From Undaria pinnatifida (Eukaryota; Sar; Phaeophyceae; Laminariales; Alariaceae), in contig JABAKD010000017.1 of the NCBI GenBank assembly GCA_012845835.1, forward strand, positions 6,831,461 through 6,895,460: a stretch of DNA of 64,000 nucleotides, given 5' to 3'. The notes beneath the pieces are model-generated. The model was not told the DNA's origin. It saw only the letters and a list, made by a program, of their open reading frames with translations, and did not search any database. This document shows, in pieces, positions 1-64,000 of this stretch (its first letter is position 1; every line of letters begins with the position of its first letter). Position numbers and translations under genes: made by a program.

Positions 1-726
1 CTCAAGTGTATTTATTTTATTTTATTTGAATATTCGGTTGTTACGTTGCGCCGACAAACGAACGAGAAGCGACGCGCACAAACCTGGGCTGTGAACGGAG
101 GAGGGTATTTCTATTTCTGACTGGCCCCACCTCCCCTAGATCGCGTCGCTTGGTCTTATCGAGTGCTACCAAAAATGGCGAGAACGCCATCATCAGTAGC
201 AATCATCACACACAATAAGTCTATGCCGCACGGCGCACCCGTTTAAAGAAGGAAACGAGCACGCGAGTGAGAGAAGCAAGCTAAGGTCTACAGGTAATTG
301 CAACATTTTAAAGCCGACATGTAGACTATGTACTGAAGTTTCGGTATAATACAGTGCCGAAGTAGCAAAACATGCGCTCTTTTCAACCGAAACTCCACGC
401 TGGGTCAGCGTTCCTGTTTACGAATACTGTGGTAATGGGTGCCGTGTGCCGCGAATGCTGGTTCACATGCTTTGACGTATACTCGTAGTGCAAATCAAGT
501 GCGCGATGTAGTCATCATGTAGCTGTAGTTTGGGAAACGCGGTGTTGTGTTATGTACTTGGCACCTGACCTGCATACCTGCATTTTTTAGTTGCAGTGCT
601 GCAGTAGATGTTAATAGTAGGACTCACTTTTAGTGTTAACTTCGGCGAAGGGCAATGCGCTAATAATAGGCGTTTTACAGATGGATCAATGTCGGCAAAG
701 AAAGGAAGGATTATGTATCAAGATAT
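1..726. other. Unannotated, no gene seen
   Basis: No reading frame with recognisable protein content and no repeat shared with the rest of the window. Confidence 0.5.
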
Positions 727-985
727 GACTGATTCTACGATGATAGCCCTCCCCCAAACCCAGCCATTTCCTATAACGAACACGTTTCATATCTGCTCAG
801 CACGAGTAAGCAATGCTAGCTGCTGTAGAAAATATGTTCAAACGTCTTTCTTGTTTTTGCAAAAGACTTTCGAACGATGACGTCGGGGTGGCAAGGGGAA
901 CAGTGTTTCAGGAGATACGGCCGGGAGCTGGTTTCGAAACCGGCGATTTCGTTCTAAAAAAGTTAGTCGCTTGATGGAAGACTCT
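727..985 (+). mobile_element. MITE family B, decayed right end
   Basis: It starts with the family B terminus (GACTGATT then CTACGATGATAG) and carries the B interior: a Cys/Arg-like motif free stretch followed by the gatacggccgggagctgg palindrome near 920-940. The right terminal repeat is degraded, so no target-site duplication can be read. No coding capacity. Confidence 0.75.
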
Positions 986-1515
986 GGAATTGGGAGTATA
1001 GTATATTGATTTGGGGGCGAACAATATTGATTGGTTGTTTTTGAGTATTATTGGATGACGAATTTTGATATTTTTATCTTGATTTTCAGCATCAATTTTT
1101 GCTTGATCGAAGGCTTGGGAGTATAATTATTGGAGGTGAAATGTTGGTAGTTTCGGGGTTGCTTTAGGTTTGATTTACCAACAATCGAAAGCTTGTCGGC
1201 GGATGTTACGGACTAATACTACCATTACTGTACTTTTGATCGCCCATATTTTATCAGCGATTCGTTCGATTGTCGCGGTTCAATTCCTCTGGCTTCGGCG
1301 TTGGATATCAATTTCGTTTTTTTTTAGCAGAGGCAGCATTGTTTAGAACTTGACATTGATTGGTTAGTTGATGCATGTGCTTTATTTGAATATGCAGGTT
1401 TTGGATGGTGCGCTTTGGATGAACGCTATCACGACATGCACACAGGCAGGGAGAATGCTGGTTTATGTCTGTGGACAAGTCTGATTTACTACATGTAACA
1501 TGGTATTTCATAAAA
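986..1515. other. Unannotated AT-rich stretch
   Basis: AT-rich DNA with no supported gene and no repeat that I could link to other copies. Confidence 0.4.
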
Positions 1516-1519
1516 AATA

Positions 1520-1585
1520 TTTCAAGGACGTCAGCCATGAGTTCGACGAATTTCGGGTCAAAACTCATCTTTGCAAGCTACGTTG
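1520..1585 (-). repeat. Repeat G fragment
   Basis: On the minus strand this shows the core of repeat G, beginning near GCAAAGATGAGTTTTGACCC and reading MSFDPKFVELMAD, a decayed version of the peptide MSFDEIFDLTAGVYF seen in the other copies. Only the core survives. Confidence 0.5.
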
Positions 1586-1785
1586 CTGGTACTTGTAATA
1601 TACTATGACATAATGTATGTGTGAGTTTTCAATTGGAAGGGGTCCTATTTTTTGTCCACTATCATGGTTGGTGTTGGTATTTTTACTTTGGGTGGGGAAT
1701 TTTGAGCTAGATCTAACATCATATCTATTTTATAAATTTATTACTACTGTAGTTTCCATTTTGCTGCCCAATATATTATAAAAAA

Positions 1786-2125
1786 TGAAAATACACTCCA
1801 GCTGTGAGATCGAAGATTTCGTCGAAACTCATCTTTGCAAGCTGTGTGTGATACTCCGATCGCGCGCATCACGAGTTGTGTGTCCTCATTAAGGATATAG
1901 GTCGGCGACTCCCCTTACAACTACAGTGTAGCTATCAGGGTCAACAGGGCGATTTTAGTCAATCTGTGCGCTGAAACTATAAAACCCGTTTCTGAAGGGG
2001 ACAAAATCTGACAGCTGTGGAGGGAAATGTATCCTTTTATCAAGTGAATCTTGTAAGTCGAATAACCGGTGAGGGGGGGAGGCGGAGTTTTGAAGGACGT
2101 GGGGGCCTGGTTTTGATTAAAAGCG
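1786..2125 (-). repeat. Dispersed repeat G, long copy
   Basis: Near-collinear over about 340 bp with the plus-strand segment at 61728-62075. The 28193-28345 copy matches its middle part. Conserved blocks include gtagctatcagggtcaacag, the ggagtcgcc block, gagtatcacacacagcttgc and the small frame MSFDEIFDLTAGVYF. I have an impression that this peptide recurs in algal hypothetical proteins, but I have not checked it. No terminal inverted repeats are evident, so the class is unknown. Confidence 0.75.
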
Positions 2126-2129
2126 AGCG

Positions 2130-2464
2130 GGTTTGGAGGATTATCTGTATGGTGCCTGGTAGGTGGTTTATTTATTTATTTTTTTCCCCGCTTTAATATC
2201 GGGAGAAGTACGAATGCAGACTATTATTAGTTATCTAATACTTCGAAGTATGTTAACATTAATACAGCATATTTTTGGTTGTGTGATGGTAGCATCTTCG
2301 GAGATGGCATCAATGCGGTGAAACTCACTGTTTCCCGACAGTGTATAGTAAATGGGTATGTGAACATGGCTCCAGGGTCGAGTACACCAAAACATGACAA
2401 AGGACCAATGCTGCGATACGGGGGTTATCGTGTTGTTTTTGGGCATTTTTTCAGGGTAGTCCTC
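2130..2464. other. Unannotated, no gene seen
   Basis: Contains no recognisable element. It leads into the ACGGTA-motif array. Confidence 0.4.
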
Positions 2465-2755
2465 GGTACCGTTTTTTTTTACGGTACCAGATCGGACGGT
2501 ATTGCGAAATGACGGTACTTTTCAAACGGTTGACGGTATTTCGATTTCTCACGGTACCACTTTTGGCGGTACACGGTATCGCCGAATTTGACGGTACTTT
2601 TTCGGCGGTATCGAAAAGTGACGGTATTTTCTAGACGGTAGACGGTTTTTCGATATTTGACGGTACTTTTTTGGCGGTACTGCAAAACGACGGTACCGGT
2701 CCCGGTACTGCCAAATTTGACGGTACTTTTTTGAGGGTACTGAAATATGACGGTT
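2465..2755. repeat. ACGGTA-motif array, block 1
   Basis: A degenerate array in which gacggtac or gacggta recurs every 10-35 bases, often as tttgacggtacttttttggc followed by ggtac on the other side of a T-run. The spacing is irregular, so this is not a simple tandem repeat. Confidence 0.8.
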
Positions 2756-3055
2756 CCGCCACTGAGAAATACAGAATTACGAATGACGAAATACTTGACA
2801 GTACCTGCCGGGCGGCAATCAAGCATGCCGGCACCACCCCGCTGATGTTCCTGCATACCTATATAGAACGGACGAATAGAGGCTAGACTAATCGTCGAAC
2901 CGTCAAGCTGACAAACTCACCAGCCTCACGCGAAACAACATTTAGACATTTAGCACCAAAATAAGACAATAAAACAATACTACTACTGTAAACAATAAAA
3001 CAATAAAACCTAAAACATGAAAACATTCAATGAAAACCATCACACTACAATCTTT
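2756..3055. other. Spacer between the two ACGGTA arrays
   Basis: Short unique spacer, A-rich toward its right end (aaacaataaaac repeated near 2960-3010). No gene seen. Confidence 0.4.
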
Positions 3056-3260
3056 GACGGTTCTGAATATGACGGTTTTTCTAAACGGGAAACGGTACTT
3101 CGCTTATTTGACGGTACTTTTATGGCGGTGCTGCAAAATGACGGTACTTTTTAAACGGTTGACGGTTTTTCGATTTTTAACGGTACCGCCTTCGGCGGTA
3201 CACGGTTTATGCCCAAATATGACGGTATTCCGCCGAGTACCGGGACCGACGTACAGCACG
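3056..3260. repeat. ACGGTA-motif array, block 2
   Basis: A second block of the same motif set as 2465-2755, with shared longer strings such as aaacggttgacggt and ggcggtacacggt. This suggests the two blocks are duplicates or the two ends of one larger repeat. Confidence 0.8.
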
Positions 3261-3300
3261 GGAAAATTACCTCGGGAATTTTCCCGAGGACTACCCTGCA

Positions 3301-3612
3301 TTTTTTTCAGTGGCCAGGAATCACTCGCGCGAGTGACCCCCTGTTCCTTTGCGGTCTTAACCCCTTCAGAGCCCCCGAACCCCTCCCCATACTATATCCA
3401 AGTATTTTTTTCCCCAAAAACGGGTTTCCAGTTGTAAACTTTTTTTTTTCAGAGATCTGGCGACATGAGCGCCCGCAGCACCCGCAATATGCAATAGTTG
3501 CGCCAAGCACGTCCCGTAAATGTTTTTCGCCAGTGAGGTACAGAGTCACTCTTGCGAGTGGCTCAAATTTGTTTGTGAAAATCTGGGGGTTCCCTCCTAT
3601 CGTAGCCTTAGC
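3301..3612 (+). mobile_element. MITE family C
   Basis: Carries the C interior: the left palindrome ATCACTCGCGCGAGTGAC, cccctgttcctttgcggtct, gaggtacagagtcactcttg, and the right terminus ending ctatcgtagccttag. The left terminal repeat is replaced by a different sequence that contains its own inverted repeat (cctcgggaattttcccgagg at about 3271-3290). Non-coding. Confidence 0.8.
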
Positions 3613-3997
3613 CAAAGGGGAAAGCCAATATTATCACCCCGGGATTCCGGTACTACTGCGGTGCTCCGGTGCTTTGATACAACTTTTCCCACTTCTTCTC
3701 CCTTCCCCGCCCGAGGGCGCTCCGGATGTAGTGACTCTTGCCTCCGCGAGTCAGCCTGTGCCCCAGACCGCCTAGGTTTCATCCATCGAGTGGGACTACA
3801 CCGTGGAACGACTCGTATGCACTGTACTGCCTTCATCGCCACTGTCGCCGCCTACAGATTCGTCAGGCGTGTCCACCACCACCGTTGTCCGATACGGTGT
3901 CGCTCCCCCGGTGGGATTGGTAGTGATGCTGGAAATGACGCAAGGAATCGATGGGTACATAGCCTTTCCCTGCACACAAACACCCTAGGGTTATCCT

Positions 3998-4240
3998 CTT
4001 CCTTGGTACGTCACTGCGTGCGAGCACCTCCCACAACAGGTCTAGTTCGACGGCATCTACTATTCGTGGAGGTCGACAAAGTACATAGACAGGGTTCTTT
4101 CCTTGCTCGTCGGAGTTCTTGCAGTCGGCGCACGATAAGCATGTCCACTTTGTTAATTGTGCAGGCCGAAAGCCGCTCTGTTCCTCGCGGTGTATCCCTG
4201 CGTCCTCGCAGTAGTTGCCGAGGTGGGATGCGGCGAATAT
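3998..4240 (-). pseudogene. LINE-type reverse transcriptase relic
   Basis: On the minus strand one frame reads EEQSGFRP (about 4186-4163) and later VDAVELDLLWEVLARSDVP (about 4057-4005). A second frame between them reads VDMLIVRRLQELRRARKEP (about 4148-4092). In that order these match the fingers/palm entry of non-LTR retrotransposon reverse transcriptases: the QxGFRP motif, the VRRLQEL helix, then the block around the first catalytic aspartate followed by LLWEVL. Two frame changes and the loss of the expected K-A-Y-D residues show it is dead. The downstream YADD motif was not found. Confidence 0.7.
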
Positions 4241-4327
4241 CAACAGAACTTGCCTGCATCGGGCAGCAAGCGAAATCCCGGCTTCAAAATAATCCTAGTT
4301 ATGGTTTTGTGTTTTTCTTTTCTGCTA

Positions 4328-4581
4328 GACGCGTGCTACGATAGAGGTAGCACTTTTCGCCTGAAACGGTTTCCAAACGACGGGGCTCCTTAACCCAAAA
4401 TCGTCGGAAAAGGGCCATTTGTTCGCGCGATTCTCGTTGTTGTATGCATAGGCCATGGGGTTATTCATCCGGTATGTAGCAGTTTTATTTTTCTCCCAAT
4501 CGGTTTTCGGGAGTGGTCTTAAGCTCCTAAATTTAGAATCCTCGGAAAGAAAAGCGGTGCACCTCTATCGTAGCACGCGTC
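4328..4581 (+). mobile_element. MITE family A, near full length
   Basis: Inverted termini GACGCGTGCTACGATAGAGG (left) and the matching complement ending cgtagcacgcgtc (right). Interior has the A landmarks: ctgaaacggtttcc, acggggctccttaacccaaa, aggccatgg, and gtcttaagctc. The flanks do not show a matching 4-bp duplication. Confidence 0.88.
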
Positions 4582-6190
4582 ACCCTTGCTTCTCTAAGAG
4601 GGGTGATGTTTTCGTTCTTGTGCACCCCTCAAGTATAAGCATAGATGGGCTGATGTATTAATATTCGAGCGGAAAAACACTCATAGAAATATCTACTTTA
4701 CAATCTTCTGCCCACTTAAAGTATCATAGTTGTTCGTAATGGTGTATTGTTGCAGATTACAGTCCTTGCCACTGCGATATATACACTTCTAAAGGGGTGG
4801 ACTTCGGTTGTAGGTCAGAGGTATGTTTCAAGGTAGCAGTGTCACGGCTATTTCGAGGCGAAAACAAGTCAAGGAGCGCGAAAAGCGGCGAGGCTTTCCT
4901 TTTCTGAAATTAATCTCCCCTTTTGAGCGTCGGATGCGGTGGGCGGGGGGGGCACGAGAACGACAAAAAAGAAATGCAATATAGAAAAACCCCATTTCGT
5001 ATTTTCTCGAACGCAATCGCTTACCTTTGTTTGAACGTTTTTCGTCACTCCTTGTACAAAACGATGAGAACATTTGGAAGAGCTATTCAGGGCGTACGGC
5101 ACGCACACAGGACGAGCTGTGATACAGGCGGGTTCGCAAGAGGCCCTAAATGTAGTAGCCCCTGTCTGCGCCGTTCTCGCTTCAAACTGCGTCCAGTTCG
5201 GACAAGCGAAGCGACTCTTTTTGCAATTAGATTATGGGTTTGAACTTGGCAACCGATGATTTGATTTCAACGTACGCCAACAAGAGTCGGAACAGTGGGT
5301 TTACCCGTGTGAGGACAGTCAGCACAATACTCATCACTGCTGTCGAAGACGCAGGGACCCTCTTCCACGCTCAGAAGCGCTTTGTCTCTGGCTGTGCGCT
5401 TGCCGGTGTTGTATCATGCCTGGTATCTGTTGCGTCGCGTTGGTCTGAACCCGGTTGCTCAATGCTAACCGCCCCAACAGCGGTAGACATTACTTTCAGT
5501 TATGTTCAATCCCTACCAGCACTGCCAGTACTATTTTTATCCAACCAAAAGCTTGTCGCGCTGACGAAGATACATGGCCTCTCTTGGACACCTCAGCGGG
5601 GCTCCGCGCATTCGAGGACACATCATGGGGCTTTATTTATCGAACGAGGCGGGTCTTGGTCGTTGTCGCGGTGTACGTTTCAGCAGGGAGTTGCGGAAGC
5701 TTTCGCTGCCGTTGTTCCCATGGCACCTGTCAACGAGGCTGAGCTATCTTCCAGGCTTCACCGTCCCAGACAGTCAGGCTGTCAGACCTCAGCCATCAAT
5801 GAGACCACAGCGACTGCTTCAGAGACTGGCTCCTGGTCATCCCACGCTCGGGGTGCCGCAGAAGTTTCTGAGTTCCTAACATTAGGAGAGCAACGTATCA
5901 CCCCAAAATGACTGCGAAGATACTCATTCGCTCAAGTCGACCACCATTTCTATGCGCAAGTCCTGCAACACATGTTCTCGTAAAATATCATGCAAATTGA
6001 TAGTTCAACACTTGAGCTCTCAACCGGTCAGGAACGTTAGGCCCAAAAAGTGCAATCCCGACCATCCAAGATTCCTCTGCTAGCTACCCATATTTCGCTT
6101 GATACTGCGTGTAATGGTCGTAGTCTTGGGAATATGTGTGGAGGTCGCGGAAGCTTGCGCTGCTGTTGTCCGGCATCTGCTACAGCAAGG
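4582..6190. other. Mostly unique region, one long open frame
   Basis: Contains a plus-strand frame of 225 codons at 5234-5911. Its translation has no motif I recognise and no clear codon bias. I would not call it a gene. No transposon termini were seen here. Confidence 0.35.
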
Positions 6191-6194
6191 CTGG

Positions 6195-6870
6195 TCTCTA
6201 CTTTTTTGGGCTGACCATGTGAGGCTGAACTTTCTCATCTCAGGTTTGGCTATCTCCCTGGTTTCACCATGTTAGGATGAGCTATCTCTCTGGGTTCACC
6301 AATGAGCCATATCCCTAGGTTAGCGATGTTAGGCTGTGATAATTCCCTGGGTGGACCGTTCTTGGATGAGCTATCGCTCTGGTTTCACCATTTAAGGCTG
6401 AAATATCTACTAGGATTCACAATGTTAGGCTGAGCCATTTCCCTAGGTTTATCATGTCAGAGTGAGACATTTCCATCGGTGCGGCGTGATAGAGTGAATT
6501 GTCGCGCCCTGTGTTAACCACGTCAAGCTGAAATTTCTCCATCGGTTCACCATGTCAGCCTGCACTCTCACGCTGGGTTCACCATGGACTGAACAAATTA
6601 CCTGGGTTCTGCACACGAAGTTGAGCCTTCTCTTTGGGCTCATCATGCCAGGCTGAACTATTTCCCTGCATTCACCATGTTTCGCTGATCTAGCTCCCTG
6701 GGTTCACCTTATTAGGCTGGGATATCTCTGTGGGTTAGCTCTCTCCATGGGCTCGCCGTGTTAGGCTTGACTACATCTCCCTGGGTTCACCAAGTTAAGC
6801 TGAGAGCTATATCTGTTATATCTACAGGTTCATTATGGTACGGTGGGTTATCTCCCTGGGTTCATCATGT
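6195..6870. repeat. Minisatellite of about 30-36 bp units
   Basis: Degenerate tandem repeats with the recurring core CCCTGGGTTCACCATGTTAG followed by gctgagctatctc. About 18 units can be followed, with variable spacing. Confidence 0.85.
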
Positions 6871-8795
6871 CTCAGCGACGCTGAGCCTTCAGTGAACACG
6901 TTGATGGAGCCATGCCATGGTAAAGGTGCCACGTTCGATCCTAAAAAATTGTCACTGTCGGTGTACTGAGGATCTACCCATTACTATTTGATGTGATGGG
7001 TGTATACAATAGCGTTTGTTCGAAACCTAAGTTGATAGTTGTATGTCTTTCTCTACTCTTCTCGCCGCCTCATGGCGCTCCTAGCATGGACACTACAGTT
7101 CCCGTGAGAAAGCCAAACCCTTGCACCTGTTCAATCTACATTTAAGGCTAGTAGTACGAAGGTGCCTGCGGTTATGATTTTCTGTTTCGCTCATTCCCAT
7201 CGTTTCAAATAATCAGATGCTTGAGACGGTCGACATTTATAGAAATGTTTCAGTGTTGAAATCAGAAATCCTTTTTGTGCTCAAGGTAGTGCTCCTACCT
7301 TTCTACCTGCTCCCTGTGCTCTATGAACTATATCAACTAATGACTATGCTCCGATACAGCGCACTGGTATGTTACTGTCACCACTGTTGTTGCATCGGAA
7401 CGGGCTATTATCCTGTTGTCGCGTAGCAAGAAAGCTGTCTCCAATACGACCCCTCGACGGATGGGACATTAGTGCTGCTCAACCATCAAACCGAATTTGC
7501 CAAATAACTCGGCTTTACTTGTAACTTGCTTCATACTTACTGCAAGCGTCATTGAGCTTAGGCCGTTGCTAAGGGCAACGCGGTGTTGAGCGAAATATAT
7601 ATTTTTTTATTCGCTTTTTACTAATGAGATTGTCGTACCGTCGCTGCGGGGACACAACTGTTAAGCATAAAAAAATAGATATCTTATTGCCAAGCAGCGC
7701 TAGTCGTCAATTTTCATCAAGCCTCGGTCGAAGTTATCCAACGACCGCGATTGACCTTCGATTTTGAGATAGAGAAAGCCCACACGACCACCCCTCTTCG
7801 TTCCGGACAAGCCCCCCTAAATGTAGGTGGCAGCGTCCACGAGTTCACGTTGATCCATGCCTAAGGGCGCGAGATATTGCCCGCGTTTTCTAGTGAACTA
7901 CAGTTAAATCTGCTCCACATTCATTTTTTTGCCCGTTGGGGGGCGATCGAGAGCTTTCCCCTCTGTTTGCTACACATCAGGTGCCAAATGTAGTTGTAAC
8001 AAAATCTTGGTCGACGCCCGCCACACGTCATCGGCCGTAGTGTGAGAACTGTACGCTAAGAGGAAGAGAGCCCTTGACAATCTCACCATGGTTCAGAACT
8101 CACTACGCTGGCGTTGATTCCGTCGAACGAAGTGTGTGGAGCACACGACATGTCGGCCGCGTCAAATCCAACATTGCTTGAGAATTTCTCAATCAAGCAG
8201 GTGTTGCCCAATAGATTGCCGCTAGGAATATACTACTCTGTCTGTTAATATATGCAACAGTTGGACGTTAAAGTTGAAACATATTTGCTCATGTCTCCGG
8301 ACAGTGTGGCATTTTTTTTTATGAAAAATTGAAAAGTTCCAAAACACCTTAACCAGTGAAGAGATGGACCCATAGGCTGCCGCACAGGAATGGTTTGGCT
8401 GGTATCTTCCAGATGTAGACTGTTTGGTGCATCATCACCGTGCCATTAGTAATGGTCTTGCCTCATTTTTTTATCACAGGTTAGACTATCGTTGCTCATC
8501 TTTGCACTTGTTGTGTGAACTACGTTTCTACATTGCATCGGAACATCATTAACGGTTTCTACCTCGCTTTCGACAGGTGATCAATCCTCCTACATCCAAC
8601 ACAACCACAACGCATCGCCTGGCAACGTAAAGACATCCTACTCATGTGACACGTTTGATGCATCGAATAGCAGGCAAGCCAAAACCAATATCACCCACAG
8701 AACCTTGGAAATCACGGGGATACCGAAAATACCCCACTATCCAAACAGACACAGGCAAAACTTATGGCACGGCATTTTCCCGTACAATGAAATAA
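6871..8795. other. Unannotated, no gene seen
   Basis: Long stretch without recognisable coding sequence or a repeat shared with the window. A small hairpin (cgttgctaagggcaacg) lies near 7563-7580. Confidence 0.4.
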
Positions 8796-8797
8796 TG

Positions 8798-8855
8798 GCC
8801 TCGAGCCACTGCACAAAAAGGGCCCAAAAGGTGACCCCCCCGCCGCAAAAATAGG
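8798..8855 (-). mobile_element. MITE family C fragment
   Basis: The string gagccactgcacaaaaaggg followed by cccaaaaggtgacccccc is the reverse-complement left end of family C. The rest is lost. Confidence 0.6.
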
Positions 8856-8861
8856 CACAGC

Positions 8862-9107
8862 AGCGCCTGCTACGATAGAGGTAGCAATTTTTGTCTCACA
8901 TTTTTGTGAATGATAGGGGGTTCCCTAACCCCAAAACGTCGGAACTGCATCTTCTTGTTCTGCAAGATATTAGCTTACGGTACAGTTAGGCCATGTGTTT
9001 GTTCATCGGGTTTGCGCTGTGAATTCGCTCAAAATCATTTTTTTTTCGGTGAGGCACGGAGCTCCTCCATCAGGTCAAGAGCCTCAGAAAAAAAAAACAC
9101 GGTGCGC
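8862..9107 (+). mobile_element. MITE family A, 3' end missing
   Basis: Left end ctgctacgatagaggtagc and the interior A landmarks are present. The right terminus is replaced by the start of the next A copy, so two A elements lie head to tail. Confidence 0.75.
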
Positions 9108-9375
9108 GACCGGTGCTACGATAAAGGTAGCACCTGCTCGCTGGAACGCTACATGAATGACGGGGCTCCTTAATTAACCCAAAATCGTCGCTTTTGTTCG
9201 TTTTTTTATTTTGCAACATGCTTCGTTGTATACCTTCGTAGGCCATGGGATTCAAACATCGGGGAGATATTTTGATATTGTCCAGATAACGTTTTGGGTG
9301 GGGTACAGAGCTCAATCAAGCGAGGAAAGCCCCGGAAGAGAAAACAAACAGTGCGCATCTGCCGTAGCATGTGTT
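9108..9375 (+). mobile_element. MITE family A
   Basis: Starts GACCGGTG-CTACGATAAAGG, in line with the GA-N6-CTACG rule, and ends gccgtagcatgtgtt. Interior landmarks acggggctccttaa, ggccatggg and gagctcaatcaagcgagg are clear. Confidence 0.8.
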
Positions 9376-9384
9376 TTTTTTTCG

Positions 9385-9893
9385 GACGCGTACGACGACA
9401 GAGGTGCACCACTTTTTGTTTTCTTGCTGGGGTTCCCTCAATTTGGGAGCTCAAGAGCTCTCCCAAAAACTGATTTGGAGAAATATAAAACTGCTACCGG
9501 CTAAAAAGTCCTATGGCCTACGTACATAACGAGAATCAGGCAATTTGTTTTTGCCTGTTTCGAACGATTTTGGAGTCGTTCTACGGTAGCCCCCCCAACT
9601 TTTCTTTAACGAAATCGCCTGTTTTGAAACCAGCTCCAGGTCGTGTCTCCTGAAATATGGTGTCCCTTCAAACCCCGACGTCATCGTTCGTTAGACCTTT
9701 GCACACAATAAAATATATGGAGTCTTTTTGCTAGTAGCATCCTTCTTCGTGTCGAGCAGCCATGGAACGTCCGTTAAAGGGAATGGCTGATTTCGAGGGC
9801 GGCTATCGTAGAATCTGTCTTTGGGTTAAGGTGACCCGTCATTCAGAGCCCATTCAAGACAAAAAGTGTTACCTCTAGATCTTAACATGCGTC
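9385..9893 (-). mobile_element. MITE family A interrupted by family B
   Basis: Reverse-orientation A element (starts gacgcgtacgacgacagagg, ends gttacctctag...atgcgtc). Its interior gacgattttgggttaagg is split exactly where the family B element 9573-9819 sits. Confidence 0.85.
9573..9819 (-). mobile_element. MITE family B with TTTG duplication
   Basis: Left end GAGTCGTTCTACGGTAG and right end complement of GACAGATTCTACGATAG, both following GA-N6-CTACGRTAG. Flanked by TTTG at 9569-9572 and 9820-9823, and the host A sequence reads through when one TTTG and the element are removed. About 247 bp, non-coding. Confidence 0.92.
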
Positions 9894-10437
9894 CAGCCCC
9901 GCAGCACACGTCACTGCAGACAGTCTGACTGTAGGCCACTCGTGGGACAGACTCTCTGGTCATCCAATTGGATTGTCTTGGCAAAGCACTACCACGATTC
10001 CGCGACGGATGGCGATCCGAGTTTATCACGAAACCGAAACACACAGACGCCTACTGCAAGTAAGTAGAACCGCAACTATTACGGGTAGCCCTTTCGCGCG
10101 TGTTGAACGGTGCCGCTGCGAGACGAGACCGTAGCCTGGATCTTTGAGCACGGCCTGTTCAAAAAGAGTACAGGAGATAGAGTCAGGACGCCGGTTAGGG
10201 TTTAACAGTAGAAGGTACTATTGCAGGTGAGCATGTAGTGAGACATGAGGGGGAGCAAGGCCGGCAGGTGGATTCAAGTATTATTAGAGCTATGCTGGAA
10301 TCCGGAAGTAAAGGTACACACAGAAGGGAGGTAAAAGTTCGTGCCGAAATGTATTGTTTGTTCTGTTGTTGGGTTTCTCTTGGTTTTCGAGTCTTCTTTA
10401 TGGGGTCATTACTGTAGTATTAACACATAAATGCTAA
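9894..10437. other. Unannotated, no gene seen
   Basis: No element or coding sequence that I can support. Confidence 0.4.
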
Positions 10438-10692
10438 CACGCGTGCTGCGATAGAGGTGCACCACTTTTTTTGTGAGATTCCTCAATTTTGGGAGCTAAA
10501 GATCTCTCCCAAAAACTGACTATGGAGAAAAATAAACCTGCTTTATATCGCGGATGAAAAACCCCAAGGCCTAGGTACACGACGAGAACCACGCAAAAAA
10601 AATGGTCTATTTCTGACGATTTTGGCTTGAGGAGCCCCGTCATCCAGAAAAAAGTCCAGACGAAAAGTGCTACCTCTATCGTACCACGCCTC
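10438..10692 (-). mobile_element. MITE family A
   Basis: Left end cgcgtgctgcgatagaggtg, right end tacctctatcgtaccacgc. Interior gggagctaaagatctctccc, cctaggtacacgacgagaa and gaggagccccgtcatccag are A landmarks in reverse. Confidence 0.85.
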
Positions 10693-10721
10693 CTACGGTA
10701 ATGGTGTACTTTGTTTTTTAT

Positions 10722-10938
10722 TTTTCTGAGGCCCCGGCCTTGAAGAGCTTGGCTTGAACAGCTTTCTTTGTGCTTCGCCCTCAAGCAATTTTTTGAGTAA
10801 ACATGAAAAAATGCAAACCGGACGAACAAACCCTCGCCTTAGGTAGGTATACAAAACAAATACCATCGCCAACTAGGGATGACATTCTGGCGATTTCGGG
10901 TGTGGGGAGCGTCATCATCCAGAAAAGATTTCGCTCCC
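10722..10938 (-). mobile_element. MITE family A fragment
   Basis: Decayed reverse A copy: ttaggtaggtatacaaaac, cgatttcgggtg and gtcatcatccagaaaa match the A interior. Both termini are lost. Confidence 0.6.
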
Positions 10939-10939
10939 C

Positions 10940-11463
10940 CCCCAAAATGTGTCTGAATGACGGGGCTCCTTATTAACCCAAAATGATCCGAAAATTTCTT
11001 GCTTTTTATGCACACCATATTTCAAGTTGTGTACCTAGGCCATGAAATGTGATGGTTCATCTGGTAGCATTGATTGTTAGTTCTCTCCCAATCGGGTTTG
11101 GAGATATGATACATACATGGAAATATCACTCAAGTGAGGTATGACTGATTTTACGATAATGATAGCCTCCCCCCAACCAGCGCTTTTCATTATCGAACGT
11201 TTCATTTCCTTTGCCGAACGTTTCATGGCTGCTCGACACGAGGAATTATGCTAGATGACGAAAACATCTTCATGCATTTCCTTGGTTGCAAAGGACTATC
11301 GAACGGCGCCATCGAGGTGGCAGGGGGCACCGCATTTCAGGAGATACGGCCGGGAGCTGGTTTCAAAACCGGCGACTTCGTTAAAGAAGAGTTGGGGCGG
11401 CTACCGTAGAACGGCTCGTACCTCAGAAAAAAAAACACACGTCTACCGTACGTAGCACGTGTC
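10940..11463 (+). mobile_element. MITE family A interrupted by family B
   Basis: Forward A copy that begins inside the element (gtctgaatgacggggctcct), continues through cctaggccatg, and is completed after the B insertion by acctcag-A-run-cacacg and the right terminus cgtagcacgtgtc. Confidence 0.8.
11143..11417 (+). mobile_element. MITE family B inside A
   Basis: Termini GACTGATTTTACG (left) and the complement of GAGCCGTTCTACGGTAG (right). Flanks GTAT and GTAC form a 4-bp duplication with one mismatch. Interior includes gagatacggccgggagctgg. Confidence 0.87.
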
Positions 11464-11529
11464 CATCCTGCCTTATTAATAATAGTAGGAACAAAAGCGG
11501 TTTTTTTCAATACACCAAGAGGTTTCCTT

Positions 11530-11800
11530 TCCGGCATTTTTTTTTGCAGCGGATCGGGGATACTCGCGGGAGTGCCCCCCCCCTGTTCTTGGGGGGTCTT
11601 AGGCTTTCGATGGAGTTGCTGTTTTAATTTTTGGACACGAGTTCCCAATTGAATGGTAAGCTACGGGCTGCGCCGAATAAATCGCATAATAGCGCGGTTT
11701 TGTCGGTGAGGTACAGAGTCACTCGCGCGAGTGTGACATGATAGATCAAAACCGACGGTGAAAATCGATGTACCTCCCGTACCGTACGTAGCCTTGATTA
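11530..11800 (+). mobile_element. MITE family C, left end decayed
   Basis: C interior (cggggatactcgcgggagtg, ccctgttcttgg, gaggtacagagtcactcgcg) and right terminus ending cgtacgtagccttgatta. The left GA-N6-CTACG end is not recognisable. Confidence 0.78.
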
Positions 11801-11825
11801 ATACAAGAATGAATGATTGACATTT

Positions 11826-11935
11826 CGATGATGATTTTGGGTTAAGGAGCCTCGCCATCCATAAAGAAAGAACGCCGTTTTGTTAACCCACAAAGTCCTG
11901 CTCCTGTGGAGCCGTAGCACGCTTCTCCTCTGTAT
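11826..11935 (-). mobile_element. MITE family A fragment
   Basis: Contains gatgattttgggttaaggag and cctcgccatcc, then a remnant of the terminus (gagccgtagcacgc). It may be the other half of an A copy cut by the family C element to its left. Confidence 0.55.
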
Positions 11936-12411
11936 AGATACTCTACATGCCCTCGTTCCCACCCAAACCGTTCTCCTCCTCCTGCATGTATGTACCTTTT
12001 TCAAGGCGACCCCTACCTTCCTTTCGTGTTATTCCAACCCGATACTGCATGCAGGCGTAGTAGTAGCACTTGGCCGGGGGAAACTTCAGTTTGTGGTACC
12101 CTGAATGAATTAATCATCGACCAAGAACAACGGTAATGGGGTATGTAGCGAGAGCGAAAACACAGGGGGCAGGCGGGGAGGGTCCAGCCAACGGGCGTGG
12201 GGGGGGGGTATCAAGAAACGAAAGGTGAAGTTTGTCATGAAAATGTGAACGAAAAGAAGCAATAACAGGTCATCGATGGGAAGGGGGGGGGGTGATCGAT
12301 GAAGGGGGTACATAATAGTAAGAACATATATAACAATACTGGTACAATGATACCAGAACTTCTGATCGAAAATTACGTAGGAAACAAAAGACTAAGCGAA
12401 AAACAGTTCAA
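11936..12411. other. Unannotated, no gene seen
   Basis: Contains short G-runs but no element or coding sequence that I can support. Confidence 0.4.
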
Positions 12412-12545
12412 CTAAGGAGTGGGGGAAGAACGAAGGGTACGGTCAGAAGAAAACCAAGGAGAACAAAAAGAGGAACAAGGGGGGTGGGGGGAAGGGCAAG
12501 AAGATGAAGACGCAGATAAAGAAGAAGACGACGAAGAAGAACAAT
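12412..12545. repeat. Polypurine tract
   Basis: About 130 bases in which the plus strand is almost only A and G (gaagaa, ggaaga, gggg). It opens an acidic reading frame by composition alone, which I do not call a gene. Confidence 0.7.
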
Positions 12546-12915
12546 ACTACAATGATGATACAAACAATACTATTAATAATATTCAGGTCGCGATTTTGCG
12601 CAGAGCTCATCGATTTAGACCAGCTCTGAGAGACCGCCAGGTCCCGAGGGGACAGAAGGAAGAAGCGGAAGGACTACGGGGGACGGGTGGAAGAAGCGGG
12701 AGGATTACGGCCACTGTCGTGGGGTAGTGATGTTGATGAGGATTAAGGTAGACTGATACCTAAAACATACGTACGTAAGGAAAGGAAGCAGTAGACAAAA
12801 GGAGAGAAGCGTGTGGAAATGAAATGGGGAAATATTTTGCAGAAGATGTCTGCTTTGTGGAGGGATTATTCGACTTCGCAGATACTACTCCTTTGTGAAG
12901 GATATTCGATTTACT

Positions 12916-13040
12916 ACAACATCAACAACAACAGCAACAACAACAGCAACAGCAACAACAGCAACAGCAACAGCAACAACAACAAGAACAACAACAACAA
13001 CAAGAACAACAACAAGAACAACAACAAGAACAAGAACAAG

Positions 13041-13138
<98 letters not shown>

Positions 13139-13141
13139 AAA
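12916..13141. repeat. (CAA)n trinucleotide repeat
   Basis: About 225 bases of CAA/AAC units with scattered G substitutions (cag, aag) on the left and a nearly pure run on the right. All three frames stay open because of the repeat. Confidence 0.97.
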
Positions 13142-13164
13142 TAATACTTCGAAGAAATAATTAG

Positions 13165-13650
13165 ACTAGATTCTTTGACATCATGATACTGAAAAGTGAG
13201 AAAAACCCACGGGGGCGCAATAGAAGAGGAGGCTCACTATTGGCATCGACAGACAGCTGTGATTATTAACAATGAACTGGGCAGACGAGGACCGCCGACA
13301 GGGACAGCTCACGCTATTGCAATAGTGCGAACCGAAGGACACGCTAGCTAGCGCTGGATTGCGAAGGCAATTTAGTTAAATCGACACACGACGTGTATGA
13401 AAATACGTGGAAGAGCGGTAAGCTTGAGCTGTATTTTTTTCCTATCCGCCGGAGGTTGAAAAACAAAATAAAAACAGCAGAGAGAGGGTGGATCAGAACG
13501 AGTATATAAATGAGGTGGAGGAGGAGCTTCGTGCGTGCAGGGATAACATTCCCTGTTCCATCGGCTTTCCCTTGGCTTTGTTCTCATTCCTGGGAATATT
13601 TAAGAGGTATCGACGCAGAATAAAGCTATTATTATCATTGCTGCGCATCA
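13165..13650. other. Unannotated, no gene seen
   Basis: No supported feature. Confidence 0.4.
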
Positions 13651-13653
13651 ACG

Positions 13654-13935
13654 ACGCGGCCGACGATAATAGAGGTAGGTGCAGTAACAGTTGAAATTTT
13701 GCCCTTTTTCTGAACAACGATGCCCCTTAGGCCAAAATCGTCGGAAATAGATCATTCTTGCTTAGCAATCTGAACACACCTTATATTACCTGCAACTAGG
13801 TTGTGGGTTTGGTCGTCGGGAGGGTGGTGGTTTCAGATAACCCCCCCCCGAAATCGTCTTTGGGTGAAGAATAGAAGAGCTCCTCGACCGGCTAGACTTA
13901 AAAAAAAAGGTGAGAGCTTAACGTAGCGTCAGCAT
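13654..13935 (+). mobile_element. MITE family A, decayed
   Basis: Matches A in order: gacgataatagaggtaggtg, tctgaacaacgatgcccctt, aggccaaaatcgtcggaaat, ctcctcgaccggctag. Right terminus not clear. Confidence 0.65.
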
Positions 13936-13997
13936 TGATTGCTTGATTGGTCGTCAAGTTCGTGCATATGGTTGGGCTCATTTTTCGACGCTAGGGT

Positions 13998-14116
13998 ACC
14001 CGTCCAGAAGATTCTAAGAAGGTTCTGAGCTCATGGCATGGATGAGGAGCTCGGGTGAAACACGACTTCGAAAACCTTCCTTCGCGCAGTCAGTCCGACC
14101 AACGTTTCTACGCGGG
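13998..14116 (+). mobile_element. MITE family D fragment
   Basis: Carries gattctaagaaggttctgag, gatgaggagctcgggtgaaa and cacgacttcgaaaacc, the left third of family D. It is cut by the family C element that starts at about 14117. Confidence 0.7.
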
Positions 14117-14231
14117 TTTCAAGGCTACGTACGGTGTACATGGTAGTATCATACCCCCGTTTTTCACTACCTTGTACCCGGTTTTCATCACTCGCACGAG
14201 TGACTCTGCACCTCACCACGGACAAAAATAC

Positions 14232-14450
14232 CAGGGCTGTTCACGGGTCATGACCGGGCCCGCGGGTCGGGTCAAAATCTTTCGAAAAACTCGCGGGTAG
14301 AGTCGGGTCTTCAGGTCAGGAGGAGGTATTCCGTACATCACGGGTCGGCACGGGTCGGGTCAAGAAGTTTTCCAAAAATTCACTGGTCGGAGCAGGTCAC
14401 CTTGACCCGACCCGGCCCGTGAACGGAATTCCGACCCGTGAAAAGCCGTG
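14232..14450. mobile_element. hAT-type MITE, 8-bp duplication
   Basis: It starts CAGGGCTGTTCACGGGTC and ends with a decayed complement (gacccgtgaaaagccgtg). The long inverted arms contain cgggtcgggtcaa on the left and ttgacccgacccg on the right. It is flanked by AAAAATAC at 14224-14231 and at 14451-14458. A CAGGG terminus and an 8-bp duplication are diagnostic of the hAT superfamily. At 219 bp it is too short to code for a transposase. Confidence 0.9.
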
Positions 14451-14469
14451 AAAAATACTTGTTTTTGAC

Positions 14470-14749
14470 GACGCGTGCTACGATAGAGGCATGTGGTATA
14501 CCTTTTTTTGGCTGAAATGGTTTCTGAATGACGGGGCTACTCACCTTAAAATCGTCCAAAGTAGGCAATTTTTTGGGCGTGCGTGTGGATCTTGGTGTGT
14601 ACCTCTAAGGCCTTGGCATTTGTTCTCCGGCGGCAGTTAGTTTTGGGTTTTCTCCAAAATCGGATTTTGATAAAGGTCTCAAGCTCCGAAAAGGAGGAAC
14701 ATCCCAGAAAGTAAGTAAGTGGTGCACCTCTATTATCGCACCATGGGTC
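14470..14749 (+). mobile_element. MITE family A with TGAC duplication
   Basis: Starts GACGCGTGCTACGATAGAGG and ends with a weaker complement (tattatcgcaccatgggtc). Flanked by TGAC at 14466-14469 and 14750-14753. The family C sequence resumes on its right, so A inserted into C. Confidence 0.92.
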
Positions 14750-14949
14750 TGACGCAACTTGGCTAGCCAATTCATTGCGGATTCACACCGTAGAATTAAA
14801 ACAGTAGTTGTATAGTAGTACCAAGTATCAAGACCCCCAGGGAACGGTGGGGTCACTCGCGCGAGTGACTCCGAGCCGCTCTTCACTCACTGCTGTGCCA
14901 AAAAAGGTCCGAAAAGTGATCCCCCTGCTGCTGTAGCTTTTGGTCGTCA

Positions 14950-15530
14950 GTCTTAACCGACATAAAGTTATCGTATAGTTATCGTACTCTAACCGATCGT
15001 TCTACACTTCCTTGAGGAGTTCAATTGGCCAGAAACGTTCCTTTGGACCAAGAAGAACTGCAGCACCCTACACCGCGGGACGATTCGTTTCCCGTTTCAT
15101 GGGCTTACCTCTTCTTGGTTGGGTTTTCTACCTTATGGGAATATTATCGGGAGCAGCTCCAAGGCTACGGTATGATGCGTGTCGAGGGCTCTGTCTCCGT
15201 GACAGGAGCTGCGGAGGTGGCACCGTCGTGTCTGTGCAGATCGCGTGTTGTGATCTGGAGAAGAAAATAGATAGTTTGGAATGGCTCTTCTGCGACCAAT
15301 AGTGGGAACCGAAAGAAGATGACAAATTTAACGGGGGAAGAGACGACAAGGTAGGTTGAACGGCGTGGTCGAGGTACACGCAAGCCCGTCACCTGATCAA
15401 CATGGAAAACAGGTTACGGGCAGATAGGATTTACGGACGGTTGTACTGGCCAAAACTCCGTCCTACAGCAACACTCTCTGCAACGTTTCCTGCAAAGTTT
15501 TCCACATTTTAGTGGTATGCTAGTTACAAG
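14950..15530 (+). other. Mostly unique; short hydrophobic frame
   Basis: A plus-strand frame over about 15040-15300 reads a stretch with one hydrophobic helix (SWAYLFLVGFSTLWEYYREQ) that looks protein-like. It has no ATG in place, its left edge resembles family D (gagttcaattggccag), and I cannot assign a function. A captured exon fragment is possible. Confidence 0.2.
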
Positions 15531-15534
15531 CCGA

Positions 15535-15535
15535 A

Positions 15536-15557
<22 letters not shown>
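15535..15557. repeat. (AT)n at SINE tail
   Basis: An AT dinucleotide run directly after the A-rich tail of the minus-strand SINE. Confidence 0.85.
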
Positions 15558-15566
<9 letters not shown>

Positions 15567-15851
15567 TTCTCGCACTTTTACTTTCCAGCTTCTGGACAAG
15601 CCGTGGTCACAGGTATCGTCCCTTCTCCCCCCCGGTTCTTGCCTTCAATTTTTATCGCGCATAGGGTTCAGCAATGCTCGTCGGTTTTTCATCGAGTGTT
15701 GCGATCTCACGCTCTCGCGCTTTGCGCAAGTCAATTTGTGCACAAGAAAAAGTCCCGACGAATTTATACGAGTATGCACTCGGCGGGGCTTGAACTCAAG
15801 AAGCTGATCTATACCAGGCTCGAGGACAACCTCATACGGCACCGGGGCGAC
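15558..15851 (-). mobile_element. tRNA-derived SINE, copy 1
   Basis: Read on the minus strand, the head gtcgccccggtgccgtatga begins a tRNA-like module. A B-box match GTTCAAGCC lies at about 15785-15797, and the body follows, with ctttccag, cttctggac and gacgatacctgtgac seen near the tail. It ends in an A-run and (AT)n. The plus-strand copy at 62270-62578 matches it from head to tail. An internal Pol III promoter plus a simple-sequence tail is typical of SINEs. Confidence 0.8.
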
Positions 15852-15859
15852 CGGTTCGA

Positions 15860-16555
15860 ATATACAATACACTGGTGAGAAGGAACGCACTCGAGTCCCG
15901 CCGCCTATTGTATTTCTCCGAATCTATGGCAACATGCCTGGTGTACTCAAGCGTGGTGACTGCGTAACGAATAGAACGTAAAGACCATATTCTAATCTTT
16001 ATATTCAGCATCTAAACGACAGACATCCAAAAGAAATTACCAAGCAATGTCATCCGACAAAAAGAAAAAACGATGCAGGCGTCGGGGAAAAACACTTCTA
16101 GGAAAAAAAATCGCCTCGGTGTTCTTGCAGCCACTAACTGTCACCAGCCTCGCGTTCGCCCGGACCACGCTGCCCTGCTCGTTGGTCTTCTGGATGTACA
16201 CCCGCTACGTCGAAATAGCGCCCAGACCCTTACGTCGCTACACATCGCCCCGAATTTACCCTCGTCCGCCAATCCAATGAACGCTTTCCCCACTCACTCA
16301 TGACAAATGCCAGATTAATCGTCAGCGCACACCTCACCGTACGAGCTCGGTGCCGGGAGCGCTCTTGCAGGGCGCATGTGGGCAGGGGGAGGCTTTCATA
16401 CGGTGGGGCTTGGCGGAGCAGCACATGGCCGATACCCTCCCGTGCCGCCGTCAAAACCGACGGCCCATGCGCCATTCAACTACTCACCCCTGGTTGCGCG
16501 TGGTTTCGGCCCTCGTAAGGCCTCGCTGCTGCCAATCTAAGTTCAGCTCCTGCGT
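15860..16555. other. Unannotated, no gene seen
   Basis: GC-rich toward the right. No element or protein that I can support. Confidence 0.35.
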
Positions 16556-16569
16556 GGTTAGCTGGGAGC

Positions 16570-16715
16570 AAGCCGCCGCGACGATGGTATCGGTTGCTGC
16601 TGTTGGTGCTGCTGCGGTGGCAATGGTGTCGGTGGAGGCGGTGGCGGTGACAGCGGAGACGACGGCGGCTGCAACGACGGCGGCAGCGACGATGGTAGCG
16701 GCGACGGCGATGATC
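16570..16715. repeat. GGC/GAC trinucleotide-rich island
   Basis: Imperfect trinucleotide series (gctgctgttggtgctgctgc, gtggcggtgacagcg, gcggctgcaacgacggcggc). It opens Ala/Thr/Val-rich frames by composition only. Related islands lie at 17080-17165 and 17650-17940. Confidence 0.8.
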
Positions 16716-17079
16716 GACCAAAGGTTTACTGATGTAAGATTCATGGTCTATCGGGTTTCGCGTGCGTTTCTTCTGATAGGCTTGACTTCATAGAATCTGA
16801 CGGAGATGGAACAATATAACTATTGACATGATTGGCGGCCCCAATCTTCGATACGTTGGAGTTGGGCCTCTTCTGGCTCAGTTTCTGGTTTTTGGCTCGC
16901 CATACTTTTTTTCTTACGGTTGAGTTTCTCTTCTTAGTCTAAATTTCGTGGATAGTACAACATTCTTATATCTGGTTTCTCGCTTCGCGCGCGCCTGATG
17001 GCGATGGCGGGTGTTGTTCTCTCCTCCTCGTGAGGGCACCAAAGCCATGCCTGGATTACTCTAAAAGGGGGGCTATGAC

Positions 17080-17165
17080 GGCGGCGACGACGATGACGTT
17101 GGCAGTGGAGGCGGGTGCGATGACGGTGGCGATGGCAATGAAGACGGTGGCGGCGGTGGCGATGA
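17080..17165. repeat. GGC/GAC trinucleotide-rich island
   Basis: Series of ggcggcgacgacgatgacg type. It runs directly into a family A start (gatgatagaggtag). Confidence 0.75.
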
Positions 17166-17640
17166 TAGAGGTAGTACGTTTGGGCTAAACTCTTTTCTGA
17201 ATGAGAATGATTCTGCGACAGCCCCCCCTAAAAATACCCCGCTATTTTCTTTCACGAACGTTTCATGGCTGCTCGACACGAGGAAGGATGATATAAAAAG
17301 GTATATGTATATTCACACAATTTCTTGTTTGCAAAGGACTATCGAACGATGGCGTCGGGGTGGCAAGGGGCATCGTCTTTAAAGAGACGCTGCCGGGAGC
17401 TGCTTTCAAAACCTGCGATTTCTTCAAAGGATAGTTGGGGCGGGATACCGTAGAACGACACGTGATGGGGCTTCACCCAAAATCGTCACAATGGCATTCT
17501 TATTTTGCTATGTTGTTGTTTTGTTTTTATACCTAGGCCATCGAATTGTTCGCCGAGTTACATTCACGATTTACTCGAAACATATTTTTTGGGTTAGGTA
17601 CAGAGCTCCTCAAGCAGCTACCCTCAGAAGGAATACGCTG
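17158..17640 (+). mobile_element. MITE family A interrupted by family B
   Basis: A landmarks on both sides of the B insertion: gatgatagaggtagtacg and tctgaatga on the left; tggggcttcacccaaaatcg, cctaggccatc and gagctcctcaag on the right. Confidence 0.8.
17205..17461 (+). mobile_element. MITE family B inside A
   Basis: Termini GAATGATTCTGCGACAG and the complement of GTGTCGTTCTACGGTAT. Flanks ATGA and GTGA give a 4-bp duplication with one mismatch. Interior as in other B copies (ggctgctcgacacgagg, aaggactatcgaacg). Confidence 0.87.
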
Positions 17641-17649
17641 CATCTTTGC

Positions 17650-17940
17650 CGTCGCCTGTGTCCAGCGGCGGCTACGACGGCGGCGACTACGATGCGTCGA
17701 CAGTGGCGGCGTTGAAAGCTTCGGCGGCGGCAATGGATTCGGTGGGTGGCAATGGCGACGGCCGTGGGGGCGACAGTGATGGCGGTTGGGGGGGGTGATG
17801 TTGGCGACGGCGGCGGTGGCGGTGGTGATAAGTTTTTAACGACAGTGGCGGTATCGTCAACGACAGCGGCAGCGGCAGTAGGGCCTGTAGCGGTCCGGGC
17901 AGCGGCATCGATTACGGGGGCGGCGGTGGCGGTGACAAGT
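17650..17940. repeat. GGC/GAC trinucleotide-rich island
   Basis: Imperfect ggcggc, gacagcg and gatggcg units over about 290 bases. No gene is called. Confidence 0.75.
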
Positions 17941-18038
17941 AAAGTATGCGTGCCAGACGCGTGTTACCTGAGCGGTAGAAACGCTAGTCCAATATCGCCT
18001 GACTCGGAGGGCCCCGTTTCCGCGAGGAACTGCCCAAC

Positions 18039-18559
18039 GACGCGTGCTGCGTTAGAGGCAGCACACTTTGGCCTTCTTGTTTTCTGAATTTGACGGCGGG
18101 TCTTTCACCGTCAATCGTCGGACTGTCATGCTTGGCTTGAAGCAGGCGCGGTTCGCATACCAAGGCCACCGGTTCGGTCATCGGGTTGTCCTTCGGTTTC
18201 CTCCAGAATCAGTATTTGCCTCAAAAATCAATAATAGAGCTCCCTCTCAATAGTTTAGGAACCTCAAGAAAAAAAGAAGGTATGCGCCTCTACCGACTGA
18301 TTCTACGATATCTTCCCCCCAAAACCATCGATTTCTTTTTCCCGAACGTTTTAGGGCGGCTCGCCACGGAGAAGGATGTTACTAACAAAACGCCTCCATG
18401 TATTTTTTTGTGAGCAAAGGTCAATCGAACGATAACGTCGGGGTGTCCAGGGACACCGCATTTCAGGAGATACGACCCGGAGCTGGTTTCAAAACCTGCG
18501 ACTTCGTTAAAGAAACGTTGGGGGGGCTATCGTAGAACGAGTTTACCGTAGCATATTTG
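18039..18559 (+). mobile_element. MITE family A interrupted by family B
   Basis: Starts GACGCGTGCTGCGTTAGAGG. Interior runs to gcgcctctacc at 18294. After the B element the last A bases (taccgtagcatatttg) complete the right terminus. Confidence 0.85.
18295..18543 (+). mobile_element. MITE family B with TACC duplication
   Basis: Termini GACTGATTCTACGATAT and the complement of AACTCGTTCTACGATAG. TACC lies at 18291-18294 and 18544-18547. The target is the 3' terminal repeat of the A host. Confidence 0.93.
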
Positions 18560-18571
18560 TTTTGTTTCCTG

Positions 18572-18875
18572 GACGTGTGTGTTACGATAGAGGTTGATCA
18601 CCACGGTTATTTTAGGCTTTCTCAATTTTGGGAGCTTAACACGCCTTCTTCCAAAAACGTTTGGGAGCTTAAGACCCCTTCTCCCAAAAACTGTTTTGGA
18701 GAAAAATAAAACTGCTACACACCGCATTAATAACTTCATTCGGCCTAGGCACACAAAGATAGTCATGCAAACAACAAAATTGCGTACCAAGTATTTCCGA
18801 CGATTTTGGGTTAAGGAATTCCGTCATTCAGAAAACCAAAACGCCAAAACGTGGTACCTCCATCATGGCGTGGGT
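18572..18875 (-). mobile_element. MITE family A, internal duplication
   Basis: Reverse A element, left end gacgtgtgtgttacgatag. The segment gggagcttaa-cttctcccaaaaac occurs twice (about 18628-18655 and 18661-18690), a local duplication. Right terminus is decayed (ctccatcatggcgtg). Confidence 0.78.
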
Positions 18876-19139
18876 GTAGCTAGCGTCGTCCAGTGTGTTA
18901 ATAAATTCATGTCGTGATGCATGCTTTTGGCCATAGGCTTGCACTTCATGGTTTCTCAACAAAGCTAGGTTTTAGGGCGAGGTGCGGATCTCGTAAAGCT
19001 AAAAGGAGGCGTTGTTAGAGTCATCCATGGTATGTAGGGAGCGGTTGCAGTTTTTGGGGGCCAAAACGTTTCTTAACTCTTACCGGTTGAGCCCCTCAAC
19101 AAGTAAGAAACTAGCGGTTCGCATGATAATGCTGCGACT

Positions 19140-19290
19140 ATTTTTGGTTTAGCACTAGCGCATAGAAACGGTGGTCGGTAGATTGAGCGAACAAAATGAC
19201 TTCGAACTTTTTTTTAGGGCTAGATATTGAGCTCCTCACGTCTCTACGAGCTCAGAAACATTTGCTGCTCCCCTACCATGGGATGGCTAT
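19140..19290 (-). mobile_element. MITE family D fragment, decayed
   Basis: Contains cgcatagaaacggtggtcgg, agatattgagctcctcacg and ctaccatgggatgg, which match reverse family D weakly. Confidence 0.45.
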
Positions 19291-19294
19291 GTAA

Positions 19295-20080
19295 GTTTAC
19301 CATCATCACGCCTGCGGGCCTCCTAGGAGTTCTAGTGCCAGAGGCGGTGGCGGCGGCGGCGTGGAGACCCCGCACCGTGACACAGGCAAGCATCCAAGAA
19401 TGTCTCTATGAGGGTGTTCCCTTATGACGTCCCCGGTATATAACTCGCGGCCTGACACAAGCAGGACCCTGAATCAGTTCCTCGGGAGGTTGCTGCGTTG
19501 ATGCTTGAGAAAGCTCGCGCCTGCGCTTTCGATGCGAACTTCCCTGGCAGCGTCTACCGGACATGGTGAAATACAAGCGCCAGAAAGGGCATAGTCGCGC
19601 AAACGGAGCCATACCATAACAGTTTCGAAACGCGGAGGGAATGTCCGGCTTGTTCCTCACCCTTTCTGACGCGTTCGCGACATCGCTTGCGTGTAAGTCG
19701 GCGCCTCAGACTTTTTCTTTGAAGAAACCGAGGGACCCATCAGGTTTCCCTTTGCCAGCAAAGATTCAACCCACGGAACCGGCTCTTCAACTACTAATAC
19801 CTGGCACTCGTTCCATCCTTTTTGACGCCCTGTCTCACGCAGTGCTTCAGCATGGGAGTATTTGTTCTTGCTTAACACCTGCACTGTTCTGGGGGCCATC
19901 ACAGCGGTATGTATATTTCCCTAGCGGTCTTCACGCACGATCGAGAGTCCCTACACACGGAAGAAAAACTGCCTTCCAGTGTGTGAACTCCCTCTGCAAT
20001 CAGAGGTCCTCTGCAGTCAGACATTGCGGCGTGTAGTGGGAACAGGCTGAATCGCTGCCTTAAGGAATACTGCGGCATTA
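19295..20080. other. Unannotated, no gene seen
   Basis: Moderate GC; several overlapping short frames without recognisable content. Confidence 0.35.
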
Positions 20081-20082
20081 GG

Positions 20083-20310
20083 AGTGCACCTGTTTTTCTC
20101 CGAGGACTCCTCACTCAATTAGGAGCTCTGTTTCTCACTGAAAGCTTACTATCAGATGCAAACTTAGAACCAGCACAATGATAAACTTTCATGGCCTACG
20201 TATGCAACAACAACGTCTCTAGACCGATTTGGTTTTGGCTCCTCTCAACCGACTGTCAGAAACACGCGTTTGCAAAAATTTTGTGCTACCGCTCTATCGT
20301 AGCATGCGTC
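20083..20310 (-). mobile_element. MITE family A
   Basis: Interior gtgcacctgtttttctccg, caattaggagctctg, atggcctacgtatgcaac and right end ctctatcgtagcatgcgtc. Left terminus lost. Confidence 0.75.
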
Positions 20311-20335
20311 CGTCTCCTGATGCGTACGCCGCGAA

Positions 20336-20743
20336 GCGTGTTGCGGTAGGGATAGGACCACGGTTAAGGTGTTGTAGTATCGTGCTCTATCATGTGTACC
20401 CCACATTTTGCTGGGTATGTTGGAGCCATCGTACTCGCACCAGTGACTCTGCACTTCACGGACAAAAAATCACTTTTTAGGCGATTTGGTTTGGCGCAGC
20501 GTAGACTTACCATGTGTGCCGGCTCGCAACCGCTGTCCAGTGTATGCGGCAAAACGCCCAATGATCCGAACACGCAGCGGCACACATTCCACAGCGTAAT
20601 ACATGAAAATCACAGAATTTGAAGAGCACACGAAACTTTATTAAGATCACAAAGGATCATGGGGTTCACTCGCACGGAGTGACCCCCCCCAACCACTGCA
20701 CCAAAGGGCCCCCAAAAGTGACCCCTATACCGTAGCCGCGGTC
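20336..20743 (-). mobile_element. MITE family C with about 90-bp insertion
   Basis: Left ttgcggtaggg, then catcgtactcgcaccagtga, aggcgatttggtttggcgca, and right ttcactcgcacggagtgacc and accgtagccgcggtc. Between ttaccatgtgtgccgg and cacattccacagcg lies an extra unrelated stretch of about 90 bases. Confidence 0.75.
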
Positions 20744-20889
20744 AGCACACCTTGCGCTGCGCTTCTAAATCTACCCACACGGTCGAAACTTTCTCGTACT
20801 TCACCGAACAAAATCAGCGTTGCGGTTAAAATGAAAGCGAAGAAGCCTGGCGCATGACGCACATGCCATGCTACAGAGTGCAGAATGTT

Positions 20890-21369
20890 TTTTTCTGGGA
20901 CTCTGCACTTGAGGACCTCCGTGTACCCTCTCACAAAAATAACGATTTTGGGGGAGGAAAAGGATGAACGATCCCATGGCCTGCGCACCCAACGAAAGTT
21001 GTTGCAAAAATAAAAATCGAAATCTCGGCTAGTGGGGGTTAAGAAGCCGTATAGTTCTGAAAGGGCTTCCGCGAAGATTGCTACCTCTGACTGACTCTAC
21101 GATAGACCCCAAAAAACAGCAATTTTCTTTATCGAACGCTTCATGGCTGCTCGACAAAAGGAAGGGTACAGTTGAAAACAAAGTAACCACACATTTTCTT
21201 GTGTGCACAAAGGCCTATCGACCGATGACGTCGAGGTGTCGAGGGACAACCGTATTTCGGGAGATACGACCGGGAGTTGGTTTTGAAACCGGCGATTTAG
21301 TTAAAGAAAAGTTGGGGGGGGGGGCTACCGTAGAACGACTCCTCTATTAATAGTATCGTAGAACGCATC
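20890..21369 (-). mobile_element. MITE family A interrupted by family B
   Basis: Reverse A copy: atggcctgcgcacccaacga and gaagattgctacctct precede the B element; ctattaatagtatcgtag and the degraded terminus follow it. Confidence 0.8.
21089..21341 (+). mobile_element. MITE family B with CTCT duplication
   Basis: Termini GACTGACTCTACGATAG and the complement of GAGTCGTTCTACGGTAG. CTCT lies at 21085-21088 and 21342-21345. The insertion is again near the terminal repeat of an A element. Confidence 0.93.
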
Positions 21370-21560
21370 GCATGCTACGACATCAGAGGTAGCACTTCTC
21401 GTTAGAATATTTTCCTGGTTAAACGGGCCCCTTTTTACCCCCAAATCGTCGAACAGTGTCATTTTTCGGTTTTTGCAATCTGAATGTTTTGCATACCTCG
21501 GCGCCATGCGACTGTTCATCGGATTAGCGCGTTCATTTATCACAATCAGACTTTAGGTAG
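21367..21560 (+). mobile_element. MITE family A, truncated
   Basis: Shares its first bases with the end of the previous A copy. Reads gcatgctacgacatcagagg, then gtagcacttctcgttag, ccccaaatcgtcg and ggcgccatgcgactgttcat. The right part is lost. Confidence 0.7.
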
Positions 21561-21763
21561 GATACGTACTCGCGCAGGGATATGGGTGATTCTTTTCGGC
21601 TCAAATATTCTTCGAATAACGGCTCTCGAGATCCTCAACCAAAATTGGTCTGAATGCCGTTCTTGCTTCAATATAATGATTTGTTTTTTATACCTAGAGG
21701 GTGTGGAAATGGTGCGTTGATCTGCACTTTAATGTGTATCGAAATCGCTTTCAGGGTGAAGTA

Positions 21764-22019
21764 GACTGGTTCTTGCTACGATAACCACCCCCCCGAACCC
21801 AACGATTTTCTGTAGCGCACGTTTCATGGCTGCTTGACATGATCAAGGATGACATGAAAAATATAAATGAACATATTTTTGCAAATAACTACTAGTACTA
21901 TCGAACGATGACGTCGGGGTGGAAAGGGCACCGAAATTTCACGAGATACGGCCGGGAGCTGGTTTCAAAACCGCCGATTTCGTTAAAGGAAAGCTGGCGG
22001 GGATACCGTAGAACGACTC
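21764..22019 (+). mobile_element. MITE family B
   Basis: Left end GACTGGTTCTTGCTACGATAAC (a 4-base insertion in the terminus), right end complement of GAGTCGTTCTACGGTAT. No matching 4-bp duplication is visible. Confidence 0.83.
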
Positions 22020-22167
22020 GACATATATACACCTCCTTGTGTGAGGATCACCAAAAAATATGGTGCATCTCTCCCATAGCATTTTCAAATGCACCTCCCA
22101 TTGTTTGAAGGTTTCCCGTGTTGAGGAGCAGTATACGTCACCCCGATAACTGATTCTGAGCAAGCTG

Positions 22168-22320
22168 TAAAAGTGCAGCTAGACGGAAACTCCCATGGCC
22201 TACACCAAACATTGCAAAACGAAAATGACATTCCGACATTAGGTTACGGAGAGCTGCTCGTAGTTCAGAAATTGGCTTTGCCAAAGCGCTGTACGTGTCA
22301 CCCTTCTCGTAGCACTTGCC
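22168..22320 (-). mobile_element. MITE family A fragment, decayed
   Basis: Weak match to reverse A: aaactcccatggcctacacc, acattccgacattaggttac, cttctcgtagcact. Confidence 0.45.
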
Positions 22321-22629
22321 TTCGGTCTATTTACTCCAGAGAGGCTAAGGGCTGCTTGCGCGGGTGATCACGCTATAGATTCGCATGTCTCAACAGTTTG
22401 TGATTTTGTTGTGCACGAAATGCGCAGTCATAGAAAATATGTAGTTTAAGCGTCTTCAAGTGAGAGTGAGGATTCCCCTCCTTTACCGTGGCAATAATCG
22501 CGATCACGATTGCGATTCGACAGGTGGCATAGAGCTAAGGGCAATGGCGGTACCAGTACAAGCGCCTGCCGCGGTGGCATATGTGGTTATTCTCGACAAT
22601 GTCATGCGCCATGAGAGGTTCCATGCTTT

Positions 22630-22776
22630 CGATCAGAAAAACACTTATACTAAAGGCCATTCTTTTAGCGGACAAGCTTTCCCCAGCAAATGTCAACCGA
22701 ATCAACTGGGAAAATGTAGTAAATGATGTGTCATTCATCTTACAGGATATACGCCGTGATGCTATCAATTTATAAA
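22630..22776 (+). other. Unassigned short frame
   Basis: One frame ends with a protein-like segment (LADKLSPANVNRINWENV and on to a stop near 22775). It has no start context and no function I can name. It could be a leftover 3' exon, or chance. Confidence 0.2.
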
Positions 22777-22844
22777 ACCTTGCATCACAGGAAGGCGTAG
22801 GCTTGTTGGCGAATATATTTCTTTCACTTCCTCCCACATTCACC

Positions 22845-23500
22845 CACTCTCTCAGCTACTGTCACCCCCCACCCACCCACTCCCTCACCCATTTATTCCT
22901 GTCCTCCCTTACTCGCTCATTAAGTCACCCACTAACTCACTAACTCACTCACTCACTACCTCACTCACTCATTCTCTTCCTCCCGTCCTCACTCACTCAG
23001 TCACTCACTCATTCGCTCACGCACTCGGGCATTCACATATTCACTCCCTCACTCACTCACTCACTCGCTCACTCACTAGATCAATCCCTCACTCGTTCAC
23101 TCACGCGCTCACTCAATGACTCACTCACTCACTCACTCACTCACTCACTCACTCACTCACTCACTCACTCACTCACTCACTCACTCACTCACTCACTCAC
23201 TCACTAACTTTCTCAATCTCTCACTTACTCACCCACCCACTCACTCACTCACTCACTCACTCACTCACTCACTCACTCACTAACTCACTCACTCACTCAC
23301 GAACCCACTCACTAACTCACTTACTCACTCAGTCACTCACTCATTCACTCACTTACCCACTGACTCACCCACTCACGCACAACCTCAATAATTCACCCAC
23401 ACACTACCGCATTTACTCACTCGGTCAATTACTCAATCCCCAAATCACTTGCTCATTCACTCACTCACTCACGTACTCACTCAGTCACTTACTCACTATA
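22845..23500. repeat. (ACTC)n tetranucleotide satellite
   Basis: About 650 bases of ACTC/TCAC units. The purest core is about 23116-23210. It runs into the assembly gap, which it probably caused. Confidence 0.97.
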
Positions 23501-24000
23501 NNNNNNNNNNNNNNNNNNNNNNNNNNNNNNNNNNNNNNNNNNNNNNNNNNNNNNNNNNNNNNNNNNNNNNNNNNNNNNNNNNNNNNNNNNNNNNNNNNNN
23601 NNNNNNNNNNNNNNNNNNNNNNNNNNNNNNNNNNNNNNNNNNNNNNNNNNNNNNNNNNNNNNNNNNNNNNNNNNNNNNNNNNNNNNNNNNNNNNNNNNNN
23701 NNNNNNNNNNNNNNNNNNNNNNNNNNNNNNNNNNNNNNNNNNNNNNNNNNNNNNNNNNNNNNNNNNNNNNNNNNNNNNNNNNNNNNNNNNNNNNNNNNNN
23801 NNNNNNNNNNNNNNNNNNNNNNNNNNNNNNNNNNNNNNNNNNNNNNNNNNNNNNNNNNNNNNNNNNNNNNNNNNNNNNNNNNNNNNNNNNNNNNNNNNNN
23901 NNNNNNNNNNNNNNNNNNNNNNNNNNNNNNNNNNNNNNNNNNNNNNNNNNNNNNNNNNNNNNNNNNNNNNNNNNNNNNNNNNNNNNNNNNNNNNNNNNNN
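23501..24000. other. Assembly gap (500 N)
   Basis: Exactly 500 N. The round number suggests an estimated or default gap size. Confidence 1.
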
Positions 24001-24034
24001 GCGAACTAACATGGAAGACCAAGGATACGATAGG

Positions 24035-24290
24035 GAGAGGAGCCACCCCACGGTCGAATTGCAAAACCAGTCCCTGATCTCTCCTCACACGAGGAGCTCA
24101 ATATCTCACACGACACTACATGATTTCAAAAGCACTCGTTCGCACAACCCGCCCAAGCTCCCATGCCTTAGTCCTAAACCAACATTCACTCGGTGAAATT
24201 CGCTCATTAACCGGTAGTCCCTCACTCGAGGAGCCCAATCGGCCAGGGAACTTTAGGCGCAAAACGTGCAACGCCGTACCGTGAAATGAC
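24035..24290 (+). mobile_element. MITE family D
   Basis: Contains ctcacacgaggagctcaata, catgatttcaaaagcactcg, ccaagctcccatgcctta, ctcactcgaggagcccaatc, ggcgcaaaacgtgcaac and a terminal gccgtaccgtgaaatgac. Left terminus (gccaccccacggtcg) is present but weak. Confidence 0.75.
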
Positions 24291-24374
24291 TTAGAGTCCC
24301 CCCTTTCTTCAATGCCAGGTTTCCGCCACTCCATCGACTGACTACGACTGACTACGTACCTCAACCCGACCCGA

Positions 24375-24577
24375 GACCGTAGGCGATTCGCCTGGCGCAG
24401 CGTGCCTAACCACTCTACTGCGAATTCATTTCGCGAAATTTAAACGGCACGATTTCGAGCTCCATTAAGACCGAACGCAAAGGAGCGGGGAGGTCAATCG
24501 CGCGAGTCACCCCTCGAGCCGCTGCAACAAAGGCCCCAAAAAACAACATACGCCCCCTACCGTACGTCCCACGGTCG
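24375..24577 (-). mobile_element. MITE family C, truncated
   Basis: Right two-thirds of a reverse C: cctggcgcagcgtgcc, gtcaatcgcgcgagtcaccc, gagccgctgcaac and ccctaccgtacgtccc. Confidence 0.72.
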
Positions 24578-24748
24578 GACGATAATGTCAGGGCGTGTCC
24601 CCCGATACAGGCGCTTTGATACTGTGCTCAACTTCCCTGTTCCCGGCAGAGGGCGGCAATGATGTCTAAAAGTACAGACACCCGGTGGGAGGTGATGAAC
24701 CATCTGCAAGATAACATCGAAGAGACACAGCACTGGGGTTATTGTGCA

Positions 24749-24835
24749 GGGACGATACCTGTGAACAGGGCTTGTCCAGGAGCGCTGGAGCTAAAAACGC
24801 TAGGTACAAAAAATCAAACCCAAACGAAAGAGAAA
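24749..24835 (+). mobile_element. SINE 3'-end fragment
   Basis: The string gggacgatacctgtgaacag with ggcttgtccagg matches the conserved tail of the SINE at 15.6 kb (minus) and 62.5 kb. An A-rich tail follows. The tRNA-like head is missing. Confidence 0.55.
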
Positions 24836-24839
24836 AAGA

Positions 24840-25230
24840 AACTGAATGGTATCTCTCAAACATTTTTTCTTCCTGCGGGTTCTCTCCGCCATGGCTCTTA
24901 AAAACAACGAGTCCGCCTACTCCTTCCCCCCCTGTGATCCCGAAACAGATGTCCACCGTATCTCGCTAAAACCTCCGCCCCCACTTGCCTTCCAATGTGC
25001 CCCCCGAGTGAACGAAACATTCCGCGTCCCTGCTTTGAACTGTGTTGTCCAGGCAAGCAAAAAGGTCCGCGTCCGTGCTTCCCGCTACATGTGTCCCCAA
25101 GTTTTAGGTTAAACCAGACACTTCGCTCCCCTTCTGACCGTTGCCCCCATCCCCATGCAGAACACTCACAAAACAAAAAAAGACAAAACATGTCAGCAGA
25201 CAATACTTTCTCCCCTTAGCCTGGACAGAC
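24840..25230. other. Unannotated, no gene seen
   Basis: C-rich plus strand; no supported feature. Confidence 0.35.
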
Positions 25231-25485
25231 GAGTCGTTCTGCGATAGCCACCCTAACGTTTCTTGAACGAAATCGCCGGTGTAGAAACCAGCTCCTGGCC
25301 CTGTCTTCTGAAGTACGGTGCCCCCTGCCACCCCGACGTTATCGCTCGATGGTCCTTTGCGAACTAGGAAATATATGAAGATATTTTATTGAGTTTAGCA
25401 TCCTTTCTCGTGTCGAGCGGACATGAAACGTTCCTTGAAGAAAACCGGCGTTTGTATTGGCGGGGAGTATAGTAAAATAATGTCC
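25231..25485 (-). mobile_element. MITE family B, right end decayed
   Basis: Left end GAGTCGTTCTGCGATAG; interior aacgaaatcgccggtgtaga, accccgacgttatcgctcg, gtgtcgagcggacatgaaac. The right terminus is not readable. Confidence 0.8.
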
Positions 25486-25649
25486 CCATCGCCGAGGTGT
25501 AGCCAATATTTGTATTGCAAAAAACGGTACTGGGCTTAAGGAGTCCCGTCATTCAAATGATGTTTTCGGCCAAAATATTTCTTGTCTATGGCAGGAAACG
25601 CTCAGTCTGTTCCCGAAGTACCAAGCAAACTAAAACTTCCAAGGTTGGA

Positions 25650-25955
25650 TTCTGCAGGGTACGTACAAACCATACCCGGGGTATTTACTCCGGGTATTAC
25701 CCTACAAAAAAACATCTGTGAGTTCTGCAGGATATTCATACCCGTACCCGGAACTTCTGGAAGTTCTGTATGACCCCCACACCCGTACCCGGATCTTCTG
25801 AAAGTTCTGTACGCCAGTGCCACAAATACCCCGAGTACGGGTATACCATTTTTTTTACGTATGTGAGTTTTGTACGCCCGAGCCACAATACCCGGGACTT
25901 CTGTGAGTTCCGTAACACTTCCGTACCGTACCCGGAAGTTCTGTAATACCGGGCA
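25650..25955. repeat. GTACCCGGAACTTCTG minisatellite, left block
   Basis: Diverged repeats of cccggaacttctg(t/g)gagttctgta with gcccgtgccacaatacccg. The same unit resumes at 26735-27085. Between them lies non-repeat DNA carrying a gypsy-protease relic. Confidence 0.88.
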
Positions 25956-26177
25956 TTAATTCAGGTTTGATAACCCAAATAGTGTATTAGGCATTCCTAG
26001 TATGATGTCATATCTTGTTGTCAGTGAAACCAACCGTACACCGAATGCACAGCAGCAGTAGTAGCGGTACGTATCGTGTGCGATATTAGCACCTACTGTA
26101 GGTCCTGTCCATGTTTCTTTTGTTTCTAACCCGTGGGCACGTATTATATTGACGAAGGACGCTTTTGAATCACACAT
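25956..26177 (-). pseudogene. Ty3/gypsy-like protease relic
   Basis: On the minus strand residues 3-7 read DSKAS, then RAHGLETKE, and residues 56-63 read YDIILGMP. This is the retropepsin layout: a D-S/T-G-A catalytic loop, then the Y/F-D-x-I-L-G-M flap-distal motif typical of Ty3/gypsy elements. The glycine of the active site is K, and the frame ends soon after. No reverse transcriptase follows, so it is a fragment. Confidence 0.6.
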
Positions 26178-26734
26178 ACTTCGAAGTATTCATTTTATAT
26201 TTATCGAATTGAATTCGATACGATTTGGTGGAAACATACCTGGTGCAAATTTGACGCCTATCGGGACGCAACGTATTGCGTATTGGGTCAACGTTTTTCT
26301 CCGATCGGAATGGTACATAGGTCTGCCATGACGGCGATGCAGCAACCATCGACGTCTAGAAGTGTCCTCTGTGTTTTCGGTAGTTTTGGCTTCTTCTGTG
26401 TCGCGACGCACTTGGCGTATCGAGCTGTGGTGGCAAGTATGGGCTTGCGACCGCCATTATTTGTTTTGAAGCGCCACAGCCGGGGTACGCTATGGTATGA
26501 CCATAGCGCAGTATAGCCGTGAGCGTGGCTGTTGCCCTGTTGCCACTCGTTGGGGTTCACGATTCATCGCCTCTCTCGGCGGTGGTATTGCCGAAATCCA
26601 TAATTCCCTTAAATGAAAAAGCTGCGACAGATTGCTTCGGGGACATTGGCCCAGAAAGAACATGCCATCCATGCAAGTTGGATTAAATCCTCCTCTTCAA
26701 TTCGAACTCCTCCCCGAGGGGTGTGCATTTACCC
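26178..26734. other. Insert within minisatellite
   Basis: Non-repeat DNA between the two minisatellite blocks. It probably belongs to the same decayed retroelement as the protease relic to its left, but I see no gag zinc knuckle or other motif. Confidence 0.35.
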
Positions 26735-27085
26735 GTACCCGGAACTTCTTCAAGGTCTGTAGGGCATCCATACGATCCGTATCAGGAACTTCTGTACGTT
26801 CTGTACGCCCGTGCCACAATACCCGGAACTTCTGTAGGACATTCATGCCTGTACTCGAACTTCTGTTAGTTCTGTAGGACATTCATACCCGTACGCGGAA
26901 CTTCTGTGAGTTTTGTTCACCCCGTGCCACAATACACGGGGTACGGGTACAGCACCTTTCATACCCGCCCGGAACTTCTGTGAGTTCTGTGCGCCCGTGC
27001 CACAGTACCCGGAACTTCTGGAAGTTCTGTAACTCTTTCATACCCGTACCCGAAGCTCTGTAAGACTCCCATGCCCTTGCCCGGA
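26735..27085. repeat. GTACCCGGAACTTCTG minisatellite, right block
   Basis: Same unit as 25650-25955 (cggaacttctgtgagtt, cccgtgccacaatac), about 7-8 diverged units. Confidence 0.88.
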
Positions 27086-27089
27086 ATCC

Positions 27090-28190
27090 ACAAACCCTAC
27101 GGAACATAACCTTGAAAAATTCCATGCCTCCCCTCTCTCCTTTCCATTTGATTTTCCGCCGAGCAAACCAAAAGCTTCGCGTTTCTCCTTCCCCTTTTCA
27201 TATTTTCCCCAGGTCCCCCCGATTTTTCCTAGTCACGCAAGGCCCACATTGTGCCGCATTTAATGTTTCGTTCCTGAATGAATCCTGCCAGATTACATGT
27301 TCTTGGCCTAACTCCGTTTTGCCCGCGCTCCCTTGCCCCCAGCAGGGTCGTCTGTTTTGACGGTGCTATTTTCTTGGCACAATCGATTCAGGCGGGGTTT
27401 TCGGCCGACGAGGGAGGGACAGGAAGGGGGGGTAATGACGAATCTATCTTGCTGGAGAGCCAAGCTTTCCGAAAACCAACCTGAATTCATAGCACGTCGT
27501 CTCCCCCTATCGGCCGTCCCGCGTCGCCCCTTTTTCGACACTCGCACCCCCCAGAAAAAAATTAGCTGGCAGTCGCATTCATTCCTTCACCTCGAATCGC
27601 GTGGTTTGCGACGAAAACCTTGAAGTATTTTCTGATAGAACAGGCAGGAGTTTTAATCCCTGAATATGAGACACAACATAACGCATACTAAGCTACTGTA
27701 GAAGAGTCGTGGTACCGGAAGATGAGAGGGAAGGGACGCAGGGGTATCAGCTTCGCTTGGAGACAGCACCGGTTCTTCTTTGTCGATATCTTATTATTAT
27801 TGGCGTTGATGTTGAGCTATGGGAAGCTCGAAGAGACAGGAAATGAGAAGGAGTGAGAGCATGGGGGTGGGGTGAGGCTCACAGGGTTCCTTTCACCCTC
27901 CAGCATTGCTGCTGTGCTCTCTTCTGGACCTTTACCTATGGAACGTACAAGGAACGTTCTCCTAGGTGTTCTATACTCCCATGAGCGCTTAACGCGCTTA
28001 CTTCTATCTCTCTTGTCCAGAGGAGGAACGTTCCATTATCAAGAACGCTCTTGTGGTATAAGCTCGATAGATTCTACGGGTTATCCGCTCCACTAAGAAT
28101 GTTCCGTTCAAGAGAATCTTCTTGTGGCCAATAGACCATAACTCTGCGGGGTATCTTACCGAATCTATTGCCAGCTATGCTGATACTCTA
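27090..28190. other. Unannotated; local duplication near 28.0 kb
   Basis: No supported gene. At about 28030-28160 a segment of about 65 bases occurs twice in diverged form (aacgttcc...cttgtgg...atagattc / aatgttcc...cttgtgg...atagacc). Confidence 0.35.
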
Positions 28191-28192
28191 TG

Positions 28193-28345
28193 ACACTACA
28201 CTGACTGTAGTTTTAAGGGGAGTCGCCGGACCTATATCCTTAATGGGCGCACACACCACCCAGTAAGCGCGCGATCAGAGTATTACACACAGCTTGCAAG
28301 GATGAGTTTCGACGAAATCTTCGATCTCACAGCTGAAATGTTTAT
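28193..28345 (+). repeat. Repeat G, partial copy
   Basis: Matches 61905-62062: ggggagtcgccggacctata, tccttaatgggcgcacacac, cgcgcgatcagagtattaca, cagcttgcaaggatgagttt, then cgacgaaatcttcgatctca. The frame MSFDEIFDLTAEMF is kept. Confidence 0.82.
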
Positions 28346-28349
28346 ACGA

Positions 28350-29039
28350 TATGTTTGTAATATAGGTACAAGCTCCTCCTTCGGGTTGTGGCTGACGTGA
28401 AATCCTAGGGGGAAACAAATCTCTTGGACCACAAAAAACAAACCGACAGCCACACGGCGCAAGCAACACGGTGCGTGTAAGACCCACTCTTAATATGTAC
28501 GTAGCACGAACGAGATTATCTCTACCATATGCAGCCGGCAACGAAGCTGCACCGAATTAATCATTGGTCCAGAAAAGGTACCCGAAGAGTGCACCCCCGA
28601 AAAGGTAACATGCTGACGAACCCGGGTAAAGGTACTATTCCTGATATTCTACAGCACAGTAGTAGCTGGTAATGTGCACGGACTTTGACTGAGGAATTAT
28701 GTACTATTTACTCGACGTACCGGTACAGATCGGATTTTGTACGATGATATCAGCACCAAAGTTCTCCAAAAATTGAAAAATTTATACACTTTTGTGGACG
28801 TCTGTTTGTTGTGGACGAAGTTTGGACGAACACCCTCGCGCAAACCATCAGGTTGCTATCACATTTGTGCGACATATTATCTGATTGAGAACATGATGTT
28901 CGTTGAAAATTTGACGCGCAGCATGCACTGCATACAGTGTTTCCTTGAAATTTGTTCCCACGCTGGGCAGGCCACGATGAAAATAATCCACATCACCTAC
29001 ACGCGGTGGTGGAGGGGGGATGTTATGACACATCCCCTT
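28350..29039. other. Unannotated, no gene seen
   Basis: A plus frame begins at 28737 and runs into the family C element. Its first 100 codons have no motif that I recognise. Confidence 0.35.
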
Positions 29040-29296
29040 CTTCCTGCTGAGTTTGAGCCATCATACCATACTCGCACGCGTGACTCTCTGCCTCGCGGAC
29101 TAAAATGCTCCAGGGGGATCGCTTTGGCGCAGCGTAGCTTAGCATTCCATCGCGGAGTCATTTCACCAAAAAAAGGTATACACGAAAGCTTAAGACCGCA
29201 AAGGATCAGGGGGGACACTCACTCGAGCAAGTGACACTCTGAGCCACTGCAAACGAAGCCTTTTCAAGCGAATCCCCCCCCTACCGTAGCCTGCCC
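29040..29296 (-). mobile_element. MITE family C, left end lost
   Basis: Reverse C: catactcgcacgcgtgactc, gctttggcgcagcgtagctt, gaaagcttaagaccgcaaag, cactcgagcaagtgacactc, right end cccctaccgtagcctgccc. Confidence 0.8.
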
Positions 29297-29324
29297 GGAG
29301 TGACGAAAGACTTTGCTATTTTAA

Positions 29325-29607
29325 GACCCGTGCTACAATAGAGGTACTAGCATTTTTCGTCTGAAATGTTTTTCTGAATGACGGGGCTCCTTAACCCACG
29401 ATCGTACCGAAACACGCCTTATTTTTTCATGACGACTCTCGTTGTGTACCTTGGCAAATGGGATTTCACCTTGGCAAATCGCATTTTTCATCCGGGAGCA
29501 GTTTTACTTTTACCCAATTCCTTTTTTGGGAAGAGGTCATAAGCTCTCAACATACATGAGGGGTAGTATTAAAAAAAACGTGGTGCACCTCTGTCGTAGC
29601 ATGCCAC
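29325..29607 (+). mobile_element. MITE family A, near full length
   Basis: Starts GACCCGTGCTACAATAGAGG and ends ctgtcgtagcatgccac. An internal duplication accttggcaaatgg/accttggcaaatcg lies at about 29450-29482, and the host family landmarks are otherwise in order. Flanks show no clear duplication. Confidence 0.87.
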
Positions 29608-29978
29608 ACCAGAAAACAACGTATAACTCATTGGCGCTGTCATGTCCACAAGCAAGAAAGCAGGCACAACAAGTTGCCGAAGTCCGCCCTTTGCGAGCGG
29701 TTCTGGAAAGGATGCAGTCCGCCTTTCAGGCGGCTCGCGGAGTACCTTACGGCCTTTCGCGCTTTGTGCAAGCAATGTCCGACTATCTGGTTGGTGAAAA
29801 CCCGACGTGCCCCATCTCGGCATAGTAGGGATGCCAGGGTCCATGGCCATACGACTACGGCCATGCACAAACTGAGTACACCCACCCTACCGCAGCCACG
29901 GACTATACAATAATGTGTATGTATAGCTGTCGCCATGGTATATTATGCGGTGGAGCTGTGTAAATTTTTTCAACACGG

Positions 29979-30247
29979 GAGTCATCCTACGGTGGCTAGG
30001 GGTGCAGCAGATTCCTAGAATTTTCTGAGCTCCTGACAGGAGGAGCTACCTCAATTTCTCACCCGAAAAACGACTTCGAAGGCCTTCGTTCGCACAACCC
30101 GACGCCCTATTCCCAACACAAGCTGTATACGCTCGTCAACATTTACGCTGAACGGTAGTTCCTTCAACTTGAGGGAAACTCACGAACCGCCCACAAACCT
30201 TTTGGCTCCAAACGGTTGCAACCCCATTGCCGTGGGTGGGATTACTC
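29979..30247 (+). mobile_element. MITE family D, full length
   Basis: Starts GAGTCATCCTACGGTGGC and ends attgccgtgggtgggattac followed by tc. Flanks ACGG (29975-29978) and ACAG (30248-30251) give a 4-bp duplication with one mismatch. Interior has the gagctcctgacaggaggagc palindrome and aaaacgacttcgaaggcc. Confidence 0.83.
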
Positions 30248-30251
30248 ACAG

Positions 30252-30732
30252 GAAACGTGTGCTACCGATCAGGTAGGCCATCCATATCATCCACCTCTCA
30301 CTCGACAACATGATCTACGTAGGTCGAAACATCCTACCGTGGTACGTTAGATTGGTGTACTACTTATTTCTCTTGAGACTTTTCCTCGCTCGAAGGTCTC
30401 AACGTCTCACCCCAAAATCTACTGTGGAATTATATAAACCTAGGTGTAATGAGGCAGGTTCCCAACAGAAGCAATATGAAAACGCGTCTACGGAGATCCC
30501 TCGACGACGTGTCTCTGACAGCAAGAAGGCCGAACATCTCCGTAACACTCGATAACGTCCGAACATCGAGAGAGTCAGTCTAGATTTCGGCGCTCGTTAC
30601 GCCCTTGCAGCGCTAGGAACCGAGTGGATAACATAGGTTTACAAAACAACCGTTCGCGAGAAAAAGCAAGAACGTCATCCCGACTATTTTTTAGAGCCCC
30701 CAATCCCTCTCTAGACCAATCATACGGAAACG
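30252..30732. other. Unannotated, no gene seen
   Basis: No supported feature. Confidence 0.35.
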
Positions 30733-30994
30733 GGGTCCCTTTCAGAGCCTTTTTTTTTTCAGTGGCTCGTGGTCACTCGCGTGATTGACCCCCCTGTTCT
30801 CCATGCGGTCACAGGCTTTCTTTCGTGCTCATTTCATTTTTCGATGTGAGTACCCAATGGGATGGTTAGCTATATGCTGCGCCAAAACAAATCGCCTAAC
30901 GTGATTTTCTCAGTGAGGTGCAGAGTCACTCGTGCGACTGGCTCAAACCCGGCTGTGAAAATCGGGGGTACCCCCTTACCGTAGCCTTGATCCC
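30733..30994 (+). mobile_element. MITE family C, left terminus decayed
   Basis: Interior gtggctcgtggtcactcgcg, ccccctgttctccatgcgg, tatgctgcgccaaaacaaat, cagagtcactcgtgcgactg; right end gggggtacccccttaccgta followed by gccttgatc. Confidence 0.82.
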
Positions 30995-31476
30995 TATACT
31001 ATCTTGAAGTAAATTTGTCGAAAAAAACGGGGTTTCCAGCTGTAAAGGCGGTAATGGAGCCCCGTCATTCAGTAAATAGCTTGTCCACAACGGGGCCACC
31101 CCTCCTACCGAATGAAGCACGCGTCGGACATGCCATGCAGAGGTTGAGACTGATACTGACCACGGATGGATCTGTCGGCCGAGCCATCCCACAGTACGGG
31201 ATACACTTTTCGGGAGATAATCGTTAACCGACGTTATGTATGGTCTACCGTTACGGCTTACAGATTTGAGCTCCTCAACCGTGTAACTAGAGTTATGTCG
31301 ACTTTGTACATGGCATCGTTTGCAAATGCATGCGTTTGTTGCAGGACTGTAGCGCAGATAAATGTTGGTCGGGTTGTGTGAACGAGACTGAACGTCTTCC
31401 CAAGTCCTGCTTTGGGAGAGATGTTGAGCTCATCACGTTATATAGGGGCTCCGCACAAACCTCTCTCTGCTGATTG

Positions 31477-31740
31477 GAGTCATCCCACGATATGGGTTGC
31501 ATTTTTTGCACCATAAAACGGTATTCCCTCTGTCCGATTGAACTCCTCAAGCGAGGAACTAGCGGTTTGTCGTGAATCAAGTAATTTCATGAGAGTACAT
31601 ATTGATTTGGGCCTAAGGCATAGAAGCTCGGTCGGGTTGTGTGCAAACGAATGCCTTCCAAGTCATTTTTCGGGTGAGATTTTGAGCTCCTCATACCCAT
31701 AGATCATCGTCAGATCCTCTGAAGGGATATTGATGTGTCC
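31477..31740 (-). mobile_element. MITE family D
   Basis: Starts GAGTCATCCCACGATATGGG; interior gaactcctcaagcgaggaac, gtcgggttgtgtgcaaacga, gtcatttttcgggtgagat, gagctcctca. A second, shorter match to reverse D lies just upstream at about 31370-31440. Confidence 0.75.
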
Positions 31741-31744
31741 GACG

Positions 31745-32005
31745 TGTCGTAGATATTATTTGCGGAGATCTCCATTGTCAACAGAGGGCGGGACCGCGCA
31801 CAAAACAACGAAAGCATCTCTCGACACCATTAAGGCGAGCTCTCCTACGCTACCACTGCGCGTGATCGAGGCTTGGTATACAGTACCTTTAATATAAATC
31901 GAGTCAAACGCTATTAAACAAAGGCGGCGGGTGCTGTTCTGCCCCCTTGGTTTGTCTGATATTTCATCCTGCCAACAGCGGACCTCCGCGCTATATTACT
32001 TTTTT
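31745..32005. other. Unannotated, no gene seen
   Basis: No supported feature. The string cgagctctcctacgctacnac seen here recurs near 41850, which hints at another decayed repeat (about 31775-31980 and 41800-42010). Confidence 0.4.
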
Positions 32006-32008
32006 TTG

Positions 32009-32076
32009 GTGTTACTGTAGTGTTACTGTAGTGTTACTGTAGTGTTACTGTAGTGTTATTGTAGTGTTACTGTAGT
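32009..32076. repeat. 11-bp tandem repeat, 6 units
   Basis: Six units of gtgttactgta, one with a single substitution (gtgttattgta). Confidence 0.95.
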
Positions 32077-32094
32077 GGACCCTCCAAAATAGCG

Positions 32095-32207
32095 GAGTCG
32101 TTCTACGGTTGCCCCTCCAACGTTTCTTTAACAAAATCGATGGTTTGGAAACAAGCTGCTCTCGATTGTATCTCTTAAAATCCGGCGTCGCTTGCCACCG
32201 TAGGGGA
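32095..32207 (-). mobile_element. MITE family B fragment
   Basis: Left end GAGTCGTTCTACGGTTG and interior acgtttctttaacaaaatcg; cut off where a family A element begins. Confidence 0.72.
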
Positions 32208-32226
32208 CATGCGTGCTGCGACAGAG

Positions 32227-32856
32227 GGTCAAAGCTACGATAGGGGGATACCGCCATTTTTCATCACCGGGTCTGAGCTATCACACCATACCATACCATA
32301 CCATACCACACCATACCATATCGACCCAGGCTACGGTAGGGGGGTCCCCTTTTTGGCTTTTTATTTCAGTGGCTGGGGGTCACTCGCGCGAGTAACCCCT
32401 TTGTTCCTATGCAATCTTACGTTTTCTTTATGTTTTACATTGACGAAATCAATCCGCAATGCAAAGGTGATATACGCTGCGCCAAACCAAGTGCCTAAAC
32501 CATCATCATCCGCAGGGTACAGAGCTACTCGTGCGAGTGTCTCAAACACACCAGTGAAAAAGGGGGTACCCCCCCTACCGTAGCCTTGGTCTATCATACC
32601 ACACCAGACCATACCATAACTCGCGCGAGTGACTCTGAACCTCAATGACAAAACCACGTTCGGCGGGATTTTAATTGCAGGCTAGATGACCATCCCTTTT
32701 CGAATTAATATCGAGACGTTTTAAACAGCGGAGCGAAAGAAAAACTGTGACCGCAAGGAACAGGGGGGTCACTCGCCCGAGTGACATAGAGCAACTGAAA
32801 ACAAAATGGCCAAGAGGGGGGAATAACAACATAACCCCCCTACCGTAGCATTGGTC
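32227..32856 (-). mobile_element. MITE family C (outer) with AGAG duplication
   Basis: Starts GGTCAAAGCTACGATAGG, ends accgtagcattggtc. AGAG lies at 32223-32226 and 32857-32860. It is itself split by a second C element at 32323-32591, inside a ccata repeat. Confidence 0.92.
32323..32591 (+). mobile_element. MITE family C (inner) with TATC duplication
   Basis: 269 bp. Starts GACCCAGGCTACGGTAGG, ends accgtagccttggtc. TATC lies at 32319-32322 and 32592-32595. Opposite orientation to the outer C copy. Confidence 0.95.
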
Positions 32857-33137
32857 AGAGGTAAAATGTTTCAGCAAAAAAAGTTTCTTAATGTCAGGGC
32901 TCCGTAACCCCAAATAACCGGAAATTCATTCTGGCGAGGGTTACCATATATATGTGTGTATTCGTTTGTATATGCCTTGGTTATTGGGTTGATGATCGGG
33001 TTGGACTTCCATGTTTCCTAAAGTCATTTCTATGGGTTGTGGCATATATGTATATATACACATACATAGAGATGGAGATTCGCAAGCGTGAAGCCCCTAG
33101 GAAACGAAACGGTGGACTTCTTCCATAATAGCTTGTG

Positions 33138-33271
33138 TCCCGAACGCCATCCCACGGTACGGGAGCGGCAGAGCGTTTCGGAGTGCTTGACACGAGGAGC
33201 TCAGCATCTCACTCTAAACATGACTTCGAACACCCTCCTTCGCGCAACCCGATCCGCTCTTCTGCGCCCAA
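33138..33271 (+). mobile_element. MITE family D fragment
   Basis: ccatcccacggtacggg, gacacgaggagctcagcatc, aacatgacttcgaacaccc, cgcgcaacccgatc. It is cut by the following B element. Confidence 0.7.
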
Positions 33272-33538
33272 CAGGTAGGCCCCCCCACCTTTCCTTTGAC
33301 GAAATCGCCGGTTTCGAAACCAGCCCACGGGCGTGTCTCCTAAAATACGGAGCCCGTTGCCATCCCGACGTCATCGGTCGATAGCTCTTCGCGAACAAGA
33401 AATATGTGTGATGATATGCTTTTCATAGCGCCCTTCTTCTTTTCATAGCGCCGTTCTTCGTATCGAGCAGCCACGAAACGTTCGTTAAAGAATATCGCTG
33501 TTTTGTTTTTTTGGGGGGGGGCGATCGTAGCGTCAGTC
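33272..33538 (-). mobile_element. MITE family B, left terminus lost
   Basis: Interior gacgaaatcgccggtttcga, aaatacggagcccgttgcc, cgacgtcatcggtcgatagc; right end gatcgtagcgtcagtc. The segment cttcttttcatagcgccnttct is duplicated at about 33419-33457. Confidence 0.85.
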
Positions 33539-33639
33539 CCATATCCTAGAGCAAAAATGTATTCGTAAAAGTATCGTAGTTCCGCACTTGAAGACCATAA
33601 ACAATTTTAGGCCCGAAACGTGCAAGCCCTCCTGTGGGA

Positions 33640-33797
33640 TGTGTCCTGACGTCGTCGTTCCACAATCCTTTGCAGCGGCAGAAAGATGTGGTGGAGATAG
33701 GCTGTTTTGCTGCGTCCTTCTTCTTGTCGAGCGGCTCCATGAAACGTTCGTTAAACATTATCGCTGGTTTTGAAAGGGGACTGTCGTAGAATCAGTC
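33640..33797 (-). mobile_element. MITE family B, truncated
   Basis: Right half of B: gacgtcgtcgttccacaatc, cgtccttcttcttgtcgagc, aaacgttcgttaaacattat, right end gtcgtagaatcagtc. A short D remnant precedes it (ggcccgaaacgtgcaagcc, gtgggatgtgtcc). Confidence 0.8.
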
Positions 33798-33799
33798 AG

Positions 33800-35590
33800 C
33801 ACCGGTTAATTAAGCAGTGCCAGTCGCTCGTTGTGGTGCCCCGTGAAGCCGTTAAGCACAGTTGGAAACAAGCGGTAGCGGCCGCATGCAGAGTAGCGCC
33901 GGTTGCCGCTATAGTAGATGCCGACTGGAAGAACTCGGAGGAAGAAAAAAGGGCGGGTCGGCATCTTTGTACCGTTCCAAGGTCGGGCGTGTGTATAAAC
34001 GGGAAAATCGAATTAAAGAGCAATGTTACTCGTGAGTCAACCTGAACTCGTTGTAATACAGAGTACATTCTGGCCTGTAAAGTGCACACAACATACGAGC
34101 ATGTGTCATGCACGGGTTGGAGATTCACGCTGCAAAAATTACGTGGTACGAAGTATTGTTTCTGCCGCTGCTGCTGCTATGTTATATGTGTACAAGTTAT
34201 TCTGCCGGTAGAATGGTGTTCCGCTACGTAACGGCACCACTATTGTGGCTTAAAGCCCTGGTTCGGAAGAAAAAAGGAAAACGATCAGGTTGTGGGTTCG
34301 TAGCAATTACGTGTGTTGTTTGTTCGCTTTGCTTTGTTTGTTGGTTTGCTGCAGATGCTCGATGGATCTCATTTAATCTTCCGGGCCAGGTGCCCTTCTT
34401 GCTACACAGAACAAACCTTCTGTGATCTACCGATACATCTTGCATTCAAGATCCCACCCAACAAATATTGCCGAGGTTCTCCTTGTCCGAACAAAGTCTC
34501 CAGCAGAAATATTTTACGGTCCCATAAACTCTGTCTCGCACTACCCAGCTGATCACAAACACAGGGAGGGGGGGGTGTACATCTCGTTGACGAAAACAAA
34601 CACATAACTTCCCTGTCTTTTATTATTTTTCAGTACCGACGATTGCCGGCAGACATGCTTGTCTGGTTTGTGAACACTAGAATATAGTGTAGAGGGAGGG
34701 GGAATACGATATTGGCCGGCCTATGTTGCGCTCCCCGAACGGGCCCCCCCGAGGGCCACCGGAGGCAAAAACAATGGGTGGGCGATGTTATGGAGCTACT
34801 ATCTATGCCCAACAATCTCTTCAAAATCATGCATTTTGCCGGCTGATTCAGTCCAACCCGGCTCGGCCAACACACCCAGAGAACAAATAACGAGATAACA
34901 AAGTGTAATTAGAAGCGTCGTAGTCGGCGACGTTCCCAGTTCCCAGTTCTCAGCCGCAGCGTCAGTTTCACAATCAGTCAGAAGCAAATCCGAGGATTTT
35001 CGCTACTGCCGTCCCAAACGCCGCTTGCCAAGTAGAATAGCACACCACCGCCCCCAAGCTATGCTTCGGCCCGCCCACCCATTGTGCTCATTGTCAAGTT
35101 GCTTCCGCCCAAAAGGAAGAGCCTAGGATATCTCGCTACAACACCACTGGCCAGATACTCATTTCTTGGCGGATTCAAGGCCTGCTTCGTCCTTCATGAA
35201 TCCCCCTCTTTCTTGCGTACAAGCAGCAGACTAACAGCAGGTCTAAAACGTTTTTGCCGCCCGCGTCGAGAGATGTGCGCAGAAACAAAAATCGCTCGCG
35301 GCGTTTCTTGTTCCGGGCGAAAAACAACGTGTCGCGCAGGAGGTAGTTGCGCAACACGCCTGACTGCGTCGAGGGTTGCGGATAATCGGGATTTAAAAAA
35401 AAAAATGTGCCCCAGCGCAACAACGCAACATCACGTTATTTCTATATCGCGTGGGGCAACTTTTTGCGGGACTTTTTTTTCAACGACTCATAGCGACTCA
35501 CGGGAGTGGCTACCCGTCCATCGATCTATGTGCACACGCGTTTTGCCTTTGCGACATAAATGCATGGAAGTGTTCGATACGGGGAGCGCC
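33800..35590. other. MITE-poor unique block, no gene assigned
   Basis: About 1.8 kb without A-D elements. Short frames occur on both strands, but none has a motif I recognise. A T-rich stretch ending tttttcag at about 34625-34633 could be a splice acceptor, yet no matching exon is evident. Confidence 0.35.
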
Positions 35591-35594
35591 AACA

Positions 35595-35680
35595 AAATGT
35601 TTCAAAGCCAATCGTTGATTGAGGGGCAGAGGCACTCGCTCGAGTAGCCTAAGCTCGGTAGATTGACAATCATCATGGTA
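35595..35680 (+). mobile_element. MITE family C fragment
   Basis: aaagccaatcgttgattgag and gcagaggcactcgctcgagt match the right part of C. Its terminus is missing. Confidence 0.45.
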
Positions 35681-35685
35681 CCCTA

Positions 35686-35988
35686 CAAAGGCTACGGTAC
35701 CACAAGGGTCCCTTCTTTCGGCCTTTTTTTTTGCAGTGGCTGGATGGAGGTCACTCGCACGAGTAACCCCCCACCCCGTTCCTTGGGTTCCTAGGCTTTC
35801 GTGCTGTTGTAATCGTTTGATATGACGAATACCCAACTGGATGGTTAATTGCGGTGCTCGAAACAATCGGCATGTAAAGCGGTTTTTGACAGTGATATGC
35901 GGAGTCACTCGTGCGAGTATGATGGATCACACCCCCGGTATTGAAAAACAGGGGGTACCTCCCCCACCGTAGCCTTGCTCCCGCCTAG
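35686..35988 (+). mobile_element. MITE family C
   Basis: Starts near tacaaaggctacggtacc; interior gaggtcactcgcacgagtaa, ttaattgcggtgctcgaaac, cggagtcactcgtgcgagta; ends cccaccgtagccttgctc. A related fragment follows at about 36235-36275 (gccactcgcgcgagtag). Confidence 0.87.
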
Positions 35989-36279
35989 AGTACGTAGCCT
36001 CGGCCTAAAACAATGGTCATCAAGTTTCTGCTTGCAGTTGGTTGAACAAGCAGGCTCATTATGTGTGTGTATTTTTTTTTCCCCCCAGCGGTTCAAAGCC
36101 AATCGCGCTACACAAGGAAATCTACCGGTCGGTGTGAGAAGCGCTTTTCATTTTCTCGTGACAACAAGCACCACACCCTCTAGTAGGACTGTTTGTTGAC
36201 GAAATCCCACCACTTTTGTTTTATTTTAGTAAGATTTTGAGCCACTCGCGCGAGTAGACTAATTTCTGTGTCAGATAAT

Positions 36280-36735
36280 ATGAATGGGGATACCCTCCCC
36301 TGTCCTGCCTATATATGTATAGCCTTGTAGTCCGTCTTGCATAAACTGCTTGATTGATCCGAGACGCGCATTCTCTACTACTACGTACGGTACAGGTACG
36401 CTTCTGTTTTTCTATACATCAGCCAGCGGCAAGTCATTTTTAGGGGGGGGGGAGCAAAAGGCCCCCCACCTCCGTTGAAAACTGAAAGCTCCCATGCTCT
36501 ACGTGTCCCACGAAGCGAACGCTTATTTCGAAACAAATAATAATGAAATATTTGTCAAGTTTTTTTGTGGCTCATTAACCAACTTTTCAGCCCCTAAAAC
36601 GATTTCCTACTGCAAGCACTCCACGTGTTTTGTCAGCCACGTACGTGGGGCGTGCGGTGCCAAAAAGGGCCAACACTGTTAAGGGGGGGGGGTCAAATTC
36701 AGGAAAAAAAAAACGTGATGTGCGAGTGAATGATA
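36280..36735. other. Unannotated, no gene seen
   Basis: No supported feature. Confidence 0.35.
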
Positions 36736-36739
36736 GAAG

Positions 36740-37020
36740 GACGCGTGCCACGATGATAGAGGCATGCCATTTTTTTTGGCCATTTTGTTCTCTGAATGAT
36801 GAGGATTCTTAACCCAAAATCGTCGGGAAAAAACGGCATTTTTTTTTTCGCATGATTCGAGAATCGTGGTGTGTAGGCATAGGCCATGGGATTGTTCACG
36901 TCCGGTAGCATTTTTTTTTTTCTCCAAATCGGGTTTTGACGGAGGTCTTAACCGCTAAAATTGAGGAAACCGCGGAAAAAATACGTACGTACGTGGTTCA
37001 CCCCTATCGTAGAACGCGTC
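36740..37020 (+). mobile_element. MITE family A, complete, GAAG duplication
   Basis: 281 bp. Starts GACGCGTGCCACGATGATAG and ends tatcgtagaacgcgtc. GAAG lies at 36736-36739 and 37021-37024. This is the cleanest free-standing A copy and, with 14470-14749, sets the 4-bp duplication for the family. Confidence 0.94.
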
Positions 37021-37024
37021 GAAG

Positions 37025-37800
37025 CGAACCTCCGTCGTTGCACGGGTCTCTCGACCCTTGTTACTAGCTGCACAGAGGAATTTGGTTAGCAAACCGATCT
37101 GCTCGGGACCATTGTGGCAAGAGGAGTTTCGTTACATCAAACAGATTCGTCACGTCCAAGTGAATGAATCCCCCGCACTGTGTGCATCACCGACGACCCA
37201 AAAACCACCGAATATGTAAGAGGTTTCTTCCTGTTATTATCAGAAAAAAATCTGAATCAAGCTAATGCTGAGAAAGACTGTATTAATATTGCAGATTGAC
37301 CCTTGCCAAGGTGTTTGGCCACATAAGAACAAGTTCACCGTGAAAATACAACCGCCTTTCATTTTTAGGATGCTTGCGGACTACCATCTTTGGAATTGGA
37401 TAGGATCTGAGTAGGAAAAAAGTAGCATTTTGCTTCAGAATTGAAACCGTCGAACGTCACAATCTAAGGACAACCCCACACCCACGAAAAAATCAGGGCC
37501 AAAAATTGGTTCAAAAACAACTTTTAAGAGTAAGTACGTTTTCCTCTGCGCGTTTTGGTCAATTAGTCCCCGACTACTATTGCCGTGGGTTTTGTTTGTC
37601 CTCCGGTTAAGCCATTCGTTGGTCGGCCGGTTCCATTGCTGTTGCACATAATAAAAAAAAAATTGAGAAGAAAAATGAGTTATTACGTATTTGAGATAGC
37701 AATCACCCCCCTCCTGCTATTACCGAGTCTCGGTCAATACCACGGAGGAGGTATTGTGTGTCTCGAAAGCGAAGGAAATCCCGTCGATTCATACCGTCGG
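37025..37800. other. Unannotated, no gene seen
   Basis: No supported feature. Confidence 0.35.
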
Positions 37801-37802
37801 CT

Positions 37803-37854
37803 TTTGCGCCAACGACCCGACCATTACGCTTGCGCCAACGACCCGGCCATTACG
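37803..37854. repeat. 26-bp direct repeat, 2 units
   Basis: Two tandem copies of ttgcgccaacgacccgacca plus ttacgc, with one substitution. Confidence 0.85.
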
Positions 37855-37887
37855 CCGAGCTGCCTTGTTTGCGAACATGTCTACCCG

Positions 37888-38110
37888 GATGCGCCCTACG
37901 ATAGCGAGGTATCGCTTTTTTCGGGATTTTTCTTTTTTCTGAATGGGAGGTCCCCTAACCCCCGAAAAAATCGTCGCAATAAGGAGCGGCGTTTTTCGTT
38001 TTATCGATACTCTATTTTCAATATACCTAGTAGGTCGTGGGTTTCTTCACCGGGTTGCATTATTCGGTTTACTTGAGAGAAACTTTTTTTGGTGAGTTTG
38101 AGACGTAGAC
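37888..38110 (+). mobile_element. MITE family A, right end decayed
   Basis: Starts GATGCGCCCTACGATAGCG, obeying GA-N6-CTACGATAG. Interior ctgaatgggaggtcccctaa, aaaatcgtcgcaataagg, ggtcgtgggtttcttcaccg. Confidence 0.77.
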
Positions 38111-38211
38111 CTTATCAGGTGAGTACCCTCGTGAAACAACGGGTGAACTTTTTTTCCCGTGTAGCATGATGACACATACATGTCCCTGAGCATTTTACTA
38201 CCGAGGAGATG

Positions 38212-38468
38212 CGACCAAAAGGCTACGTGTGGTATTTTTGGTGTTGTGATATACCCTGTACTTTCGCCACCGGTTTTTATTGTTTTGCACCCCTCGTGCA
38301 CGACTGACTCTGTACCTCATGAACAGAAACACTTATATTTTAGGTCATTGTTTTGGTGCAGCGCAGCTTTCAACGAGAAGGAATCGGGGGGGTCGCTCGA
38401 GCGAGTGACCCCGAGCCACTGCAAGTACAAGGCCCGCCAAAATTGGCCACCCTACCACCATAGTCTGG
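38212..38468 (-). mobile_element. MITE family C, decayed
   Basis: Starts ccaaaaggctacgtgtgg; interior ctcgtgcacgactgactctg, ttttggtgcagcgcagcttt, gtcgctcgagcgagtgaccc, gagccactgcaag; ends ccaccatagtctgg. Confidence 0.78.
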
Positions 38469-38768
38469 TTTATGCCCTGTTTCCGAATCAGTTTACCGTC
38501 CAGCTTTGACGTCGCCTTACGTGACCGATCTGCAAAATACGACGTGCGTTCTTGCTCAACGTCTACAGCTACCCGTCCATGACCTGACCCATATATATAT
38601 ATGGGTGTTTGCTATTTCCTGCCTTTATTGGGATGCAAGAAAACGTAAAAACAGTGTTGGAACCGACGAACATCACAATAGATCAAGGCCAACCAAATCC
38701 ACGACCAGATTAGGTTAGAACACAAGAAATGGTGGGAAACTCGTTTTTCCCGAGGTTATTTTTCTACC

Positions 38769-39131
38769 TTACTGGATGGTACCGTTTGGCGGTTTCAATA
38801 CTATAACTGCATGTTTTCCGACGCAGCTCCTAACCAGCCAAATTTTGTAGTTCGCACACATCGCAATAGTAATGTTGTTCTGGCTTGGATACCAAACGCA
38901 TGAGTCAATTTGACCCCGCGGTGCAGTGCCGACTCGACTTCTGTTCCCGAGGCGCCTCGCGTCAGCGGAAACATCTAGCCCATAAACCATTACCGAGATG
39001 CGCGGGGACCCAAAAACCAGACTGCCAACAGTTAACCCCATCATGCATTTTGTTCCGACCCAACCATTCATTGTGCACCTACCATCGATGTGTCTACCTA
39101 CTTGATTAAAACGGATATCGGGGTGCGGCAT
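38769..39131 (-). other. Unassigned open frame, 120 codons
   Basis: The translation is balanced in composition and free of low complexity, but I recognise no family. No MITE sequence overlaps it. It could be an exon, a relic or chance. Confidence 0.22.
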
Positions 39132-39149
39132 GACTGAGCAAATTTTATC

Positions 39150-39356
39150 GAAACGGTCTCGACGCCTTCTGCGGTAAAGGCGAGACGTTTAGGCCATTTT
39201 TGTTTCGTGAAAATGAAGGGACTCCTTTACCTAAAATAACCGGGAAATTGCATTATGGTTTCGTAAAATCGGTTTGGTTGCATGCCTAGGCCATGAGATT
39301 GCTTATCCGGTTGCACTTTCAGCTTCTGAAAAAGCAATTTTTCTGGTGGAGCTCTC
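39150..39356 (+). mobile_element. MITE family A, both ends decayed
   Basis: gaagggactcctttacctaa, aataaccgggaaattgc, cctaggccatgagattgctt, gtggagctctc follow A in order. The next A copy begins at its right edge in the opposite orientation. Confidence 0.7.
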
Positions 39357-39500
39357 GACGCGTGCTACTTTAGAGAGAGGTGCACCACCTCTTTTTTTGG
39401 GGTTTTTCATTTTTGGGAGCTAAATACATTTCCGTCTTAACTCAAAAACTTATTTGAAGAAAAAACAAGCTGCTACCCGATAAAAAATCCGATGTGCCTA
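39357..39500 (-). mobile_element. MITE family A, truncated by D
   Basis: Starts GACGCGTGCTACTTTAGAG; interior ggtgcaccacctcttttttt, tgggagctaaatac. It ends where the family D element starts. Confidence 0.8.
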
Positions 39501-39501
39501 C

Positions 39502-39774
39502 AAGTCATGCCACGGTAGGGGTGGATCAGATTCTAAGAAGCCCCTGTGCTCCTCACATGAGGAGCTCAACATCTCACCCGAAAAATGACTTCGAAGGCAT
39601 TCGTTCGCCCAACCCGACCAAGCTTCTATGCCTCACTTCTAAGCAAATAAATGCAACAAACTCGTGAAAATGCTTGATCAACGACTAAACCATAGTTCCT
39701 CATGCGAGGAGCTAAATTGGCCAGGGACGTTTTGGCGCAATCATACAACTGCAACCCCTACCGTGGGATGACTC
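39502..39774 (+). mobile_element. MITE family D, full length
   Basis: Starts AAGTCATGCCACGGTAGG and ends ctaccgtgggatgactc. Interior palindrome gctcctcacatgaggagc, aaaaatgacttcgaaggcat, tcatgcgaggagctaaattg. No matching duplication at the flanks. Confidence 0.85.
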
Positions 39775-40022
39775 CATTATATTATATATATAATATCACG
39801 ATTCAGCTAATGGCTCCCACATCTTGATTAATGAATGCATCCGGTTCATGCGAGGTTAAAAAAAATCATTTTTTGATATTTGTTGGCCTCTCTCGCCCAA
39901 TAGTCCATTTCACGACTTGAAACCACGCAAGTGCATTCATCACGTGCACTTTATGGCACCTACGAATGCAATGACGCGTTGCTCGTTATATGCCACCGAC
40001 ATGAACACCTTCAAATGAGTAG

Positions 40023-40526
40023 ACCTCAGCCGCTGTGGTGCTGCCCAACATCCTCGGCACCACTCTGTATCTCTGTACTCGTTGTGCACGCTTCGACGCG
40101 CATGGACGTGACATTACACAACACAAACACCGCCACCCTATTTATGCATTCATCAAACGTCGTCACAACATGTCAAGTAGTTACGATTGGCCATGCCCAC
40201 TGCAGATTACAGCATTGAGATGCCCCATGCCCGCTGCCGCATACGAGCAAATATGCGGATTTTCTGCAGACAACCTCGCCAATCAAAATTCCGCCGCATA
40301 TTATGTTTACCCGCATCTACACTACGCATCTACGCATCTACATTTCCGCCGCAATCATACGCGGCACCCCGCCAAACCTCTACTGCCCATTCCGATGCCG
40401 TCAACACGACAATACTCGAAAGCTCAACAGAACCGACGCAACGAACCGGATTCTGCATCGTCATCCGGCGAGGAAGAAGCTTCGTCATCCAGCGACGAGT
40501 CGTCTTCCGATGACGAAGATTGATTC
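40023..40526 (+). CDS. Hypothetical ORF with acidic Ser-rich tail
   Basis: An open frame of about 167 codons from the stop at 40020 to the stop near 40524. The first ATG in frame is near 40170, so the upstream part needs an intron or another start. The early part has a CTRC pair followed by His-rich sequence (ITQHKHRHP). The C-terminus has basic residues and then an acidic serine tail (SSSGEEEASSSSDESSSD). I recognise no family. The surrounding 39.8-41.3 kb has no MITEs. The high A/C content makes a chance frame possible. Confidence 0.3.
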
Positions 40527-40559
40527 TACCGACGCACCTAAGCTTCTGTTTCACATACC

Positions 40560-41220
40560 GTAGATGATCGTCTTCTTTAGCCATCAACTTTCTTCCGGCT
40601 CATTTTCACCTGAAGTTTGTCATCTGCTATCAGCGTCTCAGTCGTTTCACTTACAACGAGTTCGTAAGCTATCACACGTTTCGTGTACACTACGTAATTA
40701 TTTCCAGGTCGACCTTTTCATGTTTTTTTCGCTTTCTTTCGCTGTAGCATAGCAATCGAGATTTGCTGCTTTTTGCCCTTCCATCTTCGGGGCTTTTCCG
40801 ATTCTTTCATTCACGATTTCGATTATGTGTTCGAATTTATCACCGTATCATCTTCGTCGCTTTCTTCTTCACCGGGTTCACCGTCATCTTGCTCTCTTCA
40901 CCATTGATTTTTATCACGGAGCTATTACACTTACTCCGTTACATAAACAACAGTGCGGCGTCACCGATGTCTCTTTCCGAGTCATTCATCCGCCTGCCCA
41001 TCCTGCGTACTTTCCATTGATATTTCATCTAAAATTATACTGATTACACATTCATCGCCCCTGATACGGCCACCGCGTTTCAATTCAGTCATGCCCAAAG
41101 TCGCGGGGATGTATCATCGATGCCACTTCCTCCTTTAATAGACATAACCTGCATCCTCCTCTCTATTTCCCGCACTTCTCATCCTCAATTCATTGATTGA
41201 CCTTCTTCGGGCGTATCTCC
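40560..41220. other. Pyrimidine-rich stretch, no gene seen
   Basis: T- and C-rich plus strand (many ttcttc, tcac). Frames in it are Ser/Phe/Leu-rich by composition. No supported gene. Confidence 0.4.
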
Positions 41221-41222
41221 GG

Positions 41223-41255
41223 GTGGCCGTCCCGCCGCCTACGGCGGGCGGCCAC
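41223..41255. other. GC-rich perfect hairpin
   Basis: gtggccg-tc-ccgccg-ccta-cggcgg-g-cggccac: 13 base pairs in two stacked helices with a 2/1 internal loop and a 4-base loop. It resembles a factor-independent terminator stem but has no T-run. It stands alone among the AT- and pyrimidine-rich flanks. Confidence 0.7.
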
Positions 41256-41289
41256 CTTACCCTAGTTCAACCCTACGAGAATAATGCAC

Positions 41290-41391
41290 AAAAATGGCCC
41301 TTTTTCCGTTGATTTGGGTTAAGGAGCCCCTCCATGTTCAGAAAGATTTCACAAAAAAGTGGTCCACCTCTGCCGTACGTAGCGCATGGTT
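41290..41391 (-). mobile_element. MITE family A fragment
   Basis: gatttgggttaaggagcccc, gttcagaaagatttcac, gtggtccacctctgccgtac, gtagcgcatgg: the 5' third of A in reverse. Confidence 0.72.
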
Positions 41392-42250
41392 TCCCCCCAC
41401 CTTGCACTGCCGGCGGCGGGCCGCCACCGGGGGGGGGCTCGTTACAGAACTACACGGTACTGCCGGATCGCCGTCTTCTTGCACGTTGTGAATTGATACG
41501 GTTATTACTGATGCAGTATTTCGGTGTCGAACAAATTTGCGCGACCCAACCGCTGTTGAGCTGTATCGCCTTGCGCCGAACTAAATGGTCCTCTCAAACT
41601 AACGCCGCCTCGCAATGCCGACCCGACCGTTGACCGGGAGGTACGTCGAAACCCAATACCCAGGTGTCTCGTTGCCGAACCGCGTCTTGCACTGCCCTCC
41701 CGACCACTGCTGCGGTATAGGTGATGCACAATAGGGCATATATATGGCTTCAGCGGGATAGAGCGACTCGCGCGTGTGTCTGTCACGGAGATCCACTTTT
41801 TTAAAGGACGAAATCACACACAAACGAGAACAGTCATGACCACCTCTCAGGCGAGCTCTCCTACGCTACGACTGTGTTCGATCGACGCGCGCTGTTACAC
41901 CTGGAAAGCCCAGCCAACGAAAAAAACTCGGGTCAATCGCTACTACGCAAAGGCGGGTGCCTTTTCACCCCCATTTTTGTTTGATGTGTTTTTCCTCCTG
42001 CTAACAGTGGATCTCCTTCACAGCCCGTTTTTGTTTTCGGTCTCGAGCTTCTGGCGCTCTCTCTGGGTTCACGACAAGTACTGCCGGCATGGGCTGGTTT
42101 GATACGTTTCACCAGGCCGAGCAACTCCCACCCACCTTAGAGTGAGCTACAAGACTATTCCCGTTTGTGTGGTCCATCCGCAGTAGTAAGAAAGAGAGTA
42201 TCCTCCGTATCGCAGCCTTTGTCTGATCTTCCATTACCGATGCGAGTCGG
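41392..42250. other. Unannotated; weak dispersed repeat
   Basis: The strings cccgaccgtt and aggtgtctcgttgccgaa recur near 37.8, 43.7 and 49.85 kb (cgaccgttatgccgaggtgt, ctcgtaatcgaa), suggesting an old dispersed repeat that I cannot delimit. Part of 41800-42010 also matches 31775-31980. Confidence 0.4.
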
Positions 42251-42400
42251 TAGATTCATCCCGCGGTGGTGTTGCAGCAAAAACATGTTTTGAGCTCCTG
42301 ACAAGGGCGGAGCTCAATACCTCACCATCATCCCAAGCACGACCTCAAAAGAGCATTCTGTCGCGCAAACCCGATCGATGCTTCTTTCTAGATGCGGTAT
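42251..42400 (+). mobile_element. MITE family D fragment
   Basis: attcatcccgcggtggtgtt, gagctcctgacaagggcgga, gctcaatacctcacc, cgcgcaaacccgatcg. It is cut by the next A element. Confidence 0.7.
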
Positions 42401-42489
42401 TAATGGCTACGATAGAGGTAGATGAATCACTTTTTTTTTGAGGTTCGACACAACTTTGGGAGCTTAAGACCTCTCCCAAAAACCGATTT

Positions 42490-42755
42490 GGCCGAGGATA
42501 CGGTAGGGGGGGTACCGCCGTTTCCACCTATGGATTCGACCCATTCGCACGAGTGACTCTGTACCTCGCTGACGAACATACTTTACGCGATGTGCTTGGC
42601 GAAGCTCGTGGCTAGTTATTGCGTTGCGCATTCATGTCACGAAAAAAAAACAAGACCGCAAAGGAACAGGGGGTCACGCGCGCGAGTGACTCCGGGTCAC
42701 TGAAAAAAAAAAATGACCTTAAAAAGGAATCCCTCCCCCTATCGTAGCCTGGGAC
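42490..42755 (-). mobile_element. MITE family C inside A
   Basis: Starts GGCCGAGGATACGGTAGG, ends tatcgtagcctgggac. Flanks ATTT and GTTT give a 4-bp duplication with one mismatch. Palindrome gtcacgcgcgcgagtgac near the right end. Confidence 0.88.
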
Positions 42756-42883
42756 GTTTATTTCGAGAAAATATATAACATACCGGATGAGAGAGCCCAT
42801 GGCTTAGGTACACGGCGACGAGAATCAGGCAAAAAAAATGGCCAATTTTCGACGAGTTTGGGTTAAGGAGCCCCGTCATCCAG

Positions 42884-43167
42884 GATCCAGGCTACGATAG
42901 GGAGGCCTCTTTTTGGGCTTTTTCTTTCAGTGGCCCGGAGTCACTCACGCGAGTGACCCCCCGTTCCTTTGTGATCTTGAGCTTTGGTGCTATTAAAATT
43001 CCGCGGCATTTGAATCCGCAACGCAATAATTAGCCACGCTGCGCCAAGCTTATGGTGTAAACCCGCTTCGTCATTTAGGTACAGAGTCACCCGTGCGAGT
43101 ATGATAGTATGATAGCTAAGACCTGGTAGTGAAAAACGGGGGTACCCCCCCTACCGTAGCCTTGGTC
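42884..43167 (+). mobile_element. MITE family C inside A, CCAG duplication
   Basis: 284 bp. Starts GATCCAGGCTACGATAGG, ends accgtagccttggtc. CCAG lies at 42880-42883 and 43168-43171. It has an internal gtatgatagtatgatag microsatellite start. Confidence 0.95.
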
Positions 43168-43214
43168 CCAGACAAGCCATTTCAGACGAAAAGTGGTACC
43201 TATATCGCCGCACC

Positions 43215-44725
43215 GTCTTCGCTAGCTAGTCCTTAAACGATGATGACGCTCGAAACAACAACCGACTACATTACCGGTAGTTCCGCAGTCAAGTTTCTCA
43301 CCCGCCACATTATTGCCTCAAAGTTACCACAAGCCTTGGGCCGAAAAAGGAGGGTACCTTATCGCATTTTCGAAAACATGGTCGACATAGTCTTTAAACT
43401 TGTGATACTTCGTACACCCCAAAACCTATCCCCAACCCGAACCCAATGAAACGCAGGCAACCATTGTATCATAGGGTGAAACCCCCTTCGTCTCGTACAC
43501 AGTGTGCGTCAACCATGTTGTCGAAAAAGTGGTAAGCTCTACTGGAGGCGAAAAAGCGCAACCCCTACCGCGGGATAACTCGGTACCGAACTAGAAGTAC
43601 CGTCATCTCACCACGTTTTGCCACCATCAACCGGGCCAATCCCGACGCCACGACTCGTTTGGCGACCCCAAAAAATACATTGACCGGTAAATTAAGTCCG
43701 CCTTATGCATTATTTCCGGCCTGACCGTTTCCGAGGAGGCGTTTAAACCCTATACCGCTGGGGAATATGTCTCGTTGTCGAACACGTTTTCATTTTATGT
43801 TACCGTGTGTGACAGTGTATACCACGCCCCCGGTGATGCCGTTTGTTTGGTTTTGGGGTTTTGTTACCAAGGGAGTGGTATGCCGTGGGGATGTGGTGTA
43901 TAGACCTTTCCCCCCCGTGACAATAGCGGGTTGTTGTTTAGGATTCCAGACTATTCACCATCCGGCGCGGTATACCGTAGGGGGTGTGCTAGCATTGGGG
44001 GATGATACTAGCGATTACAAACTACGAGAGTTGCTGCCATGTTGTAGGCCTGTTTTCCGCAGTGAAGGGCTGGTTCTCGCATTCTGGCTCGCCGCAGACC
44101 GAGAGGTTTTGCGGTGAGGGCCTCAGCTTCAGGCACCGTGGCCGGTACATCTCTCTGCGGATACAGGGGTATCCGTACGGTTGCGCCGTCTGCAGTTGCA
44201 GTCGCAGGTGGCTGGAGTATCGACGGGCTCTGACGCGAAAGACACCGGGAGGCACATGTGCGGTTTGTGCACGACGGTAACAAAATACTTGGTAGGTCAT
44301 CAAGCCTGGAATAAAATAAGTCGTCTGGGCCACAGACATGTTTTTCCCCTTGCCATGGACCGCGTTACCGCGTTCGCAGTACGATTCCGCACCTCCTCCA
44401 CCTATATGCTGCTGGTCCTCGCAGGGTAAGCTGTGATGCTCTCGCACACTTGGCGTGCTGCTGCTAACTGCTGTGCTGTTCCAGTACCGGAGCTCGTTCT
44501 CTTGATCGCGGCACCCTTTGACGGACGGTGATATCTTGGGAGTGGCATAATGATGGTGAGGTGGTGTGGTATCATACGCCGTGCCCCGGGCGATGACTCG
44601 GGTAGCCGGTTTTTGGAAATAATGGCCGCCCGGCGGATGTGGTATGCATTAGGGCTGTGGTATACAAGATGGGTTGCGCTGTTTTTGCCATACACGGTAG
44701 GGTCGTTGATTTATAAGGTCGGTGA
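43215..44725. other. Mostly unique region, no gene assigned
   Basis: Several frames up to 141 codons on the minus strand at 44022-44447, none recognised. Parts near 43720-43790 resemble the old dispersed repeat noted at 41.6 and 49.85 kb. Confidence 0.35.
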
Positions 44726-44727
44726 TC

Positions 44728-44825
44728 GACGTGCATGCTACGATAGGGAGGTGCGCCAATAATTTTCTAAGCTTTTTGCGTTGAGGAGCTATATAACTTT
44801 TCCCCAATACATTTCTTGCGGTGAG
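44728..44825 (-). mobile_element. MITE family A fragment
   Basis: gcatgctacgatagggaggt and gcgccaataattttctaagc start a reverse A copy; cut by the following C element. Confidence 0.62.
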
Positions 44826-45114
44826 ACTACAATGCTACGATACGGGGGGTTTCTTTTTTGCGGCCTTTGCTTTGGCAGTGGCTCGGGCTCACTCGCGCGG
44901 GTAACCCCCCTGCTTGATGGCAGTGTTCAACTATTGTGTGCGGTTTTAATTTCGCGATGTGAATTCCGCAAAGGAATGGTTAGCTTTGCTGCACCCAACA
45001 AGCCGCCTGAAGCCCTAGTCCCCGTTAGGTACAGAGTCACTCGACGAGCGCGGGTATGGTAAGATAGTATGTATGATATGATAGCTCAAACAAGACATTG
45101 AAAAGGGGAGTGTG

Positions 45115-45329
45115 TCATAACATCATCATAACGTCATCATAGCACCATCATAACATCATCACAACATAATCATAACATCGTGATTACATCATATCGTAAC
45201 ATCATCATAGCATAATAAGAAAACCATCATAACATCATCATAACGACATCATAACGTCATCTATCATAACATCATCATAACGTCAACTATCAAAACATCA
45301 TCATAACATCATCATAATATCATCTATAC
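45115..45329. repeat. (AACATCATCAT)n satellite, left block
   Basis: Units of aacatcatcat (11 bp) with frequent variants (aacgtcatcat, agcaccatcat). Confidence 0.95.
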
Positions 45330-45332
45330 TAA

Positions 45333-46143
45333 GGGCCCGAATTAACGAGGAACTTGCCAAATCGAATTTCGATTTTTTTTTTTCAGTTTCATGAAAAATT
45401 CACGAAAAATTGAACTTTGGTTCTTATCAAGGAACGGCGCAGTGCATTCTAGGAAATAAAAAAATTCAAAAACGCAAAAGGGTCAACGAACACCCGTGGG
45501 CAACGACCGAGGCGAGCGATGGCTCGCGTCCTCCCCGGAGCGCCGCGGCTAGCCGCAAATTCTTTTGGCCAGCAGCGGCTTGGAGGCTATGGCTCTAGGT
45601 GTCTTTTGGATGGGCTGGCGCCACCCCGCCGCCCGACACGGGCAGCAGCGACGGGGATATAGCGGTCGAACTTCTGAGCGAAGTCATCATGTGGTAGTTG
45701 GTCGTGTAACTTTCGAGGTGCAGGGCGACGAAAAACTGGGTTTGCGGCGGTCTCGGTTGTTTTCGAAGCGTCGCAGGCGGTCTAGGCTGTGCTAAGGACC
45801 TTCGAAGGCCGCGCTGCGGCTGCTCCGGTGGTCCTACCTCTCGCAATGTTGGCTTCTCGCCTCTCAATCAGCCGACGACATGGCACCAATTCGCGTGGCC
45901 GGCTTCGGTTACACAGAACAAGCCATGTCTAGGTGGACAAACTCCCTAAATTCAATTTCGATTTTCGACAAAATTCGATCGAGAAAGTCTTTTTTTACTT
46001 CTTTGTTGAATTTGATTTTTCGTAATAATTCTGAGAACGCCTGCTTGGTGATTCATTTCTTGACCAATCAGATGCAAATTAAATTAAATTCTATAAAAAA
46101 AAATCGAAATTCGATTTTGCAAGTTCCTCGTTAATTCGGGCCC
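45333..46143. mobile_element. PIF/Harbinger-like non-autonomous element
   Basis: 811 bp. Inverted termini of about 50 bp: the left begins GGGCCCGAATTAACGAGGAA and continues with cttgccaaatcgaatttcg; the right is its complement with one mismatch. Target duplication TAA at 45330-45332 and 46144-46146. A 3-bp TWA target and GGG-type termini fit PIF/Harbinger. The GC-rich interior (45500-45870) encodes no recognisable transposase. Confidence 0.88.
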
Positions 46144-46146
46144 TAA

Positions 46147-46636
46147 CACCATCATGACATCATCATAACATCATCTATACTAACACCATCATAACATCAT
46201 CATAACATCATCACCACATAATCATAACATCATCATAACATCATCTATACTAACATCATCATACCATCATTCATCATAACGTCATCATAACATCATCATA
46301 ACATCATCATAACATCATCATACCATCATTCATCATAACGTCATCATAACATCATCATAGCATCATTATAATATCGTCATTACATCATCGTAACATCAAA
46401 GCACAATAATAAATCGCCATAACAGCATCATAACATCATCTATCATAACACCATCATAACATCATCCTACTAACGTCATCATAACATCATCATTTCACGT
46501 CATCATAACATCATCATAACATCATCATGACACCATCATAACATCAGTCATTATAACACACCATCGTCACATCATCATATAACATCATCATAACATCAAA
46601 ATAACATCGTCATGACATTATCGTAACACCGTCGCA
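46147..46636. repeat. (AACATCATCAT)n satellite, right block
   Basis: Continuation of the 11-bp satellite beyond the Harbinger-like element, with longer interruptions (tcattcatcat, tttcacgtcat). Confidence 0.95.
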
Positions 46637-46674
46637 ACACCCCCCCCCAAAATACCGCAGCCTTGGTCATGGAA

Positions 46675-46985
46675 GCGAAGAAGCCCGCCCCCCGACAAAG
46701 TATTCCAATCCCATGGCATTGGTACCGAGAAAAATTATGAAAAACAATATAACAAACGAAACTCCGACCATATCTTGGGTTGACAAAGCCCTGTCATTCA
46801 AAATCGTTTCAGCCGAACAGCGAGGTGGGAACCTCTGTGTAGCGAGTGGTGCATAGCGTCAATTACCTGAACAGAAAAAAAACGCTATTACGGCGGGAGG
46901 AGGGACGCCCTCAACATTTCTGCCGACTTCAGGCGACCAACGCGAGTGAATACGGCAGCTCGGTGTCTCACACCAAGGTGGAGCG
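46675..46985. other. Unannotated, A-like remnant possible
   Basis: aatcccatggcattggtacc, accatatcttgggttgac and ctgtcattcaaaatcgtttc weakly follow reverse A order. Not delimited. Confidence 0.4.
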
Positions 46986-46989
46986 AAAA

Positions 46990-47273
46990 ACTTGAGTTGT
47001 TGTTGGCGCAGAGCGATTTTGGTTTTCTGGGGCGCCTGACATGAGCAGCTGTATGTAGGGTATACACCCCTGCCCCGAATGTGATTTCCAGAAAAGTGAA
47101 AGCGCACAACCAGCCTGACGGGCAATCAATCCCACGACCTAGGTATAGAAAAAAAACGCATATAATTGAAAAAAACAAGAAGAGTGGCCTTCCGACGATT
47201 TTGGGTCACGGAGCTCCTGCAATGATTCAGAAATCGTTGTGCTAACCCTTTCACGTGCTACGTAGCACTCGTC
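46990..47273 (-). mobile_element. MITE family A, left end decayed
   Basis: cccacgacctaggtatag, tccgacgattttgggtcacg, gagctcctgcaatgattcag, right end cacgtgctacgtagcactcg followed by tc. Confidence 0.75.
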
Positions 47274-47289
47274 ATGTCTTGATTCTTCG

Positions 47290-47568
47290 ACGAAGGCTGC
47301 GGTACCGGGGGTACCCCCATTTATTTGCGCCATCGGGTTTGAGGCACTGCTCGCACGACAGACTGTGTACATCACACGGACAAAAAAAACAATTCTAATG
47401 TTTTTACGCAGCTTTTAGCTCACCATTCCCTTGCAGATTCACAGAGTGAAAAGTTAGAACGGCGCACGAACAGCGTGGCATCGCAACGGAACAGGGGTGG
47501 GAGTCACTCGCGCGAGTGACCCCGAGCCACTGCAAACAATGGCCCAAAAATCGCCTCCCTCTAGCCAC
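47290..47568 (-). mobile_element. MITE family C
   Basis: Starts GACGAAGGCTGCGGTACC; interior cactgctcgcacgacagact, tttttacgcagcttttagct, gtcactcgcgcgagtgaccc, gagccactgcaaac; right end ctctagccacctc is decayed. Confidence 0.83.
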
Positions 47569-47582
47569 CTCGCTTTCTTCGA

Positions 47583-47909
47583 AGATAGAGGTACACCGAT
47601 TTTCCCCGTGGCTCCGCATCTCAGGAGCGCCGCGCATCACCCATACACTGTTTTCGAGTAAAATTAAAGTGCAAACACTCAAAGAAAGGAAAAAAAAGCC
47701 CATGGCCTCTAGCTAGGTACACTCTGAAAAATATGTGTTTCCAAAACAAGAGAGGGCACGATGTCACATTTCGGCGAACCTGGATCAAAGAACCCCGCCA
47801 ATCAGAAACATGCCTCCACATAAATGTATGAAACCCTTTAGGAAACCCGCACGCGCGTTCGCCCGTGTAGTTTATAAAATGTGCTACCTCCATGGTAGCA
47901 CACGTCCCT
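47583..47909 (-). mobile_element. MITE family A
   Basis: Starts gatagaggtacaccgatttt; interior catggcctctagctaggtac, gatcaaagaaccccgccaat, right end gctacctccatggtagcaca followed by cgtc. An extra stretch of about 50 bases lies near 47815-47870. Confidence 0.78.
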
Positions 47910-47965
47910 ACCGAAGCCTTGGGTTTCCCGCGAAACCGGAAATCAATGAAAAGGAGGTCATAAAG

Positions 47966-48258
47966 GTGACTAGACGCGTGATACGGCAGGGGGAATACCC
48001 GCATTTCCAGGACCGGGTTAGAGCCACCCGCGCGCGTGTGGCTCAATACCTCACGGACAAAAAGGGCTTTCGGCCTTTATTTTTAGCGCAGCGAAGCTGC
48101 CCCTTCCGTTGCGGATTGAAATCGCCAATCTAGAACGAACAGCAAGAAGAGCTCTTCAAGACCGCGAAGGAACAGTGGGGCTTCTGACGCAGGTGACCCC
48201 CCCGCCAGTGCCAAAAACCAGGCCCAAAAGGGACCCTTATGGCATCGTATCCTGGGTC
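47966..48258 (-). mobile_element. MITE family C
   Basis: Starts gacgcgtgatacggcaggg; interior gccacccgcgcgcgtgtggc, tttagcgcagcgaagctgcc, cttctgacgcaggtgacccc; ends atcgtatcctgggtc. Confidence 0.8.
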
Positions 48259-48267
48259 AAACGTGAC

Positions 48268-48388
48268 TACTCGCGTGCTACGGTATAAACAATAGAGTGA
48301 TACGGGCAGCGAGTTTAAGCTCGCTTTTTTTGCATTGCCGGGGGGCTGCTCAACCCAAAACGCTGGGGTATCATTCTTGCTCAGCAAG
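48268..48388 (+). mobile_element. MITE family A fragment
   Basis: cgcgtgctacggtataaaca, gaagcaatagagtg-like start, gggggctgctcaacccaaaa, cgctggggtatc. It is cut by the C element at 48389. Confidence 0.65.
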
Positions 48389-48665
48389 GATCAAAGCTAC
48401 GGTAGGGCGGTTATGTTGTTTTTTTGGGGGGGCATTTTTTGCGGTGGCTCGGGGTCACTCGCGCGAGTGACCTTTGGTTCCTTGAGAGGTCTTAGGTTTT
48501 CGTGCTGTTTTTCGAAACGAGAATCCCCAATTGAAATGTTGGTTGAGCTACGCTGCCAAATCGCCCAACACTGTTTTGGTCAGTAAGGTACAGAGTCACT
48601 CGTGCGACTGGCTCAAACCCGGTACTGAAGAGGGGGTATGATACTACAATACCGTAGGCTTGAGA
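48389..48665 (+). mobile_element. MITE family C
   Basis: Starts GATCAAAGCTACGGTAGGG; interior ggtcactcgcgcgagtgacc, tgagctacgctgccaaatcg, cagagtcactcgtgcgactg; right end accgtaggcttgaga overlaps the next A start. Confidence 0.88.
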
Positions 48666-48884
48666 CGCGTTCTACGACAGAGCCATTATTGTATGCCTTT
48701 TTTTTTTTGGCTTTTTGGTTTCAGGATGACGGGGCTCCTCAGCCCCAAACCGTCAGGAAATCAATCATTTTTTGCAAAGTTTTCATACTTTTGTATGCCT
48801 AGACCATGGGTTTAAGCATCGGATTGTACTTTTATTATACTTTTCAAGATCAGGTTTGGTGTCGAGAATAGAGATTCTCGGGCA
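48664..48884 (+). mobile_element. MITE family A, right end lost
   Basis: Starts GACGCGTTCTACGACAGAG; interior aggatgacggggctcctcag, cctagaccatgggtttaagc, ttggtgtcgagaatagag. It passes directly into another A copy. Confidence 0.8.
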
Positions 48885-49450
48885 AGGCGTCTGGCACGTT
48901 CTGTGATATAGGTATACCGTTTTTTGGCGAAAATGGTTTCTGAACGACAGGGCTCCTTAACCCAAAATCGTCGGAAATACGTCGATTTTTTTCATGCGTC
49001 TCGTTGTGTACATAGACCATGGGATTTATTTTTCATCCGGCCCAGCAGTTATATATTTTTCTCAATTAGTATTTATGGGAGAGGTATTAAGCTCCAAAAT
49101 TGAGAAACCTCAGAACAACATTGGTGCACCTCTATCCCAGCACGCGTCGTCTCAGAACATAAAATAAAAACATGAAGCTCTACCGTGTCATCTTACGGTA
49201 GCCCCCCCAACTTTTCTTTACCGAAATCGCCGGTTTCAAAACCAGGTCCGAGTCGTATCTCCTGAAACATGGTGTCCCTCGACACCCCGACGTCAACGAT
49301 CGATAGACCTTTCTTTGCACAGAAGAAAATGTATGGATACGTTATTTCAATAGTATCCTTCCTTGTGCCGAAAAGCCATGAAACGTCCGTCAAAGAAAGT
49401 CGCTAGGTTTGGGGGGAGGTATCTTAGAATCAGTCTACCGTAGCATGCGT
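48885..49450 (+). mobile_element. MITE family A, possibly two, with B
   Basis: An A copy from ctggcacgttctgtgatata to cccagcacgcgtc (49149), then a second A 3' remnant (ctcagaacataaaataaaaa, gctctacc) whose terminus taccgtagcatgcgtc continues after the B insertion. Confidence 0.8.
49185..49435 (-). mobile_element. MITE family B with TACC duplication
   Basis: Left end GTGTCATCTTACGGTAGC, right end complement of GACTGATTCTAAGATAC. TACC lies at 49181-49184 and 49436-49439. It is the same A-terminus position as the B at 18295-18543. Confidence 0.93.
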
Positions 49451-49459
49451 CTTGATCAA

Positions 49460-49610
49460 AAGTGATATTAGCATTCCTGAGCTATAATATTTTTCCTCGG
49501 GTTGCAATGTAATGTTTTATCAAAAACACTTCATGGGCGAGGGAATAAAGCGCAATCGAGGAGCGCATCGGAAGCAGAGAGGCGCACCTCCACTTTACGG
49601 CGGCGCAAAT
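49460..49610 (+). mobile_element. MITE family A fragment, decayed
   Basis: ttcatgggcgagggaataaa, caatcgaggagcgc, agaggcgcacctccactt follow A weakly. A C-like right end (acgtacgatagccttggtc) lies at about 49693-49716. Confidence 0.5.
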
Positions 49611-49719
49611 CGCGAACCCGAAACGGCTTAAGGCCACTCCCGTCATAAGCGCCTCCGTGCCGCTAAGAAAAGCGACTGAAATGTACCCTCCTACGTACGA
49701 TAGCCTTGGTCTCGCTGGC

Positions 49720-50330
49720 TGCTCTTAAAGCTGGGTACAAAACCCTCCACCATGTAGCCCCCCTCCCCCGTTTGCATGGCCGACTCAACCGTCACCCAGG
49801 GGTTTCTCGTTGACGAGCAAAACTGATGGCCAAACTAACCTTACCTTACCCTTACTTCCAACCCGACCGTTATGCCGAGGTGTCTCGTAATCGAATACCT
49901 CTTCCCGCCGAAAATACACCCCCCTTGCATTGTTGCTGGCCGGAATACACACATATTTGCCGCGTTAAATTGCCCGGTTCGCATGTTGCCGATCCGGCCT
50001 TTACAACACACAACGGGGTGAGGGGTGTCTCGGTTTTGAACACTTTTGCTTGCCGTGATGGTTTGCACTAATCGTCTTGCATTGTTCTGATCCAACCATC
50101 TACGACGTCATTACCACCGAGAGGCGACTGGTGGACGGTCAGGTTTACTGTCAAATAACGACTTTTACCTTGCTGACCAGATCATTCGCCTCTTCATTAC
50201 CGCCATCGAGTTGCCTTGTTATACCCCCACAGCGTACCCTAGCGTGTATTCCTGCTACGTTGTATGTGCACCGATTGTTTTCTGCGGCTCATGACCTGAT
50301 GGGCTGTATTCCCCACCCAAAAAGTGATTT
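49720..50330. other. Unannotated; old dispersed repeat
   Basis: Contains cccgaccgttatgccgaggt and gtctcgtaatcgaatacc, matching strings near 41.65 and 43.73 kb. No supported gene. Confidence 0.4.
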
Positions 50331-50331
50331 T

Positions 50332-50594
50332 GACGCGCGCGTGCTACGATAGAGATAGCACTTTTCGTCTCAAATCGTTTCAGAATGACGGGGCGCCTGA
50401 ACCAAAGTCGTCGGAAAATAGGTCATTCTTCTTTGCGTGATCATTCTCGTCGTGTACCCTCTAGGCCATGAGATTTTTCATCCCGCAGCAGTTTTGCTTC
50501 CCTCAAAAAGCCAGGTTTTTGGGAGACGTCTTAAGCTCCCAAATTGAGGAAACGTCAGAAAAAAAAAGTGGGGCACGTCTATCGTAGCACGCGT
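50332..50594 (+). mobile_element. MITE family A, near full length
   Basis: Starts GACGCGCGTGCTACGATAGA (two extra bases in the terminus) and ends tatcgtagcacgcgtc. Flanks TTTT and TCTT could be a 4-bp duplication with one mismatch. Confidence 0.88.
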
Positions 50595-50596
50595 CT

Positions 50597-50740
50597 CTTG
50601 AGTGGAAAAACGAAAGGTGAAAACCGGGTGAAAACAAAATCGCGAATGGATATGAAATTTCGACAATTTCTGGTTAAGAAGCACCGTCATTCCGAAAAAG
50701 GTTTAGTCAAAATAATGCTACCTCAATCGTAGCACGCGTC
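50597..50740 (-). mobile_element. MITE family A, truncated
   Basis: gacaatttctggttaagaag, caccgtcattccgaaaaag, tgctacctcaatcgtagcac followed by gcgtc: the 5' half of A in reverse, next to the previous A copy tail to tail. Confidence 0.78.
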
Positions 50741-50744
50741 AAGG

Positions 50745-51020
50745 GTACCCCAGTCTTCCCGCTCCGTCTTTAATATGCTACTAAGACCGCACTATCACAA
50801 TACACAGTGTAAATATAGGGCTAAATGTAGGCGCGAGTTGAACTGTACCTCCAAACTGATCTCTTTAGCGGTGGTTAATGTACTTTCGGCACGACGACTG
50901 AGACTCTCTTTAAAAACGTCCTTTGAGCTACCAGCTAATCCCAACAGTTCCCCGTTTCCTTGATAAGTGCCAGTACTTAGGCTGGCTCACACCGGCCGTA
51001 TGTGAAGTCCCCTCCCGCTG
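50745..51020. other. Unannotated, no gene seen
   Basis: No supported feature. Confidence 0.4.
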
Positions 51021-51022
51021 TA

Positions 51023-51576
51023 GACCAAAGCTGCACGGCAGAAGGGGGTGCCCCCTTTGTGTCACTGTTGGGTGTGGGCCGCTCGCACGGAGTTGACTCT
51101 GCAACCTCACAGACGAAAATACGGTAGGCGATTGTCTTTTTGCGCAGCTCGTAGTTTCCTCAGACGCGTGCCACGATAAAAGTGAATCACAATTTTTCGA
51201 GGCTCCTCGGTTTGGGAGTTAAAGGCATCTCCCCAAACCTGATTTGGAGAAAAGCTAAAACTGCGATCGGATGACAAATCCTATGGCCTCGGTACACGAC
51301 AAGGATCATGCAAAAACAATTACTTTCCTATTTCCGGCGATTTTGGGTTAAGGAGCCCCATCATTTTCAGAAAAAAACGTTTCAGACGAAAACTGCTACC
51401 TGTACTGTAGCACGTGTCCCTTTCAGTGCGGATTCGAATCGGAAAATTAAAGCAGCACGAAAGCTTTTTGCCGCAAACGAACAGTGGGGGGGCGGGGGCG
51501 GGGTCCCGGCGCGGGTAGCCCCGAGCCGCAGCAAGAAAAGGTCTCAAACGTCACCCCCTTACACCGTAACACTGGC
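51023..51576 (-). mobile_element. MITE family C interrupted by A
   Basis: Left part 51023-51162 starts GACCAAAGCTGCACGGCAG and holds ccgctcgcacggagttgac, gcgcagctcgtag. Right part 51419-51576 holds gtgcggattcgaatcgg, gcagcacgaaagcttttt, gagccgcagcaag, ttacaccgtaacactgg. Confidence 0.82.
51163..51418 (-). mobile_element. MITE family A inside C
   Basis: Starts GACGCGTGCCACGATAAAAG and ends ctgtactgtagcacgtgtc. Interior caaacctgatttggagaaaa, ttttgggttaaggagcccc. Flanks do not match at 4 bp. Confidence 0.87.
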
Positions 51577-51589
51577 GACTGAGAGAGTT

Positions 51590-51660
51590 GACGATTACCA
51601 CTACGACGACAGGGGTAGAGCACGTTTTCGCTTCTTCGTTTTTCGGAATTGCGCGACACT
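51590..51660 (+). mobile_element. MITE family A fragment
   Basis: ctacgacgacaggggtagag and cacgttttcgcttcttcg resemble the A left end. Confidence 0.45.
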
Positions 51661-51803
51661 CTCCTCATTAAGTCATTATCGACACATGGTATACGGTAGA
51701 GATGCTTTGGCCGATTATTGTTTCTGAGGATTTTTCGCTTGATGAGCTCTATATACCTATCGAAAACCTGGTTTTCGCGTTAACTGAAAGCGTCACTTGA
51801 TGA

Positions 51804-52058
51804 GACTGATTCTGCGTTAACGCCCCCCCCCCAAACCAGCGTTTTCCTTCAACAAACGTTTCATGGCTGCTCGACGCGAGGAATGATGCCATGAAGAAAA
51901 TAGCTCCATGTATATTTTCCTTGGTTTCACAGAATTGTATCGAACGATTGCATCGAGGTGGCATGGGGCATCGTATTTCAAGAGATACGGCCGGAAGCTC
52001 GTGTCAGAACCGGCGATATCGTCGAAGAATCGTTGGGGGGGCTGCCGTAGATCTAGTC
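51804..52058 (+). mobile_element. MITE family B with ATGA duplication
   Basis: 255 bp. Termini GACTGATTCTGCGTTAACG and the complement of GACTAGATCTACGGCAG. ATGA lies at 51800-51803 and 52059-52062. Confidence 0.93.
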
Positions 52059-52062
52059 ATGA

Positions 52063-52175
52063 ATAGACCGATCGCCTAGGTACAAAATCACTATAATTCT
52101 CCAGAAAAGAAACGACCAGCTTCCGACGATTTCGGGCTAAGGGGGCCATTCATCCATTCATTCAGACACCCATTA
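52063..52175 (-). mobile_element. MITE family A fragment
   Basis: gatcgcctaggtacaaaatc, ttccgacgatttcgggctaa, ggccattcatccattcattc: middle of reverse A. Confidence 0.6.
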
Positions 52176-52439
52176 TTAGCAAAATTTGCTATATATTCAT
52201 TTATACCTAAGCTATCGTGGCACGTGCGTCTGCCGCTGGATTAGTAACGATAGTATCGTCGTCCTCGTTTTGCATATTTGTTCCGTCATATATATACCAA
52301 GACCAGAGCCATCCTTGCATGCAGTGCGGTAGGGGTTTCCCTTTTCGGGTGAAACGTGTCGGACCGGGGTGAGCTTTCCCCAAGGATGGCACTATCGGCT
52401 AATGTATGATAATTTTACGAGTACATTGAATGGTTGTTT

Positions 52440-52690
52440 TTAGGACAAGCGCATAGAAAAGCTGGGCGAGTTGCGCGAATGAATGCCTTTCAAGTCATTT
52501 TTTTGGGTGATCTTGACACTGAGCTAGCTCCAGCACCCTACACCATTACATGAACCAGCGGTGGATTGTGAGTTAGTTCATCGGGATGCTCGTGGACTTA
52601 TATTTCATATTTTGGGCTTGAGCAAGGCATATATACGAGAACTTCTCTCGAGCGAGGAGCGCTTCAGGCAAAAGAACTTCACCCGTGCCG
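52440..52690 (-). mobile_element. MITE family D, decayed
   Basis: gcatagaaaagctgggcgag, gaatgcctttcaagtcattt, tgggtgatcttgacactgag and ctctcgagcgaggagcgc match reverse D. Confidence 0.62.
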
Positions 52691-52786
52691 TTGCTTGCAT
52701 CCGCAACGACACCGATTATTAGTTACCAACAGCACACACAGTCTACCCCGTACTGACGTCTTGCAGTGGCAAACAAACCAAGTATT

Positions 52787-53035
52787 GACTGATTCTACGA
52801 TACCCCCCCAAAAAAATCAGCGATTTCTTTGACGAACGTTTCATGGATGGTCGGCACAAGGAAGGATACAATTGAAAACAGGGTGTCCATGTACTTTCAT
52901 TGTGTGCAAATGCCTATCGATCGATGACGTCGGCGTGTCGAGGGACACCGTACTTGAGGAGATACGATCGGGAACTGGTTTTGAAACGGGCGCGTTCGTT
53001 GAAGAATAGTTGGGGGGTCTACCGTAGAACGAGTC
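52787..53035 (+). mobile_element. MITE family B
   Basis: Termini GACTGATTCTACGATAC and the complement of GACTCGTTCTACGGTAG. Flanks TATT and TACT give a 4-bp duplication with one mismatch. Confidence 0.92.
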
Positions 53036-53065
53036 TACTACTAGTAGCATTTCCAGCGAGCTGCT

Positions 53066-53364
53066 CACCAAGGTCGCGGTAGGGGGATCGCTTTTAGGGC
53101 CTCTGTTTGCGGTAGCCCGGCGGAGTTACTCGCACGAGTGCCCCCCCTGTTCCTGTGCGGCCTTAAATTGTTCGTATTATGTTTGTTTTGCGATATTATG
53201 AAACCTCAATGGAAAGGTGTGCCGCTCTGCGTTAATCGGAAATCGTCTTTTCATAGTATTTTTTTCAGTGCGGTGTGGCATAGGGTTGGTCGTGCGAGTG
53301 GCTCAAACCCGGTAGCGAAAAAGGGAGTACCTCCTCCTCCCCGCTCGCCTACGGAAGTCTTGAT
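53066..53364 (+). mobile_element. MITE family C
   Basis: Starts CACCAAGGTCGCGGTAGG; interior gttactcgcacgagtgcccc, ccctgttcctgtgcggcctt, gtcgtgcgagtggctcaaac; right end acggaagtcttgat is decayed. Confidence 0.85.
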
Positions 53365-53415
53365 ATTCTCTTCGTCAAAATGCGCGAACGAGTTCTACCT
53401 TCAAACAAACAAACA

Positions 53416-53674
53416 CTTCGTTCTACGGTAGCCCGCGCCCCCCAACATTTTTCTTTCAAAAAGCCGCTGGTTTTGAAACCAGCTCTCGGCCGTAGGTGCT
53501 GAAATACGGTGTGCCGCTTGCCACCCCGACGTCGTCGTTCCACAGTCTTTCGCAAAAACAAGGAAGTATTTGAGGTCGTTTTTTTCGTAGCATCTTCTTG
53601 CTCGTGTAGAGCAACCATGGAACGTTCGTTAAAGAAAATCGCCTTTTGTGTGGGGGGCTATATCGTAGAATCAG
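53416..53674 (-). mobile_element. MITE family B
   Basis: Left end acttcgttctacggtagc, interior ggttttgaaaccagctctcg, ccaccccgacgtcgtcgttc, right end tatcgtagaatcagt. Confidence 0.88.
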
Positions 53675-53744
53675 TAAAATGCCGTCTCGAAATATTACCA
53701 ACCTTTTCCCGGCGTCTACCGTCTCAAGTATTCAATACGCCGCA

Positions 53745-54085
53745 ACCACTGCGGTACGCAGTCATGCGCTGTCTGGGTCCAAGCAAGGGCAGAAGCCGTC
53801 CCTCACGTGGATTGTCACGTCCGCGCTCTACCGAACTCAACAGGCGTTTCGGGTGAGGTAGACTCTGATTACCGTGCTGGCCTTTCTCGAGTCAGTCTTC
53901 GAACAGCCACCACGGATGGGCGATGTTGAACTTCGTGAATCTTTTTGCAAGGCGGAAGACGGGCCATTGAAGCCCGCCATTGTCGAAGCTATTGTATGTC
54001 CACTTGATGTATCCTATCCTGTACGGCTCGAGGATCGTACGCACACCAGCAGAACAGCGCGCACGGCTCTGTCGGCGATGCTCCT
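53745..54085. repeat. Duplicated segment I, copy 1
   Basis: Diverged match to 55325-55610: gcgctgtctgggtccaagca/gcgctgctcaggtccgagca, ttaccgtgctggcctttctc/gtaccgtgctggtcttctcg, gcgcacggctctgtcggcga/gcgcacacggctctgccgga. Coding-like in parts, but with stops. Confidence 0.6.
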
Positions 54086-54105
54086 TTTTCTGGCCCGGAG
54101 GAGAA

Positions 54106-54700
54106 GGGTGCTACGATATAGATCGCAATTTCTGGTCATTATTTTTGCAGAAAGACAATACTCCTTAGCCCAAAATCATCCGACACAGACAGCGTTTTTG
54201 TTTGAGCCATCCTACAGTAGGGGTGTAGCCGAACACCCCTGAGCTCTCCTCGCACGAGGAGCACAATATCTCACCCGATAATACATGACTTCGAAGGCGT
54301 TCGTTCGCACATAACCCGATCAAGCTTGTATGCCTTAGTCCTAAACCCATAGTATACACTCGCGGAACTACTTGACATATGACTAACCGGTAGTTCCTTA
54401 CTTGAGGACCTCAATCGGACAGAAATAGTATAAGTTCATCTAACAACTGCAACCCCTACCGTGATACGACTCGTGCCTCACTCGAGCACCTCAATCAGAC
54501 AGGTACATTATTATTTAATCCAACAACTACAACCTCAATCACGGGATGATTCTTTTGTACCCTAGGCATGGCATGGGACTGATTGTTCATCGGGGAGCAC
54601 TTCATTGTTTCTCAAAGACGGTTTTTGGATCAGGCACAGGGCTCTTCCAGTGAAGAGGCACAGTCAAAAGTTGATGCCCCCATACTGCACCGCGCGTCAG
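54106..54700 (+). mobile_element. MITE family A interrupted by D
   Basis: Left part gtgctacgatatagatcgca, ccttagcccaaaatcatccg up to 54203; right part from 54553: taccctaggcatggcatggg, ttgttcatcggggagcactt, ctgcaccgcgcgtc. Confidence 0.77.
54204..54552 (+). mobile_element. MITE family D with duplicated right end
   Basis: Starts GAGCCATCCTACAGTAGG. The right-end block of about 80 bases occurs twice in tandem (ending cctaccgtgatacgactc at 54473 and aatcacgggatgattc at 54552). Flanks GTTT and TTTT fit a 4-bp duplication with one mismatch if the outer copy is the true end. Confidence 0.82.
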
Positions 54701-54956
54701 AGCAGCACACCCAACTACATTTTCCAACGTCTCATCCCGGTGGAGCTGGATGGTACATACGAAGATCGGAATAACCTCCGACAGGCACTCGCCTCGTGAT
54801 GGCATCGTCGGATGGCGATCTTGAACAGGGTTTGAGCCACGTGGGCGTGAATGCCACGTATATAGAGCAAATAGACTGGTTCGTGACCTTCAGGTACCCA
54901 TTCGGCCGGTCCAGTGGCTTGCTTTCGGCCCGTTGCATCGAATGCCGGGCATTGTC

Positions 54957-55240
54957 GGCCAAGGTTGCGATAGGGGGTAACTATTAATTGGGTCCTATTT
55001 TCACTGTGGCTCGGGGTCACTTCCCGCGAGCGATCTCCCTGTTGGTTTGCGGTCTTACGCTTTGTTATTGTGTTGGTTGATTCTGCGATAGGAATCCGCG
55101 ATGGAACGGGAAGCTACGCGGCGCCGAAAACACCGATGGAAAAGGCATGCTTGTCGGTGTGGTACCGAGTGACTCTCGTACGAATGGCTCAAACCCCGCT
55201 GTGACAAAAGGGTACCCCCCCTACGCTAGCCTCCTTGGTC
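54957..55240 (+). mobile_element. MITE family C
   Basis: 284 bp. Starts GGCCAAGGTTGCGATAGG, ends acgctagcctccttggtc. Flanks TGTC and TGCC give a 4-bp duplication with one mismatch. The left palindrome is broken (gtcacttcccgcgagcgat). Confidence 0.88.
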
Positions 55241-55324
55241 TGCCTTTTGTTTGCGCACCAGAACGAACACGGATGCCTCCGTGATCATGGACGGGGTCCC
55301 GTATTGATATTGTTCCGAACGGTC

Positions 55325-55610
55325 GTGCGCTGCTCAGGTCCGAGCAAGGGGAGGAGAAGGTGCACCTTTACCATCCATCATGTGGCCGGCCGGGTTCGCT
55401 CTTCACTGAGTTCAAATATTGTCGGGTGCGTGTGTACCGTGCTGGTCTTCTCGTGCCCGTCTTCAAGCAGCCACGGATCCGTGCCGCTGAAGTTCATGAG
55501 GCATTTGATGAGGTTGAGAATGGTGCCATATTGTCGCTTTACGTATGCGGCCCGGCTCGGACCGTATGCACGCAGCAGTGAGGCGCACACGGCTCTGCCG
55601 GAGATGTTCC
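55325..55610. repeat. Duplicated segment I, copy 2
   Basis: Partner of 53745-54085. It runs into the 70-bp minisatellite at its right. Confidence 0.6.
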
Positions 55611-56030
55611 GTATTTGCACTGTGGTCGAATGTGCAGTCGGATGTAGTAGGCCTCCCGGGGTGTATCCAATCGGACACGGACACGCGCAGCGGTGAGGCG
55701 CGCACTAATTACGCGGCGTGGTTCGTTTCCGTCCGATCAAACACGGATCGCACGCACAACGAATGAGGCGTGTACGGCTCGCTCGGCGGCGCTCGTGTGC
55801 ATCCGACCGAAACCAAATGGCATGCACAACGGTAAGGCACGCATCGTTTGCTCGGAGAGGCTATTCTTCATTTGACCCAACACGGATCGAACACACAATG
55901 CTAAGGCGGTTACACTCGCTTGGCGAAATGTTTTTTTCTCATGCGGCAGTCCATTGTTTAGTCAGTATCAGCAGGACTCCCGTGGTGTATCCGATCTAAC
56001 CGGGGTCGCACGCGCAGCAGCGCGGCGAGG
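55555..56030. repeat. Minisatellite of about 70-bp units
   Basis: About six diverged units containing aacacggatcgcacgcacaa, gaggcg, ggctcgctcgg and gtgtgcatccgacc. The unit ends resemble the end of segment I, so the array may have grown from it. Confidence 0.78.
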
Positions 56031-56034
56031 TTCA

Positions 56035-57360
56035 TATATTCTCTCGTGGTTATATTCTCGTCGTTCCCTTGACAATCGTTGCTAAAGTTCCAGCGCTCCG
56101 GAGTCAGGTGTTCATGGCTCGGCCCGACGAACCCGGCGACTACCGGCTCTGGTGCATACACGCCACCGAGGATCATAACCTGTTGAAAATCGGTGGTTTT
56201 GTGTTCTCCGATGATATTATCATGAAGCTAGGAGTGCCTGTCAAATCCTGCACTCTGGGTGTTTAGCACATTTGAGATCCATGGGATGAGACTTTGTAAA
56301 CAAAAAATAATAGCATTGAAATGTCCGATTTCTGGGAAATAAAACGCGCATCACTACGAGCTCCCACGGGCTGAGATGCTGGTGGCACAGTGGGTCACAA
56401 GAACGAGGGGATGCGCGAGCACTTCTGCCACTACCCAAGTCAAAGACAGAGCAAGAAGAGCTGTCGATTCCTGGGTGGCTATCTCACCTTCTTGGCCAAA
56501 CCTTATAGGGTTCAGCCGAAGAAGGCCGACAAGTCTATAGTGTTGACTAAACGGGAGGGGCGAGGTTAACACAAAGTCTGCGTTCTGCAGATTAGATGGA
56601 CGAAAACTGGTGCACAAACGAAAGTGTATTGAGCTTAAGCTTTTTTTACCCGGATCTCCAGAAGGATCTGAAAAAAAAAAAAAACCTGCTCTGCTGCTCC
56701 TTTTACACTACATTCGGTGTTATATCTGCATCGCACCGCAAAATAAACGCCACATGCGACAACTACCAAGATACTGTACGTAGTAGGCCAAACGTACGCA
56801 TGTTAGAGTCATGACGATGCTTGGTGGAATTTGTCGTGCCAGAGGTGGGTGTCGTCTTCTTCCATGCTTAAAGCAACCAAAATCTAACCCCTGTACGACA
56901 ACGAAGTTAGTCACTTGTCATCATCCTCTCATAGACTACGCAATGGACATCTAATCTACCTTTGACAGGTAGGTGGTGGACCTCTCGAGGATCCTACTTT
57001 CTACATGTATGAACCCTTTTGTACCGCCTTACTTAGCAGCTTGATGTGCTACTTACGCGGCTTAATACAGCCGTTGCTTAGTAGTAAGTATGGCATGGAC
57101 GACGAAACTGTGCTGCTATGTTACCTAGTAACGACTGGAGAACTACTCTGCTATGGATTAATATTTCCCAGACAGCACTTCGTGTTTTGCACGGTTTCCA
57201 CGGATTTAACTTTTTTTGACGCAATACAGCGCTTAGGTAGTCTGCAAATAAATAAATGCCGATGTTGAGTGTTACGAAATAAAAAGAACGTAGCTTTGGA
57301 CGTGCATTGTTTTCATATTGCATACCAGGTACTTTCAATTAATTTTGTGTCTTTTGGCTA
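56035..57360. other. Mostly unique; one short ATG frame
   Basis: A plus frame at 57005-57268 (87 codons, starting ATG) has balanced composition and two hydrophobic segments, but I recognise nothing. No MITE lies in this 1.3 kb. Confidence 0.25.
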
Positions 57361-57361
57361 T

Positions 57362-57629
57362 TGTACCGACTCGCGCGACCGCGGGCCCGGTGGTATTAGA
57401 TCCGAGGAATTCCCCTTGTAGGCTCCGAGTGCGTTTGTCCACAATGCAATAGTTCGTTCGTCATCACACGGGAAAGTGACATGCCATCGGCCATGGACCT
57501 TCCCTTTCGTATATCAAGATATCAAGAACTCAAAAGAAACGTCAATAAAGACGATTGAACTCCCTGGCGAAATGTATCCAACCATTTTATGCCAGGTAAA
57601 ATGCCTAATGATACGACCACAGCGGTACA
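57362..57629 (-). repeat. LTR (3' LTR of minus-strand element)
   Basis: 268 bp. Plus-strand ends are TGTACC and GGTACA, a 6-bp inverted pair ending in TG...CA. Clearly homologous to 60023-60390 (gactcgcgcgaccgc, gtgacatgccatcg, ccatggaccttccc, ccacagcggtaca). Confidence 0.82.
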
Positions 57630-58554
57630 GCACCCTCCAAAAGCCCATCTCGAGCTACCAACCACACGTTCGCCTAGACCTAATAGCTTTAATAAACATA
57701 GCTGTCCGTACGTCGGGCAATGGTCAAGTCCAACACATCTCGGTCATTTTCACCATGACCTTAAATCTACCACGTTTACTGACCGTAAACAACGATTGTT
57801 CAGCAGCCGCGTCATCACCAATGCATCTTAAAGCAAACCACGCACCACGCGTCACACCTCCGATTGCGCATGCAACTTGCCGAAAACCCAGACCACATAA
57901 CGAATGTGTATTCCAGCACAGTAGCCACCCCGGTAAAACGGAAGAATCAACCCCAGACATGCTCTGTCCACGCACAGCCTTGGCGATGAACCACCAGCTG
58001 TAGCTGCGTCAGGTGCCATCAGCGCCCTGCGCAGAAATTCCAAGTATGAAAAAAAAAACTTGGAATTCAATCTTTCGATAAAACCGAAATCAGTAAATTC
58101 AAAATTCGGTATCCCCCCCAAACTACACGATATGACCGAACACGCGTCCATACGGCTGTACGAGTCCCCGCTTCTGGTCCATCTTCAGCCGCAGTGCCTT
58201 GAGCTCTTTTCGCAGCACGGCCGTCGCGCCATCAAACACGCGCGACACCGGCTCCCAGGTGCTCTACGCCTCCTCCGGCCCGTCCCAGGCCACCTTGACG
58301 ACAAAATCGTCGTCACTAATGAGCGGCAGTCGGGGCACGACCCTGCGGCACCCCACCGCAGGCGATTACGTTCAGGTGTGGGGGCTTCGCCCGCACAACC
58401 CTCGCCCCTGAATGAAACCGGACGGCCCCAGGCTTCTTGCGTGCAGGTGGGTCACCCGGCAACGCGCGATATAACACGTCAAGGTGGGCGCGGAAAACGG
58501 TATCGCGCAGCATCTTGGGACGGCACATTCCGTGGGGAGCCATGGTCAACAGCG

Positions 58555-59910
58555 TTATCGACAACCGTCTCCAACACGCCCGCACGATCCCGCATTTTTA
58601 ATTCGGAATCCTGCAATATCGTGAGTCGTTGAGATGGCAGCGGCAGCGCGTCCTCCGTGCGACCTCATCGTCCACGTCGCCCGCCCGGCACGAACACGGT
58701 GACAGCCATCGCTGCTCGCAGCACAGCACCATCGTTGGGCTCGCCCACAGAACGAGCTGTAAGTTCCATCCCAGCACCATCTTGACGCCTTTGTGCCTTC
58801 AGTACAGAGGCCTTGAGCTGCGCCATGACGTCCCGGTTGTCTTGCTCCGGGTATGCTGATCGGGACCGCTCGGGGACTGCTGCTGCTGTACAGGGGTCTG
58901 GCCGTGGCTCTGGCCATGGACGCTTTTCCCCGCCTTGCCCTGCTGGCTTTGGGGACACCCACTGCCTGCATCTCTGCTTGCCACATACGAAACACTATTT
59001 GATGTCGTACCGACGGCTCCGCTCTGCTTTCACACCAGCGGCCTCGGCATTCTCGCGTGAATCGTTCTCGTCAACAGCACGTCCCTTTGGCTTAGTCCTC
59101 GCAGAGCAGCCATCGACTTAGAGTCACGCCGTTTTGCTGTTTGCTGACGTTCAACATCATTGGTCTCAATTACAGCTTGGTCCCGTTGCTGCTGGGCAAT
59201 AATGTTGAACAGCGCGTCGGGGCGCGTCAGGGTCATGCGTTACGAGATCGAAACGCGTCTTTTTTTCCACCTTGCGGCGGAACCCGAGTGGCTCGATTCC
59301 CGCCGCTATTGCCTCAACCAGCGCCTTGCCATGCTTTAGCGTGTACTGCCGACCGTCGGGCCTCACCACCTCCGTGAGCCCGCTGTCAGCAAGGTATTTC
59401 CGCAAGGCACGTTTTTGCATAAACACCCTGATATCTACCGGCACGCTCGCATCCATCTTCAGCACACGGAATATCTGGCGGCGAAATCCTCATCACTCGT
59501 CTGCTGTATATCAACGCCAGCAAACCTTTTAAGCCCTTGCATCAGCTTCTCCTCGAAGAGGTCGACCCAGGGCTTGATATCGTAGAACTCGTCAGCCACC
59601 ATCAATTGGGTCGCCGAATTTACCAGCTCTCGCCTCCTCGCGAGTACCCGGTCTCCTCCATCTTGGTTTGTGATATGCATCTGTTGCTCATACTCCGAGT
59701 GGGCAACAAGAAATTCACGCAAATCTTCGAAGGTAACAACATCACCACCCAACCTAGGCGGTCTATCTCCCCCGATCGTCACCTTGATTTCCGGCTTCAG
59801 CCGGCGGCTGGCTCGGCCTCCACCTCTCGGGTTGCCCCAGCTTGCAGAATGGACTCCGTCAGAAGCGCCCTGCGCTCGTGCTCCCCTTGAGCTGCTGTAG
59901 GGTCTTCCAT
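58555..59910 (-). pseudogene. Gag-like pseudogene
   Basis: Starts at an ATG (59908-59910). Protein-like segments follow in three alternating frames: TIGGDRPPRLGGDVVTFEDL (about 59779-59720), then VFMQKRALRKYLADSGLTEV and FRRKVEKKTRFDLV (to about 59240), then IIAQQQRDQAVIETNDVERQ and a Q/S/P-rich linker. The order (basic N-terminal part, helical part, glutamine-rich linker) fits a retroelement gag. At least three frameshifts break it. No CCHC zinc knuckle is seen. Confidence 0.6.
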
Positions 59911-60022
59911 TGCGGTTGGCTGGTGTCCCACACCAGCACGCAAAGCAGTGCCTTCCGGCCTCCGAAAAGCAAATTGGTCACGTTTTTGGGCAGTAAGTAG
60001 AACTTACCCAATTCAATTGAGT

Positions 60023-60390
60023 TCTACCGACTCGCGCGACCGCAGGCCCGGTGGTATCAGCTCCGAGGACTTCCTCTCGTAGGCTCGGAGTGCGTTTGAC
60101 AATGCAATAGTAGTTCGTTTTCGTTATCACACGGGGAAGTGACATGCCATCGACCATGGACCTTCCCGTTCGTATCAAAAGATCTCAAGAGCTCATAGAT
60201 AGGAAACGCCAATAATGACAATTAATTGAACTCCCTGGAACGAAATGTGTTCAACCATTCTATGTATAAGATAAAAACGGAGTATCACACACAGCTTGCA
60301 AAGATGAGCTTCGACGAAATCTTCGATCTCACAGCTGGAGTGTATTTTCATTTTTTTTTAAATGCCCAAATATACCACCACAGCGGTACA
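60023..60390 (-). repeat. LTR (5' LTR), carrying a repeat G insert
   Basis: Homologous to the LTR at 57362-57629 across its length, except for a block of about 84 bases of repeat G at 60274-60358 that the other LTR lacks. Its TGTACC end has become tctacc. Confidence 0.8.
60274..60358 (+). repeat. Repeat G core inside an LTR
   Basis: ggagtatcacacacagcttg, caaagatgagcttcgacgaa, atcttcgatctcacagctgg, ending in a T-run. Frame MSFDEIFDLTAGVYFHFF. It is absent from the sister LTR. Confidence 0.85.
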
Positions 60391-60394
60391 CACT

Positions 60395-60815
60395 ATATAT
60401 TATACCTAATACGCATGGTATATCGTGACTCCGGCCGTTTGCATGATCGCCTGACAACCTCTACCAGACGCAGTAGCATATGCCTAACGAAGTAAAGTCA
60501 CCCTCGCGTTCAATAGTGGTGACATCGCATGCCCATGTCACCTAGCTTGCTGTATTTGTAAGATGTATATCTGCCTCAGAATTGGAGACCTCAGAGCCCC
60601 ACATCGGCAGGGTAAAAATCATGGGCGTAATATCCTACATTTGAGACAATAATAATGTGAAAAGGAATTCCAGGCAGCATGCTAAAATTGCGGTAAACCA
60701 CACTACCAACCTATTGCGTAGGGTATTTCGCCCTTACTTACCGGCTGCATGATCGCCTCCTAACCTATGCCAAGCGAAGTATGACTAACGAAGTACGTAG
60801 CTCCAACTCGTTTCC
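60395..60815. repeat. Local duplication, diverged
   Basis: gtttgcatgatcgcctgac...gcctaacgaagta (about 60438-60495) recurs as ggctgcatgatcgcctcct...gactaacgaagta (about 60745-60800). Confidence 0.6.
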
Positions 60816-60819
60816 GCCC

Positions 60820-60860
60820 TCCTCCTTCCCCCCCCCCCCCCCCCCCCCGCCCCCCCCGTT
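60820..60860. repeat. Poly-C tract
   Basis: C-homopolymer run with one G. Similar runs lie at about 60996-61020, 61228-61240 and 61490-61560. Confidence 0.95.
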
Positions 60861-60879
60861 TTATTTTCCTATTCCCCCG

Positions 60880-61470
60880 CCCAGTTTGTTCAAACGCCCC
60901 ACTTACAATTGAAAGCGGCCAGAGTAATAAACACTTCTACGTAATTAATAACACGTCATCATCTTTCTAGCCATCCATGACGTAGCTTTCATTCACCCCC
61001 CCCCCCCCCCCCCCTCCCCCCTCCAACGTCCCCTCCTTCCCCACCACCCGCACGATCGCATTGACCTAGCACCACGAGGATAGCAAGCCCCTACATATAT
61101 ATGTGATTAATACGCGCGATCGGAGTATCACACACAATCTTGCAAAGATGACTTTCAACCAAATATTTGATCGCACAGCTGGAGTGTATTTCAATATTAT
61201 ATGTGACCTAAACCTCTTGAAAACCCTCCCCCCCCCCCCCTTTTTTTTTCTCGCTCTCTGTTGCTCAAATGCCCCACCAAATATCGAAATCCGCCAGAGC
61301 AATAAACACTTCCACGTACTGGATATCATCTCATTATCTATCTAGAGCCATCCATGCCGCTGCTGCGATTCCCACCCAAACCCCCGCCCCCAACGCCCCC
61401 TACTTCCCCACCACCCGCACCATCTCCTAGACCTGGCACCACGCGTGTAGCAAACCCCTACATCTATGCG
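60880..61470. repeat. Tandem duplication of about 350 bp
   Basis: 60890-61110 and 61245-61470 share, in order, cagagtaataaacacttc/cagagcaataaacacttc, tagccatccatg, poly-C, cttccccaccacccgcac, cctagcaccacg/cctggcaccacg and tagcaaacccctacat. Confidence 0.75.
61112..61190 (+). repeat. Repeat G core
   Basis: cgcgcgatcggagtatcaca, cttgcaaagatgactttcaa, gcacagctggagtgtatttc. The frame has decayed (MTFNQIFDRTAGVYF). Confidence 0.83.
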
Positions 61471-61547
61471 AGACCTAAAGCCCTTTCGCCCCCCCAACCT
61501 CCCCCCCGCTCCCCCGCCCCCCACCCCCCCCACCCCCCCACCCCCTC

Positions 61548-61900
61548 CAATACTCCGCCCTGTACTCACTGTTTGTACTTACAGTATATATATACATGAT
61601 AAGCTGGTGCACTATTGCCAAAACCGTCAGATTTATCCCCTTAGAGGATTTATAGTTTCCACGCGCGCACAAATTGAGCTGCCCTACCCGCCCCCCCCCG
61701 CTCCACCCCCCCCCACCCCCGCTGCCTTTTTTTGATCAAAACCAGGCCCCCACGTCCTTAAAAACTCCGCCCTCCACTCACCGGTTATTCGACTTCTTAC
61801 ATGATTCACTTGATAAACTGATGCATTTCCTTCCACAGCTGGCAGATTTTGTCCCCCTCAGAAACGGGTGTTATAGTTTCCGCGCACAGGCTGACTAATA
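61548..61900. repeat. Tandem duplication of about 210 bp
   Basis: 61548-61682 and 61755-61900 share actccgccct(g/c)(t/c)actcac, acatgat..ac.tgataaactg, gcagattt(t/a)(g/t)tccccctnaga and ttatagtttccgcgcgcac in diverged form. Confidence 0.65.
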
Positions 61901-62075
61901 TCACCCTGTTGACCCTGATAGCTACACTGTAGTTGCAAGGGGAGTCGCCGACCTACATCCTTAATGAGGACACACAACCCGTAATACGCGCGATCGGAGT
62001 ATCACACACAGCTTGCAAAGAAAGATGAGTTTCGACAAAATATTCGATTTCACAGCCGGAATGTTTTTTTTTTCA
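61728..62075 (+). repeat. Repeat G, long copy
   Basis: Plus-strand partner of 1786-2125: gatcaaaaccaggcccccac, ttgataaactgatgc, tgttgaccctgatagctaca, ggggagtcgccgacctacat, cgcgatcggagtatcacaca and the MSFDKIFDFTAGMFF frame, ending in a T-run. Confidence 0.85.
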
Positions 62076-62269
62076 TAATATTATTTTGCTTGGACTGGTA
62101 TTTTTCGATAGGCGTTTTTTTCGCTGGACATCACATATGATAAACTTTCAAGTTAATGTAAAAATACCGAAAACAGGGAAAAAAACGTTTGTTGCCAATT
62201 TATTTCCCGACGAAGGTTTTATTCTTTCAATTGGTAATCCCTGCGTTGCTATTACATCGGTGTTTGCCG

Positions 62270-62578
62270 GTCGCCCCGGTGGCGTATCAGGTTACCCTCG
62301 AGCCTGATACAGGTCAGTTTCGTGAGTTCCAATCTCCCCGAGTGCATACTCGTATGAGTTCGTGGGGATATTTTCTTGCGCACAAATTGATTTGCGGAAA
62401 ACGCGAGACCGTAAGTGAGCAACACTTGATGAGAAATCGACGAGCAGTGGAATTGCTGAACCTACGTATGCGCGATAAAAATTGGAGGCAAGAACCGGGG
62501 GGAAGAAGGGACGACACCTGTGCGATGGCCTGTCCAGAAGCTGGAAAGTAGATCTGTGCGAAAAAATAAACAAATATA
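62270..62578 (+). mobile_element. tRNA-derived SINE, copy 2
   Basis: Head gtcgccccggtggcgtatca. It holds an A-box match TGGCGTATCAGG at 62280-62291 (consensus TRGCNNAGYNGG, one mismatch) and a B-box match GTTCCAATC near 62325 (one mismatch), 44 bp apart as in tRNAs. The body matches copy 1 throughout, with gtgcatactcgtat, ttgtgcgcaagaaaa in complement, gggacgacacctgtg and tgtccagaagctggaaagta. It ends aaaaaataaacaaatat. Confidence 0.82.
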
Positions 62579-62579
62579 T

Positions 62580-64000
62580 TCATAAATGATCGGACGTGAT
62601 GCCTTTCAATTTTTTCAGTCATCGGCGCAAAATTGCCCAACCAGACTGCCGGGAAACAAAAGCCGAGACCGTATACCATGTTGCAGCCGTTCAGATGGAA
62701 TTATAAAATGTTCAATATGTATGTTCGATCAGGGCTTTCTTGCTCGGAATGCTTTTCGAAATTTTGTTTTTTTCCAATTGAGTCGTGACATATTCACCGC
62801 AGATTCACTCACCGCTGACTCTACGAGAACTAGTAGTAAATGCGCGTAGTAGTAATGTAGTAGTAGTAGCAGTACTCGCAATACCTGGCAGATATTTGTC
62901 GGCATTTTTTTTTTTTGGTTTGGTTGAAATATTTATTATTATTTATTATTATTTTAAATGGTAAGTGTTTGGTTGTTTTCGTCAAAAGTTTTGGTCGAAA
63001 TTTGGTGATAGTTTCGTGACGATGGCGTTGGTACTTAGTATTATTAGTAAAATCAGCAGTAGTAACTCAACTTCCGCCTTCCTGTGCCCTGCTTATACGG
63101 CCTTCTTCCTGGTTCAGCCATCGGCCCAAAGACGACAGGTAAGGGAAACTAGATAATAAAGAGAGGAGATTGCTAGGAGAAGATATATAATCTCTCATTT
63201 GGTTGCATCTCACGCTACGTCATGACGGTGGAGTAATCTCACATACCATGTACTATATATATATTTTTTTAATGTGTGTACGTACACAGGGCTTTGTGTT
63301 CCTCGAGAGAGAGAGCGATTGTTTTCGAAATTGCAATTTTTCGAAATCATACTAAACAAAAAAGTAATAGTAGTCCCTATAATACGTTGTAGAAATAACT
63401 AACGTTGTTAGTAGTGCAACGTCTCATCACCCGTCTTGCTGTGTTTGCAGTGTACTAATAATGTGTATCTATTAGCTAGTCTCATTCGAGGTAGGTCGCT
63501 ACTGAGTCACGACCTCGGGGGGAGCGTAAAAATCTCTCTATAACATCTATATGAGGCATCATCAGCACGCGGACACTGCAGTCTGCTGGTGGTTGTTTTG
63601 TGCTGGATGGATGCAGATGCATGGATGGGGTGCAAAACTCAGTTTAACATGAAGATCACACACACGTGCCGCCAAAGGGTCCTGCACAGATATTTTTAAA
63701 TCAAAATATCAACGTCGATCACCACCAACCAGCCAATCTGCCGGCGTTCCGTTCTTTAGTGGTTAAATAATTAATAGTAAGACTCGTACAATAAGTCCGA
63801 GGTTGTACGTACGCTAGACGAGCCCCTCAAACCCTTTCTTTTGGGACTTCAAGCGATCAAACTGACCAAAAAAATTGAGGTCACATCATCGGCCACACAT
63901 GATGAAGCAATACTATTATTAGTGGCTCTTTTTTTGTAAAAGATACATAGATCTGATAATGGTATGTTCGAACTGCAACGCAGGAAGCTGTGGGGCAAGC
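62580..64000. other. Unannotated; short tag and tta repeats
   Basis: Contains short (tag)n near 62845-62875 and (tta)n near 62930-62955, and an AT-rich left part. No supported gene, transposon terminus or SINE. Confidence 0.4.

What the first reader, a model, noticed from the sequence alone, without database searches (positions are those of the whole stretch)
727..55240. Four MITE families share one TIR rule, GA-N6-CTACGRTAG, and 4-bp target duplications
Families A, B, C and D have unrelated interiors, but their terminal repeats obey one rule: GA, six variable bases, then CTACGRTAG at the same offset (A GACGCGTG+CTACGATAG, B GACTGATT+CTACGATAG, C GACCAAGG+CTACGGTAG, D GAGTCATC+CYACGGTAG). Exact 4-bp duplications occur for A (TGAC, GAAG), B (TTTG, TACC, TACC, CTCT, ATGA) and C (AGAG, TATC, CCAG), with no shared target motif. 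This implies one transposase recognising a common core while client families diverged. The combination does not match a superfamily signature I know (hAT 8 bp, Tc1 TA, Harbinger 3 bp, piggyBac TTAA).
Basis: partly seen in the sequence, partly recalled or inferred. Interest (0 to 1): 0.9.

Follow-up and report, generated by a model that had tools for sequence, protein, structure and literature searches.

The report
Kelp mobile-DNA families sharing one end
Four families of short, gene-less jumping DNA in what is almost certainly a kelp genome end in the same two-part signal and copy four bases of target when they insert; one family jumped recently, and the enzyme that moves them is still unidentified.

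Summary
In the window, GA-N6-CTACGRTAG (at most one mismatch) occurs 49 times against 1.1 expected. The window lies in a 511-Mb genome, almost certainly Undaria pinnatifida, where CTACGRTAG occurs 46,224 times against 6,701 for the reversed motif. All four families, D included, have 4-bp target duplications: exact in 33 of 73 full-length copies held, against 2 of 365 shifted controls. In the ten best-matching C copies outside the window, 9 of 10 are exact and cross-pairs 0 of 90. Four C copies are identical over 269 bp, so C moved recently. Corrections: D has CCACGGTAG; some B copies with exact duplications lack GA at one end; C and D share subterminal palindromes. The transposase was not found: MULE, Harbinger-type and DUF7869 loci that I read do not lie between such ends. 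Best reading: MITEs of one transposase lineage, Sola-like or new, probably filed among the kelp's 36% 'Unknown' repeats.

The parts
21089..21341 (+). Family B element, 253 bp, TSD CTCT/CTCT; query for the genome search
9573..9819 (-). Family B element, 247 bp, TSD TTTG
18295..18543 (+). Family B element, 249 bp, TSD TACC
49185..49435 (-). Family B element, 251 bp, TSD TACC
51804..52058 (+). Family B element, 255 bp, TSD ATGA
52787..53035 (+). Family B element, 249 bp, TSD TATT/TACT (one mismatch)
14470..14749 (+). Family A element, 280 bp, TSD TGAC
36740..37020 (+). Family A element, 281 bp, TSD GAAG
48893..49148 (+). Family A element, 256 bp, TSD GTCT; left end only 7 of 11 motif positions, so dropped from the tally
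4328..4581 (+). Family A element, 254 bp, both ends 11 of 11, no TSD (GCTA/ACCC)
32323..32591 (+). Family C element, 269 bp, TSD TATC; identical to three copies on other contigs; nested inside 32227-32856
32227..32856 (-). Outer family C element, 630 bp, TSD AGAG, interrupted by 32323-32591; without the inner copy and its TSD it is still 357 bp, so something else is inserted too
42884..43167 (+). Family C element, 284 bp, TSD CCAG
2403..3613 (.). C-type ends 1,211 bp apart, flanks AAAG/AAAG; interior looks repetitive, no transposase recognised by eye
   Evidence: interior read by eye
24040..24292 (+). Family D element, 253 bp, TSD AGAG
39502..39774 (+). Family D element, 273 bp, no TSD (CTAC/CATT); query for the genome search
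54204..54472 (+). Family D element, 269 bp, no TSD (GTTT/GTGC)

Best explanation
A-D are short non-autonomous cut-and-paste DNA transposons (MITEs) moved in trans by DDE-type transposases of one lineage. The transposase binds the near-palindromic core CTAC-G-RTAG at bases 9-17 from each end, cuts outside the terminal GA with a 4-base stagger in the target, and inserts at targets without a sequence motif; gap repair leaves the 4-bp duplication. The six bases between GA and core are family-specific and may set which family a given transposase paralogue prefers. Shown: ends, boundaries, duplications, high motif numbers, recent movement of C. Inferred: DDE chemistry, trans mobilisation, binding at the core. 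Unknown: the transposase.
For: Motif excess. Boundaries: across 30 B copies conservation falls from 0.94 in the interior and 0.97 and 0.96 in the cores to 0.33-0.35 in the flanks. TSDs of exactly 4 bp in all four families. No clear target motif in 19 B sites. Consensus ends of A, B, C and D all fit GAS-N5-CYACGRTAG. C: four identical 269-bp copies and 36 of 40 scored copies at 95-97%; 843 exact 27-base left ends and 950 exact 30-base right ends, reversed controls 0. C and D share palindromes. No Pfam match in the ten window ORFs scanned.
Against: No autonomous element found. Six-base spacers differ by family and, in B, between ends. Some B copies with exact TSDs lack GA at one end. In family A only 2 of 13 copies kept an exact TSD, and the genome search for A did not complete. 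In some searches the copy boundaries were refined to the motif, so end conservation there is partly by construction; the exact patterns and the similarity hits are not. One D-type end faces a Harbinger-type exon (L068/L069) and could not be fully explained.
Confidence: 0.7

Rival explanations
1. The elements are ordinary Sola-superfamily MITEs: the kelp has or had Sola-1 or Sola-2 transposons whose ends follow this rule.
For: Sola gives 4-bp duplications and has very variable termini (PMC10741241 passages). Ectocarpus has Sola-1 (1,989 copies, 2 intact), Sola-2 (48 copies, 14 intact) and 51 unclassified DNA-transposon families (PMC12477816 section 5).
Against: No Sola transposase was searched: I know of no Sola model in the libraries. 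The N6/N4 methyltransferase family of the kind carried by Ectocarpus Sola1-1 has no match here, but it is an accessory gene. The Sola founding paper is not held, so termini could not be compared.
Confidence: 0.4
2. One single transposase enzyme mobilises all four families.
For: Same core, same offset, same TSD length in all four.
Against: Spacers and subterminal sequences are family-specific; the best B and D genome copies are 73-87% identical to the query while C copies are 95-100%, so bursts seem to differ in age. The A genome search did not complete.
Confidence: 0.25
3. Harbinger-type (PHIS, DDE_Tnp_4) transposases move them.
For: 138 DDE_Tnp_4 matches in the genome. At L068 (and its paralogue L069) an end that matches the D end at 27 of 28 bases lies 514 bp upstream of a DDE_Tnp_4 ORF and faces it.
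Against: That end lies between an upstream exon-like ORF and the DDE ORF; L071/L072 have what looks like the same ORF pair without it (by eye). No D-type partner in the 10 kb read. The nine other DDE_Tnp_4 loci read (L061, L071-L078) show no matched ends. Known PHIS duplications are 0, 2 or 3 bp (PMC4482050 passages). Only 11 of 138 matches were read.
Confidence: 0.08
4. The shared motif is convergence or a chance resemblance between unrelated superfamilies.
For: Interiors of A and B show no similarity to the other families above shuffles, except A against D reverse-complemented at 2 of 200.
Against: A shared 11-position rule with identical spacing and identical TSD length at eight consensus ends is very unlikely by chance (judgement, no calculation).
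Confidence: 0.04

Closest known systems
Sola superfamily DNA transposons
   Same: 4-bp duplications; very variable termini; present in a brown alga (PMC10741241, PMC12477816)
   Different: No Sola transposase shown between these ends; termini not compared; copies here are mostly 247-285 bp and gene-less
Unclassified DNA transposons of Ectocarpus (51 families, 9,109 copies, 1.70%) and 'Unknown' repeats of Undaria (785,477 copies, 36.1%)
   Same: Probably where such elements are filed in current annotations (inference)
   Different: Those libraries were not compared here; no shared-end rule was seen in the passages read
Ginger1 and Ginger2
   Same: 4-bp duplications
   Different: Termini TGTNR; Ginger1 targets CCGG or CCGT, Ginger2 prefers RTATAY (PMC2836005 passages); here GA termini and no clear target motif
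PIF/Harbinger, Pangu, Nuwa, ISL2EU, Spy (PHIS)
   Same: DDE_Tnp_4 transposases are abundant in the same genome
   Different: Duplications 0-3 bp with fixed target motifs (PMC4482050 passages)
CMC (CACTA, Mirage, Chapaev)
   Same: 2-4 bp duplications (PMC4482050 passages)
   Different: CACTA elements begin CACTA or CACTG (PMC10741241 passages); no Transposase_21 match in this genome, but that search rang in no control either

Membership tests
MITE (non-autonomous DNA transposon) | Short (<500 bp), inverted terminal repeats, target duplication, no coding capacity, high copy number | tested here: met
   247-285 bp in the window, TIRs, 4-bp TSDs; 843 and 950 exact C ends, thousands of first-look candidates for B, C and D; coding capacity judged from length only
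Sola | 4-bp target duplication | tested here: met
Sola | DDD transposase of the Sola family in autonomous relatives | not testable with these tools
   no Sola model or sequence available to me; founding paper not held
Sola | Accessory ParB-methyltransferase of Sola1-1_Ec32 (not a defining feature) | tested here: not met
   PF01555: 0 matches in own genome, 11 of 14 control genomes rang; the ParB part was not searched
Ginger | TGTNR termini; CCGG/CCGT target (Ginger1) or RTATAY preference (Ginger2) | tested here: not met
   GA termini; no clear target motif in 19 B sites
PIF/Harbinger (PHIS) | TSD of 0, 2 or 3 bp at fixed targets | tested here: not met
   B: 19 of 30 exact at k=4, 1 at k=3, 0 at k=5
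PIF/Harbinger (PHIS) | DDE_Tnp_4 transposase between these ends | tested here: inconclusive
   11 of 138 places read, none between paired ends; one unpaired D-type end in L068/L069
Mutator (MULE) | 7-12 bp TSD; MULE transposase between these ends | tested here: not met
   TSD is 4 bp; 30 of 111 MULE loci read with 1.5 kb flanks: no exact core, one unpaired 10-of-11 hit in L046
hAT, Tc1/mariner, piggyBac | 8-bp, TA, TTAA duplications | tested here: not met
   varied 4-bp duplications; piggyBac TTAA is recalled
CMC / CACTA | Tnp2 (Transposase_21) transposase | tested here: inconclusive
   0 matches, but no control genome rang
Academ (link to DUF6589 recalled) | DUF6589 transposase | tested here: inconclusive
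   0 matches, but no control genome rang
DUF7869 giant element (this genome) | Own ends equal to GA-N6-CYACGRTAG | tested here: not met
   right end, taken as the point where two copies stop matching, is AACAGAAAATTATT; left end not reached

The most novel reading that the evidence does not exclude
A kelp-lineage DDE transposon group, distinct from Sola and every named superfamily, recognises a bipartite end (GA, family-specific six-base spacer, dyad core CTAC-G-RTAG), duplicates 4 bp of almost any target, has spawned at least four MITE families that account for much of a roughly sevenfold genome-wide excess of the core motif, and is still mobile through family C.
Probability: 0.25. Interest if true: 0.75.

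Novelty: new variant of a known kind. Interest (0 to 1): 0.5.

Why it matters
Undaria's repeats are listed as 36.1% 'Unknown' and 2.0% DNA transposon (PMC7058681 passages). A terminal rule that unites several large families gives a way to classify part of that unknown fraction, and the nearly identical C copies point to a recently active kelp transposase, which would be a candidate gene-transfer tool for brown algae. It also offers a natural test of how a transposase tolerates six variable bases between cleavage site and binding core.

Tried and rejected
Searching viral contigs for family A and B sequences: 0 hits. MULE: 30 of 111 loci read, no exact core and one unpaired 10-of-11 hit. DDE_Tnp_4: 11 of 138 places read; one D-type end near a transposase ORF looked at first like the autonomous element, but it sits between two ORFs that appear paired in other copies, no partner end was found, and the homology between the two paralogues runs through it. 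DUF7869: chosen on a recalled hunch that it might be Sola-like; its right end is different. The A insertion in that element (TTAC/TTAC in L080) is present in all five copies aligned, so no empty site was obtained. PF01555, PF20231, PF02992: no matches, the last two uninformative. Literature: no paper describing these ends appeared in nine searches (the listings are capped, and of the 154 papers only ten were listed, none on transposons by title). I paired the listed C left and right ends by eye (only the first 100 places of each are listed): 35 of the 52 left ends listed on contig C1 have an exact right end, for elements of 266-274 bp. Four left ends lie 2.0-3.6 kb upstream of another left end on the same strand (C1:3016607, C12:291790, C13:10191453, C18:11606755); these are leads for longer elements, unread.
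Full report
WHERE IT LIES. The window is bases 6831461-6895460 of contig C23 in a genome of 511,146,479 bases in 68 contigs. Undaria pinnatifida has been assembled to 511,280,173 bp in 114 scaffolds (PMC7058681, passages) with a largest scaffold of 32 Mb (PMC10498591, passages); C32 here is 32,303,302 bp. I infer that the host is Undaria or a very close relative. In that assembly 'DNA' repeats are 2.0% and 'Unknown' repeats 36.1%.

THE OBSERVATION. GANNNNNNCTACGRTAG with at most one mismatch occurs 49 times in the window; shuffles give 1.11 on average and 4 at most. Among 97 end pairs, some sharing an end, ten matches are exact at length 4; lengths 3, 5, 6 and 8 give none, length 7 one, length 2 seven; shifting the boundary by 1-6 bases either way gives 0-4. 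Eight representative A-D elements cover 24.5% of the window by sequence similarity; the same queries reversed cover none.

BEYOND THE WINDOW. CTACGRTAG occurs 22,841 + 23,383 times in the genome against 3,325 + 3,376 for the motif read backwards. First-look candidates numbered 4,183 for B, 3,832 for D and 2,436 for C; only 40 of each were scored, so these are not confirmed copy numbers. The family A search did not complete. In 30 B loci, one of them the window's own copy, 19 have exact 4-bp duplications, 3 of 870 cross-pairs do, length 3 gives 1 and length 5 gives 0. Over full-length copies in held DNA (L001, L062 and L069 left out as duplicates) with both ends at least 8 of 11: A 2 of 13, B 24 of 42, C 3 of 9, D 4 of 9 exact, and 2 of 365 shifted controls. 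Three further copies (2 A, 1 C) were dropped for a weak end; one of them, A at 48893-49148, has an exact duplication. I read the flanks of the ten best C matches other than the window's: 9 of 10 have exact duplications (the miss is TGTG/TGGT), 0 of 90 cross-pairs, ten different left flanks.

AGE. The C copy at 32323-32591 is identical over 269 bp to copies on C26, C22 and C2, and the other 36 of 40 scored matches are 95-97% identical. Exact 27-base left ends number 434 + 409 and exact 30-base right ends 456 + 494, with no match for the reversed patterns. So family C moved recently. B copies seem older: the 30 sampled copies average 0.906 identity to a consensus that includes 16 flanking bases. 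D matches in the scored list are 78-82% identical to the query, one partial match 73%.

ANATOMY. Consensus ends: A GACGCGTG-CTACGATAG at both ends; B GACTGATT-CTACGATAG and GAGTCGTT-CTACGGTAG; C GACCCAGG-CTACGGTAG and GACCAAGG-CTACGGTAG; D GAGCCATC-CCACGGTAG and GAGTCATC-CCACGGTAG (14, 29, 10 and 9 copies for A, B, C, D). The rule is better written GAS-N5-CYACGRTAG. CTACGGTAG is a palindrome with one central base, the kind of site that a protein dimer binds (inference). The spacer is constant within a family end, so it is not free. Three of 30 B copies start ATTTGATT and two of them have exact duplications, so an altered terminus did not stop transposition. C and D each have two internal palindromes of 20-24 bp: the first starts 56 (C) and 41 (D) bases from the left end, the second stops 49 (C) and 62 (D) bases from the right end (mononucleotide shuffles reach the best in 1 of 200 for C and 0 of 200 for D, the second in 0 of 100 each); C against D reverse-complemented beats all 200 shuffles; A against D reverse-complemented is reached by 2 of 200; the other ten of twelve comparisons are unremarkable (the B consensus there kept about six flanking bases at each end). 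A and B have no such palindromes at that stringency.

HOW IT PROBABLY WORKS. Short, gene-less, inverted ends, fixed-length target duplication and high copy number are what MITEs show. The constant 4 bp implies a 4-base staggered target cut by a DDE-type transposase acting in trans (established for such elements in general; inferred here). The shared core at a fixed distance from the cleavage site is best read as the binding site. Whether one enzyme or a set of related enzymes does this is open.

SEARCH FOR THE ENZYME. Ten window ORFs gave no Pfam match; the rest of the window was not scanned. MULE transposases: 111 matches in the genome, 30 loci read with 1.5 kb flanks, no exact core and one unpaired 10-of-11 hit. 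DDE_Tnp_4: 138 matches, 11 places read (L061; L068 with its leftward extension L070; L069; L071-L078, among which L071 and L072, and L074 and L075, are near copies by eye); no transposase lies between paired ends. One end in L068, and in its 98% identical paralogue L069, matches the D end at 27 of 28 bases and faces a DDE_Tnp_4 ORF 514 bp away, but it lies between two ORFs that look like exons of one gene, and no partner was found; I cannot fully exclude that it is a real end. DUF7869: 11 matches; two copies of a giant element stop matching at AACAGAAAATTATT; the other end was not reached. PF01555: none, while 11 of 14 control genomes rang. PF20231 and PF02992: none, but no control rang.

WHAT IS KNOWN. 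Sola gives 4-bp duplications with very variable termini (PMC10741241, passages). Ectocarpus has one Sola-1 and one Sola-2 family and 51 unclassified DNA families (PMC12477816, section 5 read in full, other passages seen). Ginger is excluded by termini and targets (PMC2836005, passages). PHIS groups duplicate 0-3 bp (PMC4482050, passages). The founding Sola paper is not held.

VERDICT. Its elements are of a known kind (MITEs); no description of the recognition rule turned up in the searches I made, and the superfamily is unassigned, most likely Sola-like or new.

Noticed in passing
L079-L085 (C30:15910500, C48:12356000, C19:14050300, C19:14070800, C30:24000200): Giant element copies (97.6-99.5% identical over the stretches compared) chosen by DUF7869 matches (motif QMDNTVSENKNN...VGHTHIQIDQ in L079), each carrying an A-family MITE; right end AACAGAAAATTATT
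   Followed up: partly
L068/L069/L070 (C30:10516500-10526500; C33:12227900-12233900): Neighbourhood with a DDE_Tnp_4 transposase on one strand and, convergent, ORFs that by eye look like a SWIM-type zinc finger and a FEN1-like nuclease (no Pfam match for the one scanned); may be a large Harbinger-type element. L070:1135-1403 is a C element with TSD TCAG
   Followed up: partly
window 59462-59977 (-): ORF of a conserved protein without Pfam match; 343 homologues, the best 80% identical over 93% of the query, in public contigs
   Followed up: no
L061:5490-6800 (-): ORF of 437 aa that by eye looks like Copia-type reverse transcriptase and RNase H, about 1.9 kb from a DDE_Tnp_4 match
   Followed up: no
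C30 (27.5 Mb): Many of the MULE and DDE_Tnp_4 matches fall on this one contig (by eye); it may be the sex chromosome or another repeat-rich chromosome
   Followed up: no
window 1832-2057 / 61796-62021 and 15672-15854 / 62267-62449: Two further inverted dispersed repeats, 92% and 83% complementary, outside the A-D hits listed
   Followed up: no
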